A DNA stretch of 64,000 nt from Rhodobacter sp. SGA-6-6. Its GTDB lineage: Bacteria; Pseudomonadota; Alphaproteobacteria; Rhodobacterales; Rhodobacteraceae. Where the stretch lies: assembly GCF_011043545.1 (NCBI RefSeq), contig NZ_JAAKGP010000001.1, positions 62,001 through 126,000 of the forward strand, given 5' to 3'. The notes below the pieces were generated by a model. That model was not told the DNA's origin and searched no databases. It saw only the letters and a list, made by a program, of their open reading frames with translations. Made by a program: the position numbers and the translations under genes. Positions 1 to 64,000 of this stretch are shown here, in pieces (position 1 is the first letter of the stretch; each line of letters begins with the position of its first letter).

Positions 1-1033
1 GATAGCCCGCCGCCTTGCAATAGCCGTCCAGCAGCCCCGCCATCATCTGGATCAGCGTGGTCTTTCCCGTCCCCGGCTTGCCGTCGCCCATGAAGGTGAA
101 GATGAAGCCGCCGAGTTCGGCGAAGGGATTCAGCCGGCGGTCGAAGTCATAGGCCATCAGCATCTTCGCCAGCCGCAGGCTCTGGTATTTGGCGATGTGG
201 TTGCCCACCACCTCATGCGGCTGCTTGAAGGCCATGGCGATCTGCCCGCCCTTCGCCGCCTTGGCCGGCTTGAAGCCGGCGATGGTCAGCTGGTCCGCCT
301 CCACCTTCCAGCTGCCGGAGGTGAAGGCCGAGGTCCGCGCGCCGTTCTCGGCCCGGATCTGCACCTTCTTCATCAGCGCCTCGGCGAAGCCCGAGATCAC
401 CGCGACCAGCCGCGCATCGTCGGTCGCCAGCGCGCCGATGTCCTGGTCCAGCTCCCACAGCACGCCTTGCAAGGCCAGCGGCGCGTTGTCGGTCAGCACT
501 TCCTCCACCTCGCCCAGTTCCACCGGCTGGCTGCCGACATGGGGGGCGATCAGATAGGCGGTGGCATTGGCGAAAGTGAACAGCACCACCAGCGCCTCGG
601 CCTGCAGCAATTCGCCGAATTCCGCCCGCTTGGCCTCCGGCACCCGGCCTTCCAGATTGGCCCGCTTCAACTCGGCCAGCCCGGATTGCGCCGCGAAGGT
701 CTCCCCCATCGCCAGCGCGATCGCCAGCGCCCGCCGCAGGGCGTTCAGCGCCGCCGCCTGCACCGGCGAGACGAGGCCGTCCGACAGCCCCTCCACCCGC
801 TCGGCGATCCGCACGCCGCCGGGCCGCACGGTGGACCGCGCCGCCATCCCCGGCACGGTGGAGCGGAACCGCGGCCGGGTGCCGATGCCCGGAGACCGCT
901 CGGCCGCCACCGCCGCCTCCAAAGGCTTCGCCAGCCGCGGCGCATGGTCGAAGCCGGAAATCAGCCCGAGCGCGGCGTCATACTGCGCCCGGATCGCCTC
1001 TTCCTTCAGCTCCATCGTGTCGCGCACGCTCAT
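1..1033 (-). CDS. AAA-type ATPase, partial (C-terminus beyond left edge)
   Basis: The visible 344 N-terminal residues start at the ATG at 1033 and run off the left edge. A Walker A motif, GDGKPGTGKTT, lies at about residues 316-326, so only the beginning of the ATPase core is in view; Walker B and sensor motifs are outside. The roughly 300 residues before it match no family I recognise and show no clear membrane segment. It is the last of four co-directional genes (2546-3616, 2226-2549, 1109-2236), separated from the third by 75 nt that hold a strong G/C hairpin. A role as the motor of a membrane-associated coiled-coil system is inference from context. The ATP-binding call is firm; the biological role is unknown. 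Confidence 0.8.
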   Translation of the reverse strand, partial: MSVRDTMELKEEAIRAQYDAALGLISGFDHAPRLAKPLEAAVAAERSPGIGTRPRFRSTVPGMAARSTVRPGGVRIAERVEGLSDGLVSPVQAAALNALRRALAIALAMGETFAAQSGLAELKRANLEGRVPEAKRAEFGELLQAEALVVLFTFANATAYLIAPHVGSQPVELGEVEEVLTDNAPLALQGVLWELDQDIGALATDDARLVAVISGFAEALMKKVQIRAENGARTSAFTSGSWKVEADQLTIAGFKPAKAAKGGQIAMAFKQPHEVVGNHIAKYQSLRLAKMLMAYDFDRRLNPFAELGGFIFTFMGDGKPGTGKTTLIQMMAGLLDGYCKAAGY

Positions 1034-1073
1034 CGGCAAACCCCTTCATCTGTCCACAAATATCCCGGGGGGC

Positions 1074-1093
1074 CCGGGGGGCTGGCCCCCCGG
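1074..1093. other. Intercistronic G/C hairpin
   Basis: An 8 bp perfect stem, CCGGGGGG against CCCCCCGG, with a CTGG loop sits between the stop of the 375-residue gene and the start of the ATPase gene. Adjacent at 1043-1067 on the - strand is a GGGATATTTGTGGACAGATG segment that resembles the GGATATTT element at 26419-26477. The hairpin could lower expression of the downstream gene or stabilise the upstream transcript; nothing in the sequence decides which. Confidence 0.6.
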
Positions 1094-1108
1094 CGCCTGC
1101 CACCGGGC

Positions 1109-2236
1109 TCAAACCCCCGGGATCAGCCGCCCCCCGGCCCCCACCACGAATTTCCGTATCCCGCGCAGGCCGGGCGGGTCCTGCTCCACCAGCACCTGAT
1201 AGGGCCGCTCGGGCAGGATGATCATCCGCTCCTGCAGCGTCGCGCCCGTATCGGCGCCGGTCAGCGGGTCCAGCCGGTAGATCTGCTTCGGGCGCGAGGA
1301 GAACCAGCCGTCCTTCACCACCTCCTCGCGGTCGGACACCAGATCCTCCACCGTCCAGACCAGCGCCCAGTCCTGTCCCTCCGGCGCGCGGGCATCCTCC
1401 AGCACGCGGGAGATCGGGCCGGATTGCAGGGTGAAGCCGGCCGAATACATCGGGCCGAGGGTGATCCGCCGCAGCCGCTTCGGGTGCAGCGCTTCGAAAT
1501 CGGTGTCGAAGCCGGTGGCGATGGTCAGCAGTTTCAAGCCCCCCACCGATTGCGCCAGCACCTTCTGCTGCAGCTGCGGCCAGCGGTAATCGTCGTTCGG
1601 CAGCGGCTTCTTCCCGGAATCCTCGACATCCATCAGATAGACCACCGGCAGGTTCACCCCGGTGTCCCAGACCGCCCAATGGACCAGATACTTCCGCCGC
1701 TCGCCCTCCTGCCCCAACCATTGCGCATCGGCATCGTTGCGCAGCCAGAACAGGCCGCCTTCCTTCAGCGCCTCGAAGTAGAGCCGCTGCGACAGCGCGA
1801 ATTGCAACCCCACCGGCAGCTTCAGCTCGCCGACGATGGTGCGGATCATGCGGTCCTTCAGCTCGGCCTCCGAGGCCATGCCGGCCAGGTGCTTGTCGGC
1901 CTGCTGGGCGTCGACCGCCATCATCATCAACTCCTGCGCCACCGGGAAGCCGCTCTCGTGCCGGTCGATGGTCAGGCGCGAGGCCGCCTCGGCCTTGCCG
2001 GTCATCAGGTATTTGTCGTTCAGCGCCCGGAAGGTGGCGATGATCCCGGCCAGATACTGGCCGAGGATGCGCGCCTCGGTCCGCGTCAGCCGCCCCTCGG
2101 CCTCCAGCTCGGCCGCGACCCGGGCCAGATGGCCGCCGATGGTCTGGAACTTGGCGAAGTAGCGCCGGGCGACCAGCGGATCGTAAAGCTCGGCATGGTC
2201 CGAGGTCAGGGCTTCCTTGACGCTGTTATCCGACAT
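1109..2236 (-). CDS. Conserved-looking protein of unknown function (375 aa)
   Basis: I do not recognise this protein. It is soluble-looking, with no signal peptide or membrane segment, and has a helical N-terminal half (residues 1-140) followed by a mixed half rich in Trp and Tyr (for example WAVWDTGVNLPVVYLMDVED near residue 195). The ATG at 2236 was chosen because it directly follows the small membrane-protein gene, overlapping its end by 11 nt; a longer upstream in-frame extension would run through that gene. Translational overlap on the upstream side and the ATPase gene 75 nt downstream place it in a four-gene operon. It may be the adaptor between ATPase and coiled-coil protein, which is only a guess. 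Confidence 0.75.
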   Translation of the reverse strand: MSDNSVKEALTSDHAELYDPLVARRYFAKFQTIGGHLARVAAELEAEGRLTRTEARILGQYLAGIIATFRALNDKYLMTGKAEAASRLTIDRHESGFPVAQELMMMAVDAQQADKHLAGMASEAELKDRMIRTIVGELKLPVGLQFALSQRLYFEALKEGGLFWLRNDADAQWLGQEGERRKYLVHWAVWDTGVNLPVVYLMDVEDSGKKPLPNDDYRWPQLQQKVLAQSVGGLKLLTIATGFDTDFEALHPKRLRRITLGPMYSAGFTLQSGPISRVLEDARAPEGQDWALVWTVEDLVSDREEVVKDGWFSSRPKQIYRLDPLTGADTGATLQERMIILPERPYQVLVEQDPPGLRGIRKFVVGAGGRLIPGV

Positions 2237-2549
2237 CGCGGTCCCGTCCGTTCCCGTCCACCCACAGCCACCAGCGCAACGCAGGCCGGCGCAGCGCGAA
2301 GCCGCGCAGCCGGCCGGAGGGCATTCCGTGGCGGAACATCCGGCGCTGCGCCGGGCGGACCACGCCGCCCGCCAGCCCCAGCATCGCCCCGCCCGCAATC
2401 AGCCCCATGGTCGCCATTCCCGTCACGCCCGACATCAGCCGGTATTCCCGCGCCTCAAGCAGGACCGAGACGAAGGCCAGCAGCACCCCCGCCAGCCCTG
2501 CCCCGACGCCCCATCTCAGCGCCCGCCGGACCTGAGCCGCGAAATTCAT
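2226..2549 (-). CDS. Small membrane protein, two predicted membrane helices
   Basis: 107 residues. Hydrophobic stretches at about residues 12-31 and 41-64 (glycine/alanine-rich, with a small connecting loop) look like a helical hairpin, followed by a basic, tryptophan-containing tail (residues 66-105). It starts inside the stop of the coiled-coil gene through an ATGA overlap and overlaps the next gene by 11 nt, so the three are almost certainly co-translated. No family is recognised. It is the likely membrane anchor of the operon. Confidence 0.75.
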   Translation of the reverse strand: MNFAAQVRRALRWGVGAGLAGVLLAFVSVLLEAREYRLMSGVTGMATMGLIAGGAMLGLAGGVVRPAQRRMFRHGMPSGRLRGFALRRPALRWWLWVDGNGRDRDVG

Positions 2550-3616
2550 CCGCCATAGGCGTTCTTGTCGTGCTTCTCGACGATGGCCGCGAACCGCCGG
2601 GCAAAGCGCTCATCGGCCTTGGCCTTGTCCTCCAGGATCTTGCGGGCAAAGACCATGTGGCCCTCATGCGCCTCCAGCATGTCGGCCATCTTCGCATTGG
2701 TCGCGGCGCCGATCCCGGCCATGGCGGCCTGCGCCTCCTGGTCGGTCTTCACCCCGATCTCGTTGATCCGGTGCGCCACGTCCTGCTGCTGCGCCGTCTT
2801 CAGCGAAGAGGTCAGCGCATCATACAGCACCACCCGCTGCTTGGTGTCGGTCTGCAGCTTGTTGATCAGCACCAGCTGCGTCGCCGCCTGGTTGGTCAGC
2901 GAATCCACCCAGGTCTTGCCCTTCTCGATATAGCGCTCCAGCGTCTGAGACCGCGCCAGCTTCACCTGCTCGTCCTGCACCAGCGCGTTGTGCTTGGCGT
3001 TCAGGTTGGCAAGCTCGGTCTCCAGCTTTGTCCGCGCCGCCGCGTCGGTCTCGACCGCGATCTTGTTCTCCAGCTCGATCAGCTGGGGGTCCATCGCCGC
3101 GATCTCGACCCGCACCGCCTCCAGCGCCGCCACCGTGCCCTCGCGGTCGGTCAGGGTGGAGGCGAGGTTGGCCTCCACCTTCGACTTCTGGCCGTTCAGC
3201 AGGTCCAGCTGGCCCTGCAGCAGCTTCACGATCACGTCCGACTTGGCGATCAGGTCCTGCAGCTTGTCGTCGATGCTGGCGTCCCGCAGCCGCTCCTGCC
3301 GCAGGCTTTCGGACTTCCCGCGCGAGAAGATGCCGATGAAGCTTTCCCAGCCGGTCTTCGAGCGCATCTCGTCGAAGTCCTTCGAGAACCCCGCCGTCAC
3401 GTCGTCGAGGCCCATGATCAGTTCGGCGATATTGGCGTTCATCACCTCGGTGTGCTTGTGCACATCCTCCAGCGTGGCGTTCTCCACGTCGATGGCGACG
3501 CCCTCGTCCAGCTTGATCCGCGCCTTCTCGATGGTCTCGGTGATGGCGCTGATCTTCGCCTGCGCCGCGGCCACCTGGGCCTGGCTTTCCTTGATCTGGG
3601 TCTCGAAATCCGCCAT
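2546..3616 (-). CDS. Coiled-coil protein, possibly TelA-like
   Basis: 356 residues, almost entirely helical and charged, with heptad-like stretches at about 1-45, 110-230 and 265-350. The start at 3616 is preceded by a good ribosome-binding site (GGAGGG, about 5 nt upstream); a longer TTG start at 3643 lacks one. The layout, a long helical protein with a conserved-looking RSQTLERYIEKGKTWVDSL segment and a C-terminal QEAQAAMAGI helix, reminds me of TelA/KlaA toxic-anion-resistance proteins, but the similarity is by eye and weak. First gene of the operon; the 213 nt upstream to panC would hold its promoter. PspA-like coiled coils are the main alternative. Confidence 0.7.
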   Translation of the reverse strand: MADFETQIKESQAQVAAAQAKISAITETIEKARIKLDEGVAIDVENATLEDVHKHTEVMNANIAELIMGLDDVTAGFSKDFDEMRSKTGWESFIGIFSRGKSESLRQERLRDASIDDKLQDLIAKSDVIVKLLQGQLDLLNGQKSKVEANLASTLTDREGTVAALEAVRVEIAAMDPQLIELENKIAVETDAAARTKLETELANLNAKHNALVQDEQVKLARSQTLERYIEKGKTWVDSLTNQAATQLVLINKLQTDTKQRVVLYDALTSSLKTAQQQDVAHRINEIGVKTDQEAQAAMAGIGAATNAKMADMLEAHEGHMVFARKILEDKAKADERFARRFAAIVEKHDKNAYGG

Positions 3617-3802
3617 CGCGCCCTCCAGCTTGCGTAATCCCAATTCACATAAGAATGTAATGCGTCATTACATCCCCGGCATGGGGGAATTTTGCGTGCC
3701 CCGCCGCATCCCGGCAAGGCGGGCATTCCGCATCCGCCGACACGCCATTCTTGCCGCAGAGACCGCCCGCCGCCAAGAGCGGATCGGCATGGGCCGGGCA
3801 CC

Positions 3803-3823
3803 CGATTTTTCGCCGAAAAATCG
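3803..3823. repeat. 21 bp palindrome of the TTTTTCGCCGAAAAA type
   Basis: A perfect palindrome around one central base, 7 nt beyond the panC stop codon. The same core recurs at 41166-41186, 41193-41213, 49203-49223, 49231-49251 and 63562-63582. In the panC transcript it would form a 10 bp stem and could protect or terminate the 3' end; there is no T-run after it. Confidence 0.75.
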
Positions 3824-3829
3824 TGCCGC

Positions 3830-4669
3830 TCAGACCGGGATGTTGTCGATCAGCCGCACCCCGTCCAGCCAGGCCGCCGCCAGCATCCGGCGCGGCCGCG
3901 CGGGATCGTCCGAGGGCATCAGCGTGGCGGCATCGCGCAGTTCGATATATTCCACCCGGTCGAAGCCGGCGTGGCGCATCGCCTCGGCCGCCTCGCGGAT
4001 CGCCATGCGGTCGGACTGGCCGGCGCGGATGTCGTCGGCCGCCGCGGTGATCGCGGCGTAAAGCACCGGGGCCTTGCGCCGCCCCGCCGCCGTCAGCCGG
4101 ACATTGCGCGAGGACATGGCGAGGCCGTCGCCTTCGCGGATGGTCTCGCAGCCGACGATCTCGATGGGCAGGTTCAGGTCGCGGGTCAGCCGCAGCACCA
4201 CCTGCAACTGCTGCCAGTCCTTCTGGCCGAAGTAGCCGCGGTCGGCCAGCGTCATGCCGAAGAGCTTGGTCACCACCGTCGCCACGCCGTCGAAATGGCC
4301 CGGGCGCATCCGGCCCTCCAGCGGCTCGGCCACGCCGCCCACGGAAACCGTGGTGATGAAGCCCTCGGGATAGACCTCCTCCGGTTCCGGCGCGAAGATC
4401 GCATCCACCGGAACCGTGCCCAGCAGGGCGGCGTCGGCCTCCTCGCTGCGGGGGTATTTCTTCAGGTCCTCGGGGTTGTTGAACTGCTTGGGGTTGACGA
4501 AGATCGTGGTGATCACCCGGCCGCATTCCGCCCTTGCCCGGCGCGCCAGGCTGAGATGCCCGTCGTGCAGCGCGCCCATGGTCGGCACCACGCCGATGCT
4601 GTCGCCCGCCTGCTTCCAGCCGCGCGCAAGGGCGCGGACCTCCGCCACCGTCCGCAGGATGGGGATCAT
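3830..4669 (-). CDS. panC: Pantothenate synthetase
   Basis: Catalyses ATP-dependent condensation of pantoate with beta-alanine to pantothenate in the cytoplasm, the last step before coenzyme A assembly. 279 residues, the usual length. The nucleotidyl-transferase motif [10 protein letters not shown] is at residues 29-38 with the HxGH signature; FVNPKQF follows at about 57-63, and the KDWQQLQ and SSRN motifs are present. Its ATG overlaps the panB stop by ATGA, so the two are translationally coupled. A palindrome 7 nt after the stop probably marks the transcript end. Confidence 0.97.
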
Positions 4670-5496
4670 TTCTTCACCGGCAACTCGTCAGGGAAGGCAT
4701 GTTCCGCCGCCGGGAAGGCGCGGGAGCGGACATCGGCGGCATAGGCGGCGATGGCCTCGTCGGCGGCCTTGCCCAGTTCGGCGTAGCGCTTGACGAACTT
4801 CGGCCGGAAATCGGTGAAAAGGCCGAGCATGTCGTCGACCACCAGCACCTGCCCGTCGCAGCGCACCCCGGCGCCGATGCCGATGGTGGGGATGGTCAGG
4901 CTTTGCGTGATCCGCGCTGCCAGCCCCTCGGGCACCTTCTCCAGCACCACCGAGAAGGCCCCGGCCTCCTCCACCGCGCGGGCGTCGGCCATCACCTTCT
5001 CTGCCTCTTCCGCCCGGCCCACCACCTTGTAGCCGCCAAGGGTGTTCACCGCCTGCGGGGTCAGGCCGACATGGGCCATCACCGGCACGCCGCGGGCGGT
5101 CAGGAAGGCGATGGTCTCGGCCATGTGCAGCCCGCCCTCCAGCTTCACCGCCGGGGCGCCGGTCTCGGCCATCAGGCGGCTGGCGTTGCGGAAGGCCTGG
5201 CTCGGGCTTTCCTCGTAGCTGCCGAAGGGCATGTCGATCACCGGCATCGCCTTCTGCGCGCCCCGCACCACCGCCCGGCCGTGCAGGATCATCATCTCCA
5301 TCGTCACGCCCAGGGTCGAGGGCAGGCCATGGATCACCATCCCCACCGAATCGCCGACCAGAACGATGTCGCAATGGGCGTCGACCAGCCGGGCGACCGG
5401 GGTGGAATAGGCCGTCAGCACCACCAGCGGCGCAGCCCCCTTGCGGGCGCGGATGTCGGGGGGCAGCACGGGCCGGAGGGGGGAGGTGGCGCTCAT
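4666..5496 (-). CDS. panB: 3-methyl-2-oxobutanoate hydroxymethyltransferase
   Basis: Makes ketopantoate from 3-methyl-2-oxobutanoate and methylene-tetrahydrofolate, the first committed step of pantothenate synthesis. 276 residues. Diagnostic stretches are [26 protein letters not shown] with the metal-binding Asp, KLEGG and PTIGIGAG. The ATG at 5496 was chosen because it begins the conserved protein and is preceded by GGAAGG; the frame stays open further upstream without homology. Upstream 5497-5658 is a divergent promoter region shared with the cupin gene. Confidence 0.96.
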
Positions 5497-5658
5497 GGCT
5501 GGCCTTCCTTTGGGCGAACTGCCCGCATTTAGGGCACAGCGCCGCCGCCCTTGCAAGAAGATTACGCCGCAGCGCAGCGTCACACCCTTGCAGCCGCAGG
5601 CTTGACGCCGCCCGCCCGGCGCGGGCCAATGGCGCGAAACCGGAAAAGGAAGCTCCCG

Positions 5659-6000
5659 ATGTCCCTGCTCCAGCGCGTCGCCCGCGACGGCATCACGCCC
5701 GAAGTCACTCGCCCCGAAGCCGCGAAGGTGCTGGCCGGCGATCCCGTCCACAGCACCTGGAGCCTGGAAGAAGCGGACGGCCTCTACTGCGGCCTCTGGC
5801 AATCCACCCCCGGCACCTGGCGGGTGTCCTATGCCGAGTGGGAATATGTCTACATCCATGAAGGCCATTCGGTGCTGACCGATGCCGGGGGCAAGGCCAC
5901 CCATCTGCGGGCCGGTGACAGCTGGATCATCCGCCCGGGCTTCGAGGGCACCTGGGAGGTGATCGAGACGACGCTGAAGGACTATGTGATCCGGACCTGA
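5659..6000 (+). CDS. Single-domain cupin protein (EutQ/ureidoglycine aminohydrolase-like fold)
   Basis: 113 residues. A cupin core is visible: [20 protein letters not shown], then [20 protein letters not shown], matching the Cupin_3 (DUF861) pattern in which a small beta-barrel binds a metal or small molecule. The ATG at 5659 follows GGAAAAGGAAG; a longer frame from 5551 has no such site. Substrate cannot be told. It stands alone, divergent from panB, and is followed by repeat copy 1. Confidence 0.8.
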
Positions 6001-6039
6001 GGAGCGGCAGAGGCAAGGTGCTCCTCACCCCCTCAGTTC

Positions 6040-6248
6040 GGGCGGAAAAAGGCGAGGCATTGCCTCGCCCCGCCCGTGCGAGTGAGATCACCCGGAGACG
6101 GTGGCAGCCCTGAACCCCGAGAGGCCAGCGCCCGACCCGGCGGGCGAGAAGCGCCCGCCGAGGGCGGGGCGGGCGCTGGCCGGGCCTTTGAGGCCCGGCC
6201 GGGATAAGGAGAAGCGATGCACTGTGGCGAAGGCACGCGCCTTCGCCA
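6040..6248 (+). repeat. Four-stem intergenic repeat, copy 1
   Basis: Member of the family described in the findings. In order: stem I around GGCGAGGCATTGCCTCGCC, a linker ending CACCCGGAGACGGTGG, stem II GGCCAGCGCCCG against CGGGCGCTGGCC with an inner hairpin, stem III CCGGGCC against GGCCCGG, and stem IV GGCGAAGGC against GCCTTCGCC. It lies between two convergent genes (cupin and L,D-transpeptidase). A second inverted-repeat module and a terminator follow before the right-hand gene. Confidence 0.9.
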
Positions 6249-6263
6249 ACGCACAGGCGGAAT

Positions 6264-6341
6264 GGCGGGGTGAACCCCGCCCTACGGCAGTTCGCGGCCG
6301 GTCCGATGGACGGAGGCCGGTAGGGCGGGGTTCACCCCGCC
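6264..6341. repeat. 78 bp inverted-repeat module
   Basis: Left arm GGCGGGGTGAACCCCGCCCT and right arm AGGGCGGGGTTCACCCCGCC are reverse complements; each arm is itself a short hairpin. A near copy occurs at 60232-60311, in both places directly after a four-stem repeat and before a terminator. It looks like a non-autonomous MITE-like or BIME-like unit. Confidence 0.85.
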
Positions 6342-6365
6342 GTCTGACCCGCACCCCTCTCACGC

Positions 6366-6390
6366 AAAAGGCCGCCCCTGCGGGCGGCCC
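6366..6390 (-). terminator. Rho-independent terminator of the L,D-transpeptidase gene
   Basis: On the - strand an 8 bp stem GGCCGCCC/GGGCGGCC with a 4 nt loop is followed by TTTTG. It lies 28 nt after the stop codon at 6418. Confidence 0.8.
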
Positions 6391-6417
6391 CTCTCGTGTT
6401 GTGTTGCCGCAAAGCGC

Positions 6418-7323
6418 TCACCCATGCGCGCCGCTGGTGCCCGCCATGGCTTCCACCGCCTCGATGTCCTCGACATGCAGCGGCGGGCAGTCGTCTTCCG
6501 GGATGCCGCGGCGCTTGCACTGGCGCAGGCGCTTCGCCTCGGCCTTCTCGGCGGCGACGCGATCCTCTTCGGCCTTCCGCGCCAGCTTCTCCTCGTCCTC
6601 GGCCCGCTTGGCGCGGTTCTCCGGCGTGTCGGGCATCACCCGGCCGAAGGCGTCGTCCATGTAGGGCCCCTCGACCGCCAGGCTTTCCGCCTCGGTCCGC
6701 ACCTTGACCCGGGTGCCGATGGGGGCCTTCTCGAACAGGTCGAGCGCATCCTGGTTGAACAGCCGGATGCAGCCGGCGCTGGTGGCGCGGCCCACGCTGG
6801 CATTGTCGATGGTGCCGTGGATGCGGAACATCGTGTCCCGCCCGCCGCGGTAGAGATAGAGCGCCCGCGCCCCCAGCGGATTCTCCAGGCCGCCCGGCAG
6901 GCCGCCGGCATATTCGGCGTAAAGGTCGGGGCGGGTGCGGATCATGTTGGCGGTCGGCGTCCAGCTGGGCCATTCCGCCTTGCGCCCGACATAGCCGGTG
7001 CCGCGGAAGCTGATCCCCTCGCGCCCGACGGCGATGCCGTAGCGGGTGGCGGTGCCGTCGCCATGCACCCAGTAGAGCTTGCGCGCATAGACATCGACCA
7101 CGATCGAGTCCGCCGGGTCGTCGGCAGTATAGGGCACCACTTCCTTGACGTTGCCCTCGATCAGGTATTTCGGGTCCACCGCCGGGATCAGGATGTCGCC
7201 GTCCTGCACCGCCTCGTAGCCCGGCACCCCGGCGGGGGGCGCTTCCGGCTCGGATCGTGGGCCGCAGGCGGCAAGCGCCGGGATCAGAAGGAAAACTGCA
7301 AGACGCAGGGCAAGGCTGTTCAC
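6418..7323 (-). CDS. L,D-transpeptidase (YkuD) lipoprotein
   Basis: 301 residues from a GTG at 7323. The first 20 residues form a lipoprotein signal ending ALAAC, with Cys20 as the lipid attachment site, so it is probably anchored in the envelope. The YkuD catalytic motif is complete: His169 (RIHGTID) and Ser182-Gly184-Cys185-Arg187 (TSAGCIR), the cysteine that forms or hydrolyses 3-3 peptide cross-links or attaches proteins to peptidoglycan. A charged helical tail (about residues 215-301) extends beyond the domain. The true start is slightly uncertain because no strong ribosome-binding site precedes the GTG. Confidence 0.9.
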   Translation of the reverse strand: MNSLALRLAVFLLIPALAACGPRSEPEAPPAGVPGYEAVQDGDILIPAVDPKYLIEGNVKEVVPYTADDPADSIVVDVYARKLYWVHGDGTATRYGIAVGREGISFRGTGYVGRKAEWPSWTPTANMIRTRPDLYAEYAGGLPGGLENPLGARALYLYRGGRDTMFRIHGTIDNASVGRATSAGCIRLFNQDALDLFEKAPIGTRVKVRTEAESLAVEGPYMDDAFGRVMPDTPENRAKRAEDEEKLARKAEEDRVAAEKAEAKRLRQCKRRGIPEDDCPPLHVEDIEAVEAMAGTSGAHG

Positions 7324-7546
7324 GGTGAGACTCGATGCTTGCGGCGGATTGACACGGCACCATGTCCCTGCCCGCCCCCCCGGCGTCAAGACCGCAATGC
7401 GACATTTCCGAACAAAGCGCGGGGCTGGTGCCACAGGGGACGGCGGTTTCCCGCCATTTTCCGGCAGGCGGACCCGGGGCGGCCCCTTGCAGCCGGAAAA
7501 AGCCTGCCCATGTAAAGGGCTGCAACATGAGAGGGGATCGACCAAG

Positions 7547-7864
7547 ATGCAATGTCCGGTGGATGGCGAGACGCTGGTGATGGCCGACCGTGGCGGGGTG
7601 GAGATCGACTATTGCCCCAAATGCCGCGGAGTCTGGCTGGACCGCGGGGAACTGGACAAGATCATCGACCGCGCCGGCGCGGCATCTCCTGCCCCGCAGG
7701 CGGTGGCGCCCCAGCCGGCCGCGCCGGTCTACCAGCCCGAGCCCCGCAGCGCCGCCCCGCAGGAGCGCCGGCGGTCGCGCGATCACGACGATGATGACGA
7801 CGACTACCGCTACGGCAAGCGCAAGCGGCGCGAGAGCTTCCTCTCCGACCTCTTCGACTTCTGA
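7547..7864 (+). CDS. TFIIB-type zinc-ribbon protein
   Basis: 105 residues. An N-terminal zinc ribbon with CPVDG (Cys3) and CPKCRGVWLDRGEL is typical of the zf-TFIIB (PF13453) family of small bacterial proteins. The middle is Pro/Ala-rich and disordered, followed by an acidic run (about residues 83-88) and a basic KRKRRES stretch before a hydrophobic FLSDLFDF end. GAGGGG lies upstream of the ATG. Function unknown; the gene is followed closely by the P1 peptidase gene, so the two may be co-transcribed. Confidence 0.85.
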   Translation: MQCPVDGETLVMADRGGVEIDYCPKCRGVWLDRGELDKIIDRAGAASPAPQAVAPQPAAPVYQPEPRSAAPQERRRSRDHDDDDDDYRYGKRKRRESFLSDLFDF

Positions 7865-7906
7865 GCCTTTCCGGCTAGTCTGGCCGCAAAGGGGCGGAGG
7901 AAGACG

Positions 7907-8893
7907 ATGCGGCCGGGCAGACGGAACCTGATCACCGATGTGCCGGGCCTGCTGGTCGGCAATGCCGAGGACGCGGGCCTGCGCTCCGGCGTGACCGTGC
8001 TGACCGCGGAGCGGCCCTTCGTGGCGGCGGTGCAGGTGATGGGCGGGTCGCCAGGCACCCGCGAGACCGACCTGCTGGCCCCCGACCGCATGGTCGAGCG
8101 GGTGGATGCGCTTTTCCTCTCCGGTGGATCGGCCTTCGGGCTGGATGCCGGCACCGGGGTGATGGCGGCGCTGCGCGAGGCCGGACGGGGCTTTCCGGTC
8201 GGGCCGGTGCGGGTGCCGATCGTGCCGGGAGCGATCCTGTTCGACCTGCTGAACGGCGGCGACAAGGACTGGCGCGACAGCCCCTATCCCGCGCTCGGCC
8301 GTGCCGCCTTCCTTGCGGCGGCGGATGTGTTCGCCTTGGGCACCGCCGGCGCGGGCTTCGGGACGATGACCGGAAATCTGAAAGGCGGCCTCGGCTCGGC
8401 CTCCTGCACCCTGCCCTCGGGCGTCACGGTGGGGGCGCTGGTCGCGGTGAACGCGCTCGGTTCCGCCACGGTGGGCGAAGGCCCGCAGTTCTGGGCCGCG
8501 CCCTTCGAGGAAGGGGCGGAGTTCGGCGGCCTCGGCCCCGCGCCGGCGATACCGCAGGACGCCCCGCTGCCGCGCAAACGGCTCGGTGAGGCCACCACCA
8601 TCGCCATCGTCGCCACCGACGCCGCCCTGACCAAGGCGCAGGCGCAGCGGATGGCGGTGGCGGCGCATGACGGCATGGCGCGGGCGCTGGTGCCCTCGCA
8701 CACGCCGCTGGACGGCGATCTGGTCTTCGCCGCCGCCACCGGAGCGCGGCCGCTGGCCGACCCGACGACCGAGGGCTTCCAGATCGGCCATGCCGCCGCC
8801 ACCTGCCTGGCCCGCGCCATCGCCCGGGCGGTCTTCCTGGCCCGGCCGATGCCCGGCGACCTGCAACCCTGCTGGGCCAGCCGCTTCGGCTGA
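7907..8893 (+). CDS. P1-family peptidase (DmpA/NylC-like, self-cleaving hydrolase)
   Basis: 328 residues, the family's normal size. Members are N-terminal nucleophile hydrolases that autocleave and act as aminopeptidases, D-amidases or nylon-oligomer hydrolases. Seen here: ITDVPGLLVGN at the start, LFLSGGSAFGLDA, GNLKGGLGSAS, VGALVAVNALG, and the SHTPLDGD segment. In the last, Thr266 is at the position expected for the NylC nucleophile Thr267; this residue equivalence is from memory. Starts 42 nt after the zinc-ribbon gene and is followed by the Mpo1-like gene. The natural substrate is not predictable. Confidence 0.9.
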   Translation: MRPGRRNLITDVPGLLVGNAEDAGLRSGVTVLTAERPFVAAVQVMGGSPGTRETDLLAPDRMVERVDALFLSGGSAFGLDAGTGVMAALREAGRGFPVGPVRVPIVPGAILFDLLNGGDKDWRDSPYPALGRAAFLAAADVFALGTAGAGFGTMTGNLKGGLGSASCTLPSGVTVGALVAVNALGSATVGEGPQFWAAPFEEGAEFGGLGPAPAIPQDAPLPRKRLGEATTIAIVATDAALTKAQAQRMAVAAHDGMARALVPSHTPLDGDLVFAAATGARPLADPTTEGFQIGHAAATCLARAIARAVFLARPMPGDLQPCWASRFG

Positions 8894-8961
8894 CGTTGCG
8901 TCCCCCTTGCGGGAACGCCGTCCCGGGCGCAGGCTTCCCCCTGTCAGCGAGGGAGGAGACG

Positions 8962-9267
8962 ATGCTTGGCGGACGCCCGATGCAGGACTGGGTCGAGGAT
9001 TATCGGCGCAGCCACATGAACCGCTGGAACCAGCTGACCCACAGCATCGGCATCCCGATGATCGTGATCTCGCTGGCGCTGTTCCTGCTGTCCCCTTTCA
9101 TCTCCGGCCTCTGGCCCTGGGCACTGGCCCTGTTCGTCGTCGGCTGGGCGCTGCAATTCATCGGCCATGCCATCGAGGGCAAACCGCCCGAGTTCTTCCG
9201 CGACTGGCGCTTCCTGCTGGTCGGCACCCGCTGGTGGTGGGCCAAGGTGACCGGCAAGATAAGATAA
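8962..9267 (+). CDS. Mpo1-like (DUF962) membrane protein
   Basis: 101 residues. The motif HMNRWNQLTHSIGIP near the N-terminus and FIGHAIEGKPP later match the DUF962/Mpo1 family; yeast Mpo1 is an iron-dependent dioxygenase that shortens 2-hydroxy fatty acids, with the paired His residues binding iron. Two membrane helices lie at about residues 30-48 and 52-70. GGGAGGAGA precedes the ATG. Enzymatic activity of the bacterial members is inferred. Confidence 0.85.
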   Translation: MLGGRPMQDWVEDYRRSHMNRWNQLTHSIGIPMIVISLALFLLSPFISGLWPWALALFVVGWALQFIGHAIEGKPPEFFRDWRFLLVGTRWWWAKVTGKIR

Positions 9268-9296
9268 GGGCCGCCCCTGCGGAGCGGCCCCGGTTC
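9268..9296 (+). terminator. Terminator after the Mpo1-like gene
   Basis: Stem GGGCCGC/GCGGCCC with a 9 nt loop begins at the TAA stop of the Mpo1-like gene and is followed by a weak T-rich tail (GGTTCTTTC). Confidence 0.7.
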
Positions 9297-9319
9297 TTTC
9301 CCGTGTCCTGCAACGAACG

Positions 9320-11818
9320 TCAGCCGTCCACCCGGATGCGGGCGTTGGTCGGGTCGAAGGGGCTGTCCTCGGTCACCACCGCGTCCCATTCCTTCAGCTG
9401 GATCTTCACCTTCAGCTTCGTGCCCGGTTCGGCCAGGTCGGGGCGGACATAGCCCATGCCGATCTGCTTGCCGAAGGCCACCGAATACCCGCCCGAGGTC
9501 AGCCGGCCGATCTTCTGGCCGTCATGGATCAGCGCCTCCTTGCCCCAGGGATCGGTGTCCGAAGGCCCGTCGATCAGCAGCGTCACGCATTTGGCGCGGA
9601 TGCCGGTCTCCAGCATCTTCGCCTTGCCGCGGAAGTCTTTCGACAGGTCGACGAAGCGATCCAGCGCGGCCTCCAGCGGGGTGGCGTCGCGGCCGAGTTC
9701 GTTGCCGAAGGCGCGGTAGCTTTTCTCCTGCCGCAGCCAGTTCTGCGCCCGGGCGCCGACGGGTTTCAGCCCGTGCTTCTCACCCACAGACCAGATCAGG
9801 TCCCAGAGGTAGCGGCCGAATTCGATCGGGTAGTGCAGTTCCCAGCCGAGTTCGCCGGTATAGGCCACCCGGATCGCCCGGACCGGGCACATGCCCAGTT
9901 CGATGTCGCGGTAGCTGAGCCAGGGGAAGCGCTTGTTGCCCAGCACGGTCGCCGGATCGCGATCCTTGACGATGTCCTTGAGCAGGGCGCGGGCATTCGG
10001 ACCGGCCAGCGCATAGACGCCCCATTGCGTGGTGATGTCGTGGATCTCGATATGGCCGCCGCCATCCGCCATCCAGTCGTCGGCGCATTTTTGCAGGAAA
10101 TCATAGTCATAGGCCGTCCAGGCCCCGGCCGAGATCAGGTAGTATTCGTCCTGTTTCAGCCGGACGATGGTGTATTCCGTCCGCGTGGTGCCATGCTCGG
10201 TCAGGGCATAGGTCAGGTTGATCCGGCCCACGTTCGGCAGCTTGTTGCAGGTGAAATGGTCGAGGAAGGCCGTCGCCCCCGGCCCGCGCAGCAGGTGCTT
10301 GGTGAAGGCGGAGGCGTCGATGATGCCTACGGTGTTCCTGACCGCCTCGGCTTCGGCCTTGGCATAGGGCCACCAGGCGCCGCGGCGGAAGCTGCGGCTG
10401 TCATGGTCGAAATTCGCCGGCGCATCCTTGGGCCCGTAGTAGTTCGGCCGTTCCCAGCCGTTCACCTGCCCCATCTGCGCGCCCATGCCGATCTGGCGGT
10501 CATAGGCCGGCGCGGTGCGCAGCGGCCGGCAGGCTTCGCGCTCCTCGTCCGGATGGTGCAGGATGAAGACGTGGTTGTAGCATTCCTCGTTCTTCCGCGC
10601 CGCATATTCCGTGGTCATCCACGACCCGTAGCGTTTCGGGTCCAGGGAGGCCATGTCGATCTCGGCCTCGCCTTCCGTCATCAGCTGGGCCAGGTAATGG
10701 CCGGTGCCGCCCGCCGCGGTGATGCCGAAGCTGAACCCTTCCGCCAGCCACATGTTGCGCAGGCCCGGGGCCGGGCCGACCAGCGGGTTGCCGTCGGGGG
10801 TGTAGCAGATCGGGCCGTTGAAATCGTCCTTCAGCCCCACGGTCTCGGAGGACGGCAGTCGATGGATCATCGACATGTATTCCGCCTCGATCCGTTCAAG
10901 GTCCAGCGGGAACAGGTCGGCGCGGAAGCTGTCGGGCACTTCATACTCGAACCGCGCCGGGGCGCCGTATTCGTAAGGCCCCAGAATCCAGCCGCCGCGT
11001 TCTTCCCGGACATACCACTTGGCATCGGCATCGCGCAGGACCGGATGCTCCGGGTGGTTTTTCCGATATTCCACCAGCATCGGGTCCGGCTCGGTGACGA
11101 TATACTGGTGCTCCACCGGGATCGCCGGGATCTTGATCCCCAACAGCCGCGCCGTGCGCTGCGCGTGGTTGCCGGTGGCGGTCACCACATGCTCGGCATG
11201 GATCTCGTATTTCTCCTCGGACGGAACCAGCATCCCGCCCTTCTCCTCCATCCGCATCACCGAGACGATCCACTCGCTGCCGGTCCAGCGATAGGCATCG
11301 ACCTGGATCTTCCGCTCGATGGTCACGCCGCGCTGGCGGGCGCCCTTGGCCATGGCCTGGGTCACATCGGCCGGGTTGATATAGCCGTCCTGCGGGTGGA
11401 ACAGCGCGCCCACAAGGTCCTCGGTCCGCACCAGCGGCCAGCGCTCCTTGATCTGCGCCGGGGTCAGGAATTCATGGTAGACCCCGGCGGTTTCCGCCAC
11501 CGAGGAATACAGCATGTATTCGTCCATCCGCTCCTGCCGCTGCGCCATCCGCAGGTTGCCGACGACGTAGAAGCCCGCGTTCAGCCCGGTCTCGGCCTCC
11601 AGCCCCTTGTAGAAATCCACCGAATACTTGTGGATGTGGGTGGTGGCGTAAGACATGTTGAACAGCGGCAGCAGCCCCGCGGCGTGCCAGGTGGAGCCCG
11701 AGGTCAGCTCGTCGCGCTCCACCAGCATGGTGTCCCAGCCGGCCTTCGCCAGGTGATAGGCGATCCCCGTGCCCACGGCACCCCCGCCCACCACCAGCGC
11801 CTTCACATGCGTCTTCAT
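9320..11818 (-). CDS. Dimethylglycine dehydrogenase-like FAD oxidoreductase with GcvT domain
   Basis: 832 residues in the two-part layout of dimethylglycine/sarcosine dehydrogenases: an N-terminal FAD-binding DAO domain (GGGAVGTG at 11-18; STWHAAG at 42-48, where His45 is the expected covalent FAD attachment residue) of about 370 residues, then a linking domain and a C-terminal aminomethyltransferase (GcvT) fold that hands the one-carbon unit to tetrahydrofolate (YTGELGWELH, ARAQNWLRQEKSYRAFG, GLTSGG-like RLTSGGYS). It would oxidise an N-methyl amine from betaine or carnitine breakdown. No other betaine genes are nearby, so the exact substrate is open. A 162 nt divergent promoter region lies upstream. 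Confidence 0.88.
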   Translation of the reverse strand: MKTHVKALVVGGGAVGTGIAYHLAKAGWDTMLVERDELTSGSTWHAAGLLPLFNMSYATTHIHKYSVDFYKGLEAETGLNAGFYVVGNLRMAQRQERMDEYMLYSSVAETAGVYHEFLTPAQIKERWPLVRTEDLVGALFHPQDGYINPADVTQAMAKGARQRGVTIERKIQVDAYRWTGSEWIVSVMRMEEKGGMLVPSEEKYEIHAEHVVTATGNHAQRTARLLGIKIPAIPVEHQYIVTEPDPMLVEYRKNHPEHPVLRDADAKWYVREERGGWILGPYEYGAPARFEYEVPDSFRADLFPLDLERIEAEYMSMIHRLPSSETVGLKDDFNGPICYTPDGNPLVGPAPGLRNMWLAEGFSFGITAAGGTGHYLAQLMTEGEAEIDMASLDPKRYGSWMTTEYAARKNEECYNHVFILHHPDEEREACRPLRTAPAYDRQIGMGAQMGQVNGWERPNYYGPKDAPANFDHDSRSFRRGAWWPYAKAEAEAVRNTVGIIDASAFTKHLLRGPGATAFLDHFTCNKLPNVGRINLTYALTEHGTTRTEYTIVRLKQDEYYLISAGAWTAYDYDFLQKCADDWMADGGGHIEIHDITTQWGVYALAGPNARALLKDIVKDRDPATVLGNKRFPWLSYRDIELGMCPVRAIRVAYTGELGWELHYPIEFGRYLWDLIWSVGEKHGLKPVGARAQNWLRQEKSYRAFGNELGRDATPLEAALDRFVDLSKDFRGKAKMLETGIRAKCVTLLIDGPSDTDPWGKEALIHDGQKIGRLTSGGYSVAFGKQIGMGYVRPDLAEPGTKLKVKIQLKEWDAVVTEDSPFDPTNARIRVDG

Positions 11819-11905
11819 CGGACCGACTCCCCGGAAAGTTTCGGCCCATATCTGCCAGAGCGCGCCCCCGCCGGACAAGCCGGCCCGACCCTTCGCATCC
11901 GAAAA

Positions 11906-11924
11906 CGACATGCGCCACATGTCG
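11906..11924. promoter_or_regulatory. Candidate operator: 7 bp dyad in a divergent promoter
   Basis: CGACATG and CATGTCG are perfect inverted repeats separated by 5 nt. The site lies between the dimethylglycine dehydrogenase-like gene (-) and the DUF2946-like/PepSY pair (+). The regulator is unknown. Confidence 0.5.
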
Positions 11925-11980
11925 CAGGCAGGCAAGGCCGCGCTTGACCGCCCGCCCCGTGCGGCTGTAGCGCTGGCGGC

Positions 11981-12373
11981 ATGGCAAGGGGAATGCGACA
12001 GGGCCTGCGGGCCGCGCTGGTCTGGGTGCTGCTTGCGCCCTTCCTGCTGATGTCGCTGCTGCCTGCCGCAGCCATGCCCGCCCGCACCGCCGAGGGCACG
12101 CTGATCATGGTGCTTTGCACCGACGGCGGCCCGGTCGAGATAGTGCTGGACCTGGCCACCGGCCAGCCCGCCGAAAAGGCGCCGCAGGGCAAGACCGGCC
12201 ATTGCGACTGGTCCTGCGGCCAGTTCGCCGCCGATCTGACGCCCGCCCCGCTTGCCGTCCTGACGGCAGTGCTGTCCACGACACGGCTGGCCCCGCCCGC
12301 CCCGCCGCCGGTGCTGGCCGATGCCGCCGCCACCGGCCTGCCGCCCGCCACCGGCCCCCCGCCCGCTGCCTGA
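11981..12373 (+). CDS. Small secreted/membrane protein, DUF2946-like
   Basis: 130 residues: a hydrophobic N-terminus (about residues 10-32, signal or anchor), then LIMVLCTDGGPVEIVLD and a short CDWSCGQ cysteine pair, then a Pro/Ala-rich tail. This resembles DUF2946 proteins, which are found beside TonB receptors and PepSY proteins and are thought to take part in metal handling. It precedes the PepSY gene by 35 nt in the same direction, which fits. An alternative start at the second Met (11993) is possible. Confidence 0.6.
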   Translation: MARGMRQGLRAALVWVLLAPFLLMSLLPAAAMPARTAEGTLIMVLCTDGGPVEIVLDLATGQPAEKAPQGKTGHCDWSCGQFAADLTPAPLAVLTAVLSTTRLAPPAPPPVLADAAATGLPPATGPPPAA

Positions 12374-12408
12374 CGTTTCCCGACGAAACCTCAGACAACG
12401 GAGCAACC

Positions 12409-13812
12409 ATGACCGACACCTTCCGGGGGGCGAGCGCCCCCGCGGCCCCCGCAGCCGCAAGCAAGCTCTATTTCGCCGCCTGGCGCTGGCATTTCTACGC
12501 CGGGCTCTATGTCATCCCCTTCCTGCTGATGCTGGCCGTCACCGGCCTGATCATGCTGTGGATCGCCTTCCTCTCCGGCATCGGCGACGAGCGGATGACC
12601 GTCGCGCCCTCGGGCGCGCCGCTGGCCGTCAGTGCCCTGCAGGCCGCGGCCGAGGCCGCCGTGCCGGGCGGCAAGGCCACGCAATATGTCTCGCCGCTGT
12701 CGCCCGCACATACCGCCGCCTTCGCGGTGGCCGATGGGGAAGCCACCACCGGCGTCACGCTGGACCCCTATACCGGCGCGGTGCTGAACACCTTCCCCTG
12801 GCGGGCCGGGTGGTATGATTTCGCCACCACCCTGCACGGCACGCTGATGCTGGGCACGCTCGGCGACCGGCTGATCGAGGCCGCGGCCAGCCTGGGCCTG
12901 CTGCTCTGCGCCACCGGCCTCTACCTGCACTGGCCCCGCGGCGGCACAGGCTGGGGCCGGGCGCTGAAGGTGCAGGCCTCCGCCCGGGGCCGCGCCTTGT
13001 GGAAATCGCTGCACGGGGTGGTCGGCCTCTGGGTCTCGGCCCTCCTGGTGCTGTTCCTGATCTCGGGCCTCAGCTGGTCCGGGGTCTGGGGCGAGAAGTT
13101 CGTCCAGGCCTGGTCCACCTTCCCGGCCGAGAAATGGGACAACGTGCCGCTGTCCGAGGACCTGCACGCCAGCATGAACCACGGCGCCGCCAAGGAAGTC
13201 CCCTGGGGGCTGGAGCAGACGCCGCTGCCGGAAAGCGGCTCGCTGGCCGGGGCGGCGGCGATAGCCGGGCCGGTGACGCTGGATGCGGTGGCGGGTTTCG
13301 CCGATGCCCTGGGCTTCCGGCACCGCTACCAGATCACCCTGCCGAAGGATGGCACCGGGGTCTGGACCGTCTCGCACGACAGCATGTCGAACGACGGGCC
13401 GGACCCGGCGGCGGACCGCACCCTCCACATCGACCGCCATACCGGCAACGTCCTGGCCGACGTGCGCTATGCCGATTACTCCGCCTATGCCCGGGCGATG
13501 GCCTGGGGCGTCGCCTTCCACGAGGGCGACCTGGGCCTGTGGAACCTCGCGCTGAACACCGGCTTCTGCCTGTCGGTGATCTTCCTTGCCGTCTCGGGGC
13601 TGGTGCTGTGGTGGAAGCGCCGGCCCGCCGGGGCGCTGCGTCTTGCCGCCCCGCCGCGGCCCGAGGACCTGCCCTATGCCAAGGGCGCGCTGCTGATCAT
13701 GCTGGCGCTGTCGATGGCCTTCCCGATGCTGGGGCTGGCGCTGCTGGCGGTGATCGCACTGGACCTTGCGGTGCTGGGTCCGATCCCGGCGCTGAGGCGG
13801 GCGCTGTCCTGA
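12409..13812 (+). CDS. PepSY-associated membrane protein
   Basis: 467 residues. Membrane helices at about 27-50, 155-177, 203-226, 385-405 and two near the C-terminus (426-460) flank two large periplasmic loops, the layout of PepSY_TM (PF03929) proteins such as PiuB. These are associated with iron or siderophore uptake and possibly reduction of ferric chelates. Family-typical stretches are WRWHFYAGLYVIPFLLMLAVTG near the start, LHGTLMLG, WKSLHGVVGLWV and LALNTGFCLSVIFLAVSGLVLWWKRR. GGAG precedes the ATG. There is no TonB receptor in the window. Repeat copy 2 follows. Confidence 0.88.
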   Translation: MTDTFRGASAPAAPAAASKLYFAAWRWHFYAGLYVIPFLLMLAVTGLIMLWIAFLSGIGDERMTVAPSGAPLAVSALQAAAEAAVPGGKATQYVSPLSPAHTAAFAVADGEATTGVTLDPYTGAVLNTFPWRAGWYDFATTLHGTLMLGTLGDRLIEAAASLGLLLCATGLYLHWPRGGTGWGRALKVQASARGRALWKSLHGVVGLWVSALLVLFLISGLSWSGVWGEKFVQAWSTFPAEKWDNVPLSEDLHASMNHGAAKEVPWGLEQTPLPESGSLAGAAAIAGPVTLDAVAGFADALGFRHRYQITLPKDGTGVWTVSHDSMSNDGPDPAADRTLHIDRHTGNVLADVRYADYSAYARAMAWGVAFHEGDLGLWNLALNTGFCLSVIFLAVSGLVLWWKRRPAGALRLAAPPRPEDLPYAKGALLIMLALSMAFPMLGLALLAVIALDLAVLGPIPALRRALS

Positions 13813-13838
13813 CGGCAGGCGTCCAGCGCAGAAGGTTC

Positions 13839-14051
13839 GGCCGGGCGGGAACAGGCGAGGCACTGCCTCGCCCCGCCCGTGCGCAAGGGTTGCACCCGGA
13901 GACGGTGGCAGCATGAACCCCGAGAGGCCAGCGCCCGACCCGGCGGGCGAGAAGCGCCCGCCGAGGGCGGGGCGGGCGCTGGCCGGGTGCTTTGGGCACC
14001 CGGCCGGACAAGGGGAAGCGTTGTGCTGTGGCGAAGGCACGCGCCTTCGCC
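13839..14051 (+). repeat. Four-stem intergenic repeat, copy 2
   Basis: Between convergent PepSY and znuB. Stem III here is CCGGGTGC against GCACCCGG instead of the common GGGCC/GGCCC, so both sides changed together. Stem IV has the CACGCG-type loop. Its right edge is 23 nt from the znuB stop. Confidence 0.9.
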
Positions 14052-14074
14052 ATGGAGGCCAGGCATTCCCGGCC

Positions 14075-14866
14075 TCAGGGCCGCCGCATCCGCCCGAACA
14101 GCGCTGCCGCCGCGAAGACCGCCGCGGCGGCGACCACCATCGACGGCCCGGCGGGCGTGTCCTGCCACAGCGACAGCCGCAGCCCGGCCAGCGCCGAGAC
14201 CGCCCCCACCGCCACCGCACCGAGGGCCATCCCCTCCGGGCTGCGCGCCAGCCCGCGCGCCGCCGCCGCCGGGATGATCAGCATGGCCGAGATCAGCAGC
14301 GCCCCCACCACCTTCAGCGCCACGGCGACCACCAGCGCCAGCGCGATAACCAGCACCAGCCGCTCGCGGGCCGGGCGGATGCCGGCGGAATGGGCGAGGT
14401 CCTCGTTCAGCGTCGAGGCCAGCAGCGCCTGCCAGCGCCAGGCCAGAAGCGCCACGACCGCCGCCGCGCCGCCCCAGATCAGCGCCAGGTCCGCCTTCGA
14501 CACCGCCAGGATGTCGCCGAACAGCCAGGCCGACAGGTCAGTGCGCACCTGCGGCAGGAAGCTGACCGCCACCAGCCCGAAGGCCAGCGCCGAATGCGCC
14601 ATCACCCCCAGCGTGGTGTCCAGCGCCCAGCCCTTTGCCGCCAGCCCGGCCACCGCGACCGCCATCGCCAGTGCCACCACCAGCGTGCCCGCCGCCACCG
14701 GCAGGTCGGTCGCCAGCGCCAGCGCCACGCCGAGGATCGCGGCATGGGCGGTGGCATCGCCGAAATAGGCCATCCGCCGCCAGACCACGAAGGCGCCCAG
14801 GGGGCCGGTGGCCAGCGACAGCCCCACCCCGGCCAGCGCCGCCCGCACCAGGAAATCGTCAAGCAT
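14075..14866 (-). CDS. znuB: Zinc ABC transporter permease
   Basis: 263 residues with about eight membrane helices, ABC-3 family. It forms the inner-membrane channel for zinc delivered by ZnuA and driven by ZnuC. Recognisable stretches are WRRMAYFGDATAHAAILG near the N-terminus and LKVVGALLISAMLIIPAAAAR, both typical of ZnuB. The ATG at 14866 overlaps the end of znuC by 8 nt within a His-codon-rich region; longer upstream frames translate only the reverse-frame His tail and were rejected. Last gene of zur-znuC-znuB. Confidence 0.95.
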   Translation of the reverse strand: MLDDFLVRAALAGVGLSLATGPLGAFVVWRRMAYFGDATAHAAILGVALALATDLPVAAGTLVVALAMAVAVAGLAAKGWALDTTLGVMAHSALAFGLVAVSFLPQVRTDLSAWLFGDILAVSKADLALIWGGAAAVVALLAWRWQALLASTLNEDLAHSAGIRPARERLVLVIALALVVAVALKVVGALLISAMLIIPAAAARGLARSPEGMALGAVAVGAVSALAGLRLSLWQDTPAGPSMVVAAAAVFAAAALFGRMRRP

Positions 14867-15620
14867 GATGGTGGCCGTGATGATCGTGCCCATGATCGTG
14901 ATCATGGACGTGCGGATGGTCGTGGTCGTGCTCGTGGCGATACAACGCCAGCGCGCCTTGCGTCCCCAGCCCGAACAGCGCCCGGTATTCCGGGGCCGAG
15001 GACACCACCTGCGGCGTGCCCTCGCAGCAGACATGGCCGTTCAGGCAGACCACCCGGTCGCTGGCCGCCATCACCACATGCAGGTCGTGGCTGACCATCA
15101 GCACCGCGCAGCCGGTATTGGCCCGCACCTCCTCGATCAGCCGGTAGAACGCCGCCTCGCCGGGCTGGTCCAGCCCCTGCGTCGGCTCGTCCAGCATCAG
15201 CACCTGCGGCCGCGACAGCAGCGCGCGCGCCAGCAGCACCCGCTGCAACTGCCCGCCCGACAGCGCCGCCATCTGCAAGGCTCCGCTGTCCTCCATGCCC
15301 ACCCGGGCCAGCACCTCGGCCGCCTGCGCATCGGTGACGCGCAGCGGCAGCGACAGGAAGCGGCGGACCGTGATCGGCATCGAGCGGTCGATCTGCAACC
15401 GCTGCGGCACATATCCCAGCCGCAGCCCCGGCGCCCGCACCACCTGCCCCCCGGCCGGCGGCAGGATGCCGAGAAGCGCGCGCAGCAGCGTCGACTTGCC
15501 GGACCCGTTCGGCCCGACCACGGTGATGATCTCGCCCGGCCGCACCGCCAGCGAGATGTCGTGCAATATCTCCGCCCCGCCCAGCCGGACGCAGAGATGC
15601 CGCGCCTCGATCAGGTTCAT
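14859..15620 (-). CDS. znuC: Zinc ABC transporter ATPase with His-rich C-terminus
   Basis: 253 residues. Walker A GPNGSGKST at 36-44, signature LSGGQLQ at 120-126, Walker B VLMLDEPT at 140-147, switch His178. It powers zinc uptake with ZnuB and ZnuA. Odd feature: the last 25 residues (229-253) hold 14 histidines in an alternating H-D pattern, suggesting a cytoplasmic zinc-binding tail. The ATG at 15620 overlaps the zur stop by ATGA. Expression should follow Zur. Confidence 0.95.
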   Translation of the reverse strand: MNLIEARHLCVRLGGAEILHDISLAVRPGEIITVVGPNGSGKSTLLRALLGILPPAGGQVVRAPGLRLGYVPQRLQIDRSMPITVRRFLSLPLRVTDAQAAEVLARVGMEDSGALQMAALSGGQLQRVLLARALLSRPQVLMLDEPTQGLDQPGEAAFYRLIEEVRANTGCAVLMVSHDLHVVMAASDRVVCLNGHVCCEGTPQVVSSAPEYRALFGLGTQGALALYRHEHDHDHPHVHDHDHGHDHHGHHHA

Positions 15621-16141
15621 TCCTGCGCCTCCCGGCAGGCGGGGCACAACCCCAAAGCCTCGATGTTCGACCGCTCGACGGTGAAGCCGACCGCGCCCGC
15701 GGCGGCCTCCAGCGCGACGCGGACCGGGGCGGCGGGGGCCTCGGCCACGGCGTCGCAGCCGCGGCAGATCAGGAAGGCGGGGGCATGGGCCTCGCCGGGG
15801 TGCATACAGGCGGTGAAGGCATTCAGCCGGCGGATGCGATGGGCGAAGCCCTGGTCCACCAGGAACTCCAGCGCCCGATAGGCCACCGGCGGCTGGTTGC
15901 CGAAGCCCTCGGCCGCCAGCCGCTGCAGCACGTCATAGGCGCCAAGCGCCTTGTGCTCCTCCAGCAATATCTCCAGCACCCGGCGCCGCACCGGGGTGAA
16001 GCGCGCGCCCTGTTCCGCCGCCAAGGCCTCGGCCCGTTCCAGCACATCCGCCGCGCAATGGCCGTGGTCATGGGTCGAGAAGGCCGCGCCGGGATCGGCG
16101 CAGCCGGGGCAGGTTTCGGCATGGGAATGCGGTGCGGCCAT
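15617..16141 (-). CDS. zur: Zinc uptake regulator, Fur family
   Basis: 174 residues. Winged-helix N-terminal domain (RFTPVRRRVLEILLEE, AYDVLQRLAAEG, PPVAYRALEFLVDQGFAHRI) followed by the metal-binding dimerisation domain with CRGCD and a C-terminal CPAC pair for structural zinc. The N-terminus carries an extra CPGC and several His (HDHGH), which may add zinc affinity. It represses zinc uptake genes when zinc is sufficient. Encoded first in the znuCB operon and divergent from znuA, with the Zur box between them, so it is probably autoregulated. Confidence 0.95.
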   Translation of the reverse strand: MAAPHSHAETCPGCADPGAAFSTHDHGHCAADVLERAEALAAEQGARFTPVRRRVLEILLEEHKALGAYDVLQRLAAEGFGNQPPVAYRALEFLVDQGFAHRIRRLNAFTACMHPGEAHAPAFLICRGCDAVAEAPAAPVRVALEAAAGAVGFTVERSNIEALGLCPACREAQE

Positions 16142-16150
16142 GATCGCCCC

Positions 16151-16177
16151 TTGACACGTTATGATATAACATACATA
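16151..16177 (+). promoter_or_regulatory. znuA promoter with Zur box
   Basis: A perfect -35 hexamer TTGACA at 16151-16156 is followed by the dyad GTTATGATATAAC at 16158-16170, which matches the alphaproteobacterial Zur box (GTTAT-N3-ATAAC), and by TACATA at 16172-16177 as a possible -10. The operator fills the spacer, so bound Zur would block polymerase and could also control zur-znuCB on the other strand. A partial second match, GTTATATCATA, overlaps the first codons of znuA at 16216-16226. Confidence 0.85.
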
Positions 16178-16211
16178 CCCCTCGCCATTCCGACAAGCCC
16201 GGGGTCTTCCG

Positions 16212-17183
16212 ATGCGTTATATCATATCCTTCCTGCTGACCAGCGCCGCAGCGCTTCCCGCCCTCGCCGAGGTGCCCGCGGTGGTGGCCGATACTCCGCC
16301 GGTGCATTCGCTGGCCGCCGCGGTGATGGGCGACCTCGGCACACCGGTGCTGCTTCTGGACCGCGGCGCCTCGCCGCACGGATTCCAGCTGCGGCCCAGC
16401 CAGATGGAATCGGTCGTGGGCGCAGACCTGGTGCTCTGGGTCGGGCCGCAGCTGTCGCCCTGGCTGAAAAAGGCGCTGGCCGCCCGGCCCGAGGGAGCGG
16501 AGGCGCTGGCCCTGCTGGAAGCGCCCGGGACCTACCGGCAGGACTTCGCGGCGCAGGACGAGCATGGTCACGATCATGCGGAAGGCGAGGCGCATGAGCA
16601 CGGCGACCATGACCACGAAGCGGAGCATGATCACGACCACGACGACGCCGAGGGCCATGATCATGTCCACACCGGCCTCGACCCCCATGCTTGGCTCGAC
16701 CCCGAGAACGGCAAGCTCTGGACGCAGGTGATCGCGGCGGAACTGTCGCGGCTGGACCCGGAGAACGCCGCCGCCTATGCCGCCAATGCCGCCGCCGCCG
16801 TGGCCGCCACCGAGGCCGCCGATGCCGAGGCCGCCGCGCTGCTGGCGCCGGTGAAGGACCGGCCCTTCATCGCCTTCCACGACGCCTACGGCTATTTCAC
16901 CGCCCATTACGGCCTGACCGTCGCCGGCACCGTCTCGGCCGGCGATGCCGCCGCCCCCGGCGCCCGGCACCTGGCCGAATTGCAGGAAAAGGCCGGCGCC
17001 GCCGCCTGCCTCTTCCCCGAGGCGCAGCACGACCCCGCGCTGGTCACCCGGCTGGCCGAGGCGACCGGCGCCAAGGTCGGCGGCGCGCTGGACCCCGAGG
17101 GCACGACCTTCGAGCCCGGCCCGGCGCTCTACCCCGAGATGATCGTGACGCTGGCCCGCACCATCGCCGCTTGCAATCCCTAG
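16212..17183 (+). CDS. znuA: Zinc ABC transporter periplasmic binding protein
   Basis: 323 residues. Signal peptide 1-19 (cleavage after ALA). Cluster A-I/ZnuA fold with zinc ligands expected at His32 (TPPVHSL), the HTGLDPHAWLDP region and the FHDAYGYF region. A His/Asp/Glu-rich loop at about 120-152 is typical of ZnuA and absent from manganese-binding relatives. It captures periplasmic zinc for ZnuBC. Controlled by the Zur box just upstream. Repeat copy 3 begins 26 nt after the stop. Confidence 0.96.
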   Translation: MRYIISFLLTSAAALPALAEVPAVVADTPPVHSLAAAVMGDLGTPVLLLDRGASPHGFQLRPSQMESVVGADLVLWVGPQLSPWLKKALAARPEGAEALALLEAPGTYRQDFAAQDEHGHDHAEGEAHEHGDHDHEAEHDHDHDDAEGHDHVHTGLDPHAWLDPENGKLWTQVIAAELSRLDPENAAAYAANAAAAVAATEAADAEAAALLAPVKDRPFIAFHDAYGYFTAHYGLTVAGTVSAGDAAAPGARHLAELQEKAGAAACLFPEAQHDPALVTRLAEATGAKVGGALDPEGTTFEPGPALYPEMIVTLARTIAACNP

Positions 17184-17209
17184 AGCATCCGGCGTTCCCG
17201 CCTGTGCTG

Positions 17210-17420
17210 GCGAAGGCCATCGCCTTCGCCACAGCGCACGGTTTCAACCTGGACCGGACGGGACCACAAGTCCCGGCCAGCGCCCGACCGCCCCTCGGCG
17301 GGCGCTTCTCGCCCGCCCGGGCGGACGCTGGCCTCCCGGGGTCTTGCGTTGCCTTCGTCTCCGGGTGAACCCGCTCGCACGGGCGGGGTGAGGCAATGCC
17401 TCGCCGGTTCCCGCCCGGCC
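17210..17420 (-). repeat. Four-stem intergenic repeat, copy 3
   Basis: Reverse orientation, between co-directional znuA and the HemJ-like gene. Stem IV (GGCGAAGGC/GCCTTCGCC) is next to the znuA stop. Stem III is the GGGAC/GTCCC type. This copy fills most of the 294 nt gap; nothing else is seen in it. Confidence 0.88.
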
Positions 17421-17477
17421 ACCCATCCTTCCCAGACCCCTTGCATCCGCCGCCGCTTTGCGATCAGCCTGCGGCGC

Positions 17478-17891
17478 ATGGACTGGGTCAAGATCATACA
17501 TATCCTCTGCGTCATGGGCTGGATGACCTCCATCTTCGCCGTGCCGCGCGCGCTGATCTACTGGCGGCGCGAATGGCAAAGGCTGGGGGAGTTCGGCCCG
17601 CTCGGCGATCTGACGGTGCGGCTTTACCGCTTCTCCGCCGGCTTGGGGGTGATCGCGCTGATCACCGGCCTGTGGCTGGCCTGGAGCGTCTGGGGCTTCG
17701 AGCCTTGGGTCCACCTGAAGCTGACCCTGGTCGTCCTGCTGGCCGCGCATTACGTCTGGACCGGCGTCCTCGTGGTCCGCGCCCGGCGGGGGGAGTTCCG
17801 CGAGAGCGAGATGTTCCTGCGCATCTTCAACGAGATCAGCGTGATCGGCGTGATCGCCATCCTCTGGGCGGTGGTGGTCAAGCCGTTCTGA
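17478..17891 (+). CDS. HemJ/CopD-like membrane protein
   Basis: 137 residues with four membrane helices. The start WVKIIHILCVMGWMTS and the WVHLKLTLVVLLAAHYVW segment match the HemJ (UPF0093) pattern, which carries a conserved His in helix 1 and a Trp-x-x-Lys in helix 3. HemJ oxidises protoporphyrinogen IX in bacteria lacking HemY/HemG. There are no heme genes nearby, so it could be a paralogue of unknown role rather than the housekeeping HemJ. The ATG at 17478 begins the conserved region. Confidence 0.7.
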   Translation: MDWVKIIHILCVMGWMTSIFAVPRALIYWRREWQRLGEFGPLGDLTVRLYRFSAGLGVIALITGLWLAWSVWGFEPWVHLKLTLVVLLAAHYVWTGVLVVRARRGEFRESEMFLRIFNEISVIGVIAILWAVVVKPF

Positions 17892-17896
17892 CCGGC

Positions 17897-19135
17897 TCAG
17901 GCCGGGATCGCCGCCATCACCTCGGCCGCCACCGCGGCGCCCGACAGCCGCGCCCCCGCCGCGGTCTGCATCAGCCCCTGCCCGGCCAGCGCCTCGCCGG
18001 CGAACCAGATACGGTCGCCGACCGGCCGGCGCAGCACCTCGCGTGCCGCCGCCCGCCCGGGCCGCGCCGCGGCATAGGCGCCGCGGACATGGCGCTCGGC
18101 TGCCCAGTTGGTCATGCTGCCGTGGCCGACGGCGCGCCGCACCTCGGACCCGAACAGGTCGGCCAGCCGGCCGATGGCGAAGTCCACCGCCGCTGCCCTG
18201 CCCGCCGCCTCGATCTCCCAGGCGAAATCGCCGCCGACGAAGCCGACCATCAGGTCGAGGTCGAAGGGGAAGCACAGGAAGAACAGGTCGTTGCGTCCCC
18301 GCCCCTCGATCAAGAGATCGTCGAAGGCCCGCAGCCCCAGCCGGTCGCCCTTCACCTGCAGCGGGATCTTGGTCAGGAGGCCCATCGGCAGGTCGAAGAC
18401 CGCCTCCTGATGCGCCTCGGGCAGGGCCGGGTAGAAGCCGGGGCTGCCGAATTGCAGCACCCCGGGCGAGACGGTGATGATCGCCGCCCGCCCGCGCAGG
18501 GTGCCCTGCGGCGTTTCCACCTCCACCCCCGGCCCGTCCCAGCGGATGCGGGTGGCCGGGCAGCCGGTCGTCACCGGCACGTCGGCGCCCCAGCGGTGGA
18601 CCAGCGCGCCGAAGCCCTCGCGGGTGAAGAAGTTCGGGTCCAGTTCCGCCGCGGCGTTGAAATCGGCGATGCTGATCTCGTCGTCATCGGCGGCGAAATC
18701 CATCGGCCCGCAGAAGGTGGCATTGGCGCGCAGGCAGTGGCAGTCGGCGATCAGCGCGGCCAGCCGGTCGTCGGCCCCGGAATGCGCCGCCATCGCCGCC
18801 GCCAGCGCCGCATCGGCGGCCTTCACCCGCGCCATCTCGTCGTCGCTGGCGCGGCGGTTGCCGAAATAGAGGTGGTCCAGCCCCATGTCGTGGTGATAAA
18901 GCGTCCAGCCCGCCGCCAGGGCCTCGGGGTAGAAGGGATTGCGGTCACCGGCATGCAGCCAGGCGCAGCCGATGTCGAAGGGCACGCCGAAGTCGCTGTC
19001 GGTGGTCCAGGCCCTTCCGCCGATGCGGTCCATCGCCTCGACCACCGCGAAGGAGCGGCCCGCCGCCCGCAGCGCCTTGGCCGCCGCCAGCCCGGCGCAG
19101 CCGGCGCCGACCACCACCACATCCACATCGCCCAT
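17897..19135 (-). CDS. Flavin-containing amine oxidase family protein
   Basis: 412 residues. FAD-binding motif VVVGAGCAGLAAAKAL at 7-22 and the amine-oxidase GG doublet motif RIGGRAWT; the C-terminal flavin motif is WFAGEALAGQGLMQTAAGARLSG. Members oxidise polyamines, tryptophan or carotenoid-like substrates; the substrate here cannot be told. Convergent with the HemJ-like gene, with 5 nt between stops. The 133 nt upstream lead into repeat copy 4. Confidence 0.85.
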   Translation of the reverse strand: MGDVDVVVVGAGCAGLAAAKALRAAGRSFAVVEAMDRIGGRAWTTDSDFGVPFDIGCAWLHAGDRNPFYPEALAAGWTLYHHDMGLDHLYFGNRRASDDEMARVKAADAALAAAMAAHSGADDRLAALIADCHCLRANATFCGPMDFAADDDEISIADFNAAAELDPNFFTREGFGALVHRWGADVPVTTGCPATRIRWDGPGVEVETPQGTLRGRAAIITVSPGVLQFGSPGFYPALPEAHQEAVFDLPMGLLTKIPLQVKGDRLGLRAFDDLLIEGRGRNDLFFLCFPFDLDLMVGFVGGDFAWEIEAAGRAAAVDFAIGRLADLFGSEVRRAVGHGSMTNWAAERHVRGAYAAARPGRAAAREVLRRPVGDRIWFAGEALAGQGLMQTAAGARLSGAAVAAEVMAAIPA

Positions 19136-19268
19136 GGCAAATCCCCCGGGTGAAATACGGTCTGAAATGCCGCCAGCATGGCCCCGCCGGGGGATTCGGC
19201 AAAGCCCTTTCCCCGGGGCCGGTTGTCAGAGCCCGTAGGACCCTGGAAGGATCGGAGATCGACGGGTC

Positions 19269-19482
19269 GGCCGGGCGGGATCAGGCGAGGCACGGCCTCG
19301 CCCCCGCCCGTGCGCGACGGTTGCACCCGGAGACGGTGGGGGCACCAGACCCCGAGAGGCCAGCGCCCGACCCGGCGGGCGAGAAGCGCCCGCCGAGGGC
19401 GGGGCGGGCGCTGGCCGGGACTTATGGTCCCGGCCGGGACAAGGGGAAGCGTTGCGTTGTGGCGAAGGCGATGGCCTTCGCC
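19269..19482 (+). repeat. Four-stem intergenic repeat, copy 4
   Basis: Lies in the 400 nt gap between the amine oxidase start and the end of the 692-residue gene, both on the - strand. Stem III is CCGGGAC/GTCCCGG. Stem IV is 54 nt from the stop of the upstream gene. The rest of the gap (19136-19268, 19483-19536) holds no gene I can support; the first part should contain the amine oxidase promoter. Confidence 0.9.
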
Positions 19483-19536
19483 AAGGAGGCCGCGCGGGAG
19501 GGGAGTTTCCCCTGCCGAAGCGATTGCCGTAGGCCC

Positions 19537-21615
19537 CTAGACCTTCGCGCCCTTGCGCCCCTCGACCAGCCAGGCCGCCACTGCCAGCCCCGCGGCCAGC
19601 AACAGCCAGGCCCAGCCGGGCAGCAGCGCGGCGACCCGGATCTCCTCGGTCTCGTAGGCGCCGCGCGGGGTGATGCCGATCCAGCCGCGGCCGGAGGCGG
19701 GGCGGCCCTCGGCCACCTGACGGATGTCCGGCACCCCGTCCTCGATCCGCGCGACGGAGCCGCCCGCACCGTCCGCCACCGGCTCCAGCATCCCGCCCGA
19801 GGCGATGGTCTCGACGAATTCCCGCGGCGCGGCCGGGCCGACGCCGATCACCCGGGTCAGCTCGCCCTGCTCCAGCCGGTAGAGGCCCAGAAGCGGCGCA
19901 TCCCATTCCACCTCGAACCGGCCCGGGCGGGTCTGGCGCATCTCCAGCACCACCTGCGCGCCGTCCGGTCCGGTCACCGTCAGCGGCCCCGGCACCGCCT
20001 CCTCGATGCTGCGGCGGACGATGGTCAGGTGCTGGCCCTCCGCCGTGGCGGTCAGGGTCTCCTCCTCCAGCTCCGGCTCCTTCAGCATCCAGTGCGCCAG
20101 CCGGCGCAGCAGCTCCAGCTGCGGCCCGCCGCCCTCGTAGCCGCGGCCCCAGAGCCAGGCCTGGTCCGAGGCCAGCACCGCGATCCGCCCCTCGTCCACC
20201 CGGTCCAGCACCAGCAGCGGCAGGCCCTGCGGCCCCTCCATCACCGTCTGACCCGACAGCTTCTCGACCTCGGCGATGCGGAACCAGCGGCCCCAGCCGG
20301 GCGCGCCTTCCTCCCCCTCGGGGGCGAACTTCTCCAGCCCCTCGGTCACCGGATGGCGCTTGCCGATCTCGGTGATCTTCGGCTTGAACCCGCCCTCGAT
20401 CACCTGCGCCGTGGGCGCCACCGGCAGGATTTCCGCCAGCGGCGAACGGTAGAGCGAATCCACCACGCCGAATTCCGGCCCCGCCGCCACCAGCACCGTG
20501 CCGCCGTTCCGCACATATTGCACCACGTTGTCCAGATAGGACATCGGCAGGATGCCCCGCATCCGGTAGCGGTCGAAGATGATCAGGTCGAATTCCTCGA
20601 TCTTCTCGACGAACAGCTCGCGGGTCGGGAAGGCGATCAGCGACAGCTCGTCCACCGGTACGCCGTCCTGCTTCTCCGGCGGGCGAAGAATGGTGAAATG
20701 CACCAGATCGACCGAGGCATCCGATTTCAGCAGGTTCCGCCAGACCCTTTCGCCGGCATGGGGCTCGCCCGAGACCAGCAGCACCCGCAGCCGGTCGCGC
20801 ACGCCGTTGACCTGCACCACCTGGGCGTTGTTGCGGTCGGTCAGTTCTCCCTCAATCGGGTCGACGCTGAACTGCAACACGTTCATGCCGCCATGCGGCA
20901 GCGTCACCGGCAGGTCCAGCTCCACCCCCACCGGGATGGTGTAGACCTGCGGCGGCTCGGCATCCACGGCGATGGTCAGGTCGACCTCGGCCCCGGCCGA
21001 GGACGGCACGGCGCCCACATCCTCGACCATCAGCTTCATCACGAATTCCTCGCCGATGATGGCGAAGGCGGGGGCGTTGCGGATCACCAGCCGGCGGTCC
21101 CAGTCGGCCTCCTTCCCGGTCAGCAGCACATGCAGCGGCGCGGGAACGGAGGGCGTCATCTCCATGTCGTGCACCCGCCCATCGGTCACCAGCAGCACCC
21201 CGGCCACCCTTGCCCGGGGTTCCTCGGCCAGGGCCTCGGCCATCGCCGTCATCGCCAGGGTGCCGGCATCCTCCTCGCCGTCCGAGAAGCGGCGGATGCG
21301 CAGTTCCGTCCCCGGCATGGCGGCGATCTCGGCTTCCACCCGCGCCACCGCCTGCATCACCTGCGCCGGGCGGCCGCCGAGGGTCTGGCTGGCGCTGTCG
21401 TCCACGATCAGGATCACGATGTCGTTCAGCCCGGCGCGTTCCTCCTCCTGCAAGGAGGGGTTGGCCAGCGCCGCCACCAGCGCCGCCACCGACAGGCCGC
21501 GCAACAGCCAGCCGCCGAGGCCCCGCCACAGCGCCAGCGCCAGCAGCAAGAGCCCCGCGCCGGCAAGCGCCCAGATCACCGGCCAGCCGACCAGAGGATC
21601 GAAGACCAGCGTCAT
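19537..21615 (-). CDS. Large membrane protein of the MoxR/DUF58 operon (glutamine amidotransferase-like domain)
   Basis: 692 residues. Two helices near the N-terminus (about 12-30 and 37-52), a von Willebrand-like stretch IVILIVDDSASQTL at 66-79, beta-rich middle regions, and a class I amidotransferase-like fold around DLIIFDRYRMRGILP and VRNGGTVLVAAGPEF, then a C-terminal helix (about 660-682). Proteins of this type end MoxR-DUF58-DUF4159 operons in alphaproteobacteria. The amidotransferase-like domain seems to lack the Cys-His pair, so it is probably not catalytic. Start overlaps the DUF4159 gene stop by 4 nt. Confidence 0.78.
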   Translation of the reverse strand: MTLVFDPLVGWPVIWALAGAGLLLLALALWRGLGGWLLRGLSVAALVAALANPSLQEEERAGLNDIVILIVDDSASQTLGGRPAQVMQAVARVEAEIAAMPGTELRIRRFSDGEEDAGTLAMTAMAEALAEEPRARVAGVLLVTDGRVHDMEMTPSVPAPLHVLLTGKEADWDRRLVIRNAPAFAIIGEEFVMKLMVEDVGAVPSSAGAEVDLTIAVDAEPPQVYTIPVGVELDLPVTLPHGGMNVLQFSVDPIEGELTDRNNAQVVQVNGVRDRLRVLLVSGEPHAGERVWRNLLKSDASVDLVHFTILRPPEKQDGVPVDELSLIAFPTRELFVEKIEEFDLIIFDRYRMRGILPMSYLDNVVQYVRNGGTVLVAAGPEFGVVDSLYRSPLAEILPVAPTAQVIEGGFKPKITEIGKRHPVTEGLEKFAPEGEEGAPGWGRWFRIAEVEKLSGQTVMEGPQGLPLLVLDRVDEGRIAVLASDQAWLWGRGYEGGGPQLELLRRLAHWMLKEPELEEETLTATAEGQHLTIVRRSIEEAVPGPLTVTGPDGAQVVLEMRQTRPGRFEVEWDAPLLGLYRLEQGELTRVIGVGPAAPREFVETIASGGMLEPVADGAGGSVARIEDGVPDIRQVAEGRPASGRGWIGITPRGAYETEEIRVAALLPGWAWLLLAAGLAVAAWLVEGRKGAKV

Positions 21616-24386
21616 TGGCCCAGCCTTTCCAAGAGCGCAGGCACATGCACCTGGTCCGACTTATAATTCCCGGTCAGCACATGCATGATCAGATTGATGC
21701 CGAAGCGATAGGCGATCTCGCGCTGCCTTTCGCCCGCGAACCCCCGCCCCACCGGCAGCATCGGCACACCGCTGTCATCGGTCGCCCAGGCCGAGGCCCA
21801 GTCGTTGCCGCCGATCACCACCGGGGTCACGCCGTCGTTCAGGTTGCGGAACGGCATCCCCTCCTCCAGCGCCACGTCCGGCGGCGCGGCCTCGACCCAG
21901 AGGCTGCCCTCCTGGAAGCGGCCGGGGAAATCCTGCAGCAGGTAGAAGGTGCGGGTCAGCACGTGGTCCGGCGGGATCTGCTCCAGCGGCGGGATGTCCA
22001 GTCCGGCGGCAATCCGTTGCAGCGCCTCGCTTTCCGGGGTGGCGCCGCCGAAGGACGCCACATCGGCATCCCGCGTGTCGAACAGGATCAGCCCGCCCGA
22101 GCGCAGGAACTGGTTCAGCTTGTCATAGGCCGCGGCCGAGGGGGTGGGGCTGTCGGCGGTGACCGGCCAGTAGAGGAAGGGGAAGAAGGCCAGCTCGTCC
22201 TTCTCGATGTCCACCCCCATCGGCATGGCGGGCTCGATCGAGGTCCGCTCCCAGAGCCGGTCGCCGAGGCCGCGCAGCCCGGCCTCCGCCAGTTCGTCCA
22301 CCTGCGCATCGCCGGTCAGCACATGGCCGAGCACCACCGCCGAGGTCGCCTCGATGGCGAAATCGTCGCCGGGCAGCGGCTCCTGCGCCCGGCCCTCCTG
22401 CGGCTGCAAGGACAGCACCGCCACGGCCAGCACCGCCGCCCCCCGCCGCAGGCCGGAAAGCCGCCCGGCCACCCAGAGCGCGGCCAGGATGTCCACCAGC
22501 AGCAGGGCCAGCGCGCCCGCCAGCAGCGGCCCCTTCAACGACTGCTCCGCCGCTTCTTCCAGCGTCTCCACCGCCACGCCCGCCGGCCAGACCGCCGGCT
22601 TCAACTCGGTCTCCGCCCCGATCACGTTCAGCGCCACCCGCCGTTCCTGCCCGGCATAGAGGCCCGGCGGCTGGTCCGGCCCCGGGCCCTCCTTCAGCGC
22701 CTGCGCCAGCACCGCCCCTTCGACCCCGGCCACCTCGCCGGCATCCCGCGCCGCACCCCAGGCGTCCAGCACCTCCTCGGGCACCCAGGTCTGGCCCTCA
22801 AGGTCCCCCGCCTCCGGCATCGCCGGCCGGGTGGAGACCGCCAGCCGCTCCAGCATCTGCACGAAAAGGCCCGACAGCGGCAGCGTCGACCATTCGGCAT
22901 TCGCCGTCACATGCACCAGCACCACCTGCCCCTGCCCCACCGCCTTGCGGGTGACCAGCGGCGTGCCGTCCTCCAGCGCGGCGATGGTGCGTTCGGCGAG
23001 GTCGGGGTCCGGCTGGGCCAGCACCTGCTCCTTCACCTGCACGTCATCGGGCAGGGCCAGACCATAGAACGGGCTGCCCTCGGGGAAGGGCGCCAGCGCC
23101 TTCGGCTCGCCCCAGCTCATCGCACCGCCCACCGTGCGCCCGCCCTCGCGCAGCCGCACCGGCAGCAGCGGGTCCTCCTCGAACCGGCTCACGTCGCTGG
23201 CCGCCAGCCGGGGGCCGGCGAAGCGCAGCAGGAGGCCGCCCTCCTCCAGCCAGTCCAGCATGGCGTCCTGCTCGGATTGCGTCACCCGGGCCACATCGGC
23301 CAGCACGATCACATCCGGCTTCGCCACCAGCACCTCGGAGAGCGAGCCTTCGACCAGATCGGCCACCGGCACCAGCGCCTGCCGCAGGTAGTGGGTTGGG
23401 GACAGCAGTTGCAGCCCCTCCTGATCCGCTCCTGCGCCGATGATCGCCACCTTGCGCCGCTTCAGGCTGTCGTCGGTCAGGCTGACCGCTCCCGCAGACC
23501 GCATCCCCGGGATCTCGAACCGCGTCACCCGGTTGCGCAGCTCGGGCGGCAGCTCCATCGCCGCCTCGGCCTTGGCCTCTCCGGCCGCGAAGGTCAGTTC
23601 CACCCGCGCCAGTTCCCGCTCGATCCCCGCCGGGTCCGGCCCGCGCGCCGCCACTTCGACGGCGACCGCATCCGCCGCCGGCACGCGGGATGCCGAGACC
23701 ATCACCTTGCCCTCGGCGAACCCCGCCGGATGCAGGGCGAAGACCGGCCGCGGGCTCTCGATCACCGTCACGTTGCCGCGGTCGCGCAAGGCCTGCGCCA
23801 GCGTCTCGCGCCCTGCATGGGCCAGCCCGTCCGCCAGCCAGACCGTATCGAAGCCGCCCTCCGGCAGCGCGGCGATCCAGCTCTCCATTCCCGAGGGCGC
23901 CCAAGCCGCCGGTTCCATCCCCGCCAGCCGGCCCGCCCAGGCCTCGGCGGACTGGAACACCGTCTCGCCCGGCCGGTCGGTCAGCCGGATCACCGCCACG
24001 GTGCGGCCCTCGCGCCCGGCTTCCTCGACCAGCTGCCCGGCCCGGGCCACCCGCCGCGCCCAGTCCCGCGCCTCGGCCCAGCCTCCGTCCAGCACCACCA
24101 GAAGGGGGCCGGAGCCCGCCTGCCGCTCCTCGGGGTTCAGCACCGGGCCGGCGAAGCCGATGATCGCCGCCGCCACCGCCAGCACCCGCAACAGCAGCAG
24201 CCACCACGGCGTCTTGTCTGTCTCGGCGTCCTCGTCCTTCAGGCCCAGAAGCAGCGCCACCCCCGGGAACCGCCGCCGGATCGGCGCCGGCGGCACCGCG
24301 CGGAGAAGCAACCACAGGATCGGCAGCGCCACCAGCACCGCCAGCAGCCAGGGGTTCAGGAAGCCGATGGGGCCGAGCGTGAACAT
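21612..24386 (-). CDS. BatA N-terminal / DUF4159 domain membrane protein
   Basis: 924 residues. The first 90 residues carry the Aerotolerance (BatA, TIGR02226-like) double helix FLNPWLLAVLVALPILWLLL and TPWWLLLLRVLAVAAAIIGF. The middle is a vWA-like/beta region with further helices near 600-650. The C-terminal 230 residues form DUF4159 (FFPFLYWPV, YDKLNQFLRSGGLILFDTRD, HVLTRTFYLLQDFPGR). It probably faces the periplasm and works with MoxR and DUF58 in an envelope process; the mechanism is not known for the family. The ATG is adjacent to the DUF58 stop. Confidence 0.85.
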   Translation of the reverse strand: MFTLGPIGFLNPWLLAVLVALPILWLLLRAVPPAPIRRRFPGVALLLGLKDEDAETDKTPWWLLLLRVLAVAAAIIGFAGPVLNPEERQAGSGPLLVVLDGGWAEARDWARRVARAGQLVEEAGREGRTVAVIRLTDRPGETVFQSAEAWAGRLAGMEPAAWAPSGMESWIAALPEGGFDTVWLADGLAHAGRETLAQALRDRGNVTVIESPRPVFALHPAGFAEGKVMVSASRVPAADAVAVEVAARGPDPAGIERELARVELTFAAGEAKAEAAMELPPELRNRVTRFEIPGMRSAGAVSLTDDSLKRRKVAIIGAGADQEGLQLLSPTHYLRQALVPVADLVEGSLSEVLVAKPDVIVLADVARVTQSEQDAMLDWLEEGGLLLRFAGPRLAASDVSRFEEDPLLPVRLREGGRTVGGAMSWGEPKALAPFPEGSPFYGLALPDDVQVKEQVLAQPDPDLAERTIAALEDGTPLVTRKAVGQGQVVLVHVTANAEWSTLPLSGLFVQMLERLAVSTRPAMPEAGDLEGQTWVPEEVLDAWGAARDAGEVAGVEGAVLAQALKEGPGPDQPPGLYAGQERRVALNVIGAETELKPAVWPAGVAVETLEEAAEQSLKGPLLAGALALLLVDILAALWVAGRLSGLRRGAAVLAVAVLSLQPQEGRAQEPLPGDDFAIEATSAVVLGHVLTGDAQVDELAEAGLRGLGDRLWERTSIEPAMPMGVDIEKDELAFFPFLYWPVTADSPTPSAAAYDKLNQFLRSGGLILFDTRDADVASFGGATPESEALQRIAAGLDIPPLEQIPPDHVLTRTFYLLQDFPGRFQEGSLWVEAAPPDVALEEGMPFRNLNDGVTPVVIGGNDWASAWATDDSGVPMLPVGRGFAGERQREIAYRFGINLIMHVLTGNYKSDQVHVPALLERLGQ

Positions 24387-25264
24387 CTACCGCCCGCCCT
24401 CCAGCGCCCGATAGAGCCAGAGCAGCGCCGCTTGCGCCGGCTGCCCGGTGTGATGGGTGGAGAAATGCCAGCCGACCGCGCGGGACAGTTCGGCCATGCG
24501 GTCCTTCCGCTCGGCCAGCCGGGCGAGATAGCGGTCGCGCAACTCGCCCGCCTTGCGGGTCTCGTGCCGGAGACCGCCGCCCATCGACTCGAAGATGGTG
24601 CGGCCGTCGAAGGGGAACTCCTCCTCCGCCGGGTCCAGCACCATCAGCGCCGCACCCTTGACGCCGCGGTCCGAGGCACGGGCGAACCCCGCCTCCACCG
24701 CCGCGATGTCGCCCATGAAATCCGACAGGAACACCGCGCGGCCGTGGGACACCATCCCCTCGGCCTCCGGCGCGCCGTAGTCGGCGGTCTCCTCCGCCCC
24801 AGACAGCCGCGCCGCCAGCCGCACCAGCTGCGTCCGGCCCGAGCGCGGCGCGGCCAGCCCGGCCAGCCCCACCCGCTCGCCGCCGCGCAGCAGCAGCACC
24901 GCCAGCGCCAAGGCCAGCAGCCGCGCCCGGTCGGCCTTGGCCACCCGGCCCTTGGCGCCGGTGAAGGACATGCTCTTCGACGGATCGACCCAGAGCGTGA
25001 CCGACTGCGCCGCCTGCCATTCGCGTTCCCGCACGAAATGCGCATCCGACCGGGCCGAGCGGCGCCAGTCGATCATCCGCGCCGGATCGCCCTGATGCGC
25101 CGGGCGGTATTGCCAGAACTCGTCGCCCAAGCCAGCCCGCCGCCGGCCGTGTTCGCCCAGCATGACGGTATGCGCCAGCATCTCCGCCTCGGCCAGAAGC
25201 GGCGGCAGGGTCTGGCCCAGGGTCTCGGCCCGGGACCGCAGGTCTCCGCTTTGCCCGGTCGGGA

Positions 25265-25268
<4 letters not shown>
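24387..25268 (-). CDS. DUF58 domain protein
   Basis: 293 residues. The DUF58 hallmark EFWQYRPAHQGDPARMIDWR and SARSDAHFVREREWQ is present, followed by a vWA-like domain (TLWVDPSKSMSF, a MIDAS-like DxSxS). The GTG at 25268 overlaps the MoxR stop (GTGA), so the two are coupled. DUF58 proteins are partners of MoxR AAA+ ATPases in assembling or activating target complexes. Confidence 0.92.
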
Positions 25269-26272
<1,004 letters not shown>

Positions 26273-26418
26273 CGGTTCCTTCCTGCAAGTGTCGGGCACA
26301 TTAGACCGGAGTCTCGGGCCGGGCACAAATGGCAAAAAGCGACTTGACACAAATGATCGTGACAGCGGCGCGAGCCCGCCTGCCGCAAGTCGGCGGCATT
26401 CTGCCCCGGCCCCCTTGA

Positions 26419-26477
26419 GGATATTTATGGTCCAGAAAGAGGAAAGCGCCCTGCCTCTTTCTGGACGACAAATATCC
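26419..26477. repeat. Long inverted repeat with GGATATTT arms
   Basis: Two 24 nt arms (26419-26442 and 26454-26477) pair at 22 of 24 positions around an 11 nt loop. Each arm starts GGATATTT and ends CCAGAAAGAGG. It lies in the divergent gap between moxR and the DUF1285 gene, which has no other visible content. A related single arm occurs at 1043-1067. Confidence 0.85.
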
Positions 26478-26565
26478 CCGCCGGAGGCATCCGCCGCGTG
26501 TCCCGGGAGACCGGCCCGATAGAAGCGCCCTTGCCGTTCGGGCCGCATCGCGCGACAGTCGCGCC

Positions 26566-27144
26566 ATGACCAAACCCACCGCCGACACGCTTGCCGCCGC
26601 CGCCAGGGCCGCCTCGAAGGAGAAGGGTCTGCCGCCGGTCCACCTGTGGAACCCGCCCTTCTGCGGCGACATCGACATGCGGATCGCCCGCGACGGCACC
26701 TGGTATTACCTCGGCACCCCCATCGGCCGGGCGCCGATGGTCAAGCTGTTCTCCTCGATCCTGAAACGCGAGGGCGACAGCTATTTCCTCGTCACCCCGG
26801 TCGAGAAGGTGGGGATCAGGGTCGACGACGCCCCCTTCCTGGCGGTGGATTTCGAGGTGGAGGGAAAGGGCCGCGACCAGCGCCTGACCTTCGTCACCAG
26901 GACCGAGGACCGCGCCGCCGCCGGGCCGGAGCATCCGCTGCGGGTGGAGCGGGGCGAGGACGGCGAGCCCGCGCCCTACGTGCTGGTCCGCAGCGACCTC
27001 TGGGCGCTGATCGACCGGAAATCCTTCTACCGGCTTGTCGATCTGGGTTGCCATGAGACCCATGAAGGGGATAGCTGGTTCGGCCTCTGGTCCGGCGGGG
27101 TCTTCTTTCCGGTCATTCCCTCTTCCGAGCTGCCCAACCCCTAG
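26566..27144 (+). CDS. DUF1285 domain protein
   Basis: 192 residues. The DUF1285 pattern is clear: LWNPPFCGDIDMRIARDGTW, YYLGTPIGR, MVKLFSSILKREGD, YFLVTPVEKVGI. Structure-known relatives are small beta-rich proteins of unknown function. In Rhodobacteraceae it neighbours the MoxR operon, here divergently. Its TAG stop is immediately followed by the ATG of the isomerase gene. Confidence 0.9.
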   Translation: MTKPTADTLAAAARAASKEKGLPPVHLWNPPFCGDIDMRIARDGTWYYLGTPIGRAPMVKLFSSILKREGDSYFLVTPVEKVGIRVDDAPFLAVDFEVEGKGRDQRLTFVTRTEDRAAAGPEHPLRVERGEDGEPAPYVLVRSDLWALIDRKSFYRLVDLGCHETHEGDSWFGLWSGGVFFPVIPSSELPNP

Positions 27145-27918
27145 ATGCCCCGTTTCGCCGCCAACCTGACGCTGCTCTTCACCGAAGTCCCGATGCTCGA
27201 CCGGCCCGACTGGGCGCGACGCACCGGCTTCGACGGGGTGGAGGTTCTGTTCCCCTACGACCACCCGGTGGCCGAGTGGGAAAAGGCGCTGGCCGGCCTG
27301 CCCTTGGCGCTGATCAACGCGCCCCCGGGGGACTGGGCCAGCGGCGACCGCGGCTTCGCCGCGCGGCCCGGCTACGAGACCGCCTTCCGCGACAGCTTCC
27401 TGCGCGCCGCCGACTATGCCACAAGGCTGGGCGCACCGCGCATCCATGTCATGGCCGGCGTCGCCAAGGGACCGCAGGCCGAGGGCACCTATGTCGAGAA
27501 CCTGACCTGGGCGCTGGCGCAGGCACCGGACCTGGGGATCTGCATCGAGCCGCTGAACCCCGAGGACATGCCGGGCTATTTCCTGAACGACTACGACCAG
27601 GCGGCGCGGATCCTCGACGACATCGGCAATCCGCGGATCGGGCTGCAATTCGACCTCTGGCACGCGGCGCGGCTGCACGGCGACCCGGGCGCGGTCTGGC
27701 GCGACCATGCCTGCCGCACCGCCCATGTGCAGATCGCCGGCTTCCCCTCGCGCAACGAACCCGGCGGCGGCGGCTTCTCGCTGCCCGCCCTCTGCGATGC
27801 GGTGGACGGGATGGAGGGGGTCTGGATCGCCGCCGAATACCGCCCCGCCCGCGGCACGGCGCAGGGTCTGACCTGGCTGCAGGCGCTGAAGTCGCGCGGG
27901 ATGCCGATCGGCGGCTGA
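27145..27918 (+). CDS. hyi: Hydroxypyruvate isomerase
   Basis: 257 residues, TIM-barrel of the AP endonuclease 2/xylose isomerase superfamily. Interconverts hydroxypyruvate and tartronate semialdehyde in glyoxylate metabolism. Seen: NLTLLFTEVPMLDR near the start, GVEVLFPYD, IEPLNPEDMPGYFL, LQFDLWHAAR, HVQIAGFPSRNEP, AEYRP, all typical of Hyi. It directly abuts the DUF1285 stop. Glyoxylate from the purine pathway genes at 47-50 kb could be processed by this route, although the loci are far apart. Confidence 0.92.
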   Translation: MPRFAANLTLLFTEVPMLDRPDWARRTGFDGVEVLFPYDHPVAEWEKALAGLPLALINAPPGDWASGDRGFAARPGYETAFRDSFLRAADYATRLGAPRIHVMAGVAKGPQAEGTYVENLTWALAQAPDLGICIEPLNPEDMPGYFLNDYDQAARILDDIGNPRIGLQFDLWHAARLHGDPGAVWRDHACRTAHVQIAGFPSRNEPGGGGFSLPALCDAVDGMEGVWIAAEYRPARGTAQGLTWLQALKSRGMPIGG

Positions 27919-27922
27919 GGCC

Positions 27923-28501
27923 TCAGATCGACCGCAGCAGGATGGTGTTCGACCGCACCGCCGTCGAGATCGCCACGAAGCCCGCGGCCTCGGCCGAGGT
28001 CTCGGAGGACCGCAGCAGGATCGTCCCGGTCTCCTCGATCACGCCGATCGCCGCATCCGTCGCCACCTCCATGCGCGAGGTCTCCACCGCCCGGATCGGC
28101 CGCGGCGTGGCATGGCCGGAGTCCCGCGCCACCCCCGCAGGCAGCGAGGAGGAGCGGTTGTCGGTCACGATCTTCGCCAGCTTGCGCGAGCCGTCCTTCA
28201 GCGCCGCCTTCGCCGGGGCGTATTCCGGGGTCGAGGGCAGGGCATCGGCCGCCGAATCCATCTCGGCCGCAAGGCAGTCGATCACATATTCCTTGCGCTT
28301 CAGCCGGCTGCAGAAGTCGCGCGCAAGGTTGATCTCCTCCACCGCCTGCGCCACCGCCGAGGGTTCGGCCTCGGCCAAAGGCGGCACGAAGACCGGGCCG
28401 ACATCCACCGCATCCTTGCCCGCCAGCGCCGGCACGCCCGAGACCGGAACCAGCGCGAAGGCCAGCGCGCCGCTCAGGGCCATCCATTCCGCCTTCCGCA
28501 T
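27923..28501 (-). CDS. Secreted protein of unknown function
   Basis: 192 residues. Signal peptide at 1-28 (cleavage near ALAG). The mature part is helical with two cysteines in FCSRLKRKEYVIDC, likely a disulfide, and a C-terminal TILLRS motif that occurs twice (about 160 and 187). I recognise no family. Start overlaps the stop of the beta-barrel gene by one base (TGATG), so the pair is co-translated. Confidence 0.75.
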   Translation of the reverse strand: MRKAEWMALSGALAFALVPVSGVPALAGKDAVDVGPVFVPPLAEAEPSAVAQAVEEINLARDFCSRLKRKEYVIDCLAAEMDSAADALPSTPEYAPAKAALKDGSRKLAKIVTDNRSSSLPAGVARDSGHATPRPIRAVETSRMEVATDAAIGVIEETGTILLRSSETSAEAAGFVAISTAVRSNTILLRSI

Positions 28502-29268
28502 CAGAACTTCCCTCCGAACAGCCTGTCGGTCGTCAGCGTCACCTGCAGGGTGAAGCGCCTTGCGTCGTTCTGGTCGAAGGCATCCTCGACCGAGGCGGTG
28601 AACTGCATGTCCGGCAGCGCCGCCAGCCGGAAGCCGGTGCCCAGCGTCACGTCCTCGCCGGTCCAGGCCGCCGACAGCGCCCAGTTGTCGTTCATCGCCA
28701 TGCCGGCGCCGAAATAGACGCCCGGGTCGCTGTCGTTGTTGCGGATGTTGGTGCCGGCGCCCAGCGTCAGCATCAGCCGCCGGTCCACCCCGCCGATGGC
28801 CGCGGTGGGAAAGGCGGTCAGCGTCAGGTCGAAGCTTTCGTCCGGGGACTCGGCCACGCCCCAACCGGCGATGTGATCGGCGGTCACGCCCAGATACATC
28901 GGCGTGCCGCCGCCCTGCAGCCGGGTCGCCGCCTTCAGCGTCAGGTAGCCCGCATCGCCGAAATCGTCCTTCAGCGAGGTGATGTTGGCCGTCACCTGGA
29001 AGCCCAGGCCCTGGTCCGCATTGCCGAAGCCCATGCCGAGGGCGATGGAGCCGTCCCTCTTGTCCCAGAACCCGCCGGAGGTTGCATAGCCGGTGCCGAT
29101 GTCGCGCCGCGACGACAGGCTGACCGAGACGAAGGCCAGCCCGCCGGGCGCCACGGTGCCCGCCCGGATGCCTGCGATGGTGACGTAGTTGGCGTCCTCG
29201 GCCCCGGCGCTGCCCGCCATCAGCGCGGCAAGGACGACGGAAGTGGAAAACCGCGCAATCCCCTGCAT
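28501..29268 (-). CDS. Predicted outer-membrane beta-barrel protein
   Basis: 255 residues. Signal peptide 1-23 (AGA cleavage), then many alternating amphipathic strands with G/A/T-rich turns and a final aromatic residue (C-terminal Phe, GGKF), which is the usual outer-membrane insertion signature. Conserved family not recognised. Sits 81 nt downstream of the orthocaspase gene and is coupled to the small secreted protein; all three are likely exported. Confidence 0.75.
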   Translation of the reverse strand: MQGIARFSTSVVLAALMAGSAGAEDANYVTIAGIRAGTVAPGGLAFVSVSLSSRRDIGTGYATSGGFWDKRDGSIALGMGFGNADQGLGFQVTANITSLKDDFGDAGYLTLKAATRLQGGGTPMYLGVTADHIAGWGVAESPDESFDLTLTAFPTAAIGGVDRRLMLTLGAGTNIRNNDSDPGVYFGAGMAMNDNWALSAAWTGEDVTLGTGFRLAALPDMQFTASVEDAFDQNDARRFTLQVTLTTDRLFGGKF

Positions 29269-29349
29269 GAAAACTCCTTAACGTTACGTCAGGCCCTTGC
29301 AGCGTGAACCGACTTCCCACAACTGTCGAGCGATTTCATTTTCCCCAAC

Positions 29350-30846
29350 TCAGGTTTCTTCGATGCCGAAGGCCTTGCGCATCGCCGCGGCGGTTCCGGG
29401 GCCGATGGCGCCGTCTTCTTCGCCATCGTAGAAGCCGTTCTGGCGCAAGGCGCGCTGCAGGGCGCGGCGGGTCGCCGGCTCGAACTGCTCTTCCATCTTC
29501 GGGATCATCGCCAGCACCGCCGCATTGCCCGACCGCAGCGCCTGGTAAAGCAGCACCGCCGCATCCTCGGGGCCGCGGCCGGGCACCGCGCCGTCGTCGA
29601 TCAGCGCCGCCAGGTTGTATTGCGATTCCGGGTCGCGCTCGGCGGCGGCGAGGGTGAAGTAATGGATGCCCTTCACCGGATCGGCGGGCAGGCCGTAGAG
29701 CCCCTGGTAATGGATGAAGCCCAGTTCGTTCAGCGCATTGCCGTAGCCCTGGTCGGCCGAGGCCTGGTAAAGCGCCAGCGCGCGCGCCGGATCGGCCGGG
29801 CCGCCGATGCCCTTCTCCACCAGCCGGGCCAGCTCGAACTGCGCCTCGGGAGAGCCCGCTTCCGCCGCGCGCTCGAAATACCCGCGCGCCTCGGCGGCAT
29901 CGAACTTCGGGTCGTTCCGGTTCAGCCGGATGTAGCCCAACCCCAGCAGCGAGCGGGTGTCGCCGCTGTCGGCCAGCGCCAGCAGCAGGTCCTCCTGGTC
30001 CGGGGCCAGCTTCGCCCAGCCGTCCTCGCGGTCCGCCGCAAGGCTGACATCCGCCTCGCCCTCGCGCGCGCCGGCCAGGTAGAACGGCGTCCCGGGCAGC
30101 GAGCCGTAGGAGAACGGCTCCTGCAGGTTGCCGGTCGAGGCCAGCACCTCGTCGCGCACCCGGCGCAGCATCACCCCGATCTCCAGCCCCGGCACCTGCA
30201 TGTTGTCGATCAGCGCCTGGGCGAAGGGGCTGTGGCTGCCGCCCACGCCGTCCAGCGCCGCCATGCCGTGGCGGGCGGCGTAGAACACCACCGTGCCGCG
30301 GTCCGGGTCGGTCGGCGCCAGCCCCGCGGTGCCGCCGCCGCGGGTGCCGCTGTCGCCCGCATCGGCCGCGGCGTCCACGGGCGAGATGCCGCCGCCGAAG
30401 GGGTTGTCGCGGCAGCTGTCCAGAAGGATCACCCCCATCCGCCGCGCCTTGCCCACCGCCGCCTCCAGCTGCCGCAGCGAGATCGAGGCCGCCTGCACGT
30501 CCTGGTTCGAGGCCACCTTGGCATCCACCGGGATCAGGAAGTTCTCGCCCTGCACCTCCACCCCGTGGCCGGCGTAGTAGACCAGCGCCAGTTCCGCCGT
30601 CTCGGCGCGGAAGGCGAAGTCGTCCAGCGCCGCCTGCACCTCGGCCAGCGGCGCGTCGGTGACCAGCACGACCTCGAACCCCGTCTTCTCCAGCGTGTCG
30701 GCGATGCCCCTGGCGTCGTTGACGCTGTTGGCCAGCGCCGGGATGCGCGAATAGGCCCCCATGCCGATCACCAGCGCCAGCTTCTCGGCCAAGGCCTGAA
30801 AGGGAAGCGTCAGCAGGAACAGGGTCAGGACCAGAAGGCGAAGCAT
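29350..30846 (-). CDS. Secreted orthocaspase (peptidase C14) with Sel1 repeats and peptidoglycan-binding domain
   Basis: 498 residues. Signal peptide 1-20 (FQALA). Caspase p20 domain at about 22-250 with the catalytic dyad His94 (YYAGHGVE) and Cys145 (LLDSCRDNPF). Sel1-like tetratricopeptide repeats at about 285-425 (for example YFERAAEAGSPEAQFELARL), then a C-terminal peptidoglycan-binding domain (ALRQNGFYDGEEDGAIGPGT). It is thus a periplasmic cysteine protease, probably cleaving after basic residues like other orthocaspases, with cell-wall anchoring. The ATG at 30846 begins the signal peptide. Divergent from the zinc finger gene across 354 nt. Confidence 0.93.
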   Translation of the reverse strand: MLRLLVLTLFLLTLPFQALAEKLALVIGMGAYSRIPALANSVNDARGIADTLEKTGFEVVLVTDAPLAEVQAALDDFAFRAETAELALVYYAGHGVEVQGENFLIPVDAKVASNQDVQAASISLRQLEAAVGKARRMGVILLDSCRDNPFGGGISPVDAAADAGDSGTRGGGTAGLAPTDPDRGTVVFYAARHGMAALDGVGGSHSPFAQALIDNMQVPGLEIGVMLRRVRDEVLASTGNLQEPFSYGSLPGTPFYLAGAREGEADVSLAADREDGWAKLAPDQEDLLLALADSGDTRSLLGLGYIRLNRNDPKFDAAEARGYFERAAEAGSPEAQFELARLVEKGIGGPADPARALALYQASADQGYGNALNELGFIHYQGLYGLPADPVKGIHYFTLAAAERDPESQYNLAALIDDGAVPGRGPEDAAVLLYQALRSGNAAVLAMIPKMEEQFEPATRRALQRALRQNGFYDGEEDGAIGPGTAAAMRKAFGIEET

Positions 30847-31200
30847 GTCACGGATCCGGGAAACAAGCGGTTCTTGGTCAAAGCGGCAGGGGCGGCCGGG
30901 ACGGCGACCGCCGGGAATGCGGGGATGATGCCCGATCCGCGGCGGATTGCAATTCAACTCTGCCGCACCGCCTCTGGCACCGATTCGGCCCCGCCTGCCC
31001 GGCGCCCGTTGCGGCCCCTCCGGCCCCAGCCGGCGCGACAGCAGGCCGCCCGGCATCGGCCGGACCGGCGCAGCGGGCGATTTCGCCGCGATCTCATCGG
31101 TTTACGCCGCCCGTTGGCCCCCTGCGGCAGCGCTACTCTTGCCCGCCCCCGCCGCATCCGTAATATGCCGCGGGCCTAGCCCAAGCCAAGGATGCAAGCG
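30847..31200. other. Divergent intergenic region without a recognised gene
   Basis: 354 nt between the orthocaspase and zinc finger genes. It should contain both promoters. I see no repeat family member, no clear -35/-10 pair and no plausible short gene. The segment just before 31201 supplies the AAGGA ribosome-binding site of the zinc finger gene. Confidence 0.6.
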
Positions 31201-31386
31201 ATGACCCTCGACGCCCCGGAAACCCAAGTCGTCACCACCTGGAAAGTGGCCTGCGACGGCGGCGAGGGCGCGCTCGGCCATCCCCGCGTCTGGCTGACCA
31301 TCCCGGCCGACACCGGCTTCGTCGAATGCGGCTATTGCGACAAGAAATACGTGATCGACCGCGACCACGCCCACGACGACCACTAG
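31201..31386 (+). CDS. Zinc-finger protein, NDUFS6/zf-CHCC family
   Basis: 61 residues. The CHCC pattern is complete: Cys (VACDGG), His ([10 protein letters not shown]) and CGYC. This matches the bacterial homologue of complex I accessory subunit NDUFS6 (PF10276), common in alphaproteobacteria and thought to help assemble or stabilise complex I. AAGGA precedes the ATG at 31201; an earlier Met at 31192 has a poorer site. Confidence 0.92.
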
Positions 31387-31424
31387 GCAGACCGGTGTTT
31401 GGCGATGCCGCGCCCGTCCCGACT

Positions 31425-31636
31425 GGCGAAGGCCATCGCCTTCGCCACGGCGCACCATGGCAACCGGGACCGGCCGGACCTCAATGGCGCGGCCAGCGCC
31501 CGCCCGCCCCTCGGCGGGCGCTTCTCGCCCGCCCGGGCAGGCGCTGGCCTATCGGGTCTCGTGCCACCGCAGTATCCGGGTGATCCGCCGCGCACGGGCG
31601 GGGGCGAGGCAGTGCCTCGCCTTCTCCCGCCCGGCC
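31425..31636 (-). repeat. Four-stem intergenic repeat, copy 5 (partly decayed)
   Basis: Reverse orientation between two co-directional genes; stem IV begins 38 nt after the zinc finger stop. Stem III has two mismatches, unlike the other copies. The far end is only 24 nt from the DUF2459 start codon, so that gene is likely read through the repeat or has its promoter inside it. Confidence 0.88.
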
Positions 31637-31660
31637 AAGCCGCGGAATTTCCGGTGCTGA

Positions 31661-32377
31661 ATGCCGCTCCGCGTTAAGGCCGCCTTGCGGCTTCTCCTCC
31701 GCGCCCTCACCACGCTGGTCGCGCTGCCGGTGCTGTTCTTCCTTGCGGGCTTCGCCGGCGCCCTGCTGCCCGGCGGCGGCAGCTGGCAGGACGACCCGCC
31801 CGAGGTCCGCATCGGCCTGCTGCACGGCCTGATCCACTACGACTTCGTCCTGCCGCTGGACGACCGCCTGCGCGCGGACTTCGCCTTCGCCGGCGGGGCC
31901 GCGGGCGAAACCGGCTGGCTTCTGGTCGGCTGGGGGGCCGAGGGCTTCTACACCTCAACCGGCAGCTATGCCGACATCTCGCCGGCCATCGCCTGGCAGG
32001 CCGCCACCGGCGACGCCGCGGTGATCCGCATCGACCACCTGCCCCATATCCCCGAGGATTTCGAGGCGGTGACCTGGCTCGACCTCAGCCGGCGCCAGTA
32101 TGACGCCCTTGTGCAGGGCATCCTGGCCGACCTGCCCCGCGACGCGGAACGACGGCCCCTGCCCGATTCCGCTCCCGGCTTCACCGCCACCGACAGCTTC
32201 TGGCAGGCCGAGGGCCGCTTCTCGCTGCTCGATCCCTGCAACCAGTGGATCAGCCGCCGGCTGCGCGCCGCCGGGGTGCCCTTCGGCCTCTGGACCCCGA
32301 CCATCCAGGCGGTGGACCTGTCGCTGTGGCGGAACGCCCGCCCCGAGGCTGGAAGCGACCCCCTCTTCGTGCCATAG
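31661..32377 (+). CDS. DUF2459 (TIGR02117) family membrane protein
   Basis: 238 residues with an N-terminal membrane helix (about 10-36) and a periplasmic-type domain. Family marks: LLHGLIHYDFVLPL, LLVGWGAEGFYTST, CNQWISRRLRAAGVPFGLWTPT. Relatives were first noted near urease clusters but the function is unknown. The start lies just beyond repeat copy 5, and polA follows 28 nt after the stop. Confidence 0.85.
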   Translation: MPLRVKAALRLLLRALTTLVALPVLFFLAGFAGALLPGGGSWQDDPPEVRIGLLHGLIHYDFVLPLDDRLRADFAFAGGAAGETGWLLVGWGAEGFYTSTGSYADISPAIAWQAATGDAAVIRIDHLPHIPEDFEAVTWLDLSRRQYDALVQGILADLPRDAERRPLPDSAPGFTATDSFWQAEGRFSLLDPCNQWISRRLRAAGVPFGLWTPTIQAVDLSLWRNARPEAGSDPLFVP

Positions 32378-32405
32378 AAAGGCCGACACAGGGGGGAGAG
32401 ACCGC

Positions 32406-35219
32406 ATGACCTTCGGCAAGGGCCATCACCTGCATCTGATCGACGGCTCGGCCTATATCTTCCGCGCCTACCACGCGCTGCCGCCGCTGACCCGCCAGTC
32501 GGACGGGCTGCCGGTGGGGGCCGTGGCGGGCTTCTGCAACATCCTGTGGAACGAGATCTCGCGCTCGAACGGCGCTGCCGCCACGCATCTGGCGGTGGTC
32601 TTCGACCATTCGCCGAAGACCTTCCGCAACGAGATCTATCCGCAATACAAGGCCAACCGCCCGCCGCCGCCCGAGGACCTGCGGCCGCAGTTCCCGCTGA
32701 CCCGCGACGCCACCCGCGCCTTCAACGTCGCCTGCCTGGAGCTGGAGGGCTACGAGGCCGACGACATCATCGCCACCCTCGCCCGCCGGGCGGCCGAGGC
32801 CGGGGGCAGCTGCACCATCATCTCCTCGGACAAGGACCTGATGCAGCTGGTCCGCCCCGGGATCGACATGTTCGACCCGATGAAGAACCGCAGCATCGGC
32901 CCCGACGAGGTGCTGGAGAAGTTCGGCGTCCCGCCCGAACGGGTGATCGATGTGCAGGCGCTGGCCGGCGACAGCACCGACAACGTGCCCGGCGCGCCGG
33001 GGATCGGGCTGAAGACCGCGGCGCTGCTGATCCAGGAATACGGCGACCTGGACGGGCTGCTGGCCCGGACGGGAGAGATCAAGCAACCCAAGCGGCGCGA
33101 GGCGCTGGAGGCCAATGCCGAGCTGATCCGCATCTCGCGGCAGCTGGTGTCGCTGGAGGACGACGCGCCGGTGTCCGAGACGCTGGACGAACTGGAGATC
33201 ACCCCGCCCGATCCCGAGAAGCTGCTGAAGTTCCTGACCGAGATGGAGTTCCGCTCGATCACCCGCCGGGTGGCGGAGCGGCTGAAAGTGGCGGTGCCGG
33301 CCATCACCACCGCCACGCCGCCCGACGATACGCCGGTGCAGGAAGAGCCGCCGAAGCCTTTCGACCATTCCGCCTATGTCGCCATCCGCGACCGCGCCAC
33401 GCTGGACCAGTGGATCGCCCGCATCCGCGAGGCCGGTCATGTCGCCGTGGACACCGAGACCACCAGCCTGGACGAGATGCGGGCCGAACTGGTCGGCATC
33501 TCGCTTTGCGTCGAGGCGGGGGATGCGGCCTACATCCCTCTGGGCCACCGGCAGGGCGGCGGCGACCTGTTCGGATCGAACGCGCCGGTCGAGGGGCAGC
33601 TGGACCTGGACGAGGTGCTGGCGGCGCTGAAGCCGGTGCTGGAGGACCCGGCGATCCTGAAGATCGGCCAGAACATGAAATACGACTGGAAGATCTTCGC
33701 CCGCCACGGCATCCGCACCGCCCCCATCGACGACACCATGCTGATGAGCTACGCGATGCAGGCCGGGCTGAACCTGCACGGGATGGACGTGCTGGCGGAA
33801 AAATACCTCGGCCACCAGTGCATCCCGATCAAGTCGCTGATCGGCAGCGGCAAGGCGCAGGTCACCTTCGACCGGGTCGCCATCGAGGATGCGGTGAAAT
33901 ACGCGGCCGAGGATGCCGACGTGACCTTCCGCCTGTGGGACCTGTTCAAGCCGCAGCTGCACCGCGCGCGGGTGACCACCGTCTACGAGATGCTGGAACG
34001 GCCGCTGGTGCCGGTGCTGGCCGAGATGGAGATGGCCGGCGTCCAGGTGGACCGCGACACGCTTGCGCGGATGTCGAACGCCTTTGCCCAGACCCTGGCG
34101 CGGCTGGAGGACGAAATCCAGGACATCGCCGGCGAGAAGTTCAACGTCGGCTCGCCCAAGCAGCTGGGCGAGGTGCTGTTCGACCGGATGCAGGTGCCGG
34201 GCGGCGAGAAGGGCAAGACCGGGGCCTACGGCACCGGGGCCGACGTGCTGGAGGACATCACCACGCTGGAGGACAGCCACCCGCAGGGCGCCCGGCTGGC
34301 CGCGCGGGTGCTGGACTGGCGGCAGATCGCCAAGCTGAAATCCACCTATACCGACACCCTGCAGGAGGCGATCAACCCCGATACCGGCCGGGTCCACACC
34401 TCCTATTCCATCGCCGGGGCCAACACCGGGCGGCTGGCCTCGACCGACCCGAACCTGCAGAACATCCCGGTGCGGACCGAGGAAGGGCGGCGGATCCGCG
34501 AGGCCTTCATCGCCCCGCCGGGCAAGGTTCTGGTCTCGCTCGACTACAGCCAGATCGAGCTGCGCATCCTGGCCCATATCGCCGACATTCCGGCGCTGCA
34601 GCAGGCGTTCCGCGACGGCATCGACATCCATGCGATGACGGCCTCCGAGATGTTCAACGTGCCCTTGGACCAGATGACGCCCGAGATCCGCCGCAAGGCC
34701 AAGGCGATCAACTTCGGGGTGATCTACGGCATCTCGGGCTTCGGCCTCGCCCGCAACCTCCGCATCCCGCGGGCCGAGGCGCAGGGCTTCATCGACCGCT
34801 ATTTCGAGCGGTTTCCGGGCATCAAGGAATACATGTCCGAAACCATTAAGTTCGCGCAGGAGAACGGCCATGTGCAGACCCTGTTCGGCAGGAAAATCCA
34901 CACGCCCGAGATCAACGCCAAGGGGCCCGGGGCGGGGTTCGCCCGCCGCGCCGCGATCAACGCGCCGATCCAGGGCACCGCGGCCGACGTGATCCGCCGC
35001 GCCATGGTGCGGATGCCCGAGGCCACCCGCGACCTGCCGGCGAAGATGCTGCTGCAGGTCCACGACGAACTGCTGTTCGAGGTGGAGGAGGCCGCCGCGC
35101 CCGATCTGATCCGCATCGCCCGCGGGGTGATGGAGGGGGCGAACCTGCCCGCGGTGGAACTGAAGGTGCCGCTGACGGTGGACGCCGGCCAGGGCCGCAA
35201 CTGGGCCGAGGCGCATTGA
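32406..35219 (+). CDS. polA: DNA polymerase I
   Basis: 937 residues. Three domains: 5'-3' exonuclease (HLIDGSAYIFRAYHALP, GYEADDIIATLA, AGDSTDNVPGAPGIG), an intact-looking 3'-5' exonuclease (VAVDTETTSLDEM with the Asp/Glu pair, NMKYDWKIF) and the family A polymerase (LDYSQIELRILAH, RRKAKAINFGVIYG, VHDELLFEVE). It fills gaps in repair and removes Okazaki primers. GGGGAGAGA precedes the ATG at 32406. Stop is 1 nt from the next start. Confidence 0.98.
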   Translation: MTFGKGHHLHLIDGSAYIFRAYHALPPLTRQSDGLPVGAVAGFCNILWNEISRSNGAAATHLAVVFDHSPKTFRNEIYPQYKANRPPPPEDLRPQFPLTRDATRAFNVACLELEGYEADDIIATLARRAAEAGGSCTIISSDKDLMQLVRPGIDMFDPMKNRSIGPDEVLEKFGVPPERVIDVQALAGDSTDNVPGAPGIGLKTAALLIQEYGDLDGLLARTGEIKQPKRREALEANAELIRISRQLVSLEDDAPVSETLDELEITPPDPEKLLKFLTEMEFRSITRRVAERLKVAVPAITTATPPDDTPVQEEPPKPFDHSAYVAIRDRATLDQWIARIREAGHVAVDTETTSLDEMRAELVGISLCVEAGDAAYIPLGHRQGGGDLFGSNAPVEGQLDLDEVLAALKPVLEDPAILKIGQNMKYDWKIFARHGIRTAPIDDTMLMSYAMQAGLNLHGMDVLAEKYLGHQCIPIKSLIGSGKAQVTFDRVAIEDAVKYAAEDADVTFRLWDLFKPQLHRARVTTVYEMLERPLVPVLAEMEMAGVQVDRDTLARMSNAFAQTLARLEDEIQDIAGEKFNVGSPKQLGEVLFDRMQVPGGEKGKTGAYGTGADVLEDITTLEDSHPQGARLAARVLDWRQIAKLKSTYTDTLQEAINPDTGRVHTSYSIAGANTGRLASTDPNLQNIPVRTEEGRRIREAFIAPPGKVLVSLDYSQIELRILAHIADIPALQQAFRDGIDIHAMTASEMFNVPLDQMTPEIRRKAKAINFGVIYGISGFGLARNLRIPRAEAQGFIDRYFERFPGIKEYMSETIKFAQENGHVQTLFGRKIHTPEINAKGPGAGFARRAAINAPIQGTAADVIRRAMVRMPEATRDLPAKMLLQVHDELLFEVEEAAAPDLIRIARGVMEGANLPAVELKVPLTVDAGQGRNWAEAH

Positions 35220-35220
35220 C

Positions 35221-35580
35221 ATGATCCGCGACTGGGCAGAACTGAAGGCCTTCGCCCTGTCGCTGGGCCTGCCGCGGGTCACGCTGGAGCATCCCTGGGG
35301 CAACGAGGCGCTGAAGGCCCACGGCCGGATGTGGTGCTGGTGGAGCCCCTTCGAGGACGCCGCCGTCTTCCGCGCCGGCCGCGACGAGCGCGAGATGCTG
35401 ATGGAGGCGGACCCGGAGACCTTCTTCCTGCATCCGCACTACCGCAACCACGACCTAATGCTGGTCCGCGCCGGCCGGATCGACCCGGACTGGGCCCGGC
35501 CCCGGCTCATCCGCGACTGGCGGGCGGCGGCGCCGAAGCGCTGGCTGAAGGAGTGGGACGCGGAAAACCCCGCGACCTAG
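35221..35580 (+). CDS. MmcQ/YjbR family protein
   Basis: 119 residues with the MmcQ/YjbR double-wing fold pattern: LPRVTLEHPWGNEALKAHGRM near the N-terminus and HPHYRNHDLMLVRAGRID later. Family members are small, sometimes annotated as DNA-binding; the role is not established. One base separates it from polA, so it is co-transcribed. Repeat copy 6 begins 28 nt after the stop. Confidence 0.88.
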   Translation: MIRDWAELKAFALSLGLPRVTLEHPWGNEALKAHGRMWCWWSPFEDAAVFRAGRDEREMLMEADPETFFLHPHYRNHDLMLVRAGRIDPDWARPRLIRDWRAAAPKRWLKEWDAENPAT

Positions 35581-35608
35581 GTGGGTCGACATCCGTTCCG
35601 GCCCGTCT

Positions 35609-35812
35609 GGCGAAGGCGCGTGCCTTCGCCACGGCGCAACGGTTCCGCTTGACCGGCCGGGACCATCAGTCCCGGCCAGCGCCCGACCCGGCGGGCGCTT
35701 CTCGCCCGCCGGGTCGGGCGCTGGCCTTCCGTGGTCTCGGGCTGACAGGTCTACAGGGTGAACCCATCCGCACGGGCGGGGGCGAGGCAATGCCTCGCCT
35801 TCTCCCGCCCGG
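35609..35812 (-). repeat. Four-stem intergenic repeat, copy 6
   Basis: Reverse orientation between convergent genes. Stem III is CCGGGAC/GTCCCGG. Its outer end runs directly into the first codons of a truncated gene (35751-35855), so this copy sits at a disrupted locus. Confidence 0.9.
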
Positions 35813-35855
35813 ACAGGCCGCGGGCCTGGCCGGTGGGGATGGCGGTGAAACGCAT
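35751..35855 (-). pseudogene. 5' remnant of a gene cut by repeat copy 6 (possibly DUF1203)
   Basis: An AAGGAGAG ribosome-binding site is followed by an ATG at 35855 and 14 codons reading MRFTAIPTGQARGL, which resembles the start of DUF1203 proteins as I remember them. The frame then enters repeat copy 6 and stops after 34 codons. No remainder of such a gene exists on the other side of the repeat, where the MmcQ-like gene ends 28 nt away. So the body has been lost, probably with or after insertion of the repeat. Confidence 0.5.
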
Positions 35856-35935
35856 CGGGCTCTCCTTCCGGGACCGGGGCCGGAAGATGGCCGGGCCGGG
35901 GCGCGGCGGCGACCCGGATGTTGCGGCTTCGGCGC

Positions 35936-36226
35936 TCAGCCGTCCATGTCGACGATGCGGAAGGCATGGACCTCGGCCCGCATCAGCCCCTCGGCCACCG
36001 CCGGGTCGGCTTCGGCCACCGCGCGGGCCTCGGCCTCATCCGCCGCCTCGACCACCGCCAGCCCGAAATCGCCGTTCTCGGCCCGGCCGACGAAGCGCAG
36101 CCTGCCCGCCGCATGGAGCCCTTGCAGATAGCCGAAGTGCCGGCCCATCACCGCCATCTCCGCCTCGGTGACCGTCGCCGCGAAATCGGCGCGCGGCGGC
36201 AGGATGCGGTAGAGGAAGGTCGGCAT
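35936..36226 (-). CDS. YciI-like protein
   Basis: 96 residues of the YciI (PF03795) ferredoxin-like fold: FLYRILPPR, the conserved His in MGRHFGYLQGLHAAGRL, FVGRAENGDFGLAVVEA. Members are small cytoplasmic proteins, some acting as dehydrochlorinase-like enzymes; role unknown here. The start overlaps the HIT gene stop by one base. Confidence 0.88.
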   Translation of the reverse strand: MPTFLYRILPPRADFAATVTEAEMAVMGRHFGYLQGLHAAGRLRFVGRAENGDFGLAVVEAADEAEARAVAEADPAVAEGLMRAEVHAFRIVDMDG

Positions 36227-36597
36227 CAGGCCGGTCTCACCAGCATCGGCCCCAGCGGCCGGCCGGCGAGGATGTGCAGGTGGTAATGCGGCACCTCCTG
36301 ATGGCCGTGGGCGCCGGCGTTGGTGATGGCGCGGAAGCCGTCGCCGTTCACCCCCAGCATCTCGCAGACCCGGGCGCAGGTGCGGTGGAAATCGGCGATC
36401 TCGGCCTCGGTCGCCTCGGCGGCGAAATGCGCGAAATCGACATAAGCGCCCTTCGGGATCACCAGCACATGCACCGGCGCCTGCGGGCGGATGTCGTGGA
36501 ATGCCAGGGTGTCGGCGGTTTCCAGCACGGTCTTGTTCGGGATCTCGCCCCTCAGGATGCGGGCGAAGATGTTCGAGGTGTCATAGGTCCAGGGCAT
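36226..36597 (-). CDS. HIT family hydrolase
   Basis: 123 residues. Histidine triad HYHLHILAG near residue 105 and FARILRGEIPNKTV and DIRPQAPVHVLVIPKGAY are typical of the Hint/HIT branch, which hydrolyses AMP-linked purine nucleotides such as adenosine phosphoramidates. Four nucleotides separate it from the glycosyltransferase stop at 36602; YciI follows with a one-base overlap. The three are one operon. Confidence 0.93.
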   Translation of the reverse strand: MPWTYDTSNIFARILRGEIPNKTVLETADTLAFHDIRPQAPVHVLVIPKGAYVDFAHFAAEATEAEIADFHRTCARVCEMLGVNGDGFRAITNAGAHGHQEVPHYHLHILAGRPLGPMLVRPA

Positions 36598-36601
36598 GTT
36601 C

Positions 36602-38179
36602 TCAATCCACGAAAAGATACTCGGTCGCCACGATCTCCCGCGCCTTTTCCACCGGAATGTCAAGGAACTCGGCCAGCGGCAGGGTGTTCTCGTCCACGCT
36701 CGCCGACTGCCGGATGCGGTGGAAGCCGGGAAAGTCGAACTCGCGGATGCGGTCGGACTCGAAGCGCACATCGTAGCGGATGGTCGGCAGCAGGCGGTCG
36801 ATGGTCTCCTGCGGGGTGCGGTCGCCGGCAAGTCCCACCCTGCGGGCATGGCCGATCAGGTAATCGTCGGTGAAGTCGCATTCGATCTCCAGCAGCCGCA
36901 CCTTGGCCCGGTCGTTGTAGAAATCCTGCATCAGCTCGGTCGAGGCCGGGTCGATGCAGAAGATCAGCCGGTCGGTCTGCCAGTAATCGAACAGCATCCG
37001 CACCAGCGCCCGGCGGTGCCGGGTGCGCTTCTCCAGGTTGGACTGGATGCCGCCCAGGTCGGGCAGCTGGGTCGCGGCCTCGTTGAACAGGTAGTCGATG
37101 GCGGGCGTGTTGGTGACGTTCCTCACCCGTTCGACCAGCCGCTTGGCGACGTGCCATTTCTTGCAGGTCACCATCATCAGCGTGCGCTCGCGGCCGATGC
37201 TGGTCTCGGCTTCCCAGAACCGCGGCGCGAAGCGGCGGCCGATGCGGCCGCGGCCGGTCAGGAACTTGAACAGGCTGCGGCCCTCGTTCGAGATCTGGAA
37301 CCGGGTGCCGGTGGCGGAATAGAGCTTGCCCAGCCTTTCCTTCAGCTCCTTCGCCTCGGGGCTGATCTTGCGGGCGAAGAGGTAGTCCTGGCTGATCAGC
37401 AGCTCGTAATGGTCGTTGTAGAAGGTCACCGGCATCCCGTAGTCGGTGAACATCAGGAAGGTCAGCGGCCGGGTCCTGATCTCGCTTTCGCGCACCAGAT
37501 GGCGGACGATGGTCTGGAAGAAGGTCTCGTCCGGGATCCAGGTGGTGCGGAAGAAGCGCAGCACGTCGGGGCGCTTCCTGATGAACTCCAGCACCCATTC
37601 GACGGTGCGCCGGCGCAGGCACCACCACTGGCTGCCGATCTGCATCACCAGATCGGCGGGCACCTTGCGGGCCAGCCCCAGCTTCTTCTGCCACTCCATC
37701 GAGCGGTAGAACCAGTCCTTGCGGTTCCGCTCGTTGAACCAGTGGCGGTAGATCAGCCGCTCTTCCTTGATGCCGGTCTTGATCCAGTCGGAATTGTAGA
37801 AATCGAAGCTTTCGATGTAGTCGACATCCTCGCGTTCCAGGAAGGACCGGGCATATTCCGCCGATTTGATCGGCATGCAGTCGCCCGACAGCATGTAGAA
37901 ATGCGTCGCCCGCGGAAAGGCGTCGACCGCGGCGCGGACCGCACCCAGCGTGGCCTCGACCAGCGACCATTCGCCCCAGCCGCATTTCACCCGCCGCCGG
38001 GCGAAGGCGACCGAGGGGTTCTCGGCCAGCGCCGCCCTGATCCGGTCGAAATCCTCGCGCTTCGCGTTGGCGTCGAAATGGATGGCGATGAAGTCGCCCG
38101 CCGCCGTCAGGCGCTCGGCCTGGGCGATGATCCCCTCGGGGTCCTTGTGACAGAGAAGGATATAGGCGATCTTGGCCAT
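36602..38179 (-). CDS. GT14-type N-acetylglucosaminyltransferase with DUF5927/5928-like C-terminus
   Basis: 525 residues. The N-terminal 280 residues match the Core-2/I-branching (PF02485) fold: IAYILLCHKDPEGI, FIAIHFDANAK, THFYMLSGDCMPI, QWWCLRRRTVEWV, WIPDETFFQTI. The C-terminal 240 residues are a separate domain (ERTLMMVTCKKWHVAKRL, EIECDFTDDYLIGHAR), found in alphaproteobacteria with this enzyme class and probably nucleotide-binding. It should add a GlcNAc-type sugar to a cell-surface glycan. Divergent from a sulfotransferase gene with an AT-rich 155 nt promoter region between. Confidence 0.85.
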   Translation of the reverse strand: MAKIAYILLCHKDPEGIIAQAERLTAAGDFIAIHFDANAKREDFDRIRAALAENPSVAFARRRVKCGWGEWSLVEATLGAVRAAVDAFPRATHFYMLSGDCMPIKSAEYARSFLEREDVDYIESFDFYNSDWIKTGIKEERLIYRHWFNERNRKDWFYRSMEWQKKLGLARKVPADLVMQIGSQWWCLRRRTVEWVLEFIRKRPDVLRFFRTTWIPDETFFQTIVRHLVRESEIRTRPLTFLMFTDYGMPVTFYNDHYELLISQDYLFARKISPEAKELKERLGKLYSATGTRFQISNEGRSLFKFLTGRGRIGRRFAPRFWEAETSIGRERTLMMVTCKKWHVAKRLVERVRNVTNTPAIDYLFNEAATQLPDLGGIQSNLEKRTRHRRALVRMLFDYWQTDRLIFCIDPASTELMQDFYNDRAKVRLLEIECDFTDDYLIGHARRVGLAGDRTPQETIDRLLPTIRYDVRFESDRIREFDFPGFHRIRQSASVDENTLPLAEFLDIPVEKAREIVATEYLFVD

Positions 38180-38334
38180 GTCGGGGTGGGTCGGCGCTGC
38201 CTCTGCTGCTGACTGTTTCCATAAAGTGCTTTGTGCTTCCTTGAAAAGTCAAAGTTTCTTTGCTTTTTTGCCGGGGATTGGTTCCAGGCCGGAAATAACG
38301 GCCGGACGGCAGCGACGGGCAGGAGTGTGTGGCG

Positions 38335-39153
38335 ATGGGGTTCCCCGGCACCTGGATGACGGAAAGCGAAAGCGTGGTCTACCGCGTGGTGCCGAAATGC
38401 GCCTGCTCGACCATCGGGCAGATCATGTTCTATTCCGACCATGGCCGCTTCTTCGACGGCGACATCCACGACGCCATGTCGGGGATGCACAAATGGGCGA
38501 TCGAGGCCAGCCAGCCGCTGATCGAGAAGAACGTCAAGAAGCACAAATCCTACGCCTTCACCTGCGTGCGGAACCCCTATACCCGGATTCTCTCGTCCTT
38601 CTTCGACAAGATCTGCGGCATCCAGCGGAACGGCAAGCGCTACCGCGGCAACCTGGTGCCGCTTCTGGTGCAGAAATACGGGGTCGAGGTCGGCGGCGAC
38701 GACGGCAAGCAGGAGTTCGATCAGATCAAGAGCTTCCGCCGCTTCCTGCTGTTCGCGCGCGACACCATCCGTTTCAGGAAGCCGATGGAGCCGGACATCC
38801 ACTGGTCGGCGATGGCGGGGCATATCAGCACCTTCATCGTCAACGGCGGCCGCTACGACCACATCTTCTTCACCGAGGATTTCAACGCCGGAATGCAGGT
38901 GGTGCTGGACAACATCAAGGTCAAGCATCCGGTCGACCTGAAGAAGATCCCCCGCTTCAACGAGAGCGAGGGCCACGGCCCCGCCCGGGCGCATCCGGTC
39001 GAGGATTACTTCGACGACCTGTCGATGCACATCGTCTGGGAAATCTACAAGCGCGACTTCCAGCTGTTCAAATACGATTTCGACAACCCGGGCAACAAGA
39101 TGCCCAAGGCCGAGGTCGACCTGGACGAGGTCCACGCCAAGCTGGGCGACTGA
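38335..39153 (+). CDS. Sulfotransferase family 2 protein
   Basis: 272 residues. The 5'-phosphosulfate loop VVPKCACSTIGQ is at about residues 17-28, and the 3'-phosphate site CVRNPYTRILSSFFDK at about 80-95, so it should use PAPS as donor. HNK-1/carbohydrate sulfotransferases (PF03567) are the closest pattern. AGGAG lies 9 nt before the ATG at 38335. Paired divergently with the glycosyltransferase, it likely sulfates the same surface glycan. Confidence 0.88.
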   Translation: MGFPGTWMTESESVVYRVVPKCACSTIGQIMFYSDHGRFFDGDIHDAMSGMHKWAIEASQPLIEKNVKKHKSYAFTCVRNPYTRILSSFFDKICGIQRNGKRYRGNLVPLLVQKYGVEVGGDDGKQEFDQIKSFRRFLLFARDTIRFRKPMEPDIHWSAMAGHISTFIVNGGRYDHIFFTEDFNAGMQVVLDNIKVKHPVDLKKIPRFNESEGHGPARAHPVEDYFDDLSMHIVWEIYKRDFQLFKYDFDNPGNKMPKAEVDLDEVHAKLGD

Positions 39154-39154
39154 A

Positions 39155-39221
39155 GCGGAACTTTCAAAAATTCCGCAGCGGAGCCTTTGAAGGCTCCGCC
39201 CGATTTCTCCAAAGAAATCGG
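39155..39221. terminator. Three consecutive hairpins between convergent genes
   Basis: GCGGAA/TTCCGC (39155-39176), GCGGAGCC/GGCTCCGC (39178-39199) and CCGATTTCT/AGAAATCGG (39200-39221) fill the gap between the sulfotransferase and ilvD stops. Together they likely end both transcripts. This convergent gap has no four-stem repeat. Confidence 0.7.
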
Positions 39222-39222
39222 C

Positions 39223-41064
39223 TCAGGCCTCGTCGGGCAGTTGCCGGACCGCGCCCTTGTCGGCGGAGGTGGCCAAGAGAGCATAGGCCTTCAGCGCCGT
39301 GGTCACCTTGCGGCTGCGCGGCGCCGCGGGCTTCCAGCCCTTGGCATCCTGCTCGGCCCGGCGGGCGGCCAGTTCGGCGTCGGAAACCCGCAGGCTGATC
39401 TTGCGGCCCGGGATGTCGATGTCGATCATGTCGCCCTCGCGCACCAGGCCGATGGCGCCGCCGGCCGCCGCCTCGGGCGAGACATGGCCGATGGACAGGC
39501 CCGAGGTGCCGCCGGAGAAGCGCCCGTCGGTCAGGAGCGCGCAGGCTTTCCCCAGGCCCTTCGACTTCAGGTAGCTGGTCGGATACAGCATCTCCTGCAT
39601 CCCAGGGCCGCCCTTCGGCCCTTCGTAGCGGATCACCACCACGTCGCCTTCCTTGATCTTGCTGGTCAGGATGGCCGAAACCGCGGCATCCTGGCTCTCG
39701 AACACCCGCGCGGGACCGGAGAAGACCAGGATCGACTCGTCCACCCCCGCGGTCTTCACGATGCAGCCGTCCAGCGCGATATTGCCCTTCAGCACCGCCA
39801 GCCCGCCATCCTTGGAGAACGGATGCTTCGCGGACCGGATCACCCCGTTCTCGCGGTCGAGGTCCAGCTCGACATAGCGGGCGGCCTGGCTGAAGGCGGT
39901 GGCGGAGCGGACGTTGCCCGGGGCGGCCATGAAGAACCGGCGGACGTTGTCGTGGTTGCTGCGGCTCACGTCCCAATGGTCCAGCGCCGCGCCCATGGTC
40001 GGGCTGTGCACGGTGGTGCAGTCGCGGTTCAAGAGGCCCGCATTGTCCAGCTGGCCGAGGATCGCCATGATCCCGCCGGCGCGGTGGACATCCTCCATAT
40101 GCACGTCCTGCTTAGCGGGCGCGACCTTGCAGAGGCAGGGCACCTTGCGGGACAGCCGGTCGATGTCCTCCATGGTGAAGTCGACCCCGCCCTCATGCGC
40201 CGCCGCCAGGATGTGCAGCACGGTGTTGGTGGAGCCGCCCATGGCGATGTCCAGCGCCATCGCGTTCTCGAAGGCCTGCTTGTTGGCCACGTTGCGCGGC
40301 AGGACCGAGGCGTCGTTCTGCTCGTAGTAGCGGCGGGTCACGTCGACGATCAGGTGCCCGGCCTCGATGAACAGCCGCTTCCGGTCCTCATGCGTCGCCA
40401 GGGTAGAGCCGTTCCCGGGCAGCGACAGGCCCAGCGCCTCGGTCAGGCAGTTCATGGAATTCGCCGTGAACATGCCCGAGCAGGAGCCGCAGGTCGGGCA
40501 GGCCGCCTTCTCGATGGTGGCCACGTCCTCGTCGCTGTAGCTGTCGTCCGCCGCCACGACCATGGCGTCCACCAGGTCCAGCGCGATCTCCTTGCCCTTG
40601 ACCACCGCCTTGCCGGCCTCCATCGGCCCGCCGGAGACGAAGACCGCCGGGATGTTCAGCCGCATCGCGGCCATCAGCATTCCGGGGGTGATCTTGTCGC
40701 AGTTGGAGATGCAGACCATGGCATCGGCGCAATGGGCGTTGACCATGTATTCCACGCTGTCGGCGATGATCTCGCGCGAGGGCAGCGAATAAAGCATCCC
40801 GTCGTGGCCCATGGCGATGCCGTCGTCCACCGCGATGGTGTTGAATTCCTTCGCCACGCCGCCCGCCGCCTCGACCTCGCGGGCGACCAGCTGGCCCAGG
40901 TCCTTGAGGTGGACATGGCCCGGCACGAACTGGGTGAAGGAGTTGACGATGGCGATGATCGGCTTGCCGAAGTCGCCGTCCTTCATCCCCGTCGCGCGCC
41001 AGAGCCCGCGGGCGCCGGCCATGTTGCGGCCATGGGTGGTGGTGCGGGAACGGTAAGCGGGCAT
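39223..41064 (-). CDS. ilvD: Dihydroxy-acid dehydratase
   Basis: 613 residues. Dehydrates 2,3-dihydroxy-isovalerate and -methylvalerate in valine/isoleucine synthesis using an iron-sulfur cluster. Cluster cysteines are in [12 protein letters not shown] and [11 protein letters not shown]; also [19 protein letters not shown] at the start and [11 protein letters not shown] near the C-terminus. The ATG at 41064 begins the conserved N-terminus; the frame remains open upstream into the puuD region but that is antisense-frame noise. Its product 3-methyl-2-oxobutanoate is the substrate of PanB at 4666-5496. Confidence 0.97.
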
Positions 41065-41165
41065 GGGGATTCTCCGGCGTCTGGCTGCGGAAGAGGTAGA
41101 CCCGCAGGGCGTCGGATACAATGCCTGTTGCAGGAAAGGCACCGGCCCCGCCGTGCCGGAGGCAC

Positions 41166-41213
41166 CGGGTTTTCGCCGAAAACCCGAAAATCCGATCCTT
41201 CGGCGAAGGATCG
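41166..41213. repeat. Pair of TTTTCGCCGAAAA-type palindromes
   Basis: Two 21 bp palindromes, 41166-41186 (core GGTTTTCGCCGAAAACC) and 41193-41213 (core ATCCTTCGGCGAAGGAT), are 6 nt apart. The nearer one is 6 nt beyond the puuD stop. The same pair layout occurs at 49203-49251. Confidence 0.8.
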
Positions 41214-41219
41214 TGCCCC

Positions 41220-42446
41220 TCAGCCCTGCCCGGCGGCGCGGAACCAGTCGACGATGGCCTGCCGCTCCTGCGGTTCCATGAACGACAGATTTCCGGGCGG
41301 CATGGCGTGGGAATAGCCCGACTGCATGGCGATGCGGCGGGCCTCGTGGGCGATCTGCGCCTCGGTCTCCAGCACCACGCCCTTCGGCGGCCAGTGCAGC
41401 CCCTCCCAGACCGGCTCGGCGGCGTGGCACATGCTGCACCGCCCCTGGACGATGCCGACCACATCCTCGAACCCCGCCGCGCCGGCATAGAGCTGCGCGG
41501 TGGCGTCCAGCTGCGCCTCGGCCTCGGGCACGGTGCGCATCGGCGCGGTGGACAGCCAGGCGATCAGCAGGAACAGCACGGTGGTCGCGGCCCAGGTCCA
41601 GTGCGGGCTGCCCTGGCGGGCGTGGCGGGTGTTGAACCAGTGCCGGATCGTCACCCCCATCAGGAATACCAGGCTGGCGATGATCCAGTTGTAGCTGGTG
41701 GCGAAGATCAGCGGGTAGTGGTTCGACAGCATCAGGAAGATGACAGGCAGCGTCAGGTAGTTGTTGTGGGTGCTGCGCTGCTTGGCGATCTTGCCGTATT
41801 TCGGGTCCGGCTTGCGGCCCGCCTTCAGGTCGGCCACCACCACCCGCTGGTTCGGCATGATGATGAAGAACACGTTGGCCGACATGATGGTGGCGGTGAA
41901 GGCCCCCAGGTGCAGCATCGCCGCCCGGCCGGAGAACACCTGGGTGTAGAACCAGCTCATCCCCACCAGCACCGCGAACAGCGCCAGCATCAGCGCGTTC
42001 TGGTTGGCGTTGACGAAGACCTTGCACAGCGTGTTGTAGGCGATCCAGCCGAAGGCCAGCGAGGCCATCGAGATCGCCACCGCCTGCCAGACCTGCAGCT
42101 CCATCACCGCGGGGTCGATCAGGTAAAGCTCGGCCCCCAGGTAATAGACCAGCACCAGCATGGTGAAGCCGCTGATCCAGGTCATGTAGCTTTCCCACTT
42201 GAACCAGATCAGGTTGTCGGGCATCGCCGCCGGGGCGACGAGGTATTTCTGGATGTGGTAGAAGCCGCCGCCATGGACCTGCCATTCGTCGCCGTCCGCC
42301 CCCGAGGGCAGGTTGCGGTCGCGGTGCAGGCCCAGGTCCAGCGCGATGAAGTAGAAGCTGGACCCGATCCAGGCGATGGCGGTGATGACATGCAGCCAGC
42401 GGAATGCGATCTCGACCCATTCCCAAAGAACGACCCAGTCATACAT
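41220..42446 (-). CDS. puuD: Membrane urate oxidase (urate hydroxylase) with cytochrome c domain
   Basis: 408 residues. The N-terminal 300 residues hold about eight membrane helices of the PuuD (DUF989) family ([39 protein letters not shown]). The C-terminal 90 residues are a cytochrome c domain with the heme motif CSMCH and a distal MPPGN methionine. It converts urate to 5-hydroxyisourate and passes electrons to the respiratory chain. Divergent from a LysR regulator; next steps are encoded at 46435-49747. Confidence 0.95.
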
Positions 42447-42503
42447 GGCGGCCCTCTCCCCCGTTGATCCCGAAACGCTATACCGGCAAGGGTTTTGCTG
42501 TTA

Positions 42504-42522
42504 ATCCTGTCAAATGCCGGAT
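42504..42522. promoter_or_regulatory. Candidate LysR operator between puuD and lysR
   Basis: ATCC and GGAT form a dyad separated by 11 nt within the 112 nt divergent region. LysR regulators commonly bind a dyad with about this spacing. No consensus is known for this regulator, so the call rests on position and symmetry only. Confidence 0.4.
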
Positions 42523-42558
42523 CACTTTCAAGCCACCGCGTAAAATCGCAGGCCGCCG

Positions 42559-43476
42559 ATGAGCTACGTCAACAATATCCGCATGTTCGTCCGGGTCTAC
42601 GAACTTGGCAACATGAGTGCTGCGGCGCGGGACCAGCGCACCTCGCCCGCGGTGGCCTCGGCGCGGATATCCGAGTTGGAGAAACACCTCGGCGTGCGAC
42701 TCTTCAACCGCACCACCCGCAGCCTGCAAGCGACCGAGAACGGCCGCATCTTCTACGACGGCGCCCGCAAGATCCTGGATGCCATCGACGAGGCCGAGGC
42801 GGCGGTGATGGACGTGACCCAGAACCCGCGCGGCACGATCTTCGTGGCGGCGCCGCTGGGGATCGGCCGGCGGCTGATCGCGCCGCATGTGCCGGCGTTC
42901 AAGGACCTGTATCCGCAGATCGACGTGCGGCTGAGGCTCAGCGACCGCTCCATCGACGTGGTGAGCGAGGGGATCGACGTGGCCTTCCACCTGGGCCTCC
43001 TGGACGACAGCACGCTGAAGGTGCGGCTGATCGCCGATTGCCCCCGGGTCCTCTGCGCCTCGCCCGATTACGTGGCGCGGCGGGGGATGCCGGCGGACGG
43101 GGCGGCGCTGGTGGCGGACCGGCACGATTGCCTGAACCTGCGCTTCCCGGGCGCGAAGGAATTCCAGTGGACCTTGCAGACCCCGGAAGGACCACGGCGG
43201 TTCGAGATCACCGGCCCCTTCGAATCGGATGACGGCGACGTGCTGACCGGCTGGGCGCTGGACGGGCGCGGCATCGTGCTGAAGCCGATCTTCGACGTGG
43301 CCGACCACCTGCGCGCGGGCCGGCTGGTGCCGGTGGCCACCGCCACTCCGCCGCTGCCGACGCAGCTCTCCAGCCTGTCGCAGCACCGGCGGCTGAAGGA
43401 CCCCAAGGTGCGGCTGTTCACCGATTTCATGGCCGCCCGCGTCAAGGACGAGATGCGGCGGGCGACCGAGGGGTAG
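42559..43476 (+). CDS. LysR family transcriptional regulator
   Basis: 305 residues. Winged helix-turn-helix at 1-60 (MSAAARDQRTSPAVASARIS, LEKHLGVRLFNRTTRSL) and a substrate-binding effector domain from about 90. It is divergent from puuD with 112 nt between starts, the usual layout when a LysR protein controls the neighbouring gene, so it probably regulates urate breakdown. The effector is unknown. Confidence 0.92.
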   Translation: MSYVNNIRMFVRVYELGNMSAAARDQRTSPAVASARISELEKHLGVRLFNRTTRSLQATENGRIFYDGARKILDAIDEAEAAVMDVTQNPRGTIFVAAPLGIGRRLIAPHVPAFKDLYPQIDVRLRLSDRSIDVVSEGIDVAFHLGLLDDSTLKVRLIADCPRVLCASPDYVARRGMPADGAALVADRHDCLNLRFPGAKEFQWTLQTPEGPRRFEITGPFESDDGDVLTGWALDGRGIVLKPIFDVADHLRAGRLVPVATATPPLPTQLSSLSQHRRLKDPKVRLFTDFMAARVKDEMRRATEG

Positions 43477-43487
43477 GCCGGTCCTGA

Positions 43488-43698
43488 CCGGGCGGGAGAA
43501 GGCGAGGCATTGCCTCGCCCCCGCCTGTGCATGCGGTTTCCACCGGAGACCTGTCAGCACGAGACCCCGAGAGGCCAGCGCCCGACCCGGCGGGCGAGAA
43601 GCGCCTGGCCCAAGGGCGGGGCGGGCGCTGGCCGGGCCTTGGAGGCCCGGCCGGGATGGTTGATATGGCGGGATGTGGCGAAGGCGATGGCCTTCGCC
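43488..43698 (+). repeat. Four-stem intergenic repeat, copy 7
   Basis: Between convergent lysR and the DUF2125 gene. Belongs to the sub-type whose stem II inner segment reads GCGCCTGGCCCAAGGGCG, shared with copy 10. Stem III is CCGGGCC/GGCCCGG. Confidence 0.9.
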
Positions 43699-43711
43699 AT
43701 GGATGCCCCCC

Positions 43712-43742
43712 AAAGAAAAAGGCGCGGGGTTTCCCCCGCGCC
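43712..43742 (-). terminator. Rho-independent terminator of the DUF2125 gene
   Basis: On the - strand, stem GGCGCGGGG/CCCCGCGCC with a 4 nt loop is followed by TTTTTCTTT. It lies 24 nt after the stop at 43766, between the gene and repeat copy 7. Confidence 0.88.
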
Positions 43743-43765
43743 CGGTTCCGCCCGCAGGCGCAGTC

Positions 43766-45277
43766 TCACATCGGCAGCGGCTGGCCGTTCACCAGGATCT
43801 GCATCCCCTCCTTGACCTCGATGTCCGAGGTCAGGCTGTCGTCGCCGTTGCCCGAGGGCTTCATGAACATGCCCATCATCATGCGCACGCCCATGGCGTC
43901 CTGCTCCTGCACCAGCCCGGTCTTGATCAGCCCGTCGATCAGCGCATTGGCGCCGTCCACGTTCACCTTGGCGGTGCCGACCGGCATCGGCATCCCCATG
44001 GAGTTGTCGAAGGTGAAGGCCCCGGTCGCGTTCAGCGCCGCGCCCGCCACCTTCAGGGTGATGTCGGTGATGTCCAGCTTCTCGGGCGCCGGCACCGGCG
44101 GCGTGGCGCCGGTTTCCTCGGCCTCGGCCATCGCCAGAAGGTCCAGCGTGGTGCGGCCGCTGACGTCGATGTTCAGGTCCAGCGGGTCGCGCTTCAGCGC
44201 CGCGCCGGGGTCGAACATGCCCCAGACGCCCTCGCTCAGCGCCAGCTGGTCCAGCTTCATCTTGATCCAGGCGTCCTGCGCCTCGGTGGCGATCACCGGC
44301 AGGTTCAGGTCCATGGCGGCCTCGGCCAGCGTCATCTCCATCGGCGCCGGGAAGGCGGTGCTGGTGATGTTCAGCTGCACGTTGCCGCTTTGCGAGACCA
44401 TGGTGAACTTGTCCTTGTCGAACGAGGCCGAGCCCTCGCCGCCGGCGCTGGCCATGGTCATCTCGTAGGGGAAGAACTCGCTCTCCTGCTTGGCGGAGCC
44501 GGTGCCGGCGCCCTGGCCGAAGGTCAGCGCGATGGCGAAGCCCTCTTCCAGCGCCTTGCGGAAGCCGGCCGGGCCCTGCAGCTCGGCCAGCGGGGTGGTG
44601 GAGGGCAGGGTCACGTCGAAGCCGGCGGTGAAATCCGCGGTCTCGCTGACCGAGGAGGTCTTCATCCCCATGCCCGGGTCGTCGGTGGTGCTGTCGAACA
44701 GGAATTTCGCCGCCGTCAGGTCCAGGCCGAACATCCGGTTGTCGCCGGGCGTGTCGGAATAGGAGCCTTCCAGCGCCTCGAAGCCGACCTTGCCGCCGTT
44801 CTTGACCACCGGCGCGGGGGCGCTGTCGTCGAAGGAATAGCCTTCGCTGGCGATGTCGTAGGTGACATCCAGCTTCGCGGCCTCGAAGTCGTAGACCAGC
44901 GCGCCGGCGTCTTCCGAGGCGGTGATGACCAGCCCGTCATGCACCAGGTCGACCTTGGCGGCATTGGCGCCTTCGCTTGCAGCAATGCCGATGGCGGCGC
45001 CCGGGGCGATGGTGACGGTGCCGTCGCTGTTCTCGGTCAGGGTCATGTCCGAGATGGTGAAGGGATTGGCCGCCCCCTCGGGCGCGATCGAGACGCCGTT
45101 CAGCGTCAGCACGCCGCCGGCGTTCGATTCGGTCGCGGCGGTGACGGTCAGCCCGGCCATGGCGCCGGCATCCTTCCAGGATTGCCAGACCTGATCCGCG
45201 GTCAGGGCAGCGTGGGCGGTTCCGCCCATGAGAAATACCAGTGCCGGCACGGCGGCCAAAGTCCTGAATTGAAACAT
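43766..45277 (-). CDS. DUF2125 secreted protein
   Basis: 503 residues. Signal peptide 1-23 (GGTAHA), then a long beta-rich repetitive domain with strands ending in short acidic loops, as in DUF2125 proteins of alphaproteobacteria. The function is unknown; such proteins look periplasmic. GGAGAG precedes the ATG at 45277. It separates puuD-lysR from the rest of the purine genes. Confidence 0.82.
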   Translation of the reverse strand: MFQFRTLAAVPALVFLMGGTAHAALTADQVWQSWKDAGAMAGLTVTAATESNAGGVLTLNGVSIAPEGAANPFTISDMTLTENSDGTVTIAPGAAIGIAASEGANAAKVDLVHDGLVITASEDAGALVYDFEAAKLDVTYDIASEGYSFDDSAPAPVVKNGGKVGFEALEGSYSDTPGDNRMFGLDLTAAKFLFDSTTDDPGMGMKTSSVSETADFTAGFDVTLPSTTPLAELQGPAGFRKALEEGFAIALTFGQGAGTGSAKQESEFFPYEMTMASAGGEGSASFDKDKFTMVSQSGNVQLNITSTAFPAPMEMTLAEAAMDLNLPVIATEAQDAWIKMKLDQLALSEGVWGMFDPGAALKRDPLDLNIDVSGRTTLDLLAMAEAEETGATPPVPAPEKLDITDITLKVAGAALNATGAFTFDNSMGMPMPVGTAKVNVDGANALIDGLIKTGLVQEQDAMGVRMMMGMFMKPSGNGDDSLTSDIEVKEGMQILVNGQPLPM

Positions 45278-45391
45278 GTTGCTCTCCTTGGGCAAGTTCA
45301 CTGAATGCGGCGGGAGAAAACCCTTTTTGCCTTGCCTCCGCAAGGCCGGGAATCATCACTGCTGCGGCATCGGCGGAAAGGCGGGGCGGCC

Positions 45392-46201
45392 ATGGACAGG
45401 GGCCAGAAGATCAGGGTGCCAGAGGCCGCGCGCGGCGGCAAGCGGGCCGTGCCGGCGCGCGTTTTCCAGCCGCTGGCGGCGTCCTTTCCGTGGTCGGTGC
45501 AGCTCCTGCCCGGGCCGGGCGAGGCGCTGGTGGTCTCCTTCGCCTCGGTCGGACACGATCCCTTGCGCACGCCCTCGCCCGAGTTCGTCGGCTCCGCCAC
45601 CGCGGGCGGGCGGCCGGCGCTGTTCCTGTCGGACGCAAGCCGCAGCTGGTGCAATGCGCCCGGCTTCGCCGAGGTGCTGGCCGGGGCGGTCGATGAGGTG
45701 AAGGCGCGTCGGCCGGAGCGGCAGGTGCTGCTGATCGGCCAGTCGATGGGGGCCTTCGCCGCGCTCGCCGCCGCCAGCCTGATCCCGGCGGATGCGGTCA
45801 TCGCCATCAGCCCGCAGTTCTCGGTCGATCCCGCGGTGATGCCGGAGGAGCGGTGGAGCGGCTGGACCCGCCGCGTCGCCGCCTTCCGCTTCCCCGCCGC
45901 GCCTCTGCCCGAAGGACCGCGCATCATCCTGATGCACGGGATGGCGGACGACCTGCCGCAGGCGCTGGCCTTCCCGCAGCGCAAGGGGGTGGATCACATC
46001 CTCTTTCCCGGCCTGACCCATTCCGCGCTGGCTCCGCACCTCAAGGCCCGCGGCTGCCTGCCCGGGCTGATCGAGGCGGCGCTGGAGGCCGACCGCCGCC
46101 GCCTGCTGCGCATCTGCGCCAGCGCCGGAGGGCGGCTGCGGCAGAGGATGACGGATCGGGATTCGGCGCCGGACGCTCCGCCCCCGGATCGGGCGGGATA
46201 A
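45392..46201 (+). CDS. Alpha/beta hydrolase-fold protein
   Basis: 269 residues. Nucleophile elbow GQSMGAFAA with Ser at the centre, ISPQFSVDP after it, a later Asp (HGMADD) and the His of GLTHSAL complete a plausible catalytic triad. Substrate unknown. ATG at 45392 was preferred to an earlier one at 45305 because homology-like sequence begins here. Its stop codon lies inside repeat copy 8, so the last four codons (DRAG) come from the repeat. Confidence 0.75.
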   Translation: MDRGQKIRVPEAARGGKRAVPARVFQPLAASFPWSVQLLPGPGEALVVSFASVGHDPLRTPSPEFVGSATAGGRPALFLSDASRSWCNAPGFAEVLAGAVDEVKARRPERQVLLIGQSMGAFAALAAASLIPADAVIAISPQFSVDPAVMPEERWSGWTRRVAAFRFPAAPLPEGPRIILMHGMADDLPQALAFPQRKGVDHILFPGLTHSALAPHLKARGCLPGLIEAALEADRRRLLRICASAGGRLRQRMTDRDSAPDAPPPDRAG

Positions 46202-46398
46202 GGCGAGGCAATGCCTCGCCCCCGCCCGTGCGTATCGTATCAACCGGAGACGCTGGCGGCACATTCCCCGAGAGGCCAGCGCCCGACCCGGCGGGCGAGA
46301 AGCGCCCGCCGGGGGCGGGGCGGGCGCTGGCCGGGCCTTGAGGGCCCGGCCGGGACAAGGGGAAGCGTTACCCTGTGGCGAAGGCGATGGCCTTCGCC
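46191..46398 (+). repeat. Four-stem intergenic repeat, copy 8
   Basis: Between convergent genes. Its left end supplies the last codons and the TAA stop of the alpha/beta hydrolase gene. Stem III is CCGGGCC/GGCCCGG; stem IV is 36 nt from the hiuH stop. Confidence 0.9.
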
Positions 46399-46434
46399 AA
46401 GGCGAGGGAGCGGATACCGATCCGGTCCGGCGAC

Positions 46435-46794
46435 TCAGCTGCCGCGGTAGGTGGAATAGGCGAAGGGAGAGATCAGCAGCGGCACATGATAGTGTTGCCC
46501 GGCATCCGGCACCCCGAAGCGGATCGGGATCTGGTCGAGGAACAGCACCTCGCCCGCCGCCTGCCCGCTGCTCCGCAGGTAGTCGCCGGCGAAGAACACC
46601 AGCTCGTAGCTGCCCTCCTCCAGCTTGTCGCCCGCCAGCATCGGCGCATCGGTGCGGCCGTCGGCATTGGTCACCGTCTCGGCGATCTTCCGATGCGAGT
46701 TCCCCGTCACCCGGTAAAGCGCGATCCTCACTCCCGCCGCCGGTTTCCCCCGCGCCGTGTCCAGCACATGCGTCGTCAACCGCCCGCCTGCCAT
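46435..46794 (-). CDS. hiuH: 5-hydroxyisourate hydrolase
   Basis: 119 residues, transthyretin-like. Converts 5-hydroxyisourate to OHCU, the step after PuuD. N-terminal LTTHVLDTARGKPAAGV and the C-terminal YRGS tetrapeptide are diagnostic of the enzyme rather than transthyretin. The ATG at 46794 has GGGGAG at a proper distance; a second ATG 6 nt upstream is too close to it. Divergent from the PuuE-UraD fusion gene across 150 nt. Confidence 0.95.
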   Translation of the reverse strand: MAGGRLTTHVLDTARGKPAAGVRIALYRVTGNSHRKIAETVTNADGRTDAPMLAGDKLEEGSYELVFFAGDYLRSSGQAAGEVLFLDQIPIRFGVPDAGQHYHVPLLISPFAYSTYRGS

Positions 46795-46861
46795 TGCCAT
46801 TCTCCCCTGCCGGTTTGCCTGCCCCATACTAGCCATCTCGGCGGCCCGGGCGAGCATGGCT

Positions 46862-46881
46862 GCGAAAGAAAGGTCTTTCGC
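46862..46881. promoter_or_regulatory. Candidate operator between hiuH and the puuE fusion gene
   Basis: GCGAAAG and CTTTCGC are perfect 7 bp inverted repeats with a 6 nt spacer, placed midway in the divergent promoter region. The binder is unknown; the LysR protein at 42559 is a possibility. Confidence 0.4.
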
Positions 46882-46944
46882 CGATTTCTTGAAAGAATAT
46901 TCTGCGGGCGCCGACTAATCTTCGCCAAAGATCAGGAGAGCCCC

Positions 46945-48360
46945 ATGAACCGCTATCCCCGCGATTTCCGTGGCCACGGGCCGAACCCGCCGGATGCCGC
47001 CTGGCCGGGCGGCGCGAAGATCGCCATCTCCATCGTGCTGAACTACGAGGAGGGCGGCGAGAACTGCCTGCTGCACGGCGATGCGCAGTCCGAGGCCTTC
47101 CTGTCCGACATCGCCGGCGCGGCGCAATGGCCGGGCCAGCGGCACTGGAACATGGAATCGATCTACGACTACGGCGCCCGGGCCGGGTTCTGGCGGCTGC
47201 ACCGACTTTTCGTCGAAAAGTCGATCCCGGTCACCATCTACGGCGTCACCTCGGCGCTGGCCCGCAACCCCGAGCAGGTGGCGGCGATGAAGGCGGCCGG
47301 CTGGGAGATCGCCTCGCACGGGCTGAAATGGGTGGAGCACCGCGAGATGCCCGCCGAAGAGGAAGCCCGCCAGATCGCCGAGGCCTTCCGCCTGCATGAG
47401 GAAGTGGTCGGCGAGCCGCCGCTCGGCTGGTATACCGGGCGGTGCAGCATGAACACCGTGCGGCTGACGGCCGAGACGCAGCGCCTTGCCTGGATCTCCG
47501 ACACCTATGACGACGACCTGCCCTGGTGGCTGGAGGTCGGCGACCACGATCAGCTGGTGATCCCCTATACGCTGGAGGCGAACGACATGCGGTTCGCCAC
47601 CGCGCCGGGCTACATCACCGGCGAGCAGTTCTTCCAGTATCTGAAGGACAGCTTCGACACGCTCTATGCCGAAGGGCAGGACGGCCGCGCCAAGATGTTC
47701 TCGATCGGGCTGCACAACCGGCTGATCGGCCGCCCGGGCAAGTTCGCCGGGCTGAAGCGCTTCCTCGACTATGCCCAGGGGCACGAGGGCGTCTGGTTCC
47801 CCCGCCGCATCGACATCGCCCGGCATTGGGCGGCGGTGCATCCGCCGAAGCGGATCGAGCGGCCATCGCAGATGACCCGCGAGCGTTTCGTCGAACGCTT
47901 CGGCTCGGTCTTCGAGCATTCGCCCTGGATCGCCGAACGCGCCTTCGACCTGGAACTCGGGCCCGCGCATGATTCCGCCGCCGGCCTGCACAGCGCGCTG
48001 GCCCGCGTCTTCCGCTCGGCCGGCCGCGACGAACGCCTCGGCGTCCTCAAGGCCCACCCCGATCTGGCGGGCAAGCTGGCGGCGGCGAAGCGGCTGACGG
48101 CGGAAAGCACCGCCGAACAGGCCAGCGCTGCGCTGGACGCGCTGACCGACGACGAACGCGCCGCCTTCCAGCGGCTGAACGCCGATTACGTGGCCAAGCA
48201 CGGCTTCCCCTTCATCATCGCCGTGCGCGACAACACCAAGGCCTCGATCCTTGCCGCCTTCGCGGAAAGGATCGGCAACGACACCGAGACCGAATTCGCC
48301 ACCGCCTGCCGGCAGGTGGAACGGATCGCCGAGCTTCGCCTGAAGGACCAGCTGCCATGA
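46945..48360 (+). CDS. puuE: Bifunctional allantoinase (PuuE) - OHCU decarboxylase (UraD) fusion
   Basis: 471 residues. The N-terminal 305 residues are a PuuE-type allantoinase of the polysaccharide deacetylase fold (RDFRGHGPNPPDAAWPGGAKI, LNYEEGGENCLLHGD, GWEIASHGLKWVEH). The C-terminal 165 residues are UraD (MTRERFVERFGSVFEHSPWIAE, LKAHPDLAGKLA, YVAKHGFPFIIAVRDN). One protein thus makes allantoin from OHCU and opens it to allantoate, so intermediates may be channelled. AGGAGAG precedes the ATG. The stop overlaps the next start (ATGA). Confidence 0.95.
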   Translation: MNRYPRDFRGHGPNPPDAAWPGGAKIAISIVLNYEEGGENCLLHGDAQSEAFLSDIAGAAQWPGQRHWNMESIYDYGARAGFWRLHRLFVEKSIPVTIYGVTSALARNPEQVAAMKAAGWEIASHGLKWVEHREMPAEEEARQIAEAFRLHEEVVGEPPLGWYTGRCSMNTVRLTAETQRLAWISDTYDDDLPWWLEVGDHDQLVIPYTLEANDMRFATAPGYITGEQFFQYLKDSFDTLYAEGQDGRAKMFSIGLHNRLIGRPGKFAGLKRFLDYAQGHEGVWFPRRIDIARHWAAVHPPKRIERPSQMTRERFVERFGSVFEHSPWIAERAFDLELGPAHDSAAGLHSALARVFRSAGRDERLGVLKAHPDLAGKLAAAKRLTAESTAEQASAALDALTDDERAAFQRLNADYVAKHGFPFIIAVRDNTKASILAAFAERIGNDTETEFATACRQVERIAELRLKDQLP

Positions 48361-49199
48361 CCGGATACTACGCCCCGAAAGGCGGCCTGCCGCCGCAGAC
48401 CGCGCTGATGACGCAGCGCGCCGTCTTTACCCCGGCCTATGCCTTCATCCCGAAGGGCTGCTTCTCCGACATCGTCACCAGTTGCCTGCCCGGCTGGACC
48501 GGCACCCGGCTCTGGGTGATCGCCCGGCCGATGTCCGGCTTTTCCGAGACCTTCAGCCAGTATGTGATGGAAGTCGCCCCCGGCGGCGGCTCGGATTCGC
48601 CCGACCCGGAAACCGGGGCCGAGCATTGGCTGTTCTTCACCGAAGGGCTTGCCACCCTGACCATCGGCGGCACCGGCTACGAGATGGAGGCCGGCAGCTA
48701 CGCCTATATCCCCGCCGGCACCGCCTGGAAGCTGCTGGCCGAGGGCAAGGACCACGCCCGCTTCCACTGGCTGCGCAAGCTCTACGAGCCCGCGCCGGGC
48801 GTGGCGGTGCCCGGGCCGCTGGTGATCAACGAACGCGACGTGCCGGTGCGCTGGATGCCCGACACCAACGAACACTGGGGCACCACCCGCTTCGTGGAGC
48901 CCGAGGACGTCCGCCACGACGCCCATGTCAACATCGTCACCTTCAAGCCGGGCGGGCTGATCCCCTTCGAGGAAACCCATGTCATGGAGCACGGGCTCTA
49001 CGTGCTGGAGGGCAAGGCGGTCTACAAGCTGAACCAGGACTGGGTGGAGGTGGAGGCCGGCGATTTCATGTGGCTGCGCGCCTATTGCCCGCAGGCCTGC
49101 TATGCCGCCGGTCCGGGGCCGTTCCGCTACCTGCTTTACAAGGACGTGAACCGCCACGCCAAGCTGCGCGGCCCGGGCGCCTTCGGGCCGCCGCGCTGA
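48357..49199 (+). CDS. allE: (S)-ureidoglycine aminohydrolase (bicupin)
   Basis: 280 residues with two cupin domains (HWLFFTEGLATLTIGG; EETHVMEHGLYVLEGKAVYKL, the latter with metal ligands Glu, His, His). Converts (S)-ureidoglycine to (S)-ureidoglycolate with release of ammonia. YYAPKGGLPPQTALMTQRAVFT and WVEVEAGDFMWLRAYCPQACYA are family-typical. Coupled to the puuE fusion by ATGA; two palindromes follow before allA. Confidence 0.94.
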   Translation: MTGYYAPKGGLPPQTALMTQRAVFTPAYAFIPKGCFSDIVTSCLPGWTGTRLWVIARPMSGFSETFSQYVMEVAPGGGSDSPDPETGAEHWLFFTEGLATLTIGGTGYEMEAGSYAYIPAGTAWKLLAEGKDHARFHWLRKLYEPAPGVAVPGPLVINERDVPVRWMPDTNEHWGTTRFVEPEDVRHDAHVNIVTFKPGGLIPFEETHVMEHGLYVLEGKAVYKLNQDWVEVEAGDFMWLRAYCPQACYAAGPGPFRYLLYKDVNRHAKLRGPGAFGPPR

Positions 49200-49202
49200 T
49201 CC

Positions 49203-49251
49203 CGGGTTTTCGCCGAAAACCCGCAATCCCCGAATTTTCGGCGAAAATTCG
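49203..49251. repeat. Pair of TTTTCGCCGAAAA-type palindromes within an operon
   Basis: 49203-49223 (core GGTTTTCGCCGAAAACC) begins 4 nt after the allE stop; 49231-49251 (core AATTTTCGGCGAAAATT) follows after 7 nt. The allA ribosome-binding region comes next. In mRNA they would form hairpins between two genes of the same operon. Confidence 0.8.
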
Positions 49252-49270
49252 TGCCACCGGAGACGTGACC

Positions 49271-49747
49271 ATGCGCCAGATCCTTGCCGCACCGCTGACC
49301 GCCGAAGCCTTCGCTCCCTTCGGCGAGGTGCTGGAGGCCGGCGGCGATTTCCGCCTGATCAACGAGGGCCTCTGCCGCCGCCACCACGACCGGGCGCGGC
49401 TGGACTTCGGCCCGGAAGGCCGCGCCGGCATCTCGGTCTTCGATGCCGAACCGCGCGCCCTGCCCTACAGCTTCGACCTGGTCGAGCGCCACCCGGAGGG
49501 AAGCCAGGCCTTCATCCCGATGACCGCCGCGCCCTTCCTGGTGATCGTCGCCGCCGACACGGCAAGCCGGCCGCTGGCCTTCCTGACCAATGGCGCGCAG
49601 GGCATCAACCTGCACCGCGGCACCTGGCACGGGGTGCTGACGCCGCTGTCCGCGCCCGGCCTTTTCGCCGTGGTGGACCGGATCGGCGCCACGCCGAACC
49701 TCGAAGAACACCGCTACGCAGAGCCGTGGACGGTCCTTGCCCCCTGA
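49271..49747 (+). CDS. allA: Ureidoglycolate lyase
   Basis: 158 residues of the ureidoglycolate lyase family, which splits (S)-ureidoglycolate to glyoxylate and urea. Seen: PLTAEAFAPFGEVLE, SVFDAEPRALPYSFDLVERHPEGSQAFIPM, GINLHRGTWHGVLTPL with the conserved His pair, and RIGATPNLEEH. Same operon as allE; the permease gene starts 84 nt downstream. Confidence 0.95.
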   Translation: MRQILAAPLTAEAFAPFGEVLEAGGDFRLINEGLCRRHHDRARLDFGPEGRAGISVFDAEPRALPYSFDLVERHPEGSQAFIPMTAAPFLVIVAADTASRPLAFLTNGAQGINLHRGTWHGVLTPLSAPGLFAVVDRIGATPNLEEHRYAEPWTVLAP

Positions 49748-49831
49748 CCGGGGCTTCTAACCGGATCGCGCGCAGGGGCAGCGCGAAGACGGCGCGAAGA
49801 TAACGCCCCGAGGGAAAAGGATAACCAAGGG

Positions 49832-51310
49832 ATGACCACGCACGTTCATCCGGTGGACGAGGTTCTCGCGCCGCCAAAACTCTTCACGCTCGGCCTCCAG
49901 CATGTCCTCGTGATGTATGCCGGTGCCGTAGCCGTGCCGCTGATCATCGGCCGCGCACTCAGCCTCAGCCCCGAGGATGTGGCCTTCCTGATCTCGGCCG
50001 ACCTCTTCGTCTGCGGCATCGCCACGCTGATCCAGTCGATGGGCGCCACGAAATACCTGGGCATCCGGCTGCCGGTGATGATGGGCGTCACCTTCGCCGC
50101 CGTGGGCCCGATGGTCGCGATGGCGGGCAACAATCCCGGCCCCGATGGCGCGCGGACCATCTTCGGCGCCATCATGGCGGCGGGGGTGATCTCGATCCTG
50201 ATCGCACCGCTGATGTCGAAGCTGCTGCGCTTCTTCCCGCCGGTCGTCACCGGCACCATCATCCTCGTCATCGGCGTCAGCCTGATGCGGATCGGCATCA
50301 ACTGGATCTTCGGCAACCCGGTCGGCCCGACCGCGCCGCAGATCGTGGACCCGGCCCATGCCGAATGGCTGAAGGCCGTGACCGAGGGCGCCGCCGCCGC
50401 CGGCCTGCCCGAAGCCCCCGGCGGCCTGTCGCTGGCGCCGAAGCTGAACAACCCGGCCTATGCGCCCCTTGGCAACATCGCCGTCTCGGCGGTGGTTCTG
50501 GCCTCGATCCTGCTGATCGCGCGCTTCGGGCGTGGCTTCGTCGCCAATATCTCGGTCCTCCTCGGCATCGTGATCGGCGCGGTCATCGCCTTCGCCATCG
50601 GCGCGATGTCCTTCGGCAAGGTTGGCGAGGCACATTGGTTCGGCCTGATCACCCCCTTCCACTTCGGCACCCCGGTGTTCGAATTGGTGCCGATCATCAC
50701 CATGTCGCTGGTGATGATCGTGGTGATGATCGAATCCACCGGCATGTTTCTCGCCCTGGGCGAGATGACCGACAGGAAGGTGACGCAGCCGATGCTGTCG
50801 GCGGGCCTGCGCACCGATGGCGTCGGCACGCTGATCGGCGGCATCTTCAACACCTTCCCCTATACCTCGTTCAGCCAGAACGTCGGCCTCGTCGGCGTGA
50901 CGGGGATCAAGAGCCGCTATGTCTGCGTGGCGGGCGGCATCATCCTGATCGTCCTCGGCCTGATCCCGAAGATGGGGGCGCTGGTGGAATCGATCCCGAC
51001 CATGGTTCTGGGCGGGGCGGGGATCGTGATGTTCGGCATGGTCGCCGCCACCGGCATCCGCATCCTGTCCGGCGTGGACTTCGCGAAGAACCGCAACAAC
51101 CTGTTCATCGTCGCGGTTTCCCTGGGCTTCGGGATGATCCCGCTGGTCGCGCCGGCCTTCAAGCAATGGATCTGGCACGACCTGCATCCGCTGATCGAAT
51201 CCGGCATCCTGCTGGCCTCGATCGCCGCGGTTCTGCTGAACGCCTTCTTCAACGGCGCCTCCGGCTCGCTGGACGAGATCAAGGCGGCGGCATCGAAGGC
51301 CGATCACTGA
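49832..51310 (+). CDS. Nucleobase:cation symporter-2 (urate/xanthine permease)
   Basis: 492 residues, about 12-14 membrane helices. NAT/NCS2 marks: LGLQHVLVMYAGAVAVPLI near the start, QSMGATKYLGIRLPVMMGVTF, VMIESTGMFLALGEM and the signature FNTFPYTSFSQNVGLV. Bacterial relatives take up urate or xanthine with protons. It ends the purine operon, bringing in the substrate of PuuD. A terminator follows. Confidence 0.93.
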   Translation: MTTHVHPVDEVLAPPKLFTLGLQHVLVMYAGAVAVPLIIGRALSLSPEDVAFLISADLFVCGIATLIQSMGATKYLGIRLPVMMGVTFAAVGPMVAMAGNNPGPDGARTIFGAIMAAGVISILIAPLMSKLLRFFPPVVTGTIILVIGVSLMRIGINWIFGNPVGPTAPQIVDPAHAEWLKAVTEGAAAAGLPEAPGGLSLAPKLNNPAYAPLGNIAVSAVVLASILLIARFGRGFVANISVLLGIVIGAVIAFAIGAMSFGKVGEAHWFGLITPFHFGTPVFELVPIITMSLVMIVVMIESTGMFLALGEMTDRKVTQPMLSAGLRTDGVGTLIGGIFNTFPYTSFSQNVGLVGVTGIKSRYVCVAGGIILIVLGLIPKMGALVESIPTMVLGGAGIVMFGMVAATGIRILSGVDFAKNRNNLFIVAVSLGFGMIPLVAPAFKQWIWHDLHPLIESGILLASIAAVLLNAFFNGASGSLDEIKAAASKADH

Positions 51311-51330
51311 AGCCCGGCCCCTGCAAAGCA

Positions 51331-51355
51331 AAAGGCCCCGCATCTGCGGGGCCTT
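51331..51355. terminator. Bidirectional terminator between permease and cold shock genes
   Basis: Stem GGCCCCGC/GCGGGGCC with loop ATCT, flanked by AAAA on the left and TTT on the right, so it can end both converging transcripts. Confidence 0.85.
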
Positions 51356-51379
51356 TCCGTTTCCGCCGGGGCGGAAAGC

Positions 51380-51586
51380 TTATGCCAGCGCCAGGTTGAT
51401 CGCCGATTCGCGGCCGTCGCGGCCACGCTCGACGTCGAAGGTCACCGCCTGCCCATCGGGCAGCTCACGGATGCCGGCGCGTTCCATCGCCGAGATGTGG
51501 ACGAACACGTCCTTCGAGCCGCCTTCCGGGGCGATGAAGCCGAAACCCTTGGTGCTGTTGAACCATTTCACGGTGCCATTGGCCAT
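51380..51586 (-). CDS. Cold shock protein (CspA family)
   Basis: 68 residues, a single OB-fold cold shock domain. RNP1-type GFGFIAP and RNP2-type VFVHISA motifs are intact, so it should bind single-stranded RNA/DNA as an RNA chaperone. AGGAG lies 9 nt before the ATG. The 200 nt upstream (to the GNAT gene end at 51787) would hold promoter and 5' leader; no other gene is visible in it. Confidence 0.96.
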
Positions 51587-51786
51587 CGTGGATACTCCTG
51601 TCATGTCGCCACCCGCGGAATGCGATGGCCCGGCTTCGTCACGAGAAAGATCGAGTGCCTGAAGCCGCAAGGGAGACAGAAGTTCGATGATCGAGTGGTG
51701 TCGCCCTTCCCACATGGGGCATCGGCGGCCTCATTGCAAGCCCGGCGTGGAAACACGGGCCGATTTGCGCCGGCCCGGCACAAAGA

Positions 51787-52233
51787 TCACAGCCGCAGGT
51801 CGTAGGTGGTCCAGCGGGTCTTTTCCGCCACCCGGTCGTAAAGCCCGCGGGCGCGGTAGTTGTCTTCCGCCGTGATCCAGCGGATCGCCGTCCAGCCGCG
51901 GGCGCGGCCCTGATCGGCCACCGCCCGGATCAGCGCCGCCGCCGCGCCCGATCCGCGCGCCCCGGGGTCCACGAACAGATCGTCGAGAAAACCACCCACC
52001 GAAGCCGAGAGCGGCCGCGCGAAGGCGCGGAAATGCGCAAGGCCGACCAGCCGGCCGTCGACCTCGGCCACCAGCCCCTCGGTCTCGTGCCCCGGATCGT
52101 GCAGCCAGCTCCAGACCCGGTCGCGCATCGCGCCGGTCTGCTCCACCCGGTAGAATTCGGCATAGCCGGCATAAAGCCGGTCCCAGCCCTCGCGGTCGCC
52201 CGCCGCCACCGGCCGCACCGTCACCTGTCCCAT
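51787..52233 (-). CDS. GNAT family N-acetyltransferase
   Basis: 148 residues. Acetyl-CoA loop region DLFVDPGARGSGAAAALIRAV, followed by GLYDRVAEKTRWTTYDL near the end. Substrate unknown. The ATG at 52233 has GGTGAG close upstream; an in-frame ATG at 52248 would overlap nrdJ. Five nucleotides after the nrdJ stop, so it is co-transcribed with it. Confidence 0.88.
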   Translation of the reverse strand: MGQVTVRPVAAGDREGWDRLYAGYAEFYRVEQTGAMRDRVWSWLHDPGHETEGLVAEVDGRLVGLAHFRAFARPLSASVGGFLDDLFVDPGARGSGAAAALIRAVADQGRARGWTAIRWITAEDNYRARGLYDRVAEKTRWTTYDLRL

Positions 52234-52238
52234 ATCGC

Positions 52239-54503
52239 TCACCCGCATCTGGAATGGCCGCAGGCGCCGCAGGTCATGCAGCCCTCGACCATCCGCATCT
52301 CCTGGGCGCCGCAGGCGGGGCAGGAGGCCCCGCGCGCGCCGACCGCCATCACCGCCGCCTTCGGATCGGACTTCAGCCCCAGCCCCTCTCCGGCGATGAA
52401 GCCGATGTCGATCAGGTGCCGCTCGATCACCCCGCCGATGGCGGCCAGGATCGAGGGGATATACTTGCCCTCCATCCACGCGCCCCCGCGCGGGTCGAAC
52501 ACCGCCTTCAGTTCCTCGACCACGAAGGAGATGTCGCCGCCGCGCCGGAACACCGCCGAGATCATCCGGGTCAGCGCCACGGTCCAGGCGAAATGCTCCA
52601 TGTTCTTCGAGTTGATGAAAACCTCGAAGGGCCGCCGGTGGCCGGCGATGATGATGTCGTTGATGGTGATGTAGAGCGCGTGCTCCGACCCCGGCCACTT
52701 GATCTTGTAGGTCTGCCCCTCCAGCGCCGCCGGCCGGTCCAGCGGGTCCGACAGATAGACCACCTCGCCCCCGGTCTGCGGTTGCGCGGCGGGCGGCACC
52801 GCGGCGGTCTCGGAGACCGTCAGCACCGACCCCGTCACCTCGTTGGGGCGATAGGTGGTGCAGCCCTTGCAGCCCTGATCCCAGGCGGCCATGTAGACCT
52901 CCTTGAAATCGTCGAAGGAGATGTCGGCCGGGCAGTTGATGGTCTTCGAGATCGAGGAATCCACCCATTTCTGCGCCGCCGCCTGCATCCGCACATGATC
53001 GAGCGGCGGCAGGGTCTGGGCATCCACGAAATGGTCGGGCAGGGGCGCATCGCCGAATTTCTCGCGCCACAGGCGGACGGCGTAATCGACCACCTCCTCC
53101 TCGGTCCGCGACCCGTCCTTCTGCAGCACCTTGCGCTTGTAGGCATAGGCGAAGACCGGCTCGATTCCCGAGCTGACATTGCCGGCGTAAAGCGAGATCG
53201 TTCCGGTCGGCGCGATCGAGGTCAGCAGGGCGTTGCGGATGCCATGGGCGGCGATGGCCTCGCGCACATCGGCATCCATATGCCGCATGTTGCCCGAGGC
53301 CAGATAGCCCCCGGCCTCGAACAGCGGGAAAGCGCCCTTCTCGCGGGCCAGATCGACCGAGGCCAGATAGGCCGCGCGGGCGATGGCGTGCATCCACCGC
53401 TCGGTCACCTCCGCCGCCTCTTCGGAACCATAGCGCAGCCCCAGCATCAGCAGCGCATCGGCAAGGCCGGTGACCCCCAGCCCGATCCGCCGCTTGGCCT
53501 GCGCTTCCTGCGCCTGTTCGGGCAGCGGGAAGCGGCTGACGTCCACCACGTTGTCCATCATCCGCACCGCGACCCGCACCAGCCGGTCCAGCGCCTCCAG
53601 GTCCATCGCGGCCCCGGGCGCGAAGGCCCCGGCCACCAGCCGCGGCAGGTTGATGCTGCCCAGCAGGCAGGCGCCATAGGGCGGCAAGGGCTGCTCGCCG
53701 CAAGGATTGGTCGCGGCGATGGTCTCGGCATAGCCGAGGTTGTTCATCGCGTTGATGCGGTCGATGAAGATCACCCCCGGCTCGGCATAGTCGTAGGTGG
53801 ACCGCATGATCCGGTTCCACAGGTCGCGCGCCTGCACCGTGCGGTAGACCTTGTCGCCGAAGACCAGCTCCCAGGGGCCATCCGCCTTGACCGCGGCCAT
53901 GAAGGCATCGGTTACCAGCACGCTGAGGTTGAACATCCGCAGCCGGGCCGGGTCGCGCTTGGCCTCGATGAAGGTCTCGATGTCGGGGTGGTCGCAGCGC
54001 ATCGTCGCCATCATCGCGCCGCGGCGGCTGCCGGCTGACATGATGGTGCGGCACATCGCGTCCCAGACATCCATGAAGGACAGCGGCCCGGAGGCATCCG
54101 CCGCCACCCCCTTCACCTCGGCCCCCCGCGGCCGGATGGTCGAGAAATCGTAGCCGATGCCGCCGCCCTGCTGCATGGTCAGCGCGGCTTCCTTCAGCGC
54201 GTCGAAGATGCCGCCCATCGAATCCGGGATCGTCCCCATCACGAAGCAGTTGAACAGCGTCACCTGCCGCCCGGTGCCCGCCCCCGCGGTGATCCGTCCG
54301 GCGGGCAGGAAGCGGAAATCCTCCAGCGCCTCGTAGAAGGGCTGCTCCCACCGCGCCGGATCGGCCTCGGGCTCGGCCAGCGCGCGGGCGATGCGGCGCC
54401 AGCTGTCCTCGACCGAGCCGTCGAGGGGCGTGCCGTCGGCCTCCCTGAAGCGATACTTCATGTCCCATATCTGTTCGGCAATCGGGGCATCGAAGCGCGA
54501 CAT
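52239..54503 (-). CDS. nrdJ: B12-dependent ribonucleotide reductase
   Basis: 754 residues, class II. Active-site features: TLFNCFVMG with a redox cysteine, NPCGEQPLPPYGAC (the Asn-Cys-Glu catalytic set) and the second redox half near the C-terminal Cys pairs. The TGTISL phosphate-binding part is present (APTGTISLYAGN). The end has a zinc-ribbon-like CPACG...CMTCGACG. Makes deoxynucleoside diphosphates with adenosylcobalamin, without oxygen or an NrdB subunit. ATG at 54503. No B12 riboswitch is visible in the 112 nt before it. Confidence 0.95.
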   Translation of the reverse strand: MSRFDAPIAEQIWDMKYRFREADGTPLDGSVEDSWRRIARALAEPEADPARWEQPFYEALEDFRFLPAGRITAGAGTGRQVTLFNCFVMGTIPDSMGGIFDALKEAALTMQQGGGIGYDFSTIRPRGAEVKGVAADASGPLSFMDVWDAMCRTIMSAGSRRGAMMATMRCDHPDIETFIEAKRDPARLRMFNLSVLVTDAFMAAVKADGPWELVFGDKVYRTVQARDLWNRIMRSTYDYAEPGVIFIDRINAMNNLGYAETIAATNPCGEQPLPPYGACLLGSINLPRLVAGAFAPGAAMDLEALDRLVRVAVRMMDNVVDVSRFPLPEQAQEAQAKRRIGLGVTGLADALLMLGLRYGSEEAAEVTERWMHAIARAAYLASVDLAREKGAFPLFEAGGYLASGNMRHMDADVREAIAAHGIRNALLTSIAPTGTISLYAGNVSSGIEPVFAYAYKRKVLQKDGSRTEEEVVDYAVRLWREKFGDAPLPDHFVDAQTLPPLDHVRMQAAAQKWVDSSISKTINCPADISFDDFKEVYMAAWDQGCKGCTTYRPNEVTGSVLTVSETAAVPPAAQPQTGGEVVYLSDPLDRPAALEGQTYKIKWPGSEHALYITINDIIIAGHRRPFEVFINSKNMEHFAWTVALTRMISAVFRRGGDISFVVEELKAVFDPRGGAWMEGKYIPSILAAIGGVIERHLIDIGFIAGEGLGLKSDPKAAVMAVGARGASCPACGAQEMRMVEGCMTCGACGHSRCG

Positions 54504-54615
54504 CGGGCGAGTCGTCCTTGAACTTGTGGATAAGCCGGGCGGAAGGCCCAAGATACGCCCGCTGCGGCCATGGGTCAACTTGCGGCGGCCGGCGCAAAGG
54601 TTAATCTGGCAGGCG

Positions 54616-55044
54616 ATGGAACAGCTGCACATCCTGAAGCTCTGCGTCGGCGCCGAAAGCGTCGAGGACCTGGACCAGTGGCAGGCCGCGCAGGCACCGC
54701 GCTGGCCGGCGGGCTGCGCCGTCCACGTCACCCGGATGTGGCCGAAGCGCGAGGCGGAACTCTTGTCCGGCGGCTCGCTCTACTGGGTGATCAAGGGGGT
54801 GATCCTCTGCCGCCAGCGGCTGATCCGGCTGGAAGAGCGGCGGGGCGACGACGGCATCCCCCGCTGCGCGCTGGTGATGGACCGGCAGATCCTGCGGACC
54901 GAGGCGGCGCCGCGCCGCCCGTTCCAGGGCTGGCGCTACATGCAGGGCAAGGATGCGCCGCGCGACCTGGCCCCGTCCCGCAGCGGCGACGATTCGATCC
55001 CCGAGGACCTGGCCCGGGCACTGGCCGAGATCGGGCTGCGGTAG
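54616..55044 (+). CDS. DUF1489 family protein
   Basis: 142 residues. HILKLCVGAESVEDLDQWQ, HVTRMWPKREAELLSGGSLYWVIKG and CRQRLIRLEER match DUF1489, a family nearly confined to alphaproteobacteria with no known function. Divergent from nrdJ, 112 nt between starts. Repeat copy 9 follows 28 nt after the stop. Confidence 0.92.
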   Translation: MEQLHILKLCVGAESVEDLDQWQAAQAPRWPAGCAVHVTRMWPKREAELLSGGSLYWVIKGVILCRQRLIRLEERRGDDGIPRCALVMDRQILRTEAAPRRPFQGWRYMQGKDAPRDLAPSRSGDDSIPEDLARALAEIGLR

Positions 55045-55072
55045 CGCAAGGCGATATCCAGCGCCGTGCTTT

Positions 55073-55285
55073 GGCCGGGCGGGAGAAGGCGAGGCACTGC
55101 CTCGCCCCCGCCCGCGCGCAGGGGTTGCACCCGGAAACATTGTTCACGAGAAACCCGAGAGGCCAGCGCCCGACCCGGCGGGCGAGAAGCGCCCGCCGGG
55201 GGCGGGGCGGGCGCTGGCCGGGCCTTTGGGGCCCGGCCGGGACAAGGGGATGCGTTGCGCGGTGGCGAAGGCGATGGCCTTCGCC
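55073..55285 (+). repeat. Four-stem intergenic repeat, copy 9
   Basis: Between convergent DUF1489 and GH25 genes. All four stems are intact; stem III is CCGGGCC/GGCCCGG. Stem IV is 44 nt from the GH25 stop. Confidence 0.92.
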
Positions 55286-55329
55286 AGGGAGGCCGGGCAG
55301 GTTCCCGCCGCAGACCCACCCGGCCGCCC

Positions 55330-56133
55330 CTAATGCACCCGCGCCGCCAGCCAGTCGCGCCAGTTGTCTTCCGACCCGGCGAAGACGTTGATGTCCACCT
55401 TGCCCGGGATCCCCGGCACCAGCCCGGTGGAGGTGTATTGCCAGAAGGTCCAGGGGTGGCCGTCATACAGTTCCGCCGGGTGCTTCGCCACCGCGCGCAG
55501 CCAGAAATCCGCGCCCTCCACCCGCCACATCTGGTTGTCCTCGAAGAAGTCGATCGAGGTGTAGAGGATCGGCCTTTGCCCGTAATGCGCCGTCACCGCG
55601 CGCAGGAAGATGGCGGCGTCGCGGCGGATGTCCTCGGGCGGGCGGCGGATGGTGCAGGTGGGCGAGAACGGCGTCCATTCCATGTCCAGCACCGGCGGCA
55701 GCATCCCCGGCGTCTTCGGGACGTGGCGGATGAACCACTGCGCCTGCTCGATGGCCGGGCGGCAGTGGTAGAAGAAGTGATAGGCGCCGCGCCGGACCCC
55801 GGCGCGATGCGCGCCGCGCCAGTGGTCGCGGAACATCTCGTCCACCCGGTCGCCGCCCTCGGTCGCCTTGATGAAGGCGAAGTTGACGCCGTTGGCCCGG
55901 GCCTCGGCCCAGTCGATGCCGGTCTGGTATTTCGCCACGTCGATGCCATGCACCGGATAGGCCCGCGGCGGCCTGCCGCCGTGGTCGGCAGGCTTGGCAT
56001 CGCCGAAATTGGCGCTGACCACCCGGTCCGCCGGCACGGCCACGGCAGGCCGGGCATCGGGACGGTCGGGGGAACGGGAGCCGCCACAGGCGGCAAGGAC
56101 AAGGCAGAACACAAGCAGCAGGGCGTTTCTCAT
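55330..56133 (-). CDS. GH25 lysozyme-like lipoprotein
   Basis: 267 residues. Lipoprotein signal ending LAAC (about residue 16), then a GH25 muramidase barrel: HGIDVAKYQTGIDW, NFAFIKATEG, RGAYHFFYH, PPVLDMEW (the catalytic Asp/Glu pair) and FWQYTSTG. It likely hydrolyses peptidoglycan in the periplasm. ATG at 56133 begins the signal; an earlier in-frame Met gives no signal peptide. Confidence 0.93.
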   Translation of the reverse strand: MRNALLLVFCLVLAACGGSRSPDRPDARPAVAVPADRVVSANFGDAKPADHGGRPPRAYPVHGIDVAKYQTGIDWAEARANGVNFAFIKATEGGDRVDEMFRDHWRGAHRAGVRRGAYHFFYHCRPAIEQAQWFIRHVPKTPGMLPPVLDMEWTPFSPTCTIRRPPEDIRRDAAIFLRAVTAHYGQRPILYTSIDFFEDNQMWRVEGADFWLRAVAKHPAELYDGHPWTFWQYTSTGLVPGIPGKVDINVFAGSEDNWRDWLAARVH

Positions 56134-56179
56134 GCCCGCACCATGGCGGCAGATCGGCGCCCTGTCACTCCGGAATCGG

Positions 56180-56524
56180 TCAGCCGGCGGGCGCCGCCAG
56201 CTCGTCCCAAGCCGCCAGCGCATGGGCGGCATACATCAGCGCCGGGCCGCCGCCCATCTGGATGCACATTCCCAGCACATCGCCCAGGTCCTCGCGCGTC
56301 GCGCCCGCCTTCATCAGCGCCTCGACGTGGAAGTTGATGCAGGGCTCGCAGCGCTGCGAGATGGCGATGCCGAGCGCGACATATTCCTTCTCCTTCACCG
56401 ACAGCGCCGGCCCCTCCTTCGCCGCCTTCGACAGTTCGGCGAAACCGGCGGCGACCGGCGGCATCAGCTTGTTCATCACCCGCAACTCGGCCCGCATCGA
56501 CTGGATCTTTTCCCGGTAGCCCAT
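56180..56524 (-). CDS. AhpD-like/carboxymuconolactone decarboxylase family protein
   Basis: 114 residues. The AhpD redox motif CEPCINFH is intact, with the preceding EYVALGIAISQR helix. Such proteins act as thiol-dependent peroxidase partners or decarboxylases. AGGAG lies upstream of the ATG. Stop-to-start distances of 46 nt to the GH25 gene and 66 nt from the methyltransferase gene allow an operon. Confidence 0.92.
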   Translation of the reverse strand: MGYREKIQSMRAELRVMNKLMPPVAAGFAELSKAAKEGPALSVKEKEYVALGIAISQRCEPCINFHVEALMKAGATREDLGDVLGMCIQMGGGPALMYAAHALAAWDELAAPAG

Positions 56525-56590
56525 GGCGCATCTCCTGCTTCTGACAGGGGGGGTCCTGCCATGGGCCGCGGCGGGCGGCCTTGACACATA

Positions 56591-57214
56591 TCAAATCTTG
56601 AATGCGATCAGCATCAGGTTGTTGGCGGGCATCGGCGTGACCTCCACCCCCAGCCCGGCGGCACCCATCCGCGCCATGACCCAACCGAGGTCCTTGTAGC
56701 CCAGCCGGGGGTCCTGCGCCCGGAGGTCGGCGTCGAAGGCCGCATCGCCGGCCGAGGTCGCCCGCCCCTCGCGCAGGAACGGCCCGTAGACCGCCAGCCG
56801 CCCGGCCGGAGCCAGCGCTCGGGCCGCCTCGGCGATCAGCACCGCTGCGCCTTCCTCCGGCACCAGATGCAGCAGGTTCACCGCCAGGATGGCGTCCCAC
56901 TCCTCCCCCGCCGACCATCCCGGCGCGCAGGCGTCCAGCAGCCGCGGGGCGCGCGCCACCGCTCCGGACCAGGCGGCGATGGAGGCGAAGTTGCCCGGCT
57001 CCACATCCGTTGGCTGCCAGTCCGCCGCCAGCGCCGGCGCGAGGGCCGCAGCGTGCTGGCCGGTGCCGGAGGCCAGTTCCAGCACCCGCGCGCCCGGGCG
57101 GACCACCCGGCGCAGCACGGACAGGATCGGCCCGGCATTCCGTTCGGCCGAAGGGGCGTGGCGGCGGCCGTCCGCCCCGACCTGCGCCCCGCTGTCGGGC
57201 AGCCGCAGGCTCAT
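56591..57214 (-). CDS. DUF938 class I SAM-dependent methyltransferase
   Basis: 207 residues. Starts HAPSAERNAGPILSVL and has the SAM-binding loop VLELASGTGQHAA, then WQPTDVEPGN and LHLVPEE; this is the DUF938 pattern. Substrate unknown. ATGA overlap with the upstream oxidoreductase gene. Confidence 0.9.
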   Translation of the reverse strand: MSLRLPDSGAQVGADGRRHAPSAERNAGPILSVLRRVVRPGARVLELASGTGQHAAALAPALAADWQPTDVEPGNFASIAAWSGAVARAPRLLDACAPGWSAGEEWDAILAVNLLHLVPEEGAAVLIAEAARALAPAGRLAVYGPFLREGRATSAGDAAFDADLRAQDPRLGYKDLGWVMARMGAAGLGVEVTPMPANNLMLIAFKI

Positions 57215-58299
57215 CCGAACCGCCCGGGCGACAGCGCCGCCACCAGTTCGGGCCGCAACTCGGGCGGGCGGCCGAGGATCAGGTCGGCGGCCAGCCGGCT
57301 GGCGCCGCCGCTGGACTGGAAGCCGTAGCCGCCCTGCCCCGCCAGCCAGAAGAACGACGGCTCGCGCGGATCGCGGCCGATCACCAGCACCCGGTCGGGC
57401 GCGAAGGTGCGCAACCCGGCCCAGTTGGAGATCACCCGCGTCACCGGCGCGGTCACGAATTCCTCGTAGCGCGCCAGACCCTCGGCCAGCACCATGTCGT
57501 CGGCCCAGGCGTCGTGGGGGTCCATCGGGTGTTCCTCGGCGGGCGAGACGATCAGCGCCCCGGCGTCCGGCTTGGCATACCAGTCCTCGCCCGGGCCGAA
57601 GATCATCGGCCATCCCGATACGTCCAGCCCGCCCGGCGCCGGGATGCGCGCCATCGACCGGCGGTAGGGCTGGAATCCCAGCGGCCGCACCCCCGCCATC
57701 CGCGCCACGCCGTCGACCCAGGCCCCGGCGGCGTTGACCAGCAGCGGCGCCTCCGCCTCGCCGCCCGGCCAGAGGACGCGCCAGCCCTTGGCCGTGCGCT
57801 CGATCCGCTCCACCCGCGCGCGGGTGACGATCCGCCCGCCATTGGCGCGAATCTCGCGGGCGAAGCCCTGCAGCAAGAGGTCGGTGTCGATGTCCTCGGC
57901 ATGGCTGGCATGGCCCGCCATCCTGACCACATCGGAGTTCAGCACCGGCACCAGTTCCAGCGCCCGCTCCACCGGGATCGGCTCGAAATGCATCCCCTCC
58001 AGGTCGGCATCGAAGGCCGCCCGCTGGTCCTCGCGCCCCACCAGCAGCAGGCCTCGCGGCGACAGGATGCCGGGGACCGAGCGGAAATAGTCTTCCGAGG
58101 CCAGCGACAGCTCCACCACCGCGGGGGCGCCATAGCGCGGCTCATACAATGCCGCCGAGCGGCCCGAGGCATGATGGCCGAGCGCCTCTTCCGCCTCCAG
58201 CACCAGCACCCGGGCATGGGGGGCGAGCCGGGCGCCGGCCGAGATCCCGGCGATGCCGCCGCCGATGAGGATGATGTCGGGGGCGCTGTCGGCGGTCAT
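57211..58299 (-). CDS. D-arginine dehydrogenase-like FAD oxidoreductase (DauA type)
   Basis: 362 residues of the DAO fold. FAD motif IILIGGGIAGISAGARL, then HHASGRSAALYEPRYGAP, DIDTDLLLQGFAREIRANGG, GAWVDGVARMAGVRPLGFQP, YRRS and FFWLAGQGGYGFQSS; this series closely follows Pseudomonas DauA, which oxidises D-arginine and other basic D-amino acids to keto acids. No dauB partner is nearby, so it may serve another D-amino acid. Repeat copy 10 lies upstream. Confidence 0.85.
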   Translation of the reverse strand: MTADSAPDIILIGGGIAGISAGARLAPHARVLVLEAEEALGHHASGRSAALYEPRYGAPAVVELSLASEDYFRSVPGILSPRGLLLVGREDQRAAFDADLEGMHFEPIPVERALELVPVLNSDVVRMAGHASHAEDIDTDLLLQGFAREIRANGGRIVTRARVERIERTAKGWRVLWPGGEAEAPLLVNAAGAWVDGVARMAGVRPLGFQPYRRSMARIPAPGGLDVSGWPMIFGPGEDWYAKPDAGALIVSPAEEHPMDPHDAWADDMVLAEGLARYEEFVTAPVTRVISNWAGLRTFAPDRVLVIGRDPREPSFFWLAGQGGYGFQSSGGASRLAADLILGRPPELRPELVAALSPGRFG

Positions 58300-58388
58300 C
58301 TGGTCTTTCCGTCCGGGGTGGGGCTATCCCCGGCATATAACCCCGCCTTGCGGGGGAAATGAAGCACCGCTTGTCAGGAGACCGGAGC

Positions 58389-58598
58389 GGGCGGGAGAAG
58401 GCGAGGCACTGCCTCGCCCCCGCCCGTGCGTGGCATGTCAACCGGAAACATGTCGGCCCTAAACCCCGGGAGGCCAGCGCCCGACCCGGCGGGCGAGAAG
58501 CGCCTGGCCCAAGGGCGGGGCGGGAGCTGGCCGGGCCTTTGGGGCCCGGCCGGTGTGGGTTGAACTGTTGCGCTGTGGCGAAGGCACGTGCCTTCGCC
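58389..58598 (+). repeat. Four-stem intergenic repeat, copy 10
   Basis: In the 317 nt gap between two - strand genes; stem IV is 18 nt from the sulfide:quinone oxidoreductase stop. Shares the GCGCCTGGCCC sub-type with copy 7. The remaining 89 nt (58300-58388) would carry the oxidoreductase promoter; no gene seen. Confidence 0.9.
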
Positions 58599-58616
58599 AA
58601 GGCGAGCGCCCCGGCC

Positions 58617-59903
58617 CTACCCCTTCCGGCTTTCCTTCAGCTTGGCGATCCCCATCGCCTTCATCGCCAGCGTCTCGTAGAACGGCTCCGAGGTGCCCTT
58701 CTTCAGCTTGCGCATGAAGTATTTCTCGAAGCCGACCTTGGCCAGATGCACCCATTTGCCGCTGGAGGACCAGTTGACGTTGCGCGGCGGGATCTGCGGC
58801 TGCGCCACGAAGGCGATGCCCCCGTCGCCGAAATCGGCCAGGCAGACCGCGTTCCAGGTGCCGACCTGGTCGGGCTCCTTGCCGCGCAGCAGGTTGCCGA
58901 TGTTATGGGCCGTGGCCGTCACCATGCTTTCGATCATGAAGCCGGTCTTCGGCACGCCGCAGGGCACCGGCGTCGGCCCCATCGGCGGGATCGCCACGCA
59001 GACGCCGACGGCGAAGATGTTGGGGAAGGCCGGGTTCCGCTGGTGCCGGTCGACGATGGTGAAGCCGCGGGGGTTGGACAGCCCCTCGATGCCGCTGACC
59101 GCCGGGACGCCGCGGAAGGCCGGCAGCATCATCGAGAAGGCGAAGGGCAGTTCGCGGGTGGCGCGGAGGCTGCCGTCCTCGGCCACTTCCTCCACCCACA
59201 TCTTGCCCTCCTCCACCTTCTTCACCCGGGCCGAGGTGATCCATTTGATGTGCTTCTCGCGCATCTGGCTTTCCAGCAGGCCCTTGGTGTCGCCCACCCC
59301 GTCGAGGCCGAGATGGCCGACATAGGGCTCGGCGGTGACGAAGGTCATCGGCACCCGGTCGCGGATCTTCGCCTGCCGCAGCGCGGTTTCCAGGATGAAC
59401 AGGAATTCGTAGGCCGGGCCGAAGCAGCTTGCCCCCTGCGCCGCGCCGATCACCACCGGGCCGGGGTCCTTCAGCAGCCGCTCGTAGACCTCGCGGGCCT
59501 TCAGCGCGTGGTCGATGTGGCAGACCGACTGGGTATGGCCGCCGTGCGGGCCGAAACCCTCGATCTCGTCGAAGGCGAGGTCGGGGCCGGTGGCGATGAT
59601 CAGGTAGTCGTAGTCGACCGAGGAGCCGTCCTCCAGCTCCACCCGGTTCTCGGCCGGATGGACCTTGCGGGCGGCGGTGGGGCGGAAGCCGATGCCCTTC
59701 TTCGCCATGGTCGGAGCCAGGTCGACGGTGATGTCGTCGCGCTCGCGCCAGCCGACGGCGATCCAGGGGTTCGAGGGCACGAAGTGATAGGTCGGGTCGC
59801 GGGTGACGACGGTGATCCGGTCCTCGGGCCGGAGTTGTTCCTTCATCTCGTAGGCCATGATGGCCCCGCCCAGGCCCGCCCCCAGAACCACCACATGCGC
59901 CAT
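58617..59903 (-). CDS. sqr: Sulfide:quinone oxidoreductase
   Basis: 428 residues. FAD motif VVLGAGLGGAIMAYEM at 5-20. Cysteines at 128, 160 and 354 match, with an offset of one, the essential Cys127, Cys159 and Cys353 of the Rhodobacter capsulatus enzyme; PKTGFMIESM follows the second FAD contact. It oxidises sulfide to polysulfide/zero-valent sulfur and reduces quinone at the membrane surface. A SqrR-type operator at 59945-59960 lies 42 nt before the ATG, in line with induction by sulfide. Confidence 0.92.
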   Translation of the reverse strand: MAHVVVLGAGLGGAIMAYEMKEQLRPEDRITVVTRDPTYHFVPSNPWIAVGWRERDDITVDLAPTMAKKGIGFRPTAARKVHPAENRVELEDGSSVDYDYLIIATGPDLAFDEIEGFGPHGGHTQSVCHIDHALKAREVYERLLKDPGPVVIGAAQGASCFGPAYEFLFILETALRQAKIRDRVPMTFVTAEPYVGHLGLDGVGDTKGLLESQMREKHIKWITSARVKKVEEGKMWVEEVAEDGSLRATRELPFAFSMMLPAFRGVPAVSGIEGLSNPRGFTIVDRHQRNPAFPNIFAVGVCVAIPPMGPTPVPCGVPKTGFMIESMVTATAHNIGNLLRGKEPDQVGTWNAVCLADFGDGGIAFVAQPQIPPRNVNWSSSGKWVHLAKVGFEKYFMRKLKKGTSEPFYETLAMKAMGIAKLKESRKG

Positions 59904-59944
59904 TGCGAATCCTCCCCCTCGCGCCCCGCCTATCATCAGTATAC

Positions 59945-59960
59945 ATTCGCATGTTTGAAT
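59945..59960. promoter_or_regulatory. SqrR/BigR-type operator upstream of sqr
   Basis: ATTC, 8 nt, GAAT: the exact spacing I recall for the binding site of the persulfide-sensing repressor SqrR of Rhodobacter capsulatus. It is 42 nt before the sqr start codon in an AT-rich patch. No sqrR gene is seen in the window. Confidence 0.75.
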
Positions 59961-60003
59961 TTCAAAACAGGAAATGCGCGGCGGCGAGGTTTGCCCAAGC
60001 CTG

Positions 60004-60215
60004 GGCCGGGCGGGAACAGGCGAGGCACTGCCTCGCCCCCGCCCGTGCGCGAAGGTTCAACCGGAGACATTGGTCACGCTAAACCCCGAGAGGCCAGCGC
60101 CCGCCCGGGCGGGCGAGAAGCGCCCGCCCGGGCGGGGCGGGCGCTGGCCGGGCCTTTGAGGCCCGGCCGGGACAAGGGGAAGCGTTGCACTGTGGCGAAG
60201 GCGATGGCCTTCGCC
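60004..60215 (+). repeat. Four-stem intergenic repeat, copy 11
   Basis: In the 470 nt gap between sqr and the BMP substrate-binding gene, both on the - strand. The inner part of stem II is fully symmetric here (GCGCCCGCCCGGGCGGG). The gap also holds the 80 bp module at 60232-60311, a terminator at 60329-60353, and the sqr promoter; no gene. Confidence 0.9.
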
Positions 60216-60231
60216 AATGCCCCGGCGGAGC

Positions 60232-60311
60232 GGCGGGGTGAACCCCGCCCTACGGCCATTCGCGGCCGGTCCGATGGGTGGAGTCCGGTGTAGGGCGGGG
60301 TTCACCCCGCC
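60232..60311. repeat. 80 bp inverted-repeat module, second copy
   Basis: Same arms as 6264-6341 (GGCGGGGTGAACCCCGCC and its complement) with a related centre (CGCGGCCGGTCCGATGG). Again it follows a four-stem repeat and precedes a terminator. Confidence 0.85.
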
Positions 60312-60328
60312 TCCTCCGCCGCAAAGCG

Positions 60329-60353
60329 AAAGGCCCGCGCGAGGCGGGCCTTT
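60329..60353 (-). terminator. Terminator of the BMP transporter operon
   Basis: Stem GGCCCGC/GCGGGCC (60332-60350) with a short loop and AAA/TTT flanks, 21 nt after the stop of the substrate-binding gene. Confidence 0.8.
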
Positions 60354-60373
60354 CCCTTGTCATCCGCGAAGGA

Positions 60374-61465
60374 TCACTTCGGCAGTTCGGCGGTGATGCC
60401 TTCGACGAAGAAGTCCATCCCCAGCAGGTCGCCGTCCGGCGCGGTCGCGCCCTCGGCCAGCCAGTCGCTGCCGTCCTGCTTCTTGATCGGGCCGGTGAAG
60501 GGGTGCAGCGTGCCCGCGGCGATGTCGTCGCGCACCTTCTCGGCCGCGGCCTTCACCTCGGCCGGAACCGCTTCGGTGATCTCGCCGATCAGCACCTCGC
60601 CGCCGGCGATGCCGGCCCAGACGTCCTTCTGCTCATAGGTGCCGTCCAGCAGCGCGCCGATCCGCTCCACGTAATAGGGCGCCCAGTTGTCGATGATCGA
60701 GGACACGCGGGGCGAGGGCTTGTAGGCCTCCATGTCGGACGCCTGGCCGAAGCCGATCACCGCGCCGCCCGCCTTCGCGGCCTCGGCCAGCGGGGCGGTC
60801 GAGTCGGTATGCGCCGCGATCACGTCGACGCCCTGGTCGATCAGCGCCTTGGCGGCATCGGCCTCTTTCGCCGGGTCGAACCAGGTGAAGGCCCAGACCA
60901 CCGAGACCTGCACATCGGGGTTCACCTTCTTCGCCGCCAGATAATAGGCGTTGATGCCGTTCATCACCTCGGGGATCGGGAAGGACCCGATGTAGCCGAT
61001 CTTGTTCGACTTGGTCATCATGCCGGCGATGGTGCCCTGCACCGCGCGGCCCTCGTAGAAGCGGGCGTTGTAGGTGGAGACGTTGGCATGGTCGCGCTTG
61101 AAGCCGGTGGCATGCTCGAACTTCACGTCGGGGAACTTGGCGGCCACGGCATTGGTGGCGTCCATGTAGCCGAAGGAGGTGGTGAAGATGATGTTGCAGC
61201 CGCCAAGCGCCATCTGGGTCAGCACCCGCTCGGCATCGGCGCCTTCCGGCACGCTTTCCTGATACTGGATCTCGACCTTGTCGCCGTATTTCTCCTGCAC
61301 GGCCAGCGCGCCCTGGTGGTGCTGGTAGGTCCAGCCGCCGTCGCCGATCGGGCCGACATAGACGAAGCAGGCCTTCACCTTGTCCATGCCCTGCGCGAAG
61401 GCGCTGCCGCCGAGGGCCAGGCCGAGGGCCAGCGAGGCGCTTGCAAGCAGGTGTCTGCGTTTCAT
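60374..61465 (-). CDS. BMP-family ABC transporter substrate-binding protein
   Basis: 363 residues. Signal peptide 1-24 (SAFA), then the BMP/Med fold: ACFVYVGPIGDGGWTYQHHQG, CNIIFTTSFGYMDA, KIGYIGSFPIPEVMNGINAY, WFDPAKEADAAKALIDQG. Bacterial BMP transporters carry nucleosides or purines; relatives in Rhodobacteraceae often sit beside xanthine dehydrogenase genes (family knowledge). GGGGAG precedes the ATG at 61465. Last gene of a four-gene transporter operon; a hairpin at 61485-61507 separates it from the permease. Confidence 0.93.
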   Translation of the reverse strand: MKRRHLLASASLALGLALGGSAFAQGMDKVKACFVYVGPIGDGGWTYQHHQGALAVQEKYGDKVEIQYQESVPEGADAERVLTQMALGGCNIIFTTSFGYMDATNAVAAKFPDVKFEHATGFKRDHANVSTYNARFYEGRAVQGTIAGMMTKSNKIGYIGSFPIPEVMNGINAYYLAAKKVNPDVQVSVVWAFTWFDPAKEADAAKALIDQGVDVIAAHTDSTAPLAEAAKAGGAVIGFGQASDMEAYKPSPRVSSIIDNWAPYYVERIGALLDGTYEQKDVWAGIAGGEVLIGEITEAVPAEVKAAAEKVRDDIAAGTLHPFTGPIKKQDGSDWLAEGATAPDGDLLGMDFFVEGITAELPK

Positions 61466-61523
61466 TCGGTAGTCTCCCCGTTGTGGCGAGGCCTTTTCGC
61501 GGCCCCGCAATGTTGTGCCGCTT

Positions 61524-62459
61524 CTAGCGCGCGGCGTGAAAGTTCTGTCCCAGGCTGGCGGGCGCCCCCATCGAGGCCTTGCCGCGTCCCGAGGACATGA
61601 TGACCAGCACCACGATGGTTAGCAGATAGGGCGCCATGGACAAGTATTCGACCGGGATCGCGCTGCCCGCTGCCTGCAGGTTCAGCTGCAGCACCGAGAT
61701 GCCGCCGAAGAGCCAGGCCCCGGCCAGCACCCGCCAGGGCCGCCAGCTGGCGAAGACCACGATGGCAAGGGCGATCCAGCCGGCGCCGGCGGTGATCCCG
61801 TCCACCCATTGCGGCACTCGCACCAGGCTGATGTAGGCCCCGCCGATCCCCGCCATCGCGCCGCCGAACATGATGCAGAGCAGCCGGATGCGGTTGACCT
61901 TGTAGCCGAGGGCATGGGCCGCGTCGTGGTTCTCGCCCACGGCGCGGATGATCAGGCCGACCCGGGTGAACTTCAGCACATACCAGGTGGCCGCCGTCAT
62001 CAGGATCGAGAAATAGACCACCCAGTCGTGGCCGAAGAGGATCGGCCCGGCCACCGGAATCTTCGCCAGCGCATCGGGCAGCAGGCCCACGGTATGCGGC
62101 GGCTTGATGCCGTTGTAGCCCTGTCCGCCAAGGCTGCTGAGCCCCAGGCCGAACAGCGTCAGCGCCAGCCCGGTCGCCACCTGGTTGGCCAGGAACACCT
62201 GGGTCAGCGCGGCGAAGATCAGGCTCAGCGCCGCCCCCGCCACTGCCCCGCCGAGGAAGCCGGCGAAGGGGCTGCCGGTATGGACCGCCACGACGAAGCC
62301 GCCGAGGGCGCCGACGATCATCATCCCCTCGACGCCGAGGTTGAGGACGCCCGAACGCTCCACCACCGCCTCGCCGAGCGCGGCCAGCAGGATCGGCACC
62401 GAGGTCGCCATGAGGCCCGCGATCAGGATGACCGGATTGATACCGCCGAAATCCATCAC
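61524..62459 (-). CDS. BMP-type ABC transporter permease 2
   Basis: 311 residues, about eight to nine membrane helices, BPD_transp_2 family. AALGEAVVERSGVLNLGVEGMMI and FTRVGLIIRAVGENHDAAHALG are typical of the second permease of purine nucleoside ABC systems. Start overlaps the stop of permease 1 by 4 nt. Confidence 0.93.
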   Translation of the reverse strand: MMDFGGINPVILIAGLMATSVPILLAALGEAVVERSGVLNLGVEGMMIVGALGGFVVAVHTGSPFAGFLGGAVAGAALSLIFAALTQVFLANQVATGLALTLFGLGLSSLGGQGYNGIKPPHTVGLLPDALAKIPVAGPILFGHDWVVYFSILMTAATWYVLKFTRVGLIIRAVGENHDAAHALGYKVNRIRLLCIMFGGAMAGIGGAYISLVRVPQWVDGITAGAGWIALAIVVFASWRPWRVLAGAWLFGGISVLQLNLQAAGSAIPVEYLSMAPYLLTIVVLVIMSSGRGKASMGAPASLGQNFHAAR

Positions 62460-63550
62460 TTCGCCCCCGCGGTTGCAGCCGCCGCCGGCAGGCGGAAGCG
62501 GTAGTTGGTCAGCACGTCGACGCCCAGCAGGAAGAACAGCAGCATTCCCTGGAACACCTGGATCGCCGCCGAGGGCAGGCCGAGGTTGGTGGAGGCCATC
62601 TCACCGCCCACGTAGGTCAGTGCCATCAGGAAGCCCGCCAGCACGATCCCCAGCGGGTTCAGCCGGCCGAGGAAGGCGACGATGATCGCGGTGAAGCCGT
62701 AGCCGGTGTTGAAGTCGATGCTGATCTGCCCGGCCGGGCCCGCCACCTCGAACAGGCCCGCAAGGCCCGCCAGCGCGCCGGAGATGCCCATGCACATCAC
62801 CACCAGCCGGGTCGGGTTGACGCCGTGGAAGCGCGCCGCCCGCGGCGCCTGCCCCGCCAGCCGGATCTGGAAGCCGGCGATGTGGCGGGTCAGCAGGATG
62901 TAGATCAGCACCGCCGTCACCAGCGCCGCCACCCCGCCCCAGTGCAGGCCCAGGCTCTCGATCAGATAGCCGTTCTTCGCCGCCGGATAGGTGTTGAAGT
63001 TGCGGCTGCCGGGGAAGCCCATGCCTTCCGGGTTCTTCAGGAACGAGGTCGAGGCCTTGGCAAGGATCGTCTGCGCCACATAGACCAGCATCAGCGAGAC
63101 CAGGATCTCGTTGGTGTTGAACCGCGTCTTCAGGATCGCCGGGATCATCGCCCAGAGCCAGCCGCCGAAGGCGCCGGCAATCACCATCGCCGGGAAGATC
63201 AGCCGGTTCTCGGTCGGGAACACCGCCAGCCCCACCGCCGCGCCGCAGATGGCGCCGATGATGTATTGCCCTTCCGCCCCGATGTTCCAGATCCCGGCCC
63301 GGAAGCCGAGCGCGAGGCCGATGGCGATCAGGATCAGCGGCCCCGCCTTCACCAGCAGTTGCCCGCGCAGGTAGAAGGCGAATTCGCCGAAGATCGGGTC
63401 CCAGAAGATGGTGCGGATCACCTCGATCGGGTTCTTGCCCATGGCGGCGAAGAGGATGCCGCCCACCACCATGGTCAGCAGCACCGCGACCGGCGGCGTG
63501 GCGTAAAGCCAGAACCGGCTGGGGTTCGGGCGTTTCTCAAGCCGGATCAT
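62456..63550 (-). CDS. BMP-type ABC transporter permease 1
   Basis: 364 residues, about nine membrane helices. LGFRAGIWNIGAEGQYIIGAI and MICRMG-like MCMGISGALAGLAGL are seen, with FNTNEILVSLMLVYVA in the middle, typical of the first permease. It starts 39 nt after the ATPase stop, with a palindrome in between. Confidence 0.93.
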   Translation of the reverse strand: MIRLEKRPNPSRFWLYATPPVAVLLTMVVGGILFAAMGKNPIEVIRTIFWDPIFGEFAFYLRGQLLVKAGPLILIAIGLALGFRAGIWNIGAEGQYIIGAICGAAVGLAVFPTENRLIFPAMVIAGAFGGWLWAMIPAILKTRFNTNEILVSLMLVYVAQTILAKASTSFLKNPEGMGFPGSRNFNTYPAAKNGYLIESLGLHWGGVAALVTAVLIYILLTRHIAGFQIRLAGQAPRAARFHGVNPTRLVVMCMGISGALAGLAGLFEVAGPAGQISIDFNTGYGFTAIIVAFLGRLNPLGIVLAGFLMALTYVGGEMASTNLGLPSAAIQVFQGMLLFFLLGVDVLTNYRFRLPAAAATAGAK

Positions 63551-63561
63551 GCGGACACCCC

Positions 63562-63582
63562 CGATTTTTCGGCGAAAAATCG
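63562..63582. repeat. 21 bp palindrome of the TTTTTCGGCGAAAAA type
   Basis: Perfect palindrome 7 nt after the ATPase stop and 11 nt before the permease 1 start, both - strand. The same arms as at 3803-3823, with the central base complemented. Confidence 0.8.
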
Positions 63583-63589
63583 CATTCCC

Positions 63590-64000
63590 TCATTCCGCAT
63601 GATGCGCAACCTCCATCCCGTGGGCGCCGCCCATCATCAGGCCGATCTGGTCCATGGTCAGGCCCTGAACCGGCACCGGCTTCGTCAGCCGCCCCTCGTT
63701 CAGCACCGCGAAATTGTCCGAGACCTCCAGCAGTTCGTCGAGGTCCTGGCTGATCACCACCACCGCGGCGCCTTCCGCCGCGCGGTCGAGGATCGCCTGC
63801 CGGATCGCCGCCGCGGCGGCGGCGTCCACCCCCCAGGTCGGTTGGTTGATCACGATCACCGAGGGCGACTGGTTCAACTCGCGCCCCATCAGGAACTTCT
63901 GCAGGTTGCCGCCCGACAGCGCCCGCGCCGCCACCTCCGGCCCCGGGGTGCGCACGTCGTATTCGGCGATCACCTCCTCGGCGAAGGCGCGGGTCTTGCC
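63590..64000 (-). CDS. BMP-type ABC transporter ATPase, partial (N-terminus beyond right edge)
   Basis: The last 136 residues are visible. ABC signature LSGGNLQKFLMGREL and Walker B-like VIVINQPTWGVD, then the switch region VVVISQDLDELLEVSDNFAVL show it is the second ATPase half of an RbsA-like double ATPase. The usual Asp-Glu of Walker B reads Asn-Gln here, as is common in this half of the family. It drives the two permeases downstream. Confidence 0.93.
   Translation of the reverse strand, partial: GKTRAFAEEVIAEYDVRTPGPEVAARALSGGNLQKFLMGRELNQSPSVIVINQPTWGVDAAAAAAIRQAILDRAAEGAAVVVISQDLDELLEVSDNFAVLNEGRLTKPVPVQGLTMDQIGLMMGGAHGMEVAHHAE

Follow-up and report, generated by a model that had tools for sequence, protein, structure and literature searches.

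The genome of Rhodobacter sp. SGA-6-6 carries about 200 copies, most of them directly downstream of genes, of a non-coding element with a core of about 210 bp and short, weakly inverted flanks, one strand of which forms hairpin 1, a stem 2 with a bulge, a stem 3 and hairpin 4. This four-hairpin element is best read as MITE- or REPIN-like in behaviour and a member of neither group. In relatives the same fold is spelled differently, which points to an undescribed mobile family in which shape counts over letters; it is, more likely than not, a Rhodobacteraceae-specific, non-autonomous family of mobile palindromic elements, recognised by structure and moved by a putative host enzyme.

The window, the whole 64,000-nucleotide stretch of DNA that was analysed, holds 11 full-length copies. 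A profile built from the 11 copies named in the sequence-only reading recovers those 11, each end to end (211/211 model positions, E-values of 2e-50 to 2e-58), and independent repeat finding led to identical places, bearing out 11 intergenic copies with one order of four stems; the starts given there lie within 3 bases of the measured limits. Eight copies lie on the plus strand, at 6039-6248 (1-211 of 211, E 5.5e-58), 13842-14052 (convergent gene gap, E 1.8e-52), 19272-19483 (E 1.6e-57), 43489-43699, 46190-46399 and 55076-55286 (all three in convergent gaps, from the profile), and, between tandem genes, 58388-58599 (E 3.8e-56) and 60007-60216 (from the profile). Three lie on the minus strand, at 17208-17417 (E 7.9e-55) and 31424-31633 (E 1.1e-51), both between tandem genes, and at 35608-35811 (E 1.9e-50), in a convergent gap and with a stem 2 that has no bulge; because they are inverted, the first coordinate given for each marks the end that carries hairpin 4. 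Hairpin 1, stem 2, stem 3 and hairpin 4 span 6039-6076, 6123-6181, 6178-6200 and 6225-6248 in copy 6039, and 19272-19310, 19358-19416, 19413-19435 and 19460-19483 in copy 19272. The motif GGCGAGGC, at which copies had been said to begin, is present, but it lies 12 bases inside the copy, within the outer CGGGCGG/CCGCCCG stem. Further profile matches in the window (E 2e-5 or weaker) are due to chance or to the opposite strand of these 11 copies, and the window thus shows no additional, truncated copy; five loci chosen for a lone hairpin 4 proved to hold full copies or one shortened copy. A second repeat family, of REP-like hairpins with a GTAG foot, adjoins some four-hairpin copies, with facing pairs beside copy 6039 (6265-6340; hairpins 6265-6285 and 6320-6340) and beside copy 60007 (60233-60310; hairpins 60233-60253 and 60290-60310).

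Copies were found throughout the genome as well, as had been predicted. The stem-2 core pattern occurs at 193 places with at most 2 mismatches and its reversed control at none, so the repeat is not due to chance, and 94 of the 100 copies examined are full length. The estimate of many hundreds per chromosome proved too high: copies occur every 5.8 kb in the window but every 22 kb over the whole genome, a roughly fourfold higher density in the window.

Among relatives the distribution is patchy. Strong full-length relatives were found in 12 of 393 other Rhodobacteraceae genomes, and a search across the class gave matches in 4 of 385 genomes, all of the same family, in line with a restriction to Rhodobacteraceae. 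Carriers include Frigidibacter albus, which can be cultivated, Pseudorhodobacter PARRP1, G274, G382 and G242. Across 13 genomes of the genus, SGA-6-6 has at least 150 matches, three congeners have 3, 1 and 1 (weak) and nine have none; the expansion is species-specific. The core double hairpin is spread more widely than the four-stem form. Head-to-tail arrays occur in Rhodobacter relatives, with 24 of 33 junctions 29-33 nt long. Phages gave no match and viral contigs no exact pattern match; in two Leisingera plasmids, matching sequence extends over 30% of the query.

At the window sites that could be aligned in congeners, copies were absent throughout: 46190 (4/4), 55076 (2/2), 60007 (2/2) and 43489 (1/1), the seven other window copies, 58388 among them, having no alignable congener site in the loci examined. 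The aligned flanks of 43489 are 81 bp apart in G365, which leaves no room for a copy; those of 46190 adjoin in G365 and G402 and have 20-23 bp between them in G399 and G398; those of 55076 are separated by 12 bp in G398 and 92 bp in G402, and those of 60007 by 38 bp in G365 and 100 bp in G399. Over 398 kb of G365, both flanks are in place for 11 copy records (10 sites), with at most 81 bp between them in seven records (6 sites) and 955-1199 bp in four; the three model matches in G365 lie on contigs other than those of the four long gaps. Exact insertion points could not be drawn from these comparisons, as congeners are about 80% identical and their intergenic gaps do not align, and among Rhodobacter bins no occupied/empty pair was found, candidate pairs being self matches or distant relatives.

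The fold is supported by covariation. In 27 copies from 12 genomes, compensatory change affects 22 of 44 pairs (11.1 when shuffled), with 108 double-changed cells against 31.3, and between genera pairing reaches 94.4%, against 38-47% when slid, although hairpin sequence differs. Within the 94 full-length copies of SGA-6-6, diversity is 0.000-0.035 in the hairpin arms, 0.31-0.33 in the spacers and 0.55 in the hairpin-4 loop; palindromes are likewise more conserved than intervening sequence in G247 and G274. Linkage (r2) is no higher than after shuffling at distances over 40 bp in these 94 copies, and at distances over 16 bp in G247 (36 copies) and G274 (23 copies), while short blocks are real, with 33 of 86 for the loop word GATG against 3.4 expected. 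Taken together, near-invariant arms, varying spacers and unlinked distant variants indicate that each copy is a mosaic. The sequence-only reading had missed that the stems covary between genera, that the core double hairpin is spread more widely, that the expansion is species-specific and that the copies are recombined mosaics. Two further pairings were considered and set aside. Spacer-spacer pairing scored 3.26 against 3.36 permuted (88 copies), and a closing stem formed by the flanks, which are imperfectly inverted over about 8-13 bp by consensus (by eye), showed no within-copy covariation, pairing inside a copy being barely above chance from column make-up.

The orientation of copies relative to replication is strongly biased by contig in SGA-6-6, with 125 of the 150 listed matches in the contig majority (permuted mean 96.6, maximum 109 in 5000), and agrees with the skew of GGGNAGGG, presumably the KOPS motif, across the contig in 120 of 148 copies (two on C5 and C7 left out); at single loci of the largest contigs, the skew is weak. 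Tallied by hand, G205 obeys this rule in 12 of 34 copies and G247 in 21 of 40; the tally omits five G205 copies (three unclear ones on C5, and those on C40 and C2, for which data were lacking) and one G247 copy on C13. As the bias is not repeated in these two genomes, it is not used for the mechanism.

In the main rival explanation, the repeat would be a selected 3'-end element, a bidirectional punctuation between convergent genes whose stems are kept because each copy works, with possible roles in mRNA 3'-end protection, attenuation or the binding of gyrase or nucleoid proteins, as claimed for BIMEs, which are characterised by the binding of gyrase, IHF or Pol I. In the window, 6 of 11 convergent gaps are occupied, against 5 of 37 tandem and 0 of 11 divergent ones; genome-wide, 42 of 100 copies are convergent, against 15% of gaps in a congener. 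Other genomes, under a looser training filter and excluding 30 copies at edges and 3 distant ones, show the same preference (25 of 49 classified copies against 39 of 367 other gaps), and by eye the core double hairpins of other genera lie behind stop codons or between cistrons. This placement, like arms that stay near-invariant in 94 copies while spacers drift, favours a 3'-end function. However, 9 of 12 congeners have no match and their aligned gaps are short, 11 of 100 copies lie between divergent genes, and both orientations occur. None of the five intrinsic terminators (GC hairpin plus T-run) in 42500-62000 lies inside the five copies there, and promoter avoidance would alone yield the same placement. 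A 3'-end function is possible, if unlikely. It is improbable that the copies represent structured RNAs, transcribed as trans-acting molecules or as parts of mRNAs, whose genes have multiplied. The helices do covary, and fold z-scores are -5.7 for one copy in the plus sense and -5.1 for another in the reverse sense, but the strand evidence is mixed: G-U outnumbers A-C by 26 to 2 in stem 2 across genomes and is outnumbered 3 to 11 in the other helices. Moreover, orientation to the neighbouring gene is not fixed in 100 copies, no promoter-like site lies inside copies in 42500-62000, and about 200 copies are present. The earlier statement that no known family matches holds for Rfam: neither the window nor 20 relative loci gave a hit reaching a gathering score. 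When the limit was relaxed to E 5 for one copy, three weak matches appeared, the best being RT-15 at 19.3 bits (threshold 82).

A relic of a single ancient burst of an ordinary IS-derived MITE, since decayed, would fit nearest neighbours that all lie between 0.75 and 0.94 in SGA-6-6. No near-identical pair exists (nearest neighbour at most 0.943 there, 0.947 and 0.947 in two other genomes), and thus there is no sign of very recent copying. Yet the hairpin arms are undecayed, and unlinked block alleles common to many copies are unexpected from a star-like burst, making such a relic very improbable. Mobilisation as REP/REPIN by a RAYT (Y1) transposase is scarcely credible. Conserved extragenic palindromes in tandem clusters are reported for REPINs (PMC3116915), and REP-like hairpins with a GTAG foot adjoin some copies, but the four hairpins themselves have no GTAG/CGTC foot, hairpins 1 and 4 starting CGGG and TGGC (94-copy consensus, by eye). 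Y1_Tnp (PF01797) is absent from SGA-6-6, G205, G274, G382, G242 and G026, and the seventh carrier, G247, has one borderline match of 22.7 bits (23.1 bits with neighbours, just over the cut-off), in a search whose control matched 5 of 14 known genomes. Apart from that match, both defining features tested fail.

In the preferred reading of a structure-recognised mobile family, a trans-acting host enzyme would recognise folded hairpins, probably acting on folded single strands, and insert copies into DNA. Insertions would be retained chiefly downstream of genes, and in particular where two genes converge. The stems are kept alike within each genome and loop and spacer blocks are reshuffled between copies, making each copy a mosaic, perhaps by recombination or template switching. 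Against mobility count the Y1_Tnp search of seven carriers, with one borderline match at most, the target-duplication test, which no flank repeat passed, and the lack of near-identical pairs. A more doubtful proposal, tentatively made, is that of a new kind of mobile DNA, a cloverleaf element without a transposase gene whose new copies arise by switching from one copy to another at the hairpins; the family of a genome would then be a freely recombining population, its stems held to one lineage-specific sequence by a recognising host factor. With 6 of 11 convergent window gaps filled, the element shapes many 3' ends. Its fixed shape, changing letters and unlinked blocks make two questions testable: how dispersed bacterial repeats remain similar in the absence of recent copying, and whether palindromic repeats can be moved by enzymes that are not RAYTs.

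No description of a four-hairpin family was found in the literature searched, which covered few subscription journals. As with REPIN/REP sequences with RAYTs (PMC3116915; PMC8266576), the copies are high-copy, extragenic, conserved palindromes in tandem clusters with family-specific sequences; they differ in having four different hairpins in fixed order over about 210-240 bp, without a GTAG foot, and in carriers of which six of seven lack the Y1 transposase. Br-REP1 of Bradyrhizobium (PMC5082802), compared by description only, shares flanking palindromes, an abundance that differs strongly between relatives and a link to convergent genes, its discovery having been made where the 3' ends of such genes overlap; the class-wide model search matched genomes of the element's own family only. 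With RIME (Rhizobium intergenic mosaic elements), also alphaproteobacterial, the likeness is by name only, as intergenic and mosaic. The MITEs ERIC, NEMIS and RUP (PMC3733652) are likewise 70-300 bp, non-coding and near genes, with species-specific expansion and copies missing in relatives. Terminal inverted repeats of 15-30 bp are typical of MITEs. The four-hairpin element appears to have only a short imperfect inverted flank, and no target duplication was found (among 94 copies, whose true ends are uncertain, repeats of 2-10 bp in the flanks, tried at offsets 0-3, did not exceed the threshold over shuffled pairs). Unlike MITEs, it combines compensatory stem evolution with mosaic copies.

In the 64-kb window, a profile search recovered 11 end-to-end copies of the element (eight on the + strand, three inverted) and no separate element fragments, in agreement with the sequence-only reading, which had proposed eleven copies with one order of four stems. 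In + copy order, hairpin 1 comes first, its inner stem (GGCGAGGC/GCCTCGCC) enclosed by an outer stem (CGGGCGG/CCGCCCG), and is followed after ~44 nt by stem 2, in which a bulge separates 12 outer from 8 inner pairs and the loop is AGAAG. Stem 3, whose first bases are common to stem 2, comes next, and a ~23-nt spacer leads to hairpin 4, with arms TGGCGAAGGC and GCCTTCGCCA and a 4-nt loop. Beyond hairpins 1 and 4, a weak inverted consensus (CCRCGGTTT... / ...AAACCGYGG) is visible by eye. Predicted folding energies of two copies with flanks were -160 and -152 kcal/mol (z-scores -5.7 and -5.1). In the whole genome (4.29 Mb, 67 contigs), the stem-2 pattern was detected at 193 places at <=2 mismatches (reversed control, 0) and hairpin 4 at 208 places at <=1 mismatch. 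A covariance model built from 40 copies and 53 pairs (R1) matched all of the best 150 candidates scored in this genome at full length, bearing out the expectation of copies elsewhere. Of 100 copies studied (window plus 90 loci), 94 were full length, and the six partial records include two adjacent pieces on contig C5. Pairwise identity averaged 0.83, with a nearest-neighbour median of 0.90 and maximum of 0.943.

Shape is kept between genera while letters change. In a MAFFT alignment made without structure, of 27 copies hand-picked among the best hits in 12 genomes (G085 and the congener G400 left out), 94.4% of 1163 cells were paired, compared with 85.2% in shuffled controls and 38-47% on sliding the partners by 1-3 columns; hairpin 1 outer stem was left out of these counts since some alignment rows were shifted there. 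Compensatory changes occurred in 22 of 44 pairs (shuffled, 11.1) and 108 cells (shuffled, 31.3), one hairpin-4 pair being found as G-C, C-G, A-U and U-A, and the weakest helix was stem 3 (80.9% paired). Counts from shuffling cannot serve as probabilities when the sequences are related, and these sequences partly supplied the structure; the argument rests on how many pair types occur and on there being several genera. On this evidence, the element is under strong constraint on shape.

The element was absent wherever both flanks could be aligned in congeners. At site 46190 the flanks adjoin in Fuscovulum blasticum DSM 2131 (G365) and G402, with 20-23 bp between them in G399 and G398; they are separated by 12 bp (G398) and 92 bp (G402) at 55076, by 38 bp (G365) and 100 bp (G399) at 60007, and by 81 bp (G365) at 43489, and no alignable site was found for the remaining seven window copies among the congener loci compared. 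Over 398 kb of F. blasticum, window sites included, the flank gap was <=81 bp at six sites and ~1 kb at four. In the own genome the unaligned stretch extends 15-112 bp past the core on either side, and the unit may be longer than 210 bp.

Matches at E <= 0.001 were obtained in 141 of 394 family genomes (own included), and full-length matches of >=70 bits in only 12 besides the own, with the best six candidates per genome considered in both cases. With the best 150 candidates scored per genome and weak matches included, these 12 held at least 150, 70, 54, 34, 28, 12, 7, 4, 4, 3, 3 and 3 matches. Among the 13 genomes of the genus, the own had at least 150, F. blasticum three, G400 one and G398 one (weak), and the R1 search gave no element match in the other nine. 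Many family matches under ~57 bits span the middle of the element only. At the loci inspected by eye (L114-L130, in other Rhodobacteraceae), with no genes called, the weak matches look like a stand-alone double hairpin resembling stems 2 and 3, which often sits right after a stop codon or separates two cistrons. A cross-genus model (R2), applied with strict filters to the best six candidates of each of 385 class genomes (at least five of those listed from the family), matched four, all own-family, the other three at 38-49 bits; this confinement makes it unlikely that the weak family matches are general GC noise. In Pseudorhodobacter sp. PARRP1 (G247), one copy (L194:14001-14200) differs from its neighbours in that its hairpin 1 reads as is usual in the own genome, and transfer between genera is possible.

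With genes called by a home-made finder, the 100 own-genome copies divide into 42 in convergent, 47 in tandem (27 antisense and 20 sense to the genes) and 11 in divergent gaps, compared with 15% convergent, 69% tandem and 16% divergent among gaps in the 398 kb of F. blasticum. In the window, the element occupies 6/11 convergent, 5/37 tandem and 0/11 divergent gaps; convergent gaps there have a median length of 233 bp, versus 18 bp in F. blasticum. Among the other carriers, convergent placement accounts for 25 of 49 classified copies, versus 39 of 367 unoccupied gaps. Copies of the own genome lie a median of 30-38 bp, depending on class, from a gene 3' end, and those of other carriers 91 bp. 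A preference for convergent gaps is reported for REP in PMC1525189. Copies in the own genome are strongly biased in orientation by contig (C1, C12, C23, C6 and C9; 125 of 150 in the majority), tracking GC skew and GGGNAGGG skew; no such agreement was found in Frigidibacter albus SP32 or Pseudorhodobacter sp. PARRP1. Nineteen of 20 predicted proteins near window copies have a Pfam match, and none of the 20 matches a transposase family. A 692-aa protein predicted at 19537-21615 (-), adjoining a copy, has no Pfam match at E 0.001, and at 29350-30846 (-) lies a caspase-like protein (Peptidase_C14) that also carries Sel1 repeats and a peptidoglycan-binding domain.

Within the own genome, copies differ as mosaics. 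Diversity among 94 copies was 0.000-0.035 in the arms counted for hairpins 1 and 4, which played no part in choosing copies, and 0.04 in stem 2, whose constancy is partly due to choice because copies outside the window were listed places (~100 of 193) with zero stem-2 pattern mismatches. It reached 0.155 in the hairpin-1 loop, 0.15 in stem 3 and its loop, 0.31-0.33 in the spacers and 0.55 in the hairpin-4 loop. Linkage between common variants (r2) was 0.208 for those within 5 bp of each other, dropping to 0.046 (6-15 bp), 0.024 (16-40 bp) and 0.013-0.018 farther apart (shuffled, 0.014); beyond 16 bp it was 0.041-0.045 versus 0.041 shuffled in Pseudorhodobacter sp. PARRP1 (36 copies) and 0.049-0.060 versus 0.056 in the Rhodobacter bin G274 (23 copies). 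Part of the shortest-range linkage may be an indel-alignment artefact. The loop words GATG and ACGC occur in 33 and 32 of 86 copies, where independence between columns would predict 3.4 and 5.5; short blocks are inherited whole. In 15 association tests among six modules, with many unclassed copies left out of a test, the smallest p was 0.042, uncorrected. Unlinked variants together with short intact blocks are read as exchange of blocks between copies, which would proceed through recombination or template switching. In G274, and likewise in Rhodobacter bins related to it and a few others, neighbouring copies are mostly head to tail, and several G274 matches sit at contig ends. Of 33 distinct array junctions, 17 measure 30 nt and 24 measure 29-33 nt, with a period of 238-241 bp in 19; by eye, the 30-nt junction could fold as a fifth hairpin.

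A REP-like hairpin adjoins 26 of 94 copies in a crude motif test. A GTAG-foot REP-like hairpin occurs at 100 places in the own genome at <=2 mismatches, and despite these no Y1 transposase match was found there. Facing pairs of this hairpin lie at 6265-6340 and 60233-60310 of the window. A REP pair also immediately precedes a shortened copy on contig C1 (L176, near 212,100); there, the beginning of hairpin 1 runs directly into the 3' half of stem 2, apparently through a deletion between CGGGCGGG repeats. No published description of such a repeat family in Rhodobacteraceae was found in the literature searched, which covered a minority of subscription journals, and 'Rhodobacter' is absent from the main text of a REP survey (PMC3733652) and of RepRanger (PMC12306157). 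The element is a real, family-restricted and apparently undescribed repeat. In its behaviour it is most like MITEs and REPINs; the tested defining features of REP/RAYT systems, and part of those of MITEs, are missing.
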